Source of the DNA: Chitinophagaceae bacterium
GTDB taxonomy: Bacteria > Bacteroidota > Bacteroidia > Chitinophagales > Chitinophagaceae
Direction: 5' to 3'
NCBI GenBank assembly: GCA_027486835.1
Contig: JAIXOJ010000169.1
Span: 1-38,657, forward strand
DNA: 38,657 bases
Under the pieces are notes generated by a model. That model made no database searches. It saw nothing but the letters and a program-made list of their open reading frames with translations, and was not told where the DNA came from. Positions within the stretch are counted from its first letter, which is position 1, and the number at the start of each line of letters is the position of its first letter. A program made the translations under genes and the position numbers. Positions 1 through 38,657 of this stretch are shown piece after piece.

Positions 1-336
1 ACACAGAGATATGCTTCCCTGACATCGAGATATGCTTCCCTGACACAGACATATGCTTCCCTGACACAGAGATATGCTTCCCTGACATCGAGATATGCTT
101 CCCTGACACAGAGATATGCTTCCCTGACACAGAGATATGCTTCCCTGACATCGAGATATGCTTCCCTGACACCGAGGTATGTGTTCCTGAAACCTAGGTA
201 TGCCTCCCTGACACCGAGATACGCCTCCCTGACACCTAGATATGCTTCACTGACTCCGAGGGATTCGTTCCTGACACATAGTTAGGCTTCCCTGAATACT
301 AGTTATGCGTTCCTGAATACTAGTTAGGCATTCATG
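1..336. repeat. 21-bp tandem array, 16 copies, truncated by window start
   Basis: Sixteen direct copies of a 21-bp unit, roughly ACACAGAGATATGCTTCCCTG, run without gaps from base 1. The first eight are nearly identical and come in two versions, ACACAG (A) and ACATCG (B), in the order A B A A B A A B, which is a 63-bp higher-order repeat. Copies 9 to 16 decay progressively to the right. The forward frame stays open as (T-Q/S/P-R-Y-A-S-L)n until a TAG at 283-285, but no start is visible and other frames are open too, so I treat it as a non-coding satellite. It probably continues left of the window. Confidence 0.95.
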
Positions 337-531
337 CGTAATAGGTTTGATTTCCTACTCCGAGTTAGGGTATTCGGACTCCTGTATTTAATTGTGTGTA
401 ACAACCGAATTTTTCAATTGCATTCTGTTTCGATAAGCTGTTTTTCAAAGTACAACTTCTACTTGATAGCATATTGATATTTAGTCGATTCCTTTTGCTC
501 CTAAGATTTGACCTCGTAATTGGGAGCTAAT

Positions 532-600
532 GTATTATTTCACTTATGATGCAGGTGGTTTCGACGGGCTCAACCACCTACATGATAAGTGAAATAATAC
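532..600. repeat. Large imperfect hairpin (29-bp arms, 11-nt loop)
   Basis: Two 29-base arms (532-560 and 572-600) pair except at two positions, around the loop TCGACGGGCTC. The inner part, AGGTGGTT-TCGACGGGCTC-AACCACCT, looks like the short dispersed hairpins common between genes in Bacteroidota. The outer arms extend it far beyond the usual size. It has no U-tract, so it is not an obvious terminator. It could be an extragenic palindromic element or the relic of a small inverted-repeat insertion. Confidence 0.8.
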
Positions 601-956
601 TAAATTGAGCCAAGGCCAATGAATGAGGGTATGATCAATGAATGATCAAGCAAAAGCCTATTCATAAATGTTTACTCTAAAAGTTGCTTGCCTTGAAAAC
701 ATTGATGCCCTATCCGCAATTCTTGGCACGAAGGAATCATTTGCCGAAGGCGGAAATAGGGTTAATTGGTGAATGTGTGTTCGTAATTTGATTACCTATA
801 ATTATGAAAGAACTTTAAATGGTTTGATTTTTTTGATTTTGGTTACTTGGATGGGATGATAGTGTTGATTGTTGAGTAAATAGTATTAATTAACCAAAAT
901 TGGCAAATTATCACTTTAGGCAATGGCTATATTTGCCCGCTTAAAAAAATGCGGTT
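601..956. other. Intergenic stretch before the oxidoreductase gene
   Basis: I see no convincing gene, RNA or repeat here. It must hold the promoter of the 957-2509 pair, but no close match to the Bacteroidota promoter consensus stood out. Confidence 0.4.
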
Positions 957-1934
957 ATGCTGAACGTGGGAATTTTTGGAGTGGGTCATTTGGGGAAATT
1001 TCACCTTAATAATTGGAAGGAGATTCCGGGTGTAAAAATTGTTGGATTTTTTGACCCTAACCCTGAACAAGCAAAGGCTGTGGCTGAGACTTACAATATA
1101 AAACGCTTTACTGATGCTGACAAACTGATTGATGCCTGTGATGCCCTAGATGTGGTGGTGCCTACTGACAAACACTACGAGGTGTGTATGCGGATTTTGA
1201 GAAAGGGGAAACACTTGTTTGTGGAAAAACCTTTGGCAAATACGATTGAAGAGGCAAGAACGATTGTGAATATGGCAAAGGAAGCGAACGTGAAAGTGCA
1301 GGTGGGGCATGTGGAGCGATTTAATCCTGCGTTTTTAGCTTTAAAGGATGTCCAGATAAAACCCATGTTTATTGAGGTTCACCGCTTATCGCAATTTAAC
1401 CCACGAGGTACGGAAGTGAGCGTGATTCTTGATCTAATGATTCACGATATTGACATCATTTTGAGCTTGGTGAAAAGTGGTGTAAAAAGCATTTCGGCAA
1501 ATGGTGTGGCGGTAATGACGGATACACCAGACATTGCTAATGTGCGCATAGAGTTTAACAATGGATGTGTGGCTAACCTTACGAGCAGCAGAATAAGCAT
1601 GAAGAAGATGCGAAAGATGCGTTTTTTTCAAAAGGATTCCTACATTGGTATTGACTTTTTAGAAAAGAAAACAGAAATCATTAAATTAAAACAACCAGAG
1701 GATACGGACGTATTCGCTTTTGATTTAGAAACATCTAGCGGAACAAAAACGATAGCTGTGAGCAACCCAAACATTCCAAATGCCAATGCTATTAAGCTTG
1801 AACTAGAGTCATTTGTATCTAGTATCATTAATGACACACCTACGGTAGTAAGCGAAATAGACGGTTTTTTAGCTATGGAAGTAGCCCATCAAATCATTGA
1901 TAAAATAAACACAACAAATAGTTTGGTAAAATAA
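957..1934 (+). CDS. Gfo/Idh/MocA family NAD(P)-dependent oxidoreductase
   Basis: Predicted cytoplasmic sugar dehydrogenase of 325 residues, a typical length for the family. The N-terminus is a Rossmann fold with the dinucleotide-binding motif GIFGVGHLG (residues 5-13). The family signature E-K-P is at residues 90-92, with the lysine as presumed catalytic residue. A D-x-x-x-H motif sits at 159-163 in the C-terminal substrate domain. The substrate cannot be read from sequence; members of this family oxidise or isomerise (nucleotide-)sugars. The next gene, a sugar transferase, starts 8 bases after the stop, so the two are very likely one operon. A nearby ATG at 949 is out of frame and soon meets a stop, which supports the start at 957. 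Confidence 0.88.
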   Translation: MLNVGIFGVGHLGKFHLNNWKEIPGVKIVGFFDPNPEQAKAVAETYNIKRFTDADKLIDACDALDVVVPTDKHYEVCMRILRKGKHLFVEKPLANTIEEARTIVNMAKEANVKVQVGHVERFNPAFLALKDVQIKPMFIEVHRLSQFNPRGTEVSVILDLMIHDIDIILSLVKSGVKSISANGVAVMTDTPDIANVRIEFNNGCVANLTSSRISMKKMRKMRFFQKDSYIGIDFLEKKTEIIKLKQPEDTDVFAFDLETSSGTKTIAVSNPNIPNANAIKLELESFVSSIINDTPTVVSEIDGFLAMEVAHQIIDKINTTNSLVK

Positions 1935-1942
1935 AATATCCT

Positions 1943-2509
1943 ATGCTCAAACGCTGTGTGGATATTGCCGTGGCAGGATTGGCCATTATTGTATTGTCCC
2001 CCATTATCATTGTGATTGCACTAATAACTGCGGTTTTTTCGCAGGGGCGCATCATTTATAAACAAGAACGCATTGGATTAAATGGCCAACCATTTATGAT
2101 GTATAAGTTCATAAGCATGTACCCTGATGCAGAGAAAGATGGTCCAGCCTTGTGGATGGAAGGGGATGTGCGACAAACACGATGGGGTGTTTTTATGCGC
2201 AAACGCAGATTTGATGAACTACCTCAATTGTGGAATATATTAATCGGTGACATGAGTTTTGTGGGTTCTACCCGGCCAGAACGCAAATATTATGTGGATC
2301 AAATCCTGGCTATTGCCCCCGCTTATGCCAATTTATTGGCTATTAAACCAGGGTTGGTTTCGATAGGGATTGTGGAGTATGGCTATGCTTCATCTGTGAA
2401 GGAAATGGTGGAAAGAATGCAATATGACTTAACCTATTTAAATAACCCCTCCCCTTTTAAAGATTTAAAACTGATTTGGCGAGCATTCTGGAAAGTAATG
2501 TTGGGTTAG
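1943..2509 (+). CDS. Undecaprenyl-phosphate sugar-1-phosphate transferase (bacterial sugar transferase)
   Basis: A 188-residue membrane enzyme of the monotopic sugar transferase family. Such enzymes move a sugar-1-phosphate from a nucleotide sugar to undecaprenyl phosphate, starting synthesis of a capsule, exopolysaccharide or O-antigen-like glycan. It has one hydrophobic N-terminal segment (about residues 8-33) and the catalytic core only, without the multi-pass N-terminal part of WcaJ or WbaP. The core shows YKQERIG, PDAEKDGP, DELPQLWN and GDMSFVG, then RPERKYY. Two usual positions deviate: the KFRSM-like motif reads KFISM, and the VGPRPE-like motif reads VGSTRPE. The stop codon lies inside a 7-bp tandem repeat, so the C-terminus may have been altered. 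It is likely co-transcribed with the upstream oxidoreductase. Confidence 0.88.
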   Translation: MLKRCVDIAVAGLAIIVLSPIIIVIALITAVFSQGRIIYKQERIGLNGQPFMMYKFISMYPDAEKDGPALWMEGDVRQTRWGVFMRKRRFDELPQLWNILIGDMSFVGSTRPERKYYVDQILAIAPAYANLLAIKPGLVSIGIVEYGYASSVKEMVERMQYDLTYLNNPSPFKDLKLIWRAFWKVMLG

Positions 2510-2539
2510 TGGTTAGTGATTAGTGATTAGTGATTAGTG
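2505..2539. repeat. 7-bp tandem repeat (GTTAGTG/ATTAGTG), 5 copies
   Basis: Five copies of [GA]TTAGTG run from 2505 to 2539. The first contains the stop codon of the sugar transferase gene (TAG at 2507-2509). The same heptamer recurs at 32498-32532. Confidence 0.9.
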
Positions 2540-2734
2540 GTGGAAGTATAATTGGTTTATGCGTTTATTGAAGTTTAGCATTATCCGCTCATTTTATTGT
2601 TACAAATTCGCTTACGCTGGTTCAATTAAACTAGATATACTCTTGCTACCTTATTTTAGGTGCGATTAAGGCTGGGGCAGCTATTCTGAAAATTACTTCA
2701 AGAACAATTATTAGTATTAATATAAGTACATTTT

Positions 2735-5590
2735 ATGGTTAAGAACTATTTTTTTTCTTCCACAAAAAGACATATCGGACTAACGGTATTTTGTTGGATG
2801 GTGGGCATTGTGGGGGCATTTGCGCAGCCTCAAAAATATTGGCAACAAACAGTTGACTACACGATAAATGTTCAATTAGATGACATTTTACATAGCCTCG
2901 ATGGATATGAAACCATTCAATACACCAATCATTCCCCTGACACGCTCACTTTTATTTGGTTTCACCTCTGGCCAAACGCTTATAAGAACGATCACACGGC
3001 GTTTAGCGAGCAACTGCTCCGCAATAGAAGAACTGATTTTTATTTTAGCGACGAAGAACAAAAAGGGTACATAAACCGTCTGTCCTTTAAAATAGATAAT
3101 GAACCAACCCAGTTTGCAATTGATTCTACACATGAAGATATTATCAAACTTTTTTTGCAGCATCCATTGCCTCCAGAACAAAGCATCAGCATTTCTACCC
3201 CTTTCCATGTAAAATTGCCCTTTAATTTTTCGAGAGGTGGGCACAATGGTCAGACTTATCAAATAACGCAATGGTATCCCAAACCAGCAGTTTACGACAG
3301 CAAGGGATGGCATCCAATGCCTTATTTAGATCAAGGGGAGTTTTACAGTGAATTTGGACATTACGATGTTACGATTACTGTTCCAGAAAATTATCTCGTA
3401 GCTGGATCTGGCAAGTTAACCACTGCTAGCGAACTTGCCTACTTGCATAACTTAGCAAAACAACAACCAACTGCACAGGCAAACTATATTTATTATGAAA
3501 AAGAAGCGGCCATTAAGCGAATAAATGCAATTAAAAATCCTGTTTACTTCGCCCCAAAGTCAGCGTCTAACAATAAAACCTTGCATTATGAAATTAGCAA
3601 GGCGCATGATTTTGCTTGGTTTGCTAGTAAGCAATTTGTGGTAGGCTACGACACCGTTGCGCTAACAAAAAAAATGGTGGATGTATATAGTTTTTATTCC
3701 CCTTGGCATTATGAGAAATGGAATAAGAGCCTTGCATTTGCAAAGCGGGGGCTGCGGTTTTATGACGAACAAGTTGGTAGCTATCCCTACGAAACTGCCA
3801 CAGTGGTGAGTGGTGCTGAGGCGGTGGGCAGCGGTGGTATGGAATATCCCTCAATTACGTTAATCACGACCCAAAATGGGGGCAAAGAATTGGATGTAAC
3901 CATTGCTCATGAACTTGGACACAACTGGTTTTACGGTGCATTGGCTAGCAACGAAAGGGATCATGCATGGATGGACGAGGGCATGAACAGCTATTATGAT
4001 AATGCTTATGGTCAGGCTTATTATCCCCCAAAAAATGGCATTGGGGATGTTGACCAGACTATTGAGAAAAATCTCTTGACCAATTTACAACGCATCTATA
4101 AAGATCAACCGATAGACCAACCTAGTGATTCTTTTACGATGGTGAACTATGGCGTTTTTGTGTATTTAAACGGTGCTAAGTGGATGAAGGGACTGGAGCA
4201 GAAACTAGGCAAAGAACGCTTTAAAGCTTCCATGAAAGCCTATTACGCAGATTGGCAATTTAAACACCCTTACCCAGAAAACTTTAAACAAAGCATAGAG
4301 AAGAGCAGTAACGTTTCAATAGACCAAGAATATGCTGACTTATTTACCACAGCCATACAAAGAAAGCCTGCCGCATTGGTAAAAAGGCCATGGAAGTTAG
4401 CATTTGGGGCACCAGTGAATAAGCAAAATGATCATCGCTATTTGTCCGTTTTCCCCCTGCCAGGTTATAACGATGCAGATAAATTCATGATTGGTGCTGC
4501 TATACACAACTACCAGCTACCGCTTTCTAAATTGAATTTTATTGCTGCGCCTATGTATGCTACTGGTACTAACCAAGTAAACTTTTATGGTAGAATGGGA
4601 TACCGCTGGATCATTAAAAAAGGATTTATCGACCAAATAAGCCTCAACAGCTCGGCAAGTACATTTACGTACAAGCAAAGCAATTATCAGGACTCATTAT
4701 TTCCCAAGAAACTAAATTTTTCTTATTTTAAAATTGACCCTACTATCCGTTTTACATTCAGGAATAAAAGTCTCTTGAGCAGCCAAAAGAAGTTTATACA
4801 ATTGAAATACTATTCTATTGGCGAGGAAGTGGGAACTGGAAAAACGGTGGAGTTTAACAACCAATATTTCGACTCTGCCTACAAAGTAAAAACCTACCGT
4901 CAATTGCTTCAATTCAAGTTTAAAATCCAAGACTTTAGGGCTTTGTATCCTTACGATGCCGATTTGACTATTGATGCCAGCAATACCTTTTTGAGGGCTG
5001 GTTTAACTGCACACTATTTTTTAAATTACGCAGAAAAAAACCACGGGGTAGAGTTTCGTTTTTTCGCGGGCAAATATTTTCAGCTTGATAAAAAGAACAC
5101 GTACAACGATTATCGTTATTATCTAACGCTAACTGGCCCAAGAGGAGAAGACGATTATACTTATAGCAACTATTTTGTGGGTAGAGGCGAATTTGACGGT
5201 GGTAACAGCCAACAACTGATGGAAAGGGATGGGTTTATGAAGGTGGGTACGGAATTGCAAGGTCAGATTGGGCGTACAGATAAATGGCTTTCAGCTTTAA
5301 ACATTTCGGGTAGTATTTTTATGCCCCTGAAATTTTTTGTGGATTTAGGAACCTATGCCGATCCTTGGCAGACCAATGCTACCACTTCTAAGTTTTTATA
5401 TGATGCCGGTTTGCAATTATCACTATTTGATAATTGCCTGAATTTGTATGTGCCTATATTTTATAGTAAGGTGTATAGGGATTACTACAAATCTATTTTC
5501 CCTGACAAGAGTTTTGCCAAGAGTATTTCTTTCAGCATAGATATCCAAAGATTTAATCTGAAAAAACTGGCAAAAGGAGTGGAGTTTTAG
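2735..5590 (+). CDS. Secreted M1 family zinc metallopeptidase
   Basis: A 951-residue protein with an N-terminal signal peptide that ends near the A-Q at residues 30-31. The gluzincin signature is complete: HELGH at 392-396, and the third zinc ligand E415 in MDEGMNSY, spaced HExxH-18-E. The exopeptidase-type motif is GGMEYP at 367-372, matching the GxMEN/GxMEY element of M1 enzymes. Catalysis is therefore probably removal of N-terminal residues from peptides outside the cytoplasm. The last 380 or so residues are rich in alternating aromatic and polar strands and look like the beta-rich, barrel-like C-terminus found on some Bacteroidota M1 proteins. That would place the enzyme at the outer membrane, which is inference. 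No T9SS domain is seen. It stands alone, 225 bp after the sugar transferase gene. Confidence 0.9.
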   Translation: MVKNYFFSSTKRHIGLTVFCWMVGIVGAFAQPQKYWQQTVDYTINVQLDDILHSLDGYETIQYTNHSPDTLTFIWFHLWPNAYKNDHTAFSEQLLRNRRTDFYFSDEEQKGYINRLSFKIDNEPTQFAIDSTHEDIIKLFLQHPLPPEQSISISTPFHVKLPFNFSRGGHNGQTYQITQWYPKPAVYDSKGWHPMPYLDQGEFYSEFGHYDVTITVPENYLVAGSGKLTTASELAYLHNLAKQQPTAQANYIYYEKEAAIKRINAIKNPVYFAPKSASNNKTLHYEISKAHDFAWFASKQFVVGYDTVALTKKMVDVYSFYSPWHYEKWNKSLAFAKRGLRFYDEQVGSYPYETATVVSGAEAVGSGGMEYPSITLITTQNGGKELDVTIAHELGHNWFYGALASNERDHAWMDEGMNSYYDNAYGQAYYPPKNGIGDVDQTIEKNLLTNLQRIYKDQPIDQPSDSFTMVNYGVFVYLNGAKWMKGLEQKLGKERFKASMKAYYADWQFKHPYPENFKQSIEKSSNVSIDQEYADLFTTAIQRKPAALVKRPWKLAFGAPVNKQNDHRYLSVFPLPGYNDADKFMIGAAIHNYQLPLSKLNFIAAPMYATGTNQVNFYGRMGYRWIIKKGFIDQISLNSSASTFTYKQSNYQDSLFPKKLNFSYFKIDPTIRFTFRNKSLLSSQKKFIQLKYYSIGEEVGTGKTVEFNNQYFDSAYKVKTYRQLLQFKFKIQDFRALYPYDADLTIDASNTFLRAGLTAHYFLNYAEKNHGVEFRFFAGKYFQLDKKNTYNDYRYYLTLTGPRGEDDYTYSNYFVGRGEFDGGNSQQLMERDGFMKVGTELQGQIGRTDKWLSALNISGSIFMPLKFFVDLGTYADPWQTNATTSKFLYDAGLQLSLFDNCLNLYVPIFYSKVYRDYYKSIFPDKSFAKSISFSIDIQRFNLKKLAKGVEF

Positions 5591-5668
5591 TCGTTAGGTT
5601 TAGATTCTAGTGATGAAAGCATATTTACTGGGAAAGTAAATATGAATGGAGGCTATCTGAACTTTCTG

Positions 5669-5961
5669 AGATAGGCACATTAAAGCCAAAGTATGACTCT
5701 TTGTTTTCTAAGATAGGCACTTCAAAATCTAGGGATGCCTCTTAGTTTTCTAAGATAGGCACTTCAAAACGAATGTATGACTCCTAGCTTTATAAGATAG
5801 GCACTTCAATAACAAATATGACTCTTAGCTTTCTAAGATAGGCACATCATTAACAATGTATGACTCTTAGCTTTATAAGATAGGCGCTTCAATACCAAAG
5901 TATGACTCTTAGTTTCCTAAGATTGGCATATCAAAACCAATGTTTGCCTCTAACCATTCTA
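5669..5961. repeat. 42-bp tandem array, 7 copies
   Basis: The anchor AGATAGGC recurs at 5669, 5711, 5753, 5795, 5836, 5878 and, as AGATTGGC, 5920. Spacing is 42 bp, with one step of 41. Each unit holds a second block close to TATGACTCTTAGCTTTCTA. Every copy contains TAG in the seven-codon frame discussed in the findings, so the array is not coding. It fills most of the 420-bp gap between the M1 peptidase gene and the convergent gene at 6011-6826. Confidence 0.92.
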
Positions 5962-6010
5962 AGGATGTATTCTATTTTGGTTTATGGAATCGAATGTTAG
6001 TTTAAATCGA

Positions 6011-6826
6011 CTAGAATTGGTGGGGAATGTCGTATTCGATAGTGGTCATGTGGAATTTTGCGTAACTAAAATCGCCCTCGTCTAATCGCCACATCACATC
6101 AAAAACCGTAGGTACGGTAGTTTGATTGAATTGTTTGTATTGGGAGGCTTTGATGACCCAAGTTGCCACAATTTCTTCGTCCATATATCGCTGGGTTTCC
6201 ATCTCGATTATTTCTCCAATTGCATTAAAAGTTACAATAAAAAACAAGGAAAGCCCTTTATACTGAAAGGTCAGTTTTGCTTTATTTTCATCTATCGGCA
6301 GCCACTGTAAACGATCACTGGGCAAAAAATTAGTAGGATAAAGCACACTTTCCCCAAGCCAACGCAATAATTCGCCAGAGTTATACTGCTTTTTACCTTT
6401 TGCATCTATGATATTATATAATGAAAGTAGGGTAACGGTTAGCCGCCCCCGGTAACAGATATACATATCCTTAGCCTCAAACAATGCTGTGGTGCCTTTC
6501 CAAATAAATCCAGGCTTTTCTGTGGTTGCATATTGCTCGCCTACAATGTTCATCCAACCTTTTTTTTTACCAGCTTTGAATTGCCCGACGTGTTTCATAC
6601 GTGCGTAACTGATATAGGGCTGCCCTTCCGTTAAAACATGATTGAAATACCGTTTAACAGGTGGTGGCAATCCTTCCAATTGGCTTTTGTAAAAATGTTT
6701 ATTCGATATGCTACTTGACTGCGCAAAGAGGATAGTTACTTTGTTTTTGAATTTACTTGCCATTCTTCTTTTGGCAAAGAATAATGTTAAAAGCAATAGG
6801 GTAATGATGATAAGTATGGCAATCAT
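6011..6826 (-). CDS. Membrane-anchored DUF6544-like protein
   Basis: A 271-residue protein with one N-terminal transmembrane helix (residues 2-17, rich in I and L) followed by the basic stretch AKRRMASKFKNK, so the body is probably anchored to the inner membrane. The segment LPPPVKRYFNHVL, then a G-x-F-x-x-x-K-K-G-W-M region and KPGFIWKG resemble the DUF6544/DUF6920-type family, whose function is unknown to me. That assignment is from memory of the family pattern. It is convergent with the M1 peptidase gene across the 42-bp array. The next gene upstream on the same strand is 335 bp away, so an operon is not evident. Confidence 0.7.
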   Translation of the reverse strand: MIAILIIITLLLLTLFFAKRRMASKFKNKVTILFAQSSSISNKHFYKSQLEGLPPPVKRYFNHVLTEGQPYISYARMKHVGQFKAGKKKGWMNIVGEQYATTEKPGFIWKGTTALFEAKDMYICYRGRLTVTLLSLYNIIDAKGKKQYNSGELLRWLGESVLYPTNFLPSDRLQWLPIDENKAKLTFQYKGLSLFFIVTFNAIGEIIEMETQRYMDEEIVATWVIKASQYKQFNQTTVPTVFDVMWRLDEGDFSYAKFHMTTIEYDIPHQF

Positions 6827-7161
6827 AAATTTATTGGAGTTCTTGCTTCTCCAGAATATTGAAGCAAATGATACATTCCATAAAGGTAATTGCTCAGTAT
6901 GTTTACATTTTACATGGAGTTAATCGTTTCTTGCATTATTCATTGATTGAGTGGATTTGCATAAGAATGCTTGCTTTTAATTGGTGGGAGCAAACGCATT
7001 CTACTAGTATTTTCCTTAAGCGGATGTAATAGTGCAGGTTTAGCTGTTGAGAAAGGGCGGGCGCAAGCCGCCGCTACGAGTTATACAAACGAACAATCAG
7101 GAATAAATACGTGTGGCATAGATATGTTTTAGCCAATATTATAACAATACTAAAACCCCAA
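6827..7161. other. Intergenic stretch with a GC-rich hairpin
   Basis: There is no gene here. A short hairpin, GGCGG-GCGCAAG-CCGCC at 7056-7072, stands out in AT-rich surroundings and resembles short dispersed palindromes. It may also help end transcription of the 7162-7620 gene. Confidence 0.5.
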
Positions 7162-7620
7162 TTAAGGGTGCTTTATACGGTTTTGCAACATGGCAATTGC
7201 TTTCTCTATTCTGTTTAGTCGGGTTTCGGATTTTTTGGCAGAGGTAATCCACTGCACATACTCTTTTTGATGTGTGTAAGCTAGAGATTCAAAATAAGGT
7301 TGCAGTTCGGCACTATTGATTGCCTGAGCAAAATCGAGTGGTAATTCAATAGTTCTGACTTCTTTATCTTCTTCCACTTCTAAGTGAACAGTATCACCTG
7401 CTTGTTTACCAACCTGTTCTCTAATTTGCTTGTTCAACATAACTCGATAAATACCACACATTGGTGAGAGTGTACCGCGATATAGCACCGTATTATCAAT
7501 AAGCACCTTTATTTTAACTCGCTTTTTTCCAAATAGTTGTTCCACTGGGTAAGGAAAATTACAGAAATACCCTTGCGAATCGGTGTCATGAACAAGGATG
7601 GCATCATAAACAACAGTCAT
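7162..7620 (-). CDS. DUF1905 / YdeI-like (OmpD-associated) family protein
   Basis: A 152-residue soluble protein. The first 95 or so residues match the DUF1905 beta-barrel fold pattern, for example KIKVLIDNTVLYRGTL, then MLNKQIREQVGKQAGDTV. The C-terminal third matches the YdeI/OmpD-associated module, with FAQAINSAELQPYFESL, HQKEYVQWI and a final helical ETRLNRIEKAIAML. This two-part arrangement is standard for the family. YdeI-type proteins have been linked to envelope stress and peptide resistance in enterobacteria; here the role is unknown. A degenerate 7-bp repeat ends just upstream of the start codon. Confidence 0.82.
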   Translation of the reverse strand: MTVVYDAILVHDTDSQGYFCNFPYPVEQLFGKKRVKIKVLIDNTVLYRGTLSPMCGIYRVMLNKQIREQVGKQAGDTVHLEVEEDKEVRTIELPLDFAQAINSAELQPYFESLAYTHQKEYVQWITSAKKSETRLNRIEKAIAMLQNRIKHP

Positions 7621-7626
7621 TTTATG

Positions 7627-7661
7627 TAGTTATAGGTTATAAGTTGTGGGTTGTGGGTTAT
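7627..7661. repeat. Degenerate 7-bp tandem repeat (TAGTTAT to GGGTTGT), 5 copies
   Basis: The five heptamers are TAGTTAT, AGGTTAT, AAGTTGT, GGGTTGT and GGGTTAT. The array ends 7 bases upstream of the start of the minus-strand gene at 7162-7620, so it lies in that gene's leader or promoter. Confidence 0.7.
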
Positions 7662-7759
7662 GATTTTTGGGGGCAAAACAAATTGAAGGGGTGTAAAAAA
7701 TGCTGGGTCAATATCAGTAACACAGATTTGTGTTGGCGTTTTGAATAAAATTTGAGACG

Positions 7760-10600
7760 CTAATTCCCCATGTGTCGCATCATATCCTTACCACTACGCA
7801 TCATATTTCTAAACATTGGGGGCATTTGCTGTTGTTTACTTGCAAATTTTCGCAGGTTGTACGTAAATGTTAGGCTAAAATATCGCTGTAGCACGTTTGT
7901 TTGTACGTCTTGAATGGTATTATTGGTTACTGTTCTGGTAATGCTAATGTTTTGGTTGAGTAGGTCATAAATAGCAAATTTAATTTCGCCATTTTGTTTC
8001 TTAAATACCAATTTACTTATACTGGCATTCCAAAGTGGAATACTTGTATTGTAGCCAGAGGAGCGTCCGCTATTAAAAGTATAATCAAAATCGCTGCCTA
8101 AAACCCAGCCTCCCTTAAAGGTGTATGTAGGTTCTAAGGAGATACTTTGGGTAAAATAATTTGCATTATTCTGGGATTGGATGGAATTGGTTACCACATT
8201 GTAAGTGGAAGTAGCAGATAGGTTAAGGTCTAGCTTTTCTTTCCAATTCATCGTCCAACCGATTGTTTCGCCTAAAGCTGTATTGTAATTATAGTTCAAA
8301 GCCGTGTTAAACAAACTAACACCACGGTTATGGCTAATGTTGGTTCCAAAACTTAGATTGCTCTTGGGTTTCCGAAGTTGGAATCCATAATTCGCATAGG
8401 CGGTAATGCTGTAAGTGCCATTGCGGTTAGCGTATGTAGTACGTTGTGTCCCTGCTTTAGGCCCTGTGGTAAATTGAGTTACATCACTTACAATTTTGTT
8501 ACTAGTAGTGCTACCATTTAACATCAAAAACAGGTTTCTGAATCGAAAGATGTCGAAAGAGGCATAAAACAACCTTAAAGAATGGGTAAATTCTTGGGCT
8601 AAATTTGGATTACCAGTAATGATGTTAGTTTGGTCAGCATTATCTGGTACGGGTTGCAATTGAGCAACACTAGGTTGATTGGTTCGCCCGTTATAGTTGA
8701 TTCTCAGGTTTTGGGTTTTAGTGAAATTATAAGTGAAATTAGCCGTTGGATACAAATTCACAAATTGCTTATTGAAACTGGTATCCTTCGTTTTATTATC
8801 ACTATTTAGTTCTGCCCATTGCAAACCATTAGTAATGCCGAAATTGAATTTGGGTGCCTGGTATCGATAACCCAATGTTATGCGATTACTAAAATTGACA
8901 TTCTCAAATTGATTGGTAAGGCTATCAACTGGAATTGAATACTGCTTAGTAGCTGTATCTAGCTGAAAGGTATTTTTTCCTGAGAGGCTTAATTTATAAT
9001 TATAGGCATAACTTAATTCAATCAACTGGTTTTTAGTAATAGGTTCGGTGTAAGAGAACGTAGTGTTGATATTTTTAGCATCAGAATTGGTGTTATTTAT
9101 TTGATCTAAGGTTCTTGATTTATTAATCAAAGAATCATAATTAATGGATGAATAAATGGAAGCAGTGCCATTATTATCGTTTCCACCAACGGATAGATTA
9201 ACTGAATAAGTACGTCCTTTCTTTTTAAAACGATGTCTAAATGTTGCATCCACATTACCGTTATAGCCCTTACTATTTTGGTTGTTTCGTTGACCAACAT
9301 TATTTAAGAAAAGGCTTTTATTCAGCGTAGTTGCAGTATTGGTTTCACTTTGTGTCTGGCTATTTTGAATGGTTACATTTGGACGAATGATTAATGAACT
9401 ACTTGAATCGATAGTCCATTCAATGTTATAATTGATTCTATGGTTTTGATTTTTATTAAGTGAATTGCTTACCTGGTTAGCGAATTGTGAAGAATCTGCA
9501 CTTCCAGAGAAACGCTGTGTGAGGCTATTGGAACGATTATCAATTGATAGATTATTATAGAAATAGCTGCCATAGGTTTCCACATGCTTACTCCATACGT
9601 CTTTATAATTAAACCCACCCGCCCAGGTAGTGGTGATGCCGCTGCTACTATTACCAGCTCCTAAACCTTGGATGGTATTTGAAACCGAGCCGCCACCGCC
9701 GCCACCGACCCTTCCACCACTACCGCTTCTGCCCATAGCACCCAAAATGTCTTGAATGCTAAATGCCTGCCTGTTCACATTATTTCCCTGACCGATGAAA
9801 CTAATTTGCTGGGTGTTCCTATAAACATTGAAATTTAAGCTGCTTTCATACCGTCCTTGATCCCCACCGCCAGCCATTGCCTTTCCAAAGTATCCTTTTC
9901 GTTTATCTTTTTTAGTGGTGATGTTGATGGTTTTTGTTCTATTTCCATCATCGAACCCGCTGAAAGCAGTTTGGTCGCTTTGGGCATCATACACTTGTAT
10001 TTTGTCAACAATATCTGGTGGTAAATTCTTAATGGCCATTTTTGGGTCATCCCCAAAAAAGCGTTTACCATCCACCAAAACCCTTTGGACTTGCTCCCCT
10101 TGCGCTTTTATAGTACCGTCTTTGGCCACTTCCACCCCAGGTAACTTTTTTAGTAAATCTTCTACGACGGCATTAGGTTTTGTTTTAAAACTACCAGCAT
10201 TATATTCAATGGTATCCTTTTTAATAACAATGGGAGATTGGGTAACTACTACTTCGTCTAGTAGCTTGGGTTGAATTTGTAAGTAAATATTACCAAAGTC
10301 TGCTTCGGCTTTTTCCTTCGCTAAAGTGATTCGTTTAAAAATAGTACGATAACCTTGGAAACTCATTTGCACTAAATAACTTCCAAAACCAATATTAGTC
10401 AATTTGAAATTGCCAGAAGCATCTGTGAGTCCAAACATTTCTAGTGTAGAGTCTTTTGCGTCTAAAATGGTGATAGAGGCATCTTTAAGGGATTGTTGGC
10501 TGGCAGTATCAATCAAACGGCCTTTTAATGTACCTGTAGTTTGCGCTATTAACTGACTACTAATAAAAAAACAACCAAACAATATTAATTTGTAACTCAT
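7760..10600 (-). CDS. Outer-membrane beta-barrel protein, TonB-receptor-like
   Basis: A 946-residue protein with a signal peptide (residues 1-19, ending I-A-Q). Residues 23-110 form a carboxypeptidase-regulatory-like domain (GTLKGRLIDTASQQSLKDA). Next comes a plug-like region (about 130-230) with VEDLLKKLPGVEVAKDG and VQRVLVDGKRFFGDDP. The rest is a large beta-barrel of the outer-membrane family 3 type. No TonB box is obvious, and no SusD partner is adjacent, so a glycan-uptake role is not supported. Members of this subgroup are often single, of unknown substrate. Two oddities are a Gly-rich loop (about residues 290-310) and a Met-rich tail (MPPMFRNMMRSGKDMMRHMGN-like) that could bind metal. 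It probably forms its own transcription unit. Confidence 0.87.
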   Translation of the reverse strand: MSYKLILFGCFFISSQLIAQTTGTLKGRLIDTASQQSLKDASITILDAKDSTLEMFGLTDASGNFKLTNIGFGSYLVQMSFQGYRTIFKRITLAKEKAEADFGNIYLQIQPKLLDEVVVTQSPIVIKKDTIEYNAGSFKTKPNAVVEDLLKKLPGVEVAKDGTIKAQGEQVQRVLVDGKRFFGDDPKMAIKNLPPDIVDKIQVYDAQSDQTAFSGFDDGNRTKTINITTKKDKRKGYFGKAMAGGGDQGRYESSLNFNVYRNTQQISFIGQGNNVNRQAFSIQDILGAMGRSGSGGRVGGGGGGSVSNTIQGLGAGNSSSGITTTWAGGFNYKDVWSKHVETYGSYFYNNLSIDNRSNSLTQRFSGSADSSQFANQVSNSLNKNQNHRINYNIEWTIDSSSSLIIRPNVTIQNSQTQSETNTATTLNKSLFLNNVGQRNNQNSKGYNGNVDATFRHRFKKKGRTYSVNLSVGGNDNNGTASIYSSINYDSLINKSRTLDQINNTNSDAKNINTTFSYTEPITKNQLIELSYAYNYKLSLSGKNTFQLDTATKQYSIPVDSLTNQFENVNFSNRITLGYRYQAPKFNFGITNGLQWAELNSDNKTKDTSFNKQFVNLYPTANFTYNFTKTQNLRINYNGRTNQPSVAQLQPVPDNADQTNIITGNPNLAQEFTHSLRLFYASFDIFRFRNLFLMLNGSTTSNKIVSDVTQFTTGPKAGTQRTTYANRNGTYSITAYANYGFQLRKPKSNLSFGTNISHNRGVSLFNTALNYNYNTALGETIGWTMNWKEKLDLNLSATSTYNVVTNSIQSQNNANYFTQSISLEPTYTFKGGWVLGSDFDYTFNSGRSSGYNTSIPLWNASISKLVFKKQNGEIKFAIYDLLNQNISITRTVTNNTIQDVQTNVLQRYFSLTFTYNLRKFASKQQQMPPMFRNMMRSGKDMMRHMGN

Positions 10601-10906
10601 AAACCCTAAGAATTTTTCAGGAACTCAATATGAAACTCAAGCAAACTAGTCGCTTTATTAGCAATAGAAATCATAAAATCGGTGTGCAGATAGTTATTCT
10701 TATAAACAAAGCTGTCCCCATAAAAAAACAAAATAGAAACCAAAATGAAACCGATGTTATAGCTCTATTAGTAGTGTTATCATCACCAACTAATTAAGCC
10801 ATCTCCAATTGGAAGTTTCGTTAGACTTTAGAAGACTGAATATTATAAGCTAGATCCGATCTTAGCAAAGGGATGAAACTGAACAATTCAATTGAAAGTA
10901 AACTAC
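10601..10906. other. Intergenic stretch upstream of the barrel-protein gene
   Basis: About 300 bp without a gene, RNA or repeat that I can support. It presumably carries the barrel-protein promoter, but no strong consensus match was found. Confidence 0.4.
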
Positions 10907-10948
10907 AAAAAAAATCCCCACTGTTAAGCAACAGCGGGGATTTTTTTT
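10907..10948 (-). terminator. Rho-independent terminator after the cohesin-type gene
   Basis: An A8-TCCCC-x-CTGTT stem pairs with AACAG-x-GGGGA-T8 around a 4-base loop. The symmetric A and T tracts let it work in both directions. It lies 18 bp downstream of the stop codon of the gene at 10967-12229. Confidence 0.9.
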
Positions 10949-10966
10949 ATTTATTTAAAACTTTGA

Positions 10967-12229
10967 TTAATATTTGATAAATTGTTGTTTTTGTACAGAT
11001 TCACCCTTTACGATAACAAGATAATTACCTCTGCCCAATTCAGCAACATTGATGTTAGCGGTGTTAGCACCAACGTATAGTTGTACTTGTTGTTGTTTGA
11101 TAACTTTACCAAGAATATCAACGATTTGCACTGTTACATTTTCATCTTTCAAATTTTGGATTTGAAGAGAAAGATTTTCTTTAACTGGGTTAGGGTATAT
11201 TGACAAACCAACTTTTCCATTAACTGTAAGCACAACAACATTGCTATAGGAATAGCTACCATCATTTGCTTTTATCAATAAACGATAGTATAATTTACTA
11301 GAAGAAGCAATAGCATCAGCTGTAGTATAGCTACCATTAGAACGATTGCTAGAAGTAGCAATTGAAGGAATTTGTATTACATTAGTAAACTCAACACCAT
11401 TGGTGCTACGTTGTAAAATGTAAACAACACCAGCTTGGTCATTTAATGATGTCCAATTTAAATTAGCAGAACCTGCTTTATAAAAACCAGAGAACTGCTT
11501 AAGTTGAATAGGTAATAATGGTGCAGAAGTTAACACACAACCAGTAGGATAAGTAGCTGTAACTGTGTAAGAACCAGAACCGGTAGCATTAGTTAAGGTT
11601 TTTCCAGTGCCTACTGTTACGCCATTTAGTTTCCACTCGTAACTTGTTGGAGTACCGCTAACTACAGCTGTTAAAGTAGTACCAGTTTTACTGATTGTAG
11701 GATTTGTTACAAACCCTACACCTCCGCTAAAAAATTCAGCATCTACCGATGTCATTGGAAAACCAGTCATGTCTGCTTCATTAATTTCAAGTTTGGTAGG
11801 TGTATTGCTAAGTTTTACAGGACTAAAACCAACAAGAACTTTTACAACATTAAATTTCAATGTAAACAAAATAGTAGTGTCTGCTACAGTTTGCGGGGTA
11901 AGAGAATTGTCAAACCAAAGAAAATTAACGTTGCCATTTGCTGCACTAGTTAGACCCATATTGCTAGCGTTAAGTGCAATAACACTTGAACCATAACTAA
12001 TTGAGGTATATTTTAGAATGGCAGTATCCCAAACTATAGAACCTTGGAAACCCAAGACACTTGTAAAATTTTTAGCCCTCAAAGAAACAGAAATTGAAGT
12101 ACCAGTAGTACAAATGTTATCAAGACTATCTAGATATAAAGTCTTTTTTTGGGCACTTAAATTAGTCATTGAAGACAAGCCCACTAAAAGGGCAAAAACA
12201 AATAAAAACTTAGTAAAACTCTTTTTCAT
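10967..12229 (-). CDS. Secreted cohesin-domain protein with T9SS sorting domain
   Basis: About 420 residues starting at MKKSFTKFLF, with its start codon at 12227-12229. A start at 12286 would add 19 residues before the signal peptide and is less likely. The signal peptide ends at L-S-A-Q. Next is a cohesin-like domain (about 30-170): a beta-sandwich pattern with VSLRAKNFTSVLGFQGSIVW, NGNVNFLWFDNS and a final strand ending at GGVGF. A short Ig-like segment follows (about 175-235), then a strand-rich Fn3-like part with L-N-W-T-S. The C-terminus is a type A T9SS sorting domain starting at LSIYPNPVKENLSL and ending QQFIKY. It is therefore exported across the outer membrane by T9SS and probably surface-attached. 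It lies 111 bp downstream of the giant adhesin gene on the same strand; the two share domain types and may work together. Confidence 0.85.
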   Translation of the reverse strand: MKKSFTKFLFVFALLVGLSSMTNLSAQKKTLYLDSLDNICTTGTSISVSLRAKNFTSVLGFQGSIVWDTAILKYTSISYGSSVIALNASNMGLTSAANGNVNFLWFDNSLTPQTVADTTILFTLKFNVVKVLVGFSPVKLSNTPTKLEINEADMTGFPMTSVDAEFFSGGVGFVTNPTISKTGTTLTAVVSGTPTSYEWKLNGVTVGTGKTLTNATGSGSYTVTATYPTGCVLTSAPLLPIQLKQFSGFYKAGSANLNWTSLNDQAGVVYILQRSTNGVEFTNVIQIPSIATSSNRSNGSYTTADAIASSSKLYYRLLIKANDGSYSYSNVVVLTVNGKVGLSIYPNPVKENLSLQIQNLKDENVTVQIVDILGKVIKQQQVQLYVGANTANINVAELGRGNYLVIVKGESVQKQQFIKY

Positions 12230-12295
12230 CGTGCGTATTTTTTTATTAAACATTAAAAAGGTGATTGCAATTATACAATAATACATTTAAAAAGT

Positions 12296-12324
12296 GGGAG
12301 CAAGCTTAAAAAAAACTTACTCCC
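12296..12324 (-). terminator. Hairpin between adhesin and cohesin-type genes
   Basis: Read on the minus strand, GGGAGTAAG and CTTGCTCCC pair with one mismatch around a T-rich loop and are followed by ACTTTTT. It sits 17 bp after the adhesin stop and before the next start. It could terminate or attenuate read-through between the two genes. Confidence 0.6.
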
Positions 12325-12340
12325 TACTAAAAAAACAAGA

Positions 12341-15300
12341 TTATTTTACTAAAAGAACAGGTTTTGTTCTTGCATTTGCGATACCAGAAGCAGTAATATA
12401 GTATTGTCCTGCTGGTAGATTCGCATTAGATTGTAGGTTGAACTGAAGTGTATTTGTGCCACTTAATACATATTTCTCAAAGTGAAGAACTACTTTACCA
12501 TGTGTATTAGTAACATCAAAAGATACCTTCTTAGGCTCTGCAACATTTATTGCAATAGTTAATTTGCCATCTATAGTTGGGTTAGGTGTTATATTCCAAT
12601 TATCAGTTGTTGCAAACTCAACTGTGTTAAGTAATTTACCACTGGTTTTCACAATTCCAACTTTATTGAAATCAGCATCCCAAGCTTCTACTTGTATCAG
12701 CTCAGAGGAAACATTAATAGCATCATTAGTAATTGGTGATTTTTTGTTGAACACCAACTCAAACACCTGACTACCATCGGATAATGTTTTGGCCTCGTTC
12801 TTACTATCTGCCCATAGGAAAGATATTTTGCCCTCTGAAGCTTTACCCACACTGTATTCCATATCCAATGTATTCTTGTCGATACCTACTAATTGTAGTT
12901 GATTAGCATTGAAATGGAGTGTGTACTGCATACCGATAATGTTCTTAAAGTTTTTAACACGAATTGGAATACGCACCTGATTTGATTCAGTTGCTGGAAC
13001 ATCATTGAAATAGATTTCAATTGGTTTAGTGATTTTACTGATTGATCCAAATGGAGTAAGCGTCGGATTCCAATCATAGTTAACATCTCCTAGTTTAATT
13101 CCAATGAACGACTGGCTCTTTTTATCTGAACCAATTGATGATATTACGATGCTGTCTTTGTAAGGTATCGTTACTGTAGTTTCACTTATACTACTGTCAA
13201 CAAATGCCCATAAACGATTGCCAATAAAGCTCTTATCAATACCAAGTATCAAACGCTTTAGATACAATATATCTAGCACAGAAACGCTACCACTTTTGTC
13301 CACATCTGCAGCTATCACTTTATAGGGAGAATTAAAAGTGAACTTATTCAAAATGGCTCCTTGTATTTGCAATACATCAATTACAGATATACCATTTGCT
13401 TTTATGGAATCATTGTTCTTTGAAGGAACGATTACATTAGAAGTTCCAGATGTTACCTTGAAACTGTAGTTCCCAGCAGCATCTGTAGTTGTACTTGTGC
13501 CTCCATTTAATGATACGGTTGCAACAGGAACTGCATAGCCTAAAGGAGATTTAATGCTACCGGCTATAGTGAATTCTGTTGTAACTGACATTATCACTAA
13601 ATTAGAAGTAACTGTGTTTGCAGTGACACAACCCAAACTTGTTGTAATAACACACGCAATTGTGTCCTTATCATTTAAAGTAGTAGTCGTGTAGGTAACG
13701 GCAATGGCACCAGCAATTGGCACTCCATTTTTAGTCCATTGATAAACTGGTGATACTCCACCATTAACTGGGTTTGCTGTAAAAATCACCGAAGTTCCAC
13801 TGTTTATACTAGTTGCACTCGCTGTTATCGAAACGCTTGGAGTGAGCGGAGTTGTAACTGTTAGCACTAAGGTTGCTAAACTATCACAGCCAGTGGCATT
13901 TGATAGGGTATCCGTGTAAGAACCTGCGATCGAATAAGACTTTCCGTTGAAAGTATAGCTAGCCCCTCCACAGATTGTGGCATTGGTAGTACTAGATGTT
14001 TTAGCATTTACTGTTAAAATCAATGTTGCCGTACTATCGCAACCAACCGCATTTGTTGTTTTGAAAGAATAGGTTCCAGCAGTTGAATAATTGTTTCCAT
14101 TAAATGTATAGACACTGCCCTGACAGATACTCGCTTTCGTAGTAGAACTAGTCGCAGCTTTTACAGTAATAGCAACTGTATTACTAGTAACTGTTTTTGC
14201 AGTTACACAAGCTAGTGAACTGTTCAAATCACAGGTAACTAAATCGCCATCACTCAAGGTAGATGTAGAGTAGGTACTTCCTGTAATTCCGGTAGATACT
14301 CCATTCACTTTCCAAGTGTATGTAGGGGTTGCACCGTTGTTGTTACCCGCAGCCGTGAAAGCAACACTAGTACCAGCGCATACCGAAGTTGCAGATGCAG
14401 ATATGCTTACAGATGGAGTTACAAAATTGGTAACGTTAACCGAGATATTATTGCTGGAAGCAGTTGTTGCAGTAACACAAGCAACGCTACTAGTTAAAAT
14501 ACATGCAATCTTATCAGTAGCGGTTAAAGCATTATCACTGTAAGTGGCTGCATTCGTACCAACGTTCACGCCATTCTTAGTCCATTGGTAAGTAGGTGTT
14601 ATACCACCATTTACTGTTGCGGCAGTGAAGCTCACGGCTGCACCGAAGCATACATTAGAAGATGAAGTTGAAATAGTTATTGATGGTGTGACACTCGGAG
14701 TTAGAGTAACAGTATTGGTTGTGCTGTCTATACAACCTTGATTTGAGGTAGCAGTCAAGACAACAGTAAATGTACCCGCTTTGCTATATGTATGAGCAGC
14801 ATCAGTAACATTATCTAAAGTTGCATCACCAAATGACCATTTGTAACTGTTAGTTCCAGAGGAAATGGTGCTACCATTGGTGAAAGCGTAATTGTTTCCA
14901 TTCAAGCATTGAGTAGCATTATTTATGGTGAATGCCGCAGATGGATTTGGATGAATTACAACTTGTTTTGTAAGACTATCGATACATCCTCCGTTGCCTA
15001 TAGCCAATAATTTCACATCATAAGTTCCTGCGGTCGCAAAAACATTGGTGGGGCTGACTGTTGTGGATTGTTTGTTATCAATCGTCCAACTGTAGGTTAA
15101 TGAACCGCTTGCTATAGTAGTGCCGTTAGTAAACACAAAATAGTTTCCATTTAAGCATTGTGCGCTATCATTTACACTAAATGAAACAATTGGAATGGCA
15201 CTTACCGATAATGCTTTTTTTGCAGTATTGGTACAACCGAAGCTGTTAGTAACGGTATAGCTAATTGTATCAACACCAACGTTCACTGCGTTTACTAAAC

Positions 15301-18300
15301 CAGCAGCATCTATTGTGGCGACATTGGTATTAGCGTTACTCCATACACCGCCAGTTGTGGTTGAAGAGAAAGTGGTACTGGTACCATCACAAATAGCATT
15401 TACACTATTAATTGTTGGTGTACTAGGAAGATCATTGATACGCACTGCAAATGTTGCTTTTCCAACGCAGCCAGAACCATTTGTTATACTATATACTATT
15501 GTATCAACGCCAGAAGCCACCGCTGTTACCAAACCGTTGGCATCTACTGTAGCTAGATTGGTATATACACTTGACCAAGAACCCAAAGTACTGCTGTGGG
15601 ACAATTGGGTAGTAGCTCCTACACAAATTGAATCAACTCCAGAAATGGCGGAAACAACTGGAAGTGCTGCAACAGTGGCGTTGCTAAATACCGTGCTTGT
15701 ACAACCATTTTTGGTAACTGAATAAGTAACAATTACAGCACCAGGAGTTTTACCAGTGATAGTGCCACTAGCATCAACGGAGGCTATGTTTGAATCATTT
15801 ACCACCCATGTACCGCCAGATGTAGTATCTGTGAACGAAATTGTTGACCCCACACATACTGTGGTTGCGGTGCTTTTAATAACCCCAACCGTTGGAATTG
15901 GGTTAACAGTAAATGTTGTAGAAGCTACACTACTACATGGAGCAGTTGGCCCTATTTGCCTTGCTGTAACTGTATAATAAATAGTAGCTGTACCAGCAGA
16001 AATACCTGTGACCTTTCCAGTATTTACATCTACAGTAGCTATAGCTGTATTGCTACTAGACCATGCAGCTGTACTACCACCTGCTAAGCTAGAAGTATTT
16101 GATAATTGACTTGTTGCGCCGACACACACGGTATTTACGCCTGTTGTTGCAACCACCACTGGTGATGCAGAAACATTTACATTTCTGTTTGCCACACTGG
16201 CACATCCGGTTGCATTAGTAATTGTGTATAACACTACCGCTGTACCCTGTGCAACACCTCTTACAACGCCTGTGCTAGCATTGACTGTGGCAATAGCTGG
16301 GTTGCTGGTTGACCAAACACCTCCAGCAGTATTATTCGCGTAAGTGGTAGTGGATCCTACACAAACAGTGTTAGTACCGGTAGTTTGCGTGGAAAGATTA
16401 GGACCCACATTTACTGCAATTGTTTTTGTTGCAAATGGAGATACACAACCTTGCGCACTTGTAACTTGATAACCCACAGTTACATTAACCGTACCACCAC
16501 CACCAAATACTACTAAACCTTTAGCTACACCTGTAGTAGCATCAACAGATAGAGAATTGGGATTTCCGCTGGTCCAAGTGCCACCAGTTACTGTGTTGGT
16601 TAACGTTGTGGAATCGCCAGAACAAATAGAATTTGGTCCGCTAATTGTACCAACGGTTGGTCTATTATTTACTACAATAGTTTTTGTGGCAGAACCTGAG
16701 CAACCACTACCGTTATCTACAAAATAGGTTAAAGTGGTTGTTCCTGCTTTTATAGGAGTTACTAATCCTGTGGTATTAACGGTAGCAACGGTATTATCGG
16801 AACTGCTCCAAGTACCAGTGGAACCAGATGAAAGTACGGTAGCATCCGTGAATTGGGAATTGGTACCAATACAAATATTAGTGTTTCCAACAATCGGTGA
16901 AACAACAAGGGCAGTATCAATCGTAACTATTTTGTAGTTCGTTCTTACACAACCAGTACCGTTAGATACGGTGTAAGAAATAGAATCTTTTCCAGCAGCT
17001 TTACCGATTACAATACCATTTACTACCGTTGCAATAGCGGTGTTTAAAGATGCCCATGTACCGCCAGTAACAGATGTGGTTAATGAAATGATATTACCAA
17101 TACAAGTTGAATTAGAACCAGAAATAGTAAAGTTGTTTGGCTTGTTAGCTACTGTAAGATTGGTAGAGGCCGATTGTGAACAACCATAGGCATTCGTAAC
17201 GGTGTAAGTTATCGTTACATTTCCAGCCCGTACGCCTGCCACATACCCATTTTGGTCAACAGTGGCAAAAGCAGGAATATTACTACTCCAAGTACCTCCA
17301 GTTGTAGCATTTGTAATTAAAATTGTGTCTGTAGTACAAACAGTGGTAGTAGTGGTAATATTTGAACCCAAAGAAGGGATATCACTTACTATTATATTTT
17401 TCTCTGCATAACCAGTACAGCTTCCACTTCCTATGGTGTATTTTACAGTAGCAACGCCAGGAGTTAAACCAGTAACCACACCACTTGCATTTACATTTAC
17501 CACCCCTGCAGGAGTAGCACTCCATGTTCCACCTGTGGTGCTATTCGTCAATGTTACAGTGCTACCTAAACATACGCTAGCAGGACCAACTAATGCGGAG
17601 ACAGTGATTCCAGTGGAAACATTGATTACGAACGATGCAGTTGCCGAACAATTAGCCCCACTTTTAACGGTGTAATAAATGGTGTCAGTACCAACACTAA
17701 TTCCACTTACCAACCCTGCTGTGGAAACAGTAGCAATAGCTGCATTGCTAGTAGTCCATGTGCCGCCTGCTGTAGTGTTGGTAAGTGTGGTGGTAGATCC
17801 TGTACAAATGGAATTAGTACCAGTAATTGCAGCCACCGTTGGTAGGTTACTTACGGTTACTGATAGGACTGCATTTCTGGAACATCCACCGGTACCTATA
17901 ACTGTATAAAGGATATTAGCAGTGCCTGCCCTTAACCCAGTTACCACACCACTATTATTAACAGTGGCTACAGTGGTATTGTTAGAAGACCAAGTACCTC
18001 CTGTTGTGCTGCATGAAAGGGTTGTTGTATTGTTAACGCAAATTGAATTAGTTCCTGTAATGGCTGCAATTGTTGGGGGATTACTTACGGTAATGCCTAC
18101 AAAACTTGAGGTACTACAACCAGTAGTTCCATTGGTAACTGTATAGTAAATTGTGTCCGAACCAGCAGAAATACCAGTTACACGACCATTAACACTTACA
18201 GTGGCTATTGCCGAGTTTGAACTAGACCATACACCTCCATTCGTAGCATTGGTAAAAATTGTGGTAGAACCAATACAGATTGCAGTTGTTGAAGCAGTGA

Positions 18301-19177
18301 TGGCATTTACCGTTGGACTAGCATTTACAGCAACAGATTTTGTAACAGAACTTGCACAACCGTAAGCATTGGTAACAGTGTATAATATATTTACGGTGCC
18401 GCTAGCAACACCTGTAACTACGCCGCTTGCACTAACAGTTGCAATTGTATTATTGGCACTTGACCAAACACCACCAGTTGTGGCATCAGCTAAAACGGTG
18501 GTAGCGCCCACACACAAATTACCTGTACCAGTAATTGCTTGAACATTTGGAAAACCACTTACGGTGAAATTGGTAGTTGCGGTGTTACTACAACCGTTGG
18601 CGTTTACAACTGTGTATGATATGATACTTGTACCCGCAGCCTCGCCAGTTACTACTCCCGTGTTGGAAATAACAGATGCCACTAAATCGTTAGAACTAGA
18701 CCATACACCACCTGATGTGGTGTTTTTCAAAGTTCTGGTTAATCCAACGCAAACTGAATTGCCACCTGTGTTAGCAGTAATAGATGGTAATGCGTTAATG
18801 GTTACGCTTACTGTGGTTTGTGCAGTAGCAGTGCCATCTGAAACAGTGATGACAAATACATCTGTACCACTATAACCGGTGGTAGGTGTATAACTGAAAC
18901 CTGAAGGAGAAAACACCGAACCGTTTGAACTTCCTGAGCCAGGGAATCCATGAAGTGTGCCGTGGGCAGGAGGCGATGAGATATTGTACGTAAGCGTTTG
19001 GCTTAGATCAATGTCTTGCGTTTGTAATAAGGAATCGATTACTGAAATGGTGGCATTTTGACAAATGCTTAATTGTTGGTTTGCTCCCCCTACAAAGGTG
19101 GGTGGATTGTTGGCTTTTCCGAACGCAGAAAAGATGGAAAAACTGATGAAAAGGCAAAGTAAAAATCTAAGATTCAT
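12341..19177 (-). CDS. Giant T9SS surface adhesin with Ig-like repeats, dockerin-like and cohesin-like modules
   Basis: About 2,280 residues if translation starts at MNLRFLLCLF (19177), directly before a good signal peptide. A start at 19225 adds 16 residues. In order: a cadherin/VCBS-like domain with the motif SGTDVFVITVSDG; about 15 BIG2-type Ig-like repeats of 70-80 residues (core GGVWSSSN..IATV..GVVTG..AGT..I.YTV), most with a Cys pair; two PKD-like domains; three Ig-like domains and two 50-residue repeats with FNGxxY and GCDS; a carboxypeptidase-like segment; a dockerin-like module (GISVIDVLQIQGAIL, then ADVDKSGSVSVLDILYLKR, then FIGIKLGDVNYDW); a cohesin-like domain with KISFLWADS; and a T9SS sorting domain starting at WNITPNPTIDGKLT. 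The predicted role is adhesion or surface-layer scaffolding. The ligand is unknown. Confidence 0.88.
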   Translation of the reverse strand: MNLRFLLCLFISFSIFSAFGKANNPPTFVGGANQQLSICQNATISVIDSLLQTQDIDLSQTLTYNISSPPAHGTLHGFPGSGSSNGSVFSPSGFSYTPTTGYSGTDVFVITVSDGTATAQTTVSVTINALPSITANTGGNSVCVGLTRTLKNTTSGGVWSSSNDLVASVISNTGVVTGEAAGTSIISYTVVNANGCSNTATTNFTVSGFPNVQAITGTGNLCVGATTVLADATTGGVWSSANNTIATVSASGVVTGVASGTVNILYTVTNAYGCASSVTKSVAVNASPTVNAITASTTAICIGSTTIFTNATNGGVWSSSNSAIATVSVNGRVTGISAGSDTIYYTVTNGTTGCSTSSFVGITVSNPPTIAAITGTNSICVNNTTTLSCSTTGGTWSSNNTTVATVNNSGVVTGLRAGTANILYTVIGTGGCSRNAVLSVTVSNLPTVAAITGTNSICTGSTTTLTNTTAGGTWTTSNAAIATVSTAGLVSGISVGTDTIYYTVKSGANCSATASFVINVSTGITVSALVGPASVCLGSTVTLTNSTTGGTWSATPAGVVNVNASGVVTGLTPGVATVKYTIGSGSCTGYAEKNIIVSDIPSLGSNITTTTTVCTTDTILITNATTGGTWSSNIPAFATVDQNGYVAGVRAGNVTITYTVTNAYGCSQSASTNLTVANKPNNFTISGSNSTCIGNIISLTTSVTGGTWASLNTAIATVVNGIVIGKAAGKDSISYTVSNGTGCVRTNYKIVTIDTALVVSPIVGNTNICIGTNSQFTDATVLSSGSTGTWSSSDNTVATVNTTGLVTPIKAGTTTLTYFVDNGSGCSGSATKTIVVNNRPTVGTISGPNSICSGDSTTLTNTVTGGTWTSGNPNSLSVDATTGVAKGLVVFGGGGTVNVTVGYQVTSAQGCVSPFATKTIAVNVGPNLSTQTTGTNTVCVGSTTTYANNTAGGVWSTSNPAIATVNASTGVVRGVAQGTAVVLYTITNATGCASVANRNVNVSASPVVVATTGVNTVCVGATSQLSNTSSLAGGSTAAWSSSNTAIATVDVNTGKVTGISAGTATIYYTVTARQIGPTAPCSSVASTTFTVNPIPTVGVIKSTATTVCVGSTISFTDTTSGGTWVVNDSNIASVDASGTITGKTPGAVIVTYSVTKNGCTSTVFSNATVAALPVVSAISGVDSICVGATTQLSHSSTLGSWSSVYTNLATVDANGLVTAVASGVDTIVYSITNGSGCVGKATFAVRINDLPSTPTINSVNAICDGTSTTFSSTTTGGVWSNANTNVATIDAAGLVNAVNVGVDTISYTVTNSFGCTNTAKKALSVSAIPIVSFSVNDSAQCLNGNYFVFTNGTTIASGSLTYSWTIDNKQSTTVSPTNVFATAGTYDVKLLAIGNGGCIDSLTKQVVIHPNPSAAFTINNATQCLNGNNYAFTNGSTISSGTNSYKWSFGDATLDNVTDAAHTYSKAGTFTVVLTATSNQGCIDSTTNTVTLTPSVTPSITISTSSSNVCFGAAVSFTAATVNGGITPTYQWTKNGVNVGTNAATYSDNALTATDKIACILTSSVACVTATTASSNNISVNVTNFVTPSVSISASATSVCAGTSVAFTAAGNNNGATPTYTWKVNGVSTGITGSTYSTSTLSDGDLVTCDLNSSLACVTAKTVTSNTVAITVKAATSSTTKASICQGSVYTFNGNNYSTAGTYSFKTTNAVGCDSTATLILTVNAKTSSTTNATICGGASYTFNGKSYSIAGSYTDTLSNATGCDSLATLVLTVTTPLTPSVSITASATSINSGTSVIFTANPVNGGVSPVYQWTKNGVPIAGAIAVTYTTTTLNDKDTIACVITTSLGCVTANTVTSNLVIMSVTTEFTIAGSIKSPLGYAVPVATVSLNGGTSTTTDAAGNYSFKVTSGTSNVIVPSKNNDSIKANGISVIDVLQIQGAILNKFTFNSPYKVIAADVDKSGSVSVLDILYLKRLILGIDKSFIGNRLWAFVDSSISETTVTIPYKDSIVISSIGSDKKSQSFIGIKLGDVNYDWNPTLTPFGSISKITKPIEIYFNDVPATESNQVRIPIRVKNFKNIIGMQYTLHFNANQLQLVGIDKNTLDMEYSVGKASEGKISFLWADSKNEAKTLSDGSQVFELVFNKKSPITNDAINVSSELIQVEAWDADFNKVGIVKTSGKLLNTVEFATTDNWNITPNPTIDGKLTIAINVAEPKKVSFDVTNTHGKVVLHFEKYVLSGTNTLQFNLQSNANLPAGQYYITASGIANARTKPVLLVK

Positions 19178-19782
19178 ACGAATTTTTTTTGAAAGAGCGT
19201 CAATGTGCAAAAATTGCTGCTTCATGACAGGGACGATTCACAAATGTTTAAATGAAAAAAATAAAAATCAGCTTGAAAAGCGCACGAAAATATCAACTAT
19301 TCCTTTTAGTTAGCATTTAAGCACGCTTTTCTTTTTAGCGTTTAACATAATTGCTAAGATGTCAATCCTACAGATAACCTTTGGGTTCGTTTGCCAAAAA
19401 AAATTGTACGATTCATTTTGGATTCAATGGTACAAAAGATTTGGTCGGTTATTGATCTATTTTAGTGAGTGCTTCTGTAAACTGAATTACTACTTAGGAG
19501 GATGTCTGAACTGTGATTTTTTTGATTGGGGGGATTTCTATGATTTTGGGATGGGGTAACAATTACCCTACTGCAAAATAAGCAGCTAACTAAAAAGAAG
19601 TAGCTGCTTTTTATCTTAGCAAAGACCTTAGCTATTGTCACGAGCTTCAAGCTAACGCTAACTTGGGAATTAAACCTAGTAGCAAAGAACTCGTTGGCAG
19701 CGTTATAAAATGCAAACAGCCCGAAAGTTTGAAACATTCGGGCTGTTGTTTTTATAATGTTGCTATTTCAATTGCAATAAGC
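19178..19782. other. 600-bp intergenic stretch with two hairpins
   Basis: No supported gene. It holds the presumed adhesin promoter, a stretch at about 19528-19560 resembling GGGATTTCTATGAT-like sequence that recurs near 22533 and 23990, a hairpin at 19580-19609 that is a relative of the repeated AAGCAGCTA/TAGCTGCTT hairpin, and the terminator at 19715-19751. The shared pieces show that parts of this spacer belong to the same repeat set as the 22-24 kb region. Confidence 0.6.
19715..19751. terminator. Terminator after the heparinase-like gene
   Basis: An 11-bp perfect stem, AACAGCCCGAA with TTCGGGCTGTT, encloses an 11-base loop. On the plus strand it is followed by GTTTTTAT; on the minus strand by TTTGCATTTTA. 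It lies about 30 bp past the minus-strand stop at 19783. Confidence 0.8.
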
Positions 19783-22368
19783 TTAGAAACTAAAACTTTT
19801 TTTATCTGCGGTAATTAATAAACGTGTTCTTCCATCGGGGTTGTCTGTAAAAACAATTTCTTGTTTTTGTCCATTCTTCCATTTTACGGTTACTTTATCG
19901 TGCTTGGCATTCCAGATAGTGGTGGGTATTTCCTCCCCATTTCTGTACGGGAAAAGCAATACTTTGAATTTAGCATCAACAGCATCGGCAGGGATAGTAA
20001 GTTTCCTTACGGGAATTTCTTTTGCCTTGGGGTTGGTTTTGCGCCATTCAGAAATGGTAGGCATGTTTTGAGGATTGTTGTTGTTTACATTCAAAACTCT
20101 TACAAGTAACATCGGTTTGTTGGCAGCGGGTGTGCCGCTATACATTGCTTGCAAAGTATCTTTTCCCCAACTTTCATTTTGCTCGGGGTCGTTACCCGTT
20201 AAAATAATATCCATTTCATGGTCATTTGTTTTAACTGTTTGAACCATTTGAATATCGTGTTCTAGGGTTAAAACCCAATCGTAATGATGTACTTCATTGT
20301 CTTTAGCCATATCATCTACTATTAGTGCAAAAGGCTGTTTGTCTGAACGCACAATTCCCGCAGTACGAAATGCTTTTTGCACTGGATAATTTACTTCACG
20401 CAAAAAAGGACGCACAGCACCTTGGGGCAACACCCAATGAGGGGTTTCACTTCTGGGTATATTCAAATAAGCATAAGGCAGTTTTAGAAAACTAAAATAA
20501 TTCACGCTATTAGGTTCCAGTTCCCATTTGCCTTTTTTAGGCATTTCCACTTTGCCAGCTCGCACATCTTCAACTGTGTAGTAGCCCTTTCCACCTGGTT
20601 TTTCTTGTTCTTTATTGTTCCAATCCCAAGCATATTTGGCATCGCCAGCACAAAAAGTAGCAAAGGCAGTGTCTTTAAATGCCACCATTGTGGCAGGGGA
20701 ATGTTCGTCTTGTTTTTGGTTGTCAATAGTTAATAAGCTGTGTTTGGTATTTTCAAAAGCATTGTACTGTACTGGACTCCAAACCCTTCCTGCACCTGCC
20801 AACATAATGGCATTTCTATCAGAATAAGGATGTCCACCATTGGCTTGACGGGTGTGCATGTTGAGCATCAATGCATCTTTGGTATCCCAACTGCTACGGG
20901 TCATCATCAACGCCCTTTCGCCACAAAAAAAGGTTTTGGGCATTTTTAAATCTGCAACAGAGGTAGGTGCTTCATCAAAGTCGGAGGCGAAAATGGCATA
21001 AAACAACAAAGAATTGGCATAGTAACCACCGGGTTGGTCGGGCACATTGGCATAATCATCCCGAACATAGGTACGGTAAATGAAATCCACCCGTTTGTCA
21101 TTAGGAAACATGTATTTAAGCCCAAGCAAATCACAGATGTTTGGAGTGCCATTTTTTAGGTGACATCCACCCAATAAATCATATCGCACAAAACCATCCA
21201 AAGTAGGCACTATGCTTTGAGGAAGAAATTCTTGCACATACGCTTGTAAATGAGGATGGGCTGCTAAATTATCGAAGCCATACATGTCCATTCTTTTGGC
21301 AAAGGGCAAAATGCCATCCATGCCCAATTGGTTTTTGGCCTCGGCTTCATAAGTAGCACCGGATTGAAACCAACCATAGGTCATCAAATTGCGCCAACCT
21401 CGGTACATGCCTTTTACTTTCAAGTCATTAAACCCGTTTTCGCCTTCTACTGCTAACACTTGAAACAACCAATAGGAGAAAGTAGCCCAATTGCCTCTAC
21501 TATACTCAGCATTATTAAAAGTTCCATAGTTGTCGTGGCTCCAAGTACCAGTTGCAAGTTCATCGTGCATGGCTTTTTTCTGCTCAGGGCTTAGCCATTT
21601 AAAAATTAAGTCGTAAGTAAATGCCAATTGAAAACGGCCTACGGGTTGCTCATCAGGTTTAGTAATTTGCTTTGCTTGGCGCAATGAATCGCGTTTTAGT
21701 TGATCTAATTTAAGGGCTGTATAAGTAGCTGCGGCTAGTTTCTTAGCCCCTTGTTCATCGTTTTCAATTAAACAACGGAAAGACTCTAGCGAGAATACAT
21801 CCCAATAGAATTCAGGAAAAGATTGGATGGTGCCATTTGCTAAACCATCGTAATAATCTGCTGCTAAGGTATTGGCGTTATAGGCCATTCCATTTTTTCT
21901 AGGAACACCTAATCGAAACAAGGGAACTCTGCCATGCAACCCACCAAATTGTCCTTTCCAAACATCGGGTTGGGCATAGTCTGCCTTGTCGTTATATTTC
22001 CCTTTCATCATTTCTGTCCAAGAAATAATGTTTTTCCAAGCCGCTTGTCCGCATTTGGTTTCTTTCAGGCGACGTTGAATATCTGGCAATTCATCTGGAC
22101 TAAAATAAATACGTGGGTGAACCCCTGGAGCGGGTGCCTGCGGCAATTTGCGCAAGCCATTGTAATTGAAGGTTACTGTGCGGCTACCAAAATCATTAAT
22201 TGGTGCCTTACCCCAAATTAATACCCCCGGTTTGCCATTTTCATCTTTAAAATTGGAATAAGAATCAGCAGGTTTGTCTGCAAAAGCCGATTGGTTGTTT
22301 TTATATTGGGCATTTACAAAATAATTGGACAGGGCAAAAAATCCTAGAAGCAGTATCGTTTTTTTCAT
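19783..22368 (-). CDS. Secreted heparinase II/III-like polysaccharide lyase
   Basis: An 861-residue protein with a signal peptide (MKKTILLLGFFALSNYFVNA, then Q). Its plan fits lyases with an (alpha/alpha) toroid followed by beta-sandwich domains. Near residue 85 it has HPRIYFSPDELPDIQRRL, the typical entry of that family. It has an alpha-helical stretch to about 440, then GGHPYSDRNAIML near 508-520, the counterpart of the GGHxHxDxN motif around a catalytic Tyr/His in heparinase II/III-like enzymes. The substrate is not readable: the family acts on uronic-acid polysaccharides, and the pectin genes 8 kb away suggest, but do not show, a plant acidic glycan. Codons 1 to about 115 and the promoter region are duplicated at 23471-23816. 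No T9SS domain is present, so a periplasmic site is likely. Confidence 0.78.
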   Translation of the reverse strand: MKKTILLLGFFALSNYFVNAQYKNNQSAFADKPADSYSNFKDENGKPGVLIWGKAPINDFGSRTVTFNYNGLRKLPQAPAPGVHPRIYFSPDELPDIQRRLKETKCGQAAWKNIISWTEMMKGKYNDKADYAQPDVWKGQFGGLHGRVPLFRLGVPRKNGMAYNANTLAADYYDGLANGTIQSFPEFYWDVFSLESFRCLIENDEQGAKKLAAATYTALKLDQLKRDSLRQAKQITKPDEQPVGRFQLAFTYDLIFKWLSPEQKKAMHDELATGTWSHDNYGTFNNAEYSRGNWATFSYWLFQVLAVEGENGFNDLKVKGMYRGWRNLMTYGWFQSGATYEAEAKNQLGMDGILPFAKRMDMYGFDNLAAHPHLQAYVQEFLPQSIVPTLDGFVRYDLLGGCHLKNGTPNICDLLGLKYMFPNDKRVDFIYRTYVRDDYANVPDQPGGYYANSLLFYAIFASDFDEAPTSVADLKMPKTFFCGERALMMTRSSWDTKDALMLNMHTRQANGGHPYSDRNAIMLAGAGRVWSPVQYNAFENTKHSLLTIDNQKQDEHSPATMVAFKDTAFATFCAGDAKYAWDWNNKEQEKPGGKGYYTVEDVRAGKVEMPKKGKWELEPNSVNYFSFLKLPYAYLNIPRSETPHWVLPQGAVRPFLREVNYPVQKAFRTAGIVRSDKQPFALIVDDMAKDNEVHHYDWVLTLEHDIQMVQTVKTNDHEMDIILTGNDPEQNESWGKDTLQAMYSGTPAANKPMLLVRVLNVNNNNPQNMPTISEWRKTNPKAKEIPVRKLTIPADAVDAKFKVLLFPYRNGEEIPTTIWNAKHDKVTVKWKNGQKQEIVFTDNPDGRTRLLITADKKSFSF

Positions 22369-22383
22369 AACTATTTAATCAAG

Positions 22384-22414
22384 CAATATTAGTAATCCAT
22401 GCAAAGGTTGCAAA
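22384..22414 (-). promoter_or_regulatory. Bacteroidota-type promoter for the heparinase-like gene
   Basis: Read on the minus strand: TTTG (22414-22411), exactly 19 bases, then TAATATTG (22391-22384). This is one mismatch from the Bacteroidota consensus TTTG-N19-TAnnTTTG. The -7 box lies 15 bases before the ATG, giving a short leader. The duplicated copy near 23831-23862 has one extra T in the -7 box (TAAATATTG). Confidence 0.5.
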
Positions 22415-22565
22415 GGAGAAGTTTCTACTAAGAAGGTTTAGTAGGTAATTGTCCCAATTATGGTTTTAATGTTGCGAATTAATCTTCACAAAACAACTTG
22501 CAGCTGTAATAATCAGTGATTATTGAGATTTTGGGGGATTTCTATGATGATGGGATGGGTAACAC

Positions 22566-22687
22566 AAAAAAGCAGCTACCCCAATTAGAAGTAGCTGCTT
22601 TTTTATATCGTAGCAAAGGCAGAAGATAACTGGGATTGCAAATCCCAGTTATCTGTTTAGGCTAGATGTCCTTAGGAACATCTAGCC
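22566..22687. repeat. Three-hairpin dispersed element, copy A
   Basis: Three hairpins occur in series. (1) 22566-22604: a perfect 14-bp stem AAAAAAGCAGCTAC/GTAGCTGCTTTTTT, a bidirectional terminator. (2) 22624-22654: a perfect 14-bp stem with loop GCA, centred on GGGATTGCAAATCCC. (3) 22660-22687: a perfect 10-bp stem GGCTAGATGT/ACATCTAGCC. Related copies lie at 24024-24140 and 24523-24640, and a relic of hairpin 1 at 19580-19609. Hairpins 2 and 3 also form the right end of the longer elements at 23219, 27985, 28820 and 30058. Confidence 0.88.
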
Positions 22688-22772
22688 CGTCTTAATTTAG
22701 TCTTTAAAATAACTTAGACACTTTTAAACGTTTTACAAATTTTATTATCAATATAATCTAAATAAAAAATTA

Positions 22773-23072
22773 ATGAAAAAAATTTTAACCATCTTATTAT
22801 GTTCATTTCTAGCCATTAGTGCAAATGCACAAGACAATACTAAACAAACAACAAATAAGGAAAGAACACGTAAAGAAAAAAAGAATCAGGAGAAAAAAGA
22901 AGAGAAAAAAGAAGAGAAAAAAGAGAAAAAAGAAAAGAACAAGGAAAAATCAGATAAAGCAACCCACCAAAAAAAAGATGTTAAACTGGAGATAAAAAGG
23001 GGAAATCCAAATAACGCCGATCCTAATTCTAGTAAGAAATCAAAAAACAAATTTAACAATACAAAAAATTAA
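22773..23072 (+). CDS. Small secreted Lys/Glu-rich protein
   Basis: A 99-residue predicted exported protein. The signal peptide is clear (MKKILTILLCSFLAISANA, then Q). The mature part is almost entirely K, E and N, with an EKKEEKKEEKKEKKEK-like run at about residues 38-55, then a tail with K-S-K-N-K. It is predicted to be disordered and highly charged, and I recognise no family. It lies between the two copies of the lyase 5' duplication, on the opposite strand, with the hairpin element A just upstream. A good signal peptide and a long ATG-started frame favour a real gene. Low complexity means a chance frame cannot be excluded. Confidence 0.6.
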   Translation: MKKILTILLCSFLAISANAQDNTKQTTNKERTRKEKKNQEKKEEKKEEKKEKKEKNKEKSDKATHQKKDVKLEIKRGNPNNADPNSSKKSKNKFNNTKN

Positions 23073-23218
23073 TTCTGCTTGGCATAATGGGTGCATAAAA
23101 GTTTTGCGTTTTGCCCCTCGCTTTTGGTGAAGTGGAGCTGGGCTGGAGTGAGGTTAAACTAATAACAGCAAAAAACTTTTATGCACCATGGCATAGATTA
23201 ACTACCTTTTTGCAGCCG

Positions 23219-23465
23219 GGCTACACGGTTCCGATGGGCATGTAGCCTGAACAGATATTTGGGATTTACAAATCCCATTTACGAATCCCCTTGTACATAA
23301 CTGCATAGTAGAAAAAGCAGAAGAATATGTATCTTGCTATTGTTGCGACTACTTTGGTAATAGAAAAGGATTTTTCTAATTAAGTTCAGAGTAGCATGTC
23401 GATAAGTGGGATTTGCAAATCCCATTTATCTGTTTAGGCGAGATGCCCTACGGAACATCTAGCCC
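23219..23465. repeat. MITE-like element with inverted hairpin ends, copy E1
   Basis: A 247-bp element. The left end is a hairpin GGCTACA/TGTAGCC (23219-23246), then GAACAGATA and the palindrome GGGATTTACAAATCCC-like. The right end is GGGATTTGCAAATCCC, ATTTATCTGTTTAGGC and a second hairpin (to 23465). The two ends are inverted relative to each other. There is no ORF inside. The right end abuts the junction of the lyase pseudogene within about 6 bp. Confidence 0.8.
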
Positions 23466-23470
23466 AGCTG

Positions 23471-23816
23471 GAATAATGTTTTTCCAAGCCGCTTGTCCGC
23501 ATTTGGTTTCCTTTAGGCGACGTTGAATTTCTGGCAATTCATCTGGACTAAAATAAATACGTGGGTGTACCCCTGGAGCAGGTGCCTGCGGCAATTTGCT
23601 CAAGCCATTGTAATTGAAGTTGACTGTACGGCTACCAAAATCATTAATTGGAGCCTTTCCCCAAATTAATACTCCCGGTTTGCCATTTTCATCTTTAAAA
23701 TTGGAATAAGAATCAGCAGGTTTGTCTGCAAAAGCCGATTGGTTGTTTTTATATAGGGCATTTACAAAAGAATTGGACAGGGCAAAAAATCCTAGAAGCA
23801 GTATCGTTTTTTTCAT
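23471..23816 (-). pseudogene. 5' fragment of the heparinase-like lyase gene
   Basis: It starts at 23816 and reads MKKTILLLGFFALSNSFVNA, then continues in frame and closely matches residues 1 to about 115 of the 861-residue lyase, up to W-K-N-I-I. It then runs into unrelated bases (P-A-G-L-D-V-P) contributed by the right end of element E1 and stops at 23448. Both the catalytic centre and the beta-sandwich are missing, so it cannot be a working lyase. It could still export a short peptide. It arose by the 670-bp direct duplication. Confidence 0.92.
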
Positions 23817-24023
23817 AATTTTTTTTCAAGCAATATTTAGTAATCCACGCAAAGGTTGCAAAGGAGAAGTTTCTACTAAGAAGGTTTAGTAGGTAATTGT
23901 CCCAATTATGGTTTTAATGTTGCGAATTAATCTTCACAAGACAACTTGCCGCTATAATAATGTTGCCTACACATTGATTATAGTGATCAAGGGGGATTTC
24001 TAAGATGTTGGATTGGGTAACAC

Positions 24024-24140
24024 AAAAAAGCAGCTACCCTAAATAGGAGTAGCTGCTTTCTAGCTTAGCAAAGACCGAAGTAAATTGGGATTGCAAATCC
24101 AAATTATCTGTTTAGGTGACATGGCTGGCGGAACATGCCC
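24024..24140. repeat. Three-hairpin dispersed element, copy B (degraded), end of right duplication copy
   Basis: Hairpin 1 (24024-24059) is intact. Hairpin 2 around GGGATTGCAAATCC has lost pairing in its outer arms. Hairpin 3 is degraded to ACATG...ACATG. It belongs to the 23471-24140 copy of the direct duplication. Confidence 0.8.
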
Positions 24141-24152
24141 CCCTGCTAGTCA

Positions 24153-24282
24153 TTAGGGAAAGTATCTATAAATATCTTTTCTTGCTAATATTCTGACTAA
24201 TTCTATTGTTTGGTTTTCACAAAAGAACCCAACTCGATATTGACCTAGCCTTATTCGGAATGCGTTTGCAAAACCTTTTCTT
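24153..24282 (-). pseudogene. C-terminal remnant of a RelE/ParE-type toxin
   Basis: Translating the minus strand one frame away from the antitoxin gives K-G-F-A-N-A-F-R-I-R, then LGQYRVGFFCENQ, TIELVRILARKDIYRYFP and a stop at 24153-24155. The pattern R-I-R-x-G-x-Y-R-V followed by L-x-R-K-D-I-Y-R-x-F-P is the C-terminal half of RelE-family mRNA interferase toxins. No N-terminal half or start is present. The fragment overlaps the 3' end of the adjacent antitoxin gene, which suggests an internal deletion that fused the two ends. Too short to be visible as an ATG-started frame. Confidence 0.8.
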
Positions 24283-24445
24283 TTTGTGTTTCGTTCAGTA
24301 AAGGCGACTTTCTACCTTCTTGCATGGCTATATTCAACGCAGCATCTTCATCATCTTCTGTATAAAATCTAATATCAAGACTTTGCATAATAGCTTTGAT
24401 TATTTTCTCTTCTTTTATATTCTTCGGATTAACTACTAAGGTCAT
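24251..24445 (-). CDS. Antitoxin-like small protein (DUF2683-type), probably truncated
   Basis: A 64-residue protein: MTLVVNPKNIKEEKIIKAIM, then SLDIRFYTEDDEDAALNIAM. The pattern (a short strand, a helix, an acidic linker, then a helix that would wrap the toxin) fits small antitoxins of Bacteroidota RelE systems, such as the intact one at 29733-29939. Its last 10 or so codons overlap toxin sequence read in another frame, so its original C-terminus is probably lost. It may still bind DNA or be inert. Confidence 0.65.
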   Translation of the reverse strand: MTLVVNPKNIKEEKIIKAIMQSLDIRFYTEDDEDAALNIAMQEGRKSPLLNETQKEKVLQTHSE

Positions 24446-24522
24446 GCTACAAAAAAAAGATACTTTCTTGCTTCTTCAATTTGTTTGCTTTATGTACCAA
24501 CTCAAATCTTAATATACTTACA

Positions 24523-24640
24523 AAAAAAGCAGCTACCCCAATTAGTAGTAGCTTCCTTTTTATTGTAGCAAAGCCCTAAGCGAATTGGGATTGCAAATCC
24601 CAGTTATCTGTTTAGGCAACATGCCATGCGGAACATCTTT
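24523..24640. repeat. Three-hairpin dispersed element, copy C
   Basis: Hairpin 1 (24523-24562) has a broken distal arm. Hairpin 2, with AATTGGGATTGCAAATCCCAG, is largely intact, and hairpin 3 is degraded (ACATGCCATGCGGAACATCT-like). It is the third copy within 2.1 kb and lies outside the direct duplication, so it spread independently. Confidence 0.82.
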
Positions 24641-24692
24641 GAGAGCTAATTTAAAGACTAATTCTAACATTGACACAGTATTATATACAATC

Positions 24693-24998
24693 TCAGACTT
24701 TCTTTTTATTTCTTAGCGCTTCATAGACATTTTTTTGAACCCCCTCGATAATTTTTTTAATCCCCTCGGCATTTTTTTGAACCTCCTCCGGAATTTTTTT
24801 AACCTCCTCCGCAATTTTTTGAACGTCCTCCGCAATTTTTTTAACCTCCTCCGCATTTTTTTTAACCTCCTCCGCATTTTTTTTAACCCCCTCCGCATTT
24901 TTTTTAACCTCCTCGGTAATTTTTTTTACCTCTTTTGCGATTTCATTGCCTGATTTATTTTTTTGAAAGCTGAACTTGCTAGAGTTTTTGTTTACCAC
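24693..24998 (-). CDS. Coiled-coil heptad-repeat protein built on a 21-bp DNA repeat
   Basis: A 101-residue frame starting MVNKNSSKFSFQKNKSGNEI. Residues 21 to about 91 are ten heptads of E-E-V-K-K-N/I-A. With V at position a and N/I at position d, they fit a long amphipathic coiled coil. The heptads come from a 21-bp tandem DNA array (about 24728-24940). Changes between copies are mostly conservative (E/G/D, K/Q, N/I, A/P). That hints at coding selection, though two other frames are also open, as expected for such an array. There is no signal peptide, family or partner that I recognise. It could equally be a non-coding array that happens to be open. Confidence 0.5.
   Translation of the reverse strand: MVNKNSSKFSFQKNKSGNEIAKEVKKITEEVKKNAEGVKKNAEEVKKNAEEVKKIAEDVQKIAEEVKKIPEEVQKNAEGIKKIIEGVQKNVYEALRNKKKV
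24728..24940. repeat. 21-bp tandem array, about 10 copies
   Basis: Plus-strand unit near GCATTTTTTTGAACCTCCTCC. A/T-tract length and a few bases vary between copies. It overlaps the coiled-coil frame at 24693-24998. Confidence 0.9.
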
Positions 24999-25480
24999 TA
25001 ATTATTTCTACCAAGCAAATTTGTCTCTGGGAAATATTGCTTCAAATGCACGAATGGCGATTAATGTTTAACTAATACTGTGTAATGTTTTAATTCCTGA
25101 AATCGCGTTGATGGTACGAATTTTTGAATGCCCTTTTTTAATTGTTGTATGCTGGCTAAATTCAAAAAAGTGATTACTTGCCTACCTATTTTTTTATACT
25201 TTTCTAACTTTCAGCTTATACGCTTGCGGTTATATAATTCAGTTATGATTAGCCGTTGAATTAGGTAGCCTATTATTTATTGAACCCTTACCGATATAAA
25301 TATCGTGTGTTCAAAGGGTGATTTTATCATAAAAAATGTGATTTTGCTACTTATTTACCGATTAGTGGTTCAAAAAAATGAAAAAAAAGGAAGAAAACAC
25401 AAAGCAATTAAACAAACATACCTATTATTGCACTGTGGTAAAGTTTTAAAATTTAATCTAGGAAATTAAATCAGTCTATC
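24999..25480. other. 480-bp intergenic stretch
   Basis: No gene supported. There is one hairpin at about 25284-25320, in which an ACCCTT/AAGGGT outer stem encloses the palindrome CGATATAAATATCG. It should contain the promoter for the gene beginning at 25481. Confidence 0.4.
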
Positions 25481-26399
25481 ATGGAACAGGAAATACAAAA
25501 CTTAGTAACTGCATTGTCGCTAACACATGATTTTGCAGAAGATAAGGAGAACAAGCCAGAGTTTGATAAGGTAAAATCGGTATCGCCTAAACTTGGCAGC
25601 CATTAACCCGCTTTTAACTAAAATAAATATTGCTGCAGATATTCAGACTCTAGACACTTCTGGTGATGCTGATAAGGTAAAGAAATACAAATTGAACGCA
25701 GCAAAATTGGCTGAGCGCATGAGTAAAAAAGTGCGGGTGAAGGCCAAAGAAAGTGGTGATGACAAAATTACTGTGGTGGTAAACAAACCCTTGACTTATT
25801 ATAGTACGGCTACTAAAAACTTAATGTACATTAGGATTACCCAATTGGTAAATGTATTAAGGGCAAATGTGGATGGTCTGTTTAAAGATTTGATTTTACT
25901 GACCGATATTGACAGCCTTGCTGCTGCTGGAAAATTGTATGACGACAACAAAAATTTAGTTTCGTCTAATAGAAAGCATAAAAAGGTAAATGGTACGGAT
26001 GCATTGGAAAAATTGAAGCCACAGGCAGTAAAGCTATTGAATGATATCCGTACAATTTGTGAAGGTAACTTAGAACCTGACAGTTCTGTATTGAATGGTT
26101 TGTTATTGGCAAGTGAAATTCCTGAGTTTGGCATAAGACATACGAATGCAGACGTGCTTGTGGTGAAAGAGGGTAATGTTTCATTAGGAAAGAAAGTAGT
26201 GGCTACAGACCTTACTAGTACTAGCAAGAAAAATAAACCTTATAAATCTAATGCTGACAGCGTAGTGGCTATCACCGAACACATGCCTGGCAAGGCGCTT
26301 ATACGCTTTGAAGCTGAGGGTTGTGAAGCACAGGAGGTGGAAATTACTTTTGAGAAGGGGAAAACGGTGGAGGTTACGGTGGTGTTGAAGGGGGTTTAA
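25481..26399 (+). pseudogene. Frameshifted gene of unknown function
   Basis: Two frames belong together. The first starts at ATG 25481 (MEQEIQNLVTALSLTHDFAE) and runs to KVKSVSPKLG-S-H, then a stop at 25604-25606. The second is open from 25575 to 26399, has no ATG near its beginning (a TTG at 25593 is the best start), and reads LAAINPLLTKINIAADIQTL. Removing one T near 25592-25594 joins them as SVSPKLAAINPLLTK, giving about 306 residues. The body is helical to about residue 200. The last 90 residues resemble a carboxypeptidase-regulatory-like beta-sandwich (VVATDL, GKALIRFEAEG, VEVTVVL). No signal peptide, no family recognised. A sequencing error or a true mutation would look the same. Confidence 0.7.
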
Positions 26400-26599
26400 A
26401 GACCTTTGCATCTAAATAATTAAATGACCAAACATGTAGCTTTCAATGGAATAATTTAATGAAATATTTAACGGATGAAACAACCATTAGAAGTTATCTT
26501 ATCAATTACAGTTCTTTAGTTGCCATTTGATTGAAAAAAGTTTATTATTTCAACATCAATAATTAATACAGAATTTTTTAAACTATAAAATGAAAATTT

Positions 26600-27958
26600 A
26601 TGGCACAAACTTTACAGAACCTGAAAAAATTGATAGCAATTGTAATAACTTTATCTTGCTTCTTTACGTCATTACTCCATGCACAGACCATTTCTACATT
26701 TTGTAATTCAACTTTAAGTGATCCACAAGGTATTGTCTTTGATGCTTCTGGCAATCTATTCGTGGCAAATGTGGGTAATAACACGATAAGCAAAAAAGCC
26801 ACTAACGGCAATGTTTCAACCCCTATAAGTAGTGGAATAAATTCCCCAAATAGGATTGTGTTTGATGCTTCTGGTAATTTGTATGTAGCCAATTATTTTA
26901 GTAACTCAATCAGTAAAGTATCCCCAACTGGAATTGTTTCGATTTTTGTGTCGAATATAACTTCGCCAAGTGGTCTTGCTTTTGATAAGTCTGGAAATTT
27001 GTACGTATCAAGTTATAATACTAATACTATAAGTAAAGTAACGCCAAGCGGTCTCACTTCTACTTTTGTAAGTTCAGGTTTAGATTTTCCACAATGCCTT
27101 GCGTTTGATTCCTCTGGTAATTTGTATACAGCAAACCAAGGCAATAATTCCATCACTAAAATATCACCGAGTGGTATTCCATCCATATTTGTAAATCCCT
27201 TAGCTGGTTTAAATAAACCTATTGGCCTTGTGTCTGATGTAAATGGCAATTTATATGTTGCCAATTACGGTGGTAATACCATTAGTAAGGTAACTCGGAA
27301 TGGCAATGTTTCAACTTTTTTCAGTTCGGGCTTAAACGGACCATATTGTCTTGCCATTGATGTTGCTGGTAATTTATATGTGTCTAATAATAAGTTTGGA
27401 ATTATAAGCAAAATCACAATCAACCCTTTACCTGTATCCTTTTCATCATTAGCCGCTACAAAAAATAATAAAACAATAAATATCGCTTGGCAAACTGCCA
27501 CGGAGCTAAATACGAACCATTTTAAAGTGCAACGCAGCACAAGCGGCACTTCTTTTACAGACATTGGCACCGTAAAAGCAACTGGTGTTGGCGGAGATAG
27601 GTATGCATTCACCGACGAAAAACCTGCAAATGGAATAAACTACTACCGCCTACAAAGTGTGGATAATGACGGCAGCAGAAGTTATAGTAAAGTAGTAAGT
27701 GTAAATTTTGTTAGCAATCAATCTTTCTCTATAATCCCTAACCCTGCAAAGGACTTTGCCACTATAAGTTTCAGCGAAACGATTGACAAAGCAACCATTT
27801 CCGTTTTTGACTTGGCGGGCAAAGCAGTTATCACTCAATCGCTTAATGGGACAACTTTCCTCAAACTAAACACCCAAGCCTTGACAAACGGTGTTTATGT
27901 AATAAAAGTAAAGACGGAAACAGGAAGCTACAATGAAAAGCTGTTGATAAACAAATAG
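26600..27958 (+). CDS. Secreted NHL-like beta-propeller protein with T9SS sorting domain
   Basis: A 452-residue protein. The signal peptide ends L-L-H-A-Q near residue 29. Residues 30 to about 270 are six repeats of 40 or so residues with the core FDASGNLYVANxxxNTISKV, typical of NHL/SMP-30-like beta-propellers. Then comes an Fn3-like segment starting LPVSFSSLAATKNNKTINIA, with TATELNTNHFKVQRS. The end is a type A T9SS domain beginning FSIIPNPAKDFATISF and ending LLINK. The propeller has no catalytic signature that I can name. Ligand binding or adhesion at the cell surface is the best guess. An ATG at 26590 is out of frame, supporting the start at 26600. It is probably monocistronic. Confidence 0.87.
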   Translation: MAQTLQNLKKLIAIVITLSCFFTSLLHAQTISTFCNSTLSDPQGIVFDASGNLFVANVGNNTISKKATNGNVSTPISSGINSPNRIVFDASGNLYVANYFSNSISKVSPTGIVSIFVSNITSPSGLAFDKSGNLYVSSYNTNTISKVTPSGLTSTFVSSGLDFPQCLAFDSSGNLYTANQGNNSITKISPSGIPSIFVNPLAGLNKPIGLVSDVNGNLYVANYGGNTISKVTRNGNVSTFFSSGLNGPYCLAIDVAGNLYVSNNKFGIISKITINPLPVSFSSLAATKNNKTINIAWQTATELNTNHFKVQRSTSGTSFTDIGTVKATGVGGDRYAFTDEKPANGINYYRLQSVDNDGSRSYSKVVSVNFVSNQSFSIIPNPAKDFATISFSETIDKATISVFDLAGKAVITQSLNGTTFLKLNTQALTNGVYVIKVKTETGSYNEKLLINK

Positions 27959-27984
27959 GGTTTTATAGAAATTCCGCTGGGCAA

Positions 27985-28200
27985 CCTATTCCGAAGAGGA
28001 TGATGCTAGTACAATTATTGGGATTTACAAATTCCACTTACAAATCTCAAGTACATCACACCATCTTAGAAAAAGAGGAGGAATATATAGTAGTTGTTGT
28101 GGCCTCCATTTAAATAGAAAAGATTTATTTGCATTTGGGTTAGTTGCTTTTGGTTAATGGATTTGGAAATCCCAATTATCTTTTCAGCCGAGATACGCTG
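27985..28200. repeat. MITE-like element, copy E2 (diverged)
   Basis: The left inner arm is TATTGGGATTTACAAATTCCA (28016-28035 region). The middle aligns with E1 (AGAAAAAGAGGAGGAATATA against AGAAAAAGCAGAAGAATATG). The right arm is GGATTTGGAAATCCCAATTATC followed by a TTTCAGCC-GAGAT remnant. It lies immediately after the propeller gene. Confidence 0.65.
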
Positions 28201-28332
28201 CGCTAACAACTCGCACAGCTGTATCAACACGAATTCCAGTTACAAACTGGTTTATTAAATAGACACAAGTCATCCTTCGGAAGACTTGCGCCAGTGGATG
28301 ATTTTAAAACATTTTAAATTAGGAAATCGGTT

Positions 28333-28745
28333 CAATAAATTCGAGCAAGCATTGAAAAAATTCGTGCAAGCATGAGAAAAAATTGTGCTAGCGTTGAAAA
28401 AAATTTGTGCTAGCATTGAAAAAAATTGTCCAAGAGTTCAAAAAAATTGCTCAAGGGTTTAAAAAACTATCGGAACGATTGCTAAAATTGGACAAACACA
28501 TCGAAAAATCGGTGGGACAAACAAAAAATTCAAGCAAGCATTCAAAACATTCGTGCAAGGAGACAAAAAATTGTGCTAGGGATAGAAAAATTCGTGCTAG
28601 CATTGAAAAAATTCGAGCAACACATCGAAAAACTGGAGCAACACATCGAAAAACTCGAGCAGCATATCTGAAATCCGAGCAAGTATGCTTCCAATTTGAG
28701 CAAGCAATGAAAAAACCCGAGCAACAATGGAAAAAATTGGAGCAA
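28333..28745. repeat. Degenerate 21-bp tandem array, about 19 copies
   Basis: Unit near AAAAAATTCGAGCAAGCATTG. Copies drift and small indels shift the frame several times. One frame reads heptads such as F-E-Q-H-I-E-K-L-E-Q-H-I (28606-28671) before a stop; another reads KKIVQEFKKIAQGFKKL near the left end. Every part therefore encodes coiled-coil heptads in some frame, but no single frame covers it. The 130-codon frame at 28407-28799 begins with GTG and changes character midway, so I do not call it a gene. Confidence 0.85.
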
Positions 28746-28819
28746 ATAGTTTTCTTGTTTATATCAGTATGCGTACAATTCTCCGTTCAGGCGCAATGAT
28801 CCGAAGGGCATCTTTTCTA

Positions 28820-29041
28820 AATGGATAAATGAGATTTCCAAATCCCATTTACAGATTTAATGAAGCTCATTATTATCTGCTTTTAGGATATACCATTAAT
28901 ATCTGCATCACTTTATCACTTTTATGGTTTACCAATGTGTGGAAGCAATCATTGGTTGTTATGCCAATTCTAGCAATAGAAAAGTATTGTTTGAAGTAGG
29001 TTTAATATAGCTTGTGGTTTAAGGGATTTCCAAACCCCTGC
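28820..29041. repeat. MITE-like element, copy E3
   Basis: The left arm has GAGATTTCCAAATCCCATTT and the right arm has GGGATTTCCAAACCCC. The interior, about 165 bp, is nearly the same as in copy E4 (30058-30330): ACAGATTTAATGAAGCTCAT, GGTTTACCAATGTGTGG and AATTCTAGCAATAGAAA occur in both. The pair flanks the BRO-N-like and toxin-antitoxin debris between them in the same orientation. Confidence 0.82.
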
Positions 29042-29104
29042 TTCGGTGGTATTCAAATGCTATAATTGGTCAATTGTGCAAATGGAAAAAGGAAAACAAA
29101 ACAA

Positions 29105-29327
29105 ATGAAACTATCCATTCGCTTTTTTGATGACCGTGAAGTACGAGCTGTTTGGGATGATGCGCTTGTCAAATGGTGGTTTAGTGTGGTGGATGTGGTA
29201 GGCATGTTGAATGAAGAAACCGTTTACACAAAAGTTCGCAACTATTGAAAATATCTAAAGCCAAGCTAAAAAAGAAAGTAGTCAATTGGTCAGTGGCACT
29301 AACCAACTTTTCCATGCAAACCACTAA
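29105..29327 (+). pseudogene. N-terminal fragment of a BRO-N/RhuM-like protein, multiply broken
   Basis: From ATG 29105 the frame reads MKLSIRFFDDREVRAVWDDA, then KWWFSVVDVVGMLNE and YTKVRNY. This matches the start of BRO-N-type (phage antirepressor-like) proteins, often found in Bacteroidota with C-terminal extensions. It then hits TGA where W is expected (R-N-Y-W). Homology goes on as KYLK, then AKLKK and KKESSQLVSGTNQL only by switching frame twice, and stops at 29325. The rest is missing. At least one nonsense change, two frameshifts and a 3' deletion make it a dead gene. Confidence 0.82.
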
Positions 29328-29414
29328 CATCAACAATAGCTTGCGATCGAGGCAATATAAAGGCAGGCTGCTAGCCCCGCTATTTCGAAACCTGCCACTA
29401 AATGGGCTTAAGAT

Positions 29415-29733
29415 TTATAAAGGGATATGCCTGAGAGGTTCATCAAGTTCTTTATCGGTTAGGCTTTCTTTTTCGGATTTATCATAAATAGTCAATAGAT
29501 AAACTGTATTATCAGCAACAACAAAGTTTGTAATTATCCTAGCCCCGCCACTTTTGCCTTTCCCTTTCGACTTTATTGACATCCTAACTTTGAAACAATC
29601 GTTTCTTATAACTGTGCCTACTGTTGGATTTTCTTTCAATTGAGTCACAAGATTCATCAATTCTTGTTTGATAGAATTGTATTTTTTGATAAGCTTCTTA
29701 GCTTGTCGTTCAAATACATAATCGTTTTTACAT
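29415..29733 (-). pseudogene. RelE/HigB-type toxin, frameshifted at its start codon
   Basis: The intact-looking frame runs from just after the antitoxin stop. It reads N-D-Y-V-F-E-R-Q, AKKLIKKYNSIKQELM, NLVTQLKENPTVG, KVRMSIKSKGKGKSGGARII and VYLLTIYDKSEKESLTDKE, to the stop at 29415. This is a complete RelE-superfamily toxin pattern. The only ATG at the right place, overlapping the antitoxin stop as TAATG (29733-29731), is in another frame and meets TAA at once, so one base appears to be missing. Without it, translation could begin only at TTG/ATG near 29660, losing the first helix (81 residues left). RelE-type toxins cut ribosome-bound mRNA; this one is probably inactive or weakly made. Confidence 0.75.
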
Positions 29734-29939
29734 TATAGCTTATTCAAAAAATCTTCTGCATTACGGGCTTCCTTTTTTCCAGCCCTTATTAGTTTAATTT
29801 CCTCTACAGCCTCTTTGATATCTTCCATCAATTCTGCTTTACTATCAGTTATTGGTATTGCTTTCACATAACGAATACCACGCAAAACATCCATCAATGA
29901 ATCTGCTTTGCTATCGGGTACATCTAATAATATTCTCAT
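29733..29939 (-). CDS. Antitoxin of a RelE-type toxin-antitoxin pair
   Basis: A 68-residue protein beginning MRILLDVPDSKADSLMDVLR. Next comes a strand (Y-V-K-A-I-P-I) and a long C-terminal helix (EAVEEIKLIRAGKKEARNAE) ending in D-F-L-N-K-L. This matches the small antitoxins that precede RelE/HigB-type toxins in Bacteroidota: an N-terminal dimerising strand-helix part and a toxin-wrapping C-terminal helix. It is intact and overlaps the toxin start region by one base, the usual arrangement. It probably also represses its own promoter. With the toxin apparently broken, it may persist as an orphan antitoxin. Confidence 0.78.
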   Translation of the reverse strand: MRILLDVPDSKADSLMDVLRGIRYVKAIPITDSKAELMEDIKEAVEEIKLIRAGKKEARNAEDFLNKL

Positions 29940-30057
29940 TGCTAAAATTTTGTTTCTAAAATCCTCTGTAAAGTAAGGTTTAAAACCCCAATTTGAGTAT
30001 ACTTTTTTGTAGAACTACCCGATATCGCCTCTTTGGCGCAAGCGTTCCCTGCTGTGC

Positions 30058-30330
30058 GACATGTTCCGTAGGGCATGTCGCCTGAACAGATAATTGGGAT
30101 TTGGAAATCCCATTTACAGATTTAATGAAGCTCATTATTCTTTGCTTTTAGGATATACTATCAATATCATCATCACTTTGTCACTTTTATCGTTTACCAA
30201 TGTGTGGCAGCAATCATTGGTTGTTATTACAATTCTAGCAATAGAAAGGGATTGTTTGAATTAGTTTTAATGTAGCTTGTTGATAATGGGATTTGGAAAT
30301 TCTATTTATCTGTTTAGGCCAGATGCGCTG
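30058..30330. repeat. MITE-like element with inverted hairpin ends, copy E4
   Basis: The left end is the hairpin GACATG/CATGTC (30058-30079), then GCCTGAACAGATAA and the palindrome-like GGGATTTGGAAATCCC. The right end (30287-30318) reads ATGGGATTTGGAAATTCTAT, then TTATCTGTTTAGGCC, the inverted counterpart of the left end. The interior is nearly the same as in E3. It lies 30 bp downstream of the GH105-PL10 gene stop. Confidence 0.82.
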
Positions 30331-30360
30331 CGCTAAAATCCCCCTCTTTAATAATAACCT

Positions 30361-32496
30361 TTATAAATTCCCCTGTTTCCAAGCTGGATATTTCTTTGAT
30401 AATAGCTGCACAGGCCAGGTGCCGTACCAAGCATAGCCTACCCTACGTTCTTGTTCTATTTCGGTGAGTTTATATCTTTTAATACCATCTCTTCCGCAAA
30501 AGAAAGGGGTGTTGGTGTCTATATCGTAATACCTAGCCCAAATGTTGGCGCCTTTTTCGGCTACTACTACCCTATCTTTCCCTTTTACATATCCTTTGTC
30601 GGGAATTTCCATTACTTTAAAATCTTTAATTTTCACTTCCTCTAACCAGGCTACACCAGCGTTTATTGCTTTTTTTATTTCGGGGGTTGGCTTGGATAAT
30701 TGCATCAAGAAACTCAGTATCCCTACTGTTTCACTACCAGATATTCCAATGAGTTCAAATTTTCTGGCGTTGCAGGGCTTGAGTGTTTTTTCGTCGTATT
30801 GCTGGCACCATCCTGCTAATTTGCCATTGGACATAAGCTGGGTTTTTAAGATGCAGTCAATTCCTTTTTGCACTGCGTTTGCCGCTTGTTTTACTAAGGT
30901 AGTATCGGTAATAATTTCTAAATGGTGCTGGCGTTGGGTGATGTCGTACAGTACATTTAAGGTATTAATCATGGCGTTGTCGTTGTAGGTAATGGCCCCT
31001 CTGTACATACTACGGTCGGGATAAAACTGAGGCCATCCACCATTGTTGTATTGTGCTGCTAACAAATAACGAACACCTTTTTCTACGGCAGCCAAATACC
31101 GCTGGTTACCCGTTTCTTTAAAAGCCCAAGCTAAATAGCGAATCTCTTTGTTGGTGGCTTCGTTGTCTATAGTTGCATCTTCATCGCTCAACGATGCGAC
31201 AATGTCTTTTTTCTCTTTATCGGTATATACTTTGTCGTAACCAAATGTTTTGTCGTGCAGGTGCTTGGGCCAACCCCCTATTTTTTGCTGCAACAAGAGC
31301 ATGTTTTCGGCGGCTAAATCTTTGAGGCTCTCCATTTCTAGGGCAGCACCTATGCATACACCTACGCCTTTTAAATCATTTACCACCACTTTCTCACTCA
31401 TGTAATAAGCGAAACTTCCATCTCTGTAAGGTTTGCCACCTAATCCGCTTACGGATACTGTTCCAGTTAAATTGGTTAATCCCTTAGCGTCTATTTCAAT
31501 AAATTTTTGCTGAATGCCCTTGTAGGCTTTTTTGGCTATGGACATATTGGCATAAGGCAACCAACCTGCTTTTACTGCCTTGGCAATGGTGTACACAAAC
31601 ATACAACTGGCGGAGGCTTCCAGGTAGTTGGGCTTTTCGTTGGGTTTGTCTAGTACATCGTACCAAAGCCCCGTTTCTGCATCTTGCACTTTACTGATAG
31701 CCACTGTAAATCGGTTGAGGATGGATAACAACACCCCTCTTTTTGGATGGTTGTCGGGCATTTGTGCCAACACATCAACCAAGGCTATACCATACCAGCC
31801 CATGGCTCTTGCCCAAAAATTGGGGGAATTGCCTGTTACCTTATTGGCCCATTGTTGCTCTTTGCTTTCATCCCAACCGTGGTATAACAAACCGGTAGTG
31901 CTATCTCTCACGTGTTTTTCGATGATGATGAATTGTTGGGCGATGTCATCAAATGCTTTTTTCTGCTTAAACATAGTGGCCCATTCTGCATAAAAAGGTT
32001 CGCCCATGTATAAACCATCCAACCACATTTGGTGGGGATAGATTTTTTTGTGCCAGAAGCCTCCTTCTTTTGTGCGGGGATGGGTATCTAACTGCTTACG
32101 GAGCAGTGCAGCAGCCTTACGATATTTTTCTTGTTTGGTTTGCTTGTATAAAAAGAGGAGGATCCTGCCCGAGAGTACATTATCTATGTTGTAATCATCG
32201 GGTTTATAGGTTCTGATGCTACCGTCTTCTGCAACGAAAAAGTCCATCATCTTTTTTATGTAGGCGAGATATTCTGGTTTTTGGGTTTGCTGCCATACAC
32301 CTTCAATGCCTTTTAACACTACCCCTTGCTCGTAGCTCCATTTTACATAGGGTTTCTTCTCTCCTACTGAGAAACTATCTGGCCAATTGGTCATCACCAT
32401 TTTGGTGAGTCTTTCGCTAAGCGGCTGTGCTTGAATGGGTTGTAGGGAAACAACAATACCAAACAATAGAAAAATAAAAGCAAAACGCATCATCAT
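30361..32496 (-). CDS. GH105-PL10 fusion: unsaturated galacturonyl hydrolase plus pectate lyase
   Basis: A 711-residue protein with a signal peptide (to about residue 24, I-Q-A-Q). Residues 28-345 match GH105 unsaturated rhamnogalacturonyl/galacturonyl hydrolases: an (alpha/alpha)6 barrel with MWLDGLYMGEPF, whose D160 sits at the known catalytic Asp position, plus LLYHGWD and FWARAMGWYG. Residues 395-705 match PL10 pectate lyases: GGWPKH (407), AAQYNNGGWPQFYP (480-493), TYNDNAMINTL (503), GISGSETVGI and FFCGRDGIKRYKLTEIEQERR. The PL10 part would cut polygalacturonate by beta-elimination, and the GH105 part would release the unsaturated uronic acid from the product ends. No T9SS domain, so probably periplasmic. 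It is the last gene of the minus-strand pectin cluster, but gaps of 160-365 bp suggest separate promoters. Confidence 0.88.
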   Translation of the reverse strand: MMMRFAFIFLLFGIVVSLQPIQAQPLSERLTKMVMTNWPDSFSVGEKKPYVKWSYEQGVVLKGIEGVWQQTQKPEYLAYIKKMMDFFVAEDGSIRTYKPDDYNIDNVLSGRILLFLYKQTKQEKYRKAAALLRKQLDTHPRTKEGGFWHKKIYPHQMWLDGLYMGEPFYAEWATMFKQKKAFDDIAQQFIIIEKHVRDSTTGLLYHGWDESKEQQWANKVTGNSPNFWARAMGWYGIALVDVLAQMPDNHPKRGVLLSILNRFTVAISKVQDAETGLWYDVLDKPNEKPNYLEASASCMFVYTIAKAVKAGWLPYANMSIAKKAYKGIQQKFIEIDAKGLTNLTGTVSVSGLGGKPYRDGSFAYYMSEKVVVNDLKGVGVCIGAALEMESLKDLAAENMLLLQQKIGGWPKHLHDKTFGYDKVYTDKEKKDIVASLSDEDATIDNEATNKEIRYLAWAFKETGNQRYLAAVEKGVRYLLAAQYNNGGWPQFYPDRSMYRGAITYNDNAMINTLNVLYDITQRQHHLEIITDTTLVKQAANAVQKGIDCILKTQLMSNGKLAGWCQQYDEKTLKPCNARKFELIGISGSETVGILSFLMQLSKPTPEIKKAINAGVAWLEEVKIKDFKVMEIPDKGYVKGKDRVVVAEKGANIWARYYDIDTNTPFFCGRDGIKRYKLTEIEQERRVGYAWYGTWPVQLLSKKYPAWKQGNL

Positions 32497-32497
32497 A

Positions 32498-32532
32498 TAT
32501 AGTGATTAGTGGTTAGTGATCAGTGATCAGTG
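32498..32532. repeat. 7-bp tandem repeat (ATTAGTG/ATCAGTG), 5 copies
   Basis: TATAGTG, ATTAGTG, GTTAGTG, ATCAGTG, ATCAGTG. The array begins 2 bases upstream of the start codon of the GH105-PL10 gene, so it forms that gene's 5' leader. It is the same heptamer as at 2505-2539, on the same strand of the DNA although the flanking genes point in opposite directions. Confidence 0.9.
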
Positions 32533-32654
32533 ATTTGGGGAGGGTTTCCAATTAAAATTTTTATTAAAAATCATTTTTTAAACTAACTATTATTGAGAAA
32601 GGACTGATGGGCTAATGTTGGCGCTAGATTGGTCGGTTCATGCCGCACCTAGGT

Positions 32655-33662
32655 TTATAACTTTCCTATTGGTATCCATTCATCTTCTCGCTCAAAAATG
32701 TTAGCAAGTGTAAATCGTTTGGCTTGGCGGGTGGTTAACTGTTTGCTCCATTTTACCCTAGCATTTGGATTTGCACCTTTACCTGTGCTGTTATACTCCG
32801 CATATACCACCGTTGTTTCATTATCGGGATTGCGCCAATTATCCCATCCTTCTGGCAAAATATGGCTACCCATTTGGGTTCTTATCCAAACTGTTTTGGC
32901 ATTTGGCCGCCAAGGTCGGCCTAAATAAACTTTTGTTACCCCTGTGTCGGCCACTAAGGAACAATCGAAAAAAACAAATCCGTAAACCTGTCCTTTTCGG
33001 GTGGAAGCCGCGGTGATGTATGAATTACTTAAACTTTTGATGGTGCATTTTTCAAAAACGGCTATGGCTTCGCCGAATATAAAATCGGTGGTGCCTTCTA
33101 TGTAACAATCGGCGAAGTATTGTCTTTTGTTTTCAGTAGCAGCATAGAGGGTGTCTTGGTTGCCTAATAACCTGCAATGTAAAAATTCACATCGATCGGC
33201 TTCTACATGCACGGCTACTGCTTGGCCTACCCTTCCTGCTTTGTTCTGGATAGTTAGGTGTTCTACCTTAGTGTCATTACCTTGAACGAGTAGGGTATAA
33301 GAAGTGTACGTACTGTGTTTGTCTTTTCCAAACATATCCTTCAAAGCAAGCGGCTTGCCGGAAAAATCACTATTGGTTATTATGGTGCTGTCTTCGTCTT
33401 CGCCCATTAAGGTGATATTGGTTTTCCAAGAAGGTATGACTAACTTCTCAGCATAAATCCCTTTTTTTATATAAATAGTTACCTGCACTTGCGATAAATC
33501 TCTTACCGCATTGATTGCTGCTTGAATGGTAGTGAAATCTGCCTTTCCAGAAAGCGCTACGGTAAATTGGGTGGGGTAAACAATGGCTGTGGAGGGCTTG
33601 TTCTGTGCCCAAACCATCGCCATGTTTACACTAAAGAAAGCCATTAAGAGCCATTTAAGCAT
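32655..33662 (-). CDS. Pectin methylesterase (CE8)
   Basis: A 335-residue secreted enzyme with a signal peptide ending near residue 20 (V-W-A-Q). It removes methyl esters from homogalacturonan, producing the acidic pectate that lyases and polygalacturonase need. All CE8 signatures are present: GQAVA with Q147, GNQDTLY with the general acid D170, TTDFIFG with the nucleophile D193, and LGRPW with R249 and W251. The beta-helix length is typical. No T9SS domain is seen, so a periplasmic site is expected. It lies between the fusion gene and the polygalacturonase gene on the same strand. Confidence 0.94.
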   Translation of the reverse strand: MLKWLLMAFFSVNMAMVWAQNKPSTAIVYPTQFTVALSGKADFTTIQAAINAVRDLSQVQVTIYIKKGIYAEKLVIPSWKTNITLMGEDEDSTIITNSDFSGKPLALKDMFGKDKHSTYTSYTLLVQGNDTKVEHLTIQNKAGRVGQAVAVHVEADRCEFLHCRLLGNQDTLYAATENKRQYFADCYIEGTTDFIFGEAIAVFEKCTIKSLSNSYITAASTRKGQVYGFVFFDCSLVADTGVTKVYLGRPWRPNAKTVWIRTQMGSHILPEGWDNWRNPDNETTVVYAEYNSTGKGANPNARVKWSKQLTTRQAKRFTLANIFEREDEWIPIGKL

Positions 33663-34026
33663 GCTTTATCTATTTACAGATTAGTCACTATTATTCAATG
33701 CGAAATTGTAATTACACTGAGTGGCACTGAGGTTTCACAGAGGTACACAGAGGTTTTTTATTCTGTGTTATTCTGTGAATTTTTTATTGCACTGAGTTGC
33801 ACTGAGGTTTCACAGAGTGAGAGATTGGCGGACAAAGTTTCCTAGTTGTATAACCTACGCGAATTACCACCCCGCCCTTCGGGCACCCCCTCGAGAGGGG
33901 AATTGCCTACCGAGTATCTAGAAACCGCCTTTTTCCAAGGAAGTTATATAGTAGTTACACAGAGGATCATGGCATTGTGAACCTCTGTGTTTTATTTTGA
34001 ACCAATGCTGTAATGCTACAAACAAC
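33663..34026. other. 364-bp intergenic stretch made of short dispersed repeats
   Basis: No gene. CACTGAGTGGCACTGAGGTT at 33718 recurs, slightly changed, at about 33785-33822. CACAGAGG occurs several times, including the hairpin at 33958-33988 (CACAGAGG...CCTCTGTG). A compact GC-rich piece (about 33870-33902, CCCGCCCTTCGGGCACCCCC-like, then CTCGAGAGGGG) resembles common Bacteroidota intergenic palindromes. The hairpins could end transcription of the polygalacturonase gene. Confidence 0.65.
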
Positions 34027-35655
34027 TTACTTTATTTGAAGAACCGACTCTGAAACGCCTGGGGCAAAAACTACTTTTTGTTCTGCATTGCTCACGTCTG
34101 TTTTAGTTACGACCAATTGCTTATTTCTTTCTCCATTAATGCTAAAAAGAACTTTTGCCATATTTACATTTTTAAAGTTTTGTAATTGTAGACCATTGCA
34201 GTTTTCTATGTATACAATGGGGTTCAACTCTTTTGTAGCAACCGTAATATTCTTAAGGTCTAGATTTTCTGCTTCAAACAATTCCACACCTTTATCAGCA
34301 CGAATGCTCACATCGGAAATATGGATGTTCTTGATACTCATTTCTGGCAAGCCTCTTACAAAAATACCTTTAGCTGCACCATCACAAACTATATTACTGA
34401 TGTAAAAATTTTGGAATTGAGGAGTGGCTTCTGTCACTTTAGGTGCCTCTACTTTTTCACCGGGTTTAGGGCTTTTGGTAAAATAATACATGTCGAAGTA
34501 AATGGCTTCGTCTATAATGTCTTTCATGTAGATATTCTTGCAGTAGATATTCTCTACCATACCACCTCTACCTCTAGCTGTCTTAAAGCGTAGTCCTTTA
34601 TCGGTACCCATGAAGGTGAGGTTGTACGCAAATATATTTTTAGCGCCGCCGCTCATTTCGCTACCAATAACAAAACCACCATGGGCACGATATACATAGC
34701 AATTACGCACCACTACATTTTCGGTGGGCATGCCTCTTTTTCTGCCTTGTTCGTCACGTCCACTCTTAATGCAGATACCATCATCCCCAGCATCGAGGGT
34801 GCAACCTTCAACCAAAACATTTTTGCAACTCTCCAAGTCTAAGGCATCCCCATTGTGGGCATACTCAGGGTTTTTCACAGTTACATTCCTGATTGTTACA
34901 TCCTCACACATTAACGGATGCACGCACCAAGCTGGTGAATTTTGGAAAATTACACCTTCAAGCAATACTTTTTTGCAACGAGTAAGTACCAATAAATTGG
35001 GTCGTAAAAAATCTTTGATAGATTCAAAATCGGCTTGAGACGATAACTTTTTTAGTTCGCCAGACTTATACAGCTTTTCTCCTTTCTCCGACTGAGGAGA
35101 AGGATACCAAGTTTTCCCATCTTCAGACAACATGCCACCAGAAGCCACTTGGTGCTTCCAATCGCTTTCAGTCAAACGATTCCTTCCTACTGCTCGCCAA
35201 ATATCTCCATTACCATCCACTACCCCTTTACCCGTGATGGCAACGTTTACTAAGTTGGTTCCAGAAATGGGCGATTGGTTACGGTAAGTTTCTAATCCTT
35301 CCCAGTTGGTTTTTACTAGCAGATATTGATTAAAATCTCTCGTAAAATCAAGCACCGCATTTCTGCTTAGAGATAGATTTACATTGCTTTTCAACTCAAT
35401 AGGACCAGTAATCCATACACCTTCGGGTACTAACACTACGCCGCCACCATTTTTGTTACAAGCATCAATGGCTGCATTAATACTTTTCGTATTGAGGGTT
35501 AATCCATCTGCAATCGCACCGAACTTTTTAATGTTGAATGTATCTTTCTTAAAAGTGGGTACTGCGGCTTTGGGTAAATTATCCCAAGAATATTGCGATT
35601 GACCAAATACCACAGCGCAACATAGGGAAGCTACTAAAAAGGAACGTAATAACAT
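34027..35655 (-). CDS. Polygalacturonase (GH28)
   Basis: A 542-residue secreted glycoside hydrolase with a signal peptide (to about residue 18-19, V-F-G-Q). It has a right-handed beta-helix with GH28 catalytic signatures: NGDALD (268-273) in place of the usual NTDG, GDDGICIKSG with D291-D292, AHGG with H325 (usually GHG), and RFK at 356-358 (usually RIK). The positions of the catalytic Asp triad and the His are kept. The extra loop at about 155-215 and the overall length favour an exo-acting or oligogalacturonide-trimming enzyme over a fungal-type endo enzyme, which is inference. It hydrolyses alpha-1,4-galacturonosyl bonds. It lies between the PL1 and CE8 genes in the pectin cluster. Confidence 0.92.
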   Translation of the reverse strand: MLLRSFLVASLCCAVVFGQSQYSWDNLPKAAVPTFKKDTFNIKKFGAIADGLTLNTKSINAAIDACNKNGGGVVLVPEGVWITGPIELKSNVNLSLSRNAVLDFTRDFNQYLLVKTNWEGLETYRNQSPISGTNLVNVAITGKGVVDGNGDIWRAVGRNRLTESDWKHQVASGGMLSEDGKTWYPSPQSEKGEKLYKSGELKKLSSQADFESIKDFLRPNLLVLTRCKKVLLEGVIFQNSPAWCVHPLMCEDVTIRNVTVKNPEYAHNGDALDLESCKNVLVEGCTLDAGDDGICIKSGRDEQGRKRGMPTENVVVRNCYVYRAHGGFVIGSEMSGGAKNIFAYNLTFMGTDKGLRFKTARGRGGMVENIYCKNIYMKDIIDEAIYFDMYYFTKSPKPGEKVEAPKVTEATPQFQNFYISNIVCDGAAKGIFVRGLPEMSIKNIHISDVSIRADKGVELFEAENLDLKNITVATKELNPIVYIENCNGLQLQNFKNVNMAKVLFSINGERNKQLVVTKTDVSNAEQKVVFAPGVSESVLQIK

Positions 35656-35728
35656 ATTATAATAGGGGTTAGTTGTTAGACGAAAGGGTATTTCTTTTAT
35701 GCTTTTAAGAACATCAATTTTTGTTAAG

Positions 35729-35757
35729 ACCTGACAGATTGTAGAAACCTGTCAGGT
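35729..35757. terminator. ACCTGACAG/CTGTCAGGT hairpin
   Basis: A 9-bp perfect stem with an 11-base loop lies between the PL1 stop (35839, minus strand) and the GH28 start. ACCTGTCAGGT-type palindromes are frequent between Bacteroidota genes. On the minus strand it is followed by TTAACAAAAATTG, so it is a weak terminator at best. Confidence 0.55.
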
Positions 35758-35838
35758 GCAAATCGATTTAAAAATAAAACACTGTTAGTTTTGAGTGCGG
35801 CGCTTCGAGAAACAATTCATTTAATAAGTACCTACTTA

Positions 35839-38379
35839 TTATTCTTTTATCACTTTAGCAGTAAATGATGTGCTCTTGTTAGCGTATATCAGAAAATAGG
35901 TACCTGCCTTTAAAGTTGAAAGTGGCAGTTTACTTTGGGTTGTATTATTTGGTAAAACCGCATTATACACCAGTTTACCATCTGGACTGTACACTTTTAC
36001 CTGAGCATCATCCGTTGATAAAGAATAATTGATGACCAAACTGAAACGAAATGGATTTGGACTAACTGTAATTCCGTTTTTGTTATCGTCAATAGCTACT
36101 ACAACTACTAAACTATGCCTATAAGTTCCGTCTTTATTGATGAGCTTTAGGCGATAATAAAATTTCCCAGCCTTGAATGACTTGTCGTTGAAAAAGTAAA
36201 GCCCCTCCCCTTTTTTGTTTTCTGAGTTTACTGTTCCAATAACGGTATAATTAATGCCATCTTCACTTTTTTCTACCTCATAGCCAGACATATTAATTTC
36301 ATTCTGGGTAGTCCAACTCAATACAATATCTTGCTTATTTGCCGAACCAGTAAAATTAACTAGACTAACAGGAAGCAAAAGACTTTTACCGGCAATAAAA
36401 AATGTACCAAGCTTAGCAGTAGTAAATTCTACATAGTATCCATTGTTGTATGTACCAAATAAGCTGGCTCCATCAAGTACAATGGGGGCAACTGTAGTTC
36501 CAGAGAAATTAGTGATTAAGTTTGAGTCAGCCACGAGATACACTTGCAAATCGTTAATACTGTTGACATTTGTAGCTGAATTTTTCAATGCATTAAACTC
36601 GTTAGCAGTAAAGAACAAACGAATTTTAATTGGCTGCGCCAAAGAGGTAATTCCGTTAGTAGGGATAATGGAGATATTTCTACGTAAATAAGGTTGCAAA
36701 TTATAGAGTCTGGAACCCGATGTAGTGTAATAATAAACTTTCAATTGGTTAGTAACACCACTATCGTAAACAGATGCCACTAAGTTCATAGTGTCGGTAC
36801 TAATTAACCGAGTGTAGGTTGTATCCTTTGCATTCAACCATTGGTTGGTAGATTGCAACAGCATATCGGTAGCAGGCAAAAAGGTATTTGACTTTCCAAA
36901 AGCAACTATACTGTCTCCATTTAAGAAATTCTCTAAATTGGTATATCCATTGGTACTAACATTATTTCTGTCAGCCGCATTGGTGCTATTTAACCCACGC
37001 TGCATTTCCCATTCATCAGCCATACCGTCGTTATCTACATCGGCACTTGGTGTAGCACCGAGTAAAACAGGCCAACCGCCCACATTTGCTTGTCCATCGA
37101 TGATACCAGAAGGATGGGTAACATTGGTAGATTTTACTGTTGAATATCCAGGCCCCTCGAAAGTGGCTGTTCCATCACGGGTTTCCCTTAATATTCTTCT
37201 ATCAACTGTATCTCTTTTTGGTAAATAAGCACCTACGTTATTAAGAACTGATAAGTATGCGTCTTCTGCAGTTTGTGTATTTATCGGAGCAACAGCAATA
37301 GGAGCAGTTAATTTATTTCGGGCCATTAAGCTAGCCGCTTTATAAAACCCATCTGATTGTACACCTTTAGTCCAGTTGTCTGCACTAACATCAGGATAGC
37401 CTTTCACAAAATTGCCATCTACGAAATACTTTCCACCCCAGAGTGTATCAGGATATATATAGGAGTCTTTGGTACAATAGTAACTTGTGTAGGAGAGAAT
37501 ACGATTTCTAAGATTTTTGTTTGAGCTTGTAAAACTACCTGGAGTGGCAGGACCAGGTTTATAGTAGTTGTTAATGATATTGTAGTTGCCTCCTTCTCCG
37601 CCATAAACGGTGTTGATATTGCCCCAGTTATACAGCACATTGTTGCGAAAATCTACTACTTCTTTGAGTGAATCGCCAGTATATCGGCTTCCACAAAACC
37701 TTGGGTTTCTGCTGGTATGATGCGCCAATAAATTATGGTGGAAACTAGCACCTTGCCCACCCCAAATACCAGCGTATCCGTGATCACCTTTGGGGTCAAC
37801 ACTTTTATAGAAACTCTCGCTGAGGATACACCACTGAAGTGTAAACTTTTTTATGTCGTAAAAACTACCTGTTTCATCAATAGACCAACTTAAAGAACAA
37901 TGATCTACTATGATATTTTCATCTGTTGGAACTGGACTGTTTCCATTTGCATCCATTGCATCATCAATATAGGAAGTCAAATCACCTAATCTGCAACGGA
38001 TATATCTTACGATAATGTTACTAGTATTGAGTCGAAGGGTAAAATTCTTCAAACAAATGCCATCGCCTGGTGCTGATTGTCCAGCTATCGTGATATTACC
38101 ATTGGCTATTTTCAGGTCTGCTTGTAAGCTAATGGTTCCAGAAACTTTAAATAAAATAGTTCTAGCTCCAGTAAGCTTGGTGATGCCATATCTCAAACTA
38201 CCCACCGTTGGTTTTGAGGGATTATCGGTGGTATCAGTTACATAATATACAATACCTCCACGACCACCTGTGGCAAACCGGCCAAAACCTTCTGCTCCTG
38301 GAAACGCCAATTGCTGGGCATTTCCCGTATTAAATAATGCAATTAATACAACTACAACACAAGAAAACCATTTATTCAT
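35839..38379 (-). CDS. T9SS-secreted pectate lyase (PL1)
   Basis: An 846-residue protein with a signal peptide (to N-A-Q, about 22). Residues 25-430 form a PL1-type right-handed beta-helix: FPGAEGFGRFATGGRGG at the start, ITIAGQSAPGDGI, IIVDHCSLSWSIDET (D159, D168, E169 as likely calcium-site residues), HHTSRNPR with the catalytic-type R224/R227, and DFRNNVLYNWG. A calcium-loop-like ADVDNDGMADEWEM element follows. About 500-690 is a beta-rich linker domain. A region with VNFTGSANKQDIVLSWTT comes next, and a type A T9SS sorting domain (VSPNPFRFSLVINY to AKVIKE) ends the protein. It would cleave de-esterified homogalacturonan by beta-elimination at or outside the cell surface. It is the only pectinase here with a T9SS tail, so probably the first to meet the polymer. 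Confidence 0.92.
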   Translation of the reverse strand: MNKWFSCVVVVLIALFNTGNAQQLAFPGAEGFGRFATGGRGGIVYYVTDTTDNPSKPTVGSLRYGITKLTGARTILFKVSGTISLQADLKIANGNITIAGQSAPGDGICLKNFTLRLNTSNIIVRYIRCRLGDLTSYIDDAMDANGNSPVPTDENIIVDHCSLSWSIDETGSFYDIKKFTLQWCILSESFYKSVDPKGDHGYAGIWGGQGASFHHNLLAHHTSRNPRFCGSRYTGDSLKEVVDFRNNVLYNWGNINTVYGGEGGNYNIINNYYKPGPATPGSFTSSNKNLRNRILSYTSYYCTKDSYIYPDTLWGGKYFVDGNFVKGYPDVSADNWTKGVQSDGFYKAASLMARNKLTAPIAVAPINTQTAEDAYLSVLNNVGAYLPKRDTVDRRILRETRDGTATFEGPGYSTVKSTNVTHPSGIIDGQANVGGWPVLLGATPSADVDNDGMADEWEMQRGLNSTNAADRNNVSTNGYTNLENFLNGDSIVAFGKSNTFLPATDMLLQSTNQWLNAKDTTYTRLISTDTMNLVASVYDSGVTNQLKVYYYTTSGSRLYNLQPYLRRNISIIPTNGITSLAQPIKIRLFFTANEFNALKNSATNVNSINDLQVYLVADSNLITNFSGTTVAPIVLDGASLFGTYNNGYYVEFTTAKLGTFFIAGKSLLLPVSLVNFTGSANKQDIVLSWTTQNEINMSGYEVEKSEDGINYTVIGTVNSENKKGEGLYFFNDKSFKAGKFYYRLKLINKDGTYRHSLVVVVAIDDNKNGITVSPNPFRFSLVINYSLSTDDAQVKVYSPDGKLVYNAVLPNNTTQSKLPLSTLKAGTYFLIYANKSTSFTAKVIKE

Positions 38380-38406
38380 AAGAAAATATTACAACAATTG
38401 TTTTTC

Positions 38407-38433
38407 GGCTTAAAGTCCCATGGGATTTAAGCC
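38407..38433. repeat. Near-perfect palindrome upstream of the PL1 gene
   Basis: GGCTTAAAGTCCCA pairs with TGGGATTTAAGCC around a CATG centre, with one base offset. It lies 28 bp upstream of the PL1 start. It may be an operator or an extragenic palindrome. Confidence 0.6.
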
Positions 38434-38525
38434 CATTTATTATGTCTAACCATCTGTAAACAATGCTAATACGATATTAGCTCGACTATTTAATCGAATT
38501 TGTTTTTGAAACGGATTATTAAGCG

Positions 38526-38657
38526 CTAGCTATCGCTTCCGAACTGGTCGATACCGCTTTTTAAGCCCTCGCTTCCTCTTCCGAACTGGTCGATACCGCT
38601 TTTTAAGCCCTCGCTACCACTTCCGAACTGGTCGATACCGCTTTTTAAGCCCTCGCT
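38526..38657 (-). repeat. 42-bp tandem array, 3 copies, truncated by window end; open on both strands
   Basis: The anchor TTCCGAACTGG recurs at 38537, 38579 and 38621, exactly 42 bp apart. The minus strand is open as SEGLKSGIDQFGSG repeats, ending with F-G-S-D-S and a TAG at 38526-38528. The plus strand is also open as SPRYHFR-TGRYRFL. Either could be the end of a repeat protein entering from beyond the window, but intergenic satellite DNA is at least as likely. Confidence 0.85.

What the first reader, a model, noticed from the sequence alone, without database searches (positions are those of the whole stretch)
1..38657. Five unrelated-looking tandem arrays all have a period of 21 bp or exactly 42 bp
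Seen directly: arrays at 1-336 (21), 5669-5961 (42), 24728-24940 (21), 28333-28745 (21) and 38526-38657 (42). Units differ in sequence and base composition, yet the period is always 21n. The number 21 is both seven codons and two turns of B-DNA. Nearly all lie between genes or at gene ends. Inference: either one mechanism (for example slippage or rolling-circle seeding of seven-codon or helically phased units) makes them, or selection keeps the phase for bending, supercoiling or nucleoid protein binding. I do not know a described system that does this.
Basis: partly seen in the sequence, partly recalled or inferred. Interest (0 to 1): 0.75.

Follow-up and report, generated by a model that had tools for sequence, protein, structure and literature searches.

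The report
Genus-wide noncoding 21-bp repeat arrays
This freshwater bacterium and its genus carry many unrelated stretches of mostly noncoding DNA repeated in units of 21 letters (or doubles and triples of that), a puzzling kind of repeat already described in other bacteria, whose cause is still unknown.

Summary
All five arrays are real, and 21 bp dominates beyond the window. In 613 kb of the genome (41 stretches, about 10%), 43 of 76 arrays with period >=15 are exactly 21n and 56 are within 1 bp; three shuffles gave 0-2 arrays. Pooled stretches of 12 genus relatives agree (29 of 54); 77 loci of other Chitinophagaceae have far fewer (7 of 29, in 1.39 Mb). Most arrays lie outside genes, and units of different arrays are hardly more alike than composition-permuted ones. 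'No described system' is wrong: Subirana & Messeguer describe bacterial repeats of constant size (20-21 or 52 nt) and variable sequence, function unknown (PMC8161180). My tests speak against coding heptads, selection for bending and descent from heptamers as general causes. They favour a length filter while arrays grow: short duplications are less often 21n (16 of 45) than longer arrays (60 of 96). 21 is the smallest whole number of bases that keeps helical phase at 10.5 bp per turn; that cause is inference. Arrays with longer units (40-83 bp) are enriched in hairpins. Real and striking: a new lineage of a known, unexplained kind.

The parts
1..329 (.). array 1, 21-bp unit, about 15 units, decaying to the right; at the contig's left end
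   Evidence: related array at C49:11170-11300 and a weak match at C118:171-223
5662..5963 (.). array 2, 42-bp unit (some 41), between convergent genes (M1 peptidase and DUF6544)
   Evidence: related arrays at C192, C6, C167
24729..24932 (.). array 3, 21-bp unit; minus strand reads as EVKKIAE-like heptads in a 101-aa frame (24693-24998)
   Evidence: copy at C16:20343-20544 with other flanks
28337..28745 (.). array 4, 21-bp unit with indels
   Evidence: related arrays at C20 and C17, likeness reaching into the flanks
38519..38657 (.). array 5, 42-bp unit; at the contig's right end

Best explanation
These are minisatellites of the bacterial 'constant size, variable sequence' class, mostly noncoding. 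Shown: unrelated sequences at many intergenic places have given rise to arrays with a 21-bp base unit; longer units of 42, 63 and 84 bp occur; a few arrays have relatives elsewhere in the genome, at least two of them without shared flanks. Inferred: short duplications of many sizes arise by accident, but those of 21 bp grow best, by slippage or unequal exchange, because 21 is the smallest whole number of base pairs that returns the helix to the same rotational phase (two turns of 10.5 bp), so misaligned copies can re-pair, or keep the same face towards a bound protein, without twisting. Unit length is then set while the array grows, not by what the sequence encodes.
For: Exact 21n series in arrays and in intergenic autocorrelation, none at 31/32 or 52/53 as base unit. 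Exact tandem matches of 15 bases or more in intergenic DNA: 21 loci at lag 21, 6 at 41, 11 at 42, none at 16-20 or 23-29. Units unrelated: of 231 pairs of 22 consensuses only three exceed what permuted units reach commonly; no shared k-mer beyond simulation. Noncoding arrays below 2.4 copies: 16 of 45 exact 21n; with more copies 60 of 96 (p 0.004); for periods 15-63 only, 13 of 36 against 59 of 88.
Against: Below 2.4 copies exact 21n is still 36%, far above 1/21, so a bias at birth is not excluded. Units of 40, 41 and 62 bp are common and do not keep phase exactly. No sign that unit length is guarded later: mismatch:indel ratio 22 for 21/42/63/84-bp arrays, 24 for other periods, 10 for 20/22/40/41/43/62/83. 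In coding DNA no 21-bp exact duplication was seen among 5 loci, so a bias acting everywhere is not shown. No experiment or strain comparison.
Confidence: 0.4

Rival explanations
1. The arrays are binding platforms for a nucleoid, partition or replication protein that needs sites on one face of the helix every 21 bp (iteron-like); selection keeps the spacing and the sequence matters little.
For: Intergenic position (36 of 45), genus-wide trait, proposed for this class in PMC8161180.
Against: No motif shared by the units, whereas the paper reports short characteristic sequences in many species; length not specially guarded; no placement rule seen (8 co-directional, 4 convergent, 5 divergent).
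Confidence: 0.25
2. An enzyme with a fixed ruler (for example nicks 21 bases apart, then fill-in) makes exact 21-bp duplications of any sequence.
For: Same length from unrelated sequences of 26-62% GC; genus restriction.
Against: Short duplications are less uniform in size than long arrays; 41- and 62-bp units; no 21-bp exact duplication among 5 coding loci in 389 kb or in 241 kb of relatives; Argonaute (3 of 13 genomes) and Cas1 (5 of 13) are absent from the window genome and from G010, both rich in arrays.
Confidence: 0.13
3. Selection for intrinsically bent DNA: repeating any unit every two turns adds its bends in phase.
For: In a wedge model (parameters recalled) 21 bp curves most among unit lengths 14-36; arrays are more curved than ordinary intergenic DNA (10 of 22 above its 95th percentile) and than their column-permuted versions (mean 0.202 against 0.131; 13 of 36 at the 90th percentile or above).
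Against: Against the closer null, random intergenic 21-mers made tandem, arrays are not more curved (mean 0.245 against 0.295, two-sided p 0.24); 12 of 22 are not above the intergenic 95th percentile, and arrays 1 and 2 are nearly straight (0.02); 31-bp units would curve almost as well and do not occur as base unit.
Confidence: 0.06
4. Coding heptads: the arrays encode seven-residue repeats such as coiled coils, and the reading frame fixes 21 bp.
For: Array 3 reads as EVKKIAE heptads in two copies; 9 of 45 arrays lie in called frames.
Against: 36 of 45 outside called genes, and 7 of the 9 inside lie in short low-scoring frames; array 3 differs from its copy at 6, 7 and 8 sites by codon position; mismatches uneven by codon position at p<0.01 in only 3 of 33 testable arrays; periods of 40, 41, 43 and 62 are not multiples of 3.
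Confidence: 0.04
5. The 21-bp units are trebled heptamer repeats, which are common in Chitinophagaceae.
For: 7- and 14-bp arrays are 15 of 44 in other Chitinophagaceae; a few 21-bp arrays are visibly three heptamers (L143, L032).
Against: Inside 31 base-21 arrays, identity at lags 7 and 14 is below expectation.
Confidence: 0.04
6. Assembly artefact: loops of the assembly graph at small k make false 21-bp arrays.
For: 23 of 56 contig ends have an array within 130 bp; 21 is a usual smallest k (recalled).
Against: Most arrays have units that differ from each other by up to 40%, which a graph loop cannot make; arrays within 1 bp of 21n appear in 9 of 13 genus genomes; the class is reported from fully sequenced genomes of other bacteria. 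More likely arrays break assemblies.
Confidence: 0.02

Closest known systems
Constant-size, variable-sequence bacterial tandem repeats, 20-21-nt class (Subirana & Messeguer, Int J Mol Sci 2021, PMC8161180, parts 1-4 of 5 read; their J Bacteriol 2020 paper not held)
   Same: Fixed unit length near 21, unrelated sequences, several families per genome, mostly noncoding, species-specific, no known function
   Different: Other phylum than the Bacillus studied there; no short sequence common to all units; longer units (40-83 bp) rich in hairpins
Plasmid iterons (recalled)
   Same: Direct repeats about two turns apart
   Different: Many arrays per genome with no common sequence; no replication initiator among the 10 window proteins scanned beside the arrays
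TAACTGA-type heptamer repeats (PMC4679880, passages)
   Same: Intergenic tandem repeats, also known from some Bacteroidetes
   Different: 7-bp unit of one sequence; most 21-bp arrays show no lag 7 or 14
CRISPR arrays (recalled)
   Same: Regular spacing of repeats
   Different: No unique spacers between units; no Cas1 match in the window genome

Membership tests
Constant-size bacterial tandem repeats (20-21 nt) | one repeat size dominates | tested here: met
   43 of 76 exact 21n, 56 of 76 within 1 bp
Constant-size bacterial tandem repeats (20-21 nt) | sequence differs between arrays | tested here: met
Constant-size bacterial tandem repeats (20-21 nt) | generally noncoding | tested here: met
   36 of 45 outside called genes, home-made gene caller
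Constant-size bacterial tandem repeats (20-21 nt) | families species-specific | tested here: met
   arrays 2 and 3 match only the own genome, 1 of 13; other arrays not searched in relatives
Constant-size bacterial tandem repeats (20-21 nt) | at least four repeats, 60% of them of one length (their SATFIND criterion) | not tested
   TRF was used instead
Constant-size bacterial tandem repeats (20-21 nt) | short sequence common to the repeats of a species (reported for many species, not defining) | tested here: not met
Heptamer (TAACTGA-like) repeats | 7-bp unit | tested here: not met
   lags 7 and 14 below expectation in 31 base-21 arrays
Coding heptad repeats | arrays in genes with codon-position bias | tested here: not met
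CRISPR array | Cas1 in the genome | tested here: not met
   no match in the own genome
Plasmid iterons | bound by a cognate Rep protein | not testable with these tools
   needs a binding assay

The most novel reading that the evidence does not exclude
A process specific to this genus (an enzyme, or a chromosome-coating protein, with a two-turn register) turns arbitrary intergenic sequence into arrays of exactly 21 bp, head to tail, and in a sub-class into 41-42-bp hairpin units, head to head, so that the ruler and not the sequence is what is inherited.
Probability: 0.15. Interest if true: 0.82.

Novelty: new member of a known kind. Interest (0 to 1): 0.5.

Why it matters
A constant repeat length without a constant sequence would be a clean readout of some physical ruler on the chromosome. 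This genus is a clear case: apparently independent origins, a 21n series, and far fewer such arrays in neighbouring genera. It makes the open question of Subirana & Messeguer testable (length filter, binding protein or enzyme) and lowers the standing of coding, bending and heptamer origins. In practice such arrays also seem to break short-read assemblies: 23 of 56 contig ends in the sample.

Tried and rejected
Shared motif among units: none beyond simulation (36 arrays after dropping six redundant family members or gene-borne arrays). Distant relatedness of units: 8 of 231 pairs share 13 or more of 21 bases against 4.2 (at most 8) for permuted units; the three best pairs (20, 16, 15) include two pieces of one region. 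Rfam: no match in the window. Hairpins as the common feature: not for 21-bp arrays (mean z -0.18; 2 of 21 at p<=0.05, plus strand), but yes for units of 40-83 bp (mean z -1.1; 7 of 23 at p<=0.05); of 9 hand-picked longer-unit arrays of relatives (one of 35, one of 63, one of 126 bp) 5 reach p<=0.01. Guarding of unit length: not shown. Curvature as a general role: not supported against the closer null, although arrays exceed column-permuted versions. Argonaute 3 of 13 genomes, Cas1 5 of 13, Y1 transposase 12 of 13 with 4 matches in the own genome: none tracks the trait. First named-relative search with one protein found no relative; with an alignment it kept the best 80 loci. Paper searches: four-term search empty; phrase search for 21-bp repeats, 25 of 33 papers listed, titles and abstract starts only, none of them about such a bacterial system. 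Not done: strain comparison, RNA data, taxa outside Chitinophagaceae.

Limits: stretches of the genome were chosen by contig number or earlier hits, not at random (C49 was taken knowing it held an array; C118, C192, C6 and C16 were not sampled for counts); the gene caller was home-made; the 77 family loci are flanks of one gene and three loci of the same genus were dropped from the 80 before counting; four of the 12 relatives were sampled at under 18 kb.

Full report
What was checked. The window is one whole contig (C166, 38,657 bp) of a 6.40-Mb draft genome in 219 contigs. Its genus holds 12 other genomes in the collection. Contig numbers and lengths match three of them to records of uncultured Chitinophagaceae (CAISCV01, CANCKV01, CANCPA01). 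TRF confirms the five arrays, and their units are laid out. Array 2 also scores as period 125 and array 4 has indels, so 'always 21n' is slightly too strong.

I sampled 40 further stretches; with the window this makes 612,725 bp. TRF at score >=60 gives 84 arrays: 28 at 21 bp, 14 at 41-43, 6 at 62-63, 7 at 7 and 1 at 14. Of 76 with period >=15, 43 are exact multiples of 21 and 56 are within 1 bp; three local shuffles gave 0, 2 and 1 arrays. A measure independent of TRF, the intergenic autocorrelation, is highest at 21 (z 26), 42 (23), 63 (17), 84 (17), 126 (10) and 105 (10); 20, 31, 32, 52 and 53 lie between z -2.7 and 0.9, and smaller peaks of z 6-7 stand at 14, 15 and 18. After removal of detected arrays lag 21 still stands at z 8.6, the highest. 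In coding DNA multiples of 3 are all raised and 21 does not exceed 33, 84 or 126. The smallest significant lag per array region is exactly 21 in 28 of 64 regions, 20 in none and 22 in one. Counting exact tandem matches of 15 bases or more, intergenic DNA has 21 loci at lag 21, 6 at 41, 11 at 42 and none at 16-20; coding DNA has 5 loci in all, none at 21.

Taxonomic spread. In stretches of the 12 genus relatives (596,299 bp) there are 69 arrays; of 54 with period >=15, 29 are exact 21n and 39 within 1 bp. Eight of the 12 show such arrays; G012 (17 kb) has only 7- and 14-bp arrays, and G001, G004 and G008 (under 13 kb each) gave none in these stretches, though a 21-bp array built of heptamers lies in another G008 locus. 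In G010 all 12 arrays are within 1 bp of 21n. In 77 loci of other Chitinophagaceae (1,394,051 bp) there are 44 arrays, about a quarter of the density of the window genome; 15 are 7- or 14-bp arrays, and of 29 with period >=15, 7 are exact 21n and 11 within 1 bp, some of them visibly made of heptamers. So the trait is strong in this genus and weak, but not nil, around it. Arrays 2 and 3 have relatives only in the window's own genome, 1 of 13 genomes searched.

Position and coding. Of 45 arrays of the 21 class (40-43-, 62-, 63- and 83-bp ones included), 36 lie outside called genes: 8 between co-directional, 4 between convergent and 5 between divergent genes, and 19 where the contig or stretch ends before a gene on one side. 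Nine lie in called frames, two of them in well-scoring genes and seven in short low-scoring frames. Openness of a frame says little, since a 21-bp unit without a stop stays open; still, 9 of 37 arrays are closed in all six frames (hand count). Mismatches between neighbouring units are uneven over codon positions at p<0.01 in 3 of 33 arrays with enough mismatches. Array 3, which reads as coiled-coil heptads, differs from its copy on C16 at 6, 7 and 8 sites by codon position, and the two frames end differently. Coding is not the general cause.

Relation between arrays. Pairwise comparison of 22 unit consensuses in all rotations and on both strands looks like that of composition-permuted units (8 pairs of 231 with 13 or more bases alike, against a mean of 4.2 and a maximum of 8), apart from three pairs with 20, 16 and 15 of 21, one of which is two pieces of one region. 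No k-mer is shared beyond simulation. A few families have members elsewhere: array 1 at C49, array 2 at C192, C6 and C167, array 3 at C16, array 4 at C20 and C17. For the copies of array 2 at C192 and of array 3 at C16 the likeness stops within about 11 bases of the array; for array 4 it runs into the flanks by about 40 to 100 bases; the others end at contig ends and cannot be judged. So most arrays look independent in origin and some were copied.

What sets the length? (a) Heptamer origin: inside 31 base-21 arrays, identity at lags 7 and 14 is below expectation. (b) Bending: in a wedge model (parameters recalled) units of 21 bp curve most among lengths 14-36, but 31 bp is nearly as good (0.188 against 0.206) and does not occur as a base unit. 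Arrays exceed their column-permuted versions (0.202 against 0.131 over 36 arrays), which speaks for bending, but not random intergenic 21-mers made tandem (0.245 over 22 arrays against 0.295, p 0.24), the closer null; arrays 1 and 2 are nearly straight. (c) Later guarding of length: the mismatch:indel ratio of 21/42/63/84-bp arrays (22) equals that of other periods (24) and is higher than that of the 20/22/40/41/43/62/83 group (10). (d) Growth filter: in the window genome and relatives together, 16 of 45 noncoding arrays below 2.4 copies but 60 of 96 with more are exact 21n (p 0.004); for periods 15-63 only, 13 of 36 against 59 of 88. This points to growth or retention as a step where size is chosen, though 36% among short ones is itself far above chance and a bias at birth is not excluded. 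The physical reason offered, that 21 is the smallest whole number of base pairs restoring helical phase at 10.5 bp per turn, is inference; it fits 21, 42, 63, 84 and the lack of 31/32 and 52/53, but not the 40-, 41- and 62-bp units.

A second class. Units of 40-83 bp fold better than column-permuted arrays: mean z -1.1 over 23 in the window genome (7 at p<=0.05, plus strand; -0.8 on the other strand). In 9 hand-picked arrays of relatives with units of 35-126 bp the mean is -3.1 (5 at p<=0.01). The 21-bp arrays of the window genome do not (mean z -0.18 over 21). Whether this is the same phenomenon head to head, or another element of similar size, is open.

Prior art. Subirana & Messeguer (PMC8161180, parts 1-4 of 5 read) describe bacterial tandem repeats with constant size (20-21 or 52 nt) and variable sequence, 20-23-nt ones in many bacterial groups, mostly species-specific and generally noncoding; they note two helix turns and propose nucleoid proteins or small RNAs, with no function known. 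Their J Bacteriol 2020 paper is not held, so I cannot say whether Bacteroidota are in its tables. Transcription of the 52-nt class in B. coagulans is reported in PMC8625621 (passages).

Practical remark. 23 of 56 contig ends in the sample have an array within 130 bp, against about 5% by a rough estimate, including both ends of the window. Arrays are probably under-counted in this draft genome.

Noticed in passing
window 2506-2539, 7629-7661, 32500-32535: Heptamer arrays (TTAGTGA, GTTATAG, TAGTGAT) touching a gene's end or lying just before its start; 7- and 14-bp arrays are the commonest kind in the other Chitinophagaceae sampled (15 of 44).
   Followed up: partly
window 28155-28220, 28796-28856, 30061-30336: A dispersed palindromic intergenic element around GGGATTTGGAAATCCC; most of the 73 match rows fall on it, several places on both strands (only 40 of 136 candidates were scored).
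   Followed up: partly
window 23471-23948 against 22023-22500: A 96% copy (457 of 478 aligned) of the 5' part and upstream of gene 19783-22368, standing as a truncated copy.
   Followed up: partly
window 30361-35655, minus strand: A pectin-degradation cluster: GH88 plus pectic acid lyase fusion, pectinesterase, GH28; the next gene (35839-38379) has only a secretion tail in Pfam.
   Followed up: partly
window 12341-19225, minus strand: A 2294-aa surface-type protein with many Big_2 and PKD domains.
   Followed up: no
L030:1228-1398 (G010), L032:4347-4436 (G008), window 5662-5963: Just 3' of the M1 peptidase gene three of 12 genus loci with that gene carry arrays of 62, 21 (three heptamers) and 42 bp with unlike units; may be chance.
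   Followed up: partly
L044:1-230: A 21-bp array whose neighbouring units alternate AGAGGGCT and AGAGCCCT, as if one unit could pair with the next; fold excess only marginal (z -1.4).
   Followed up: partly
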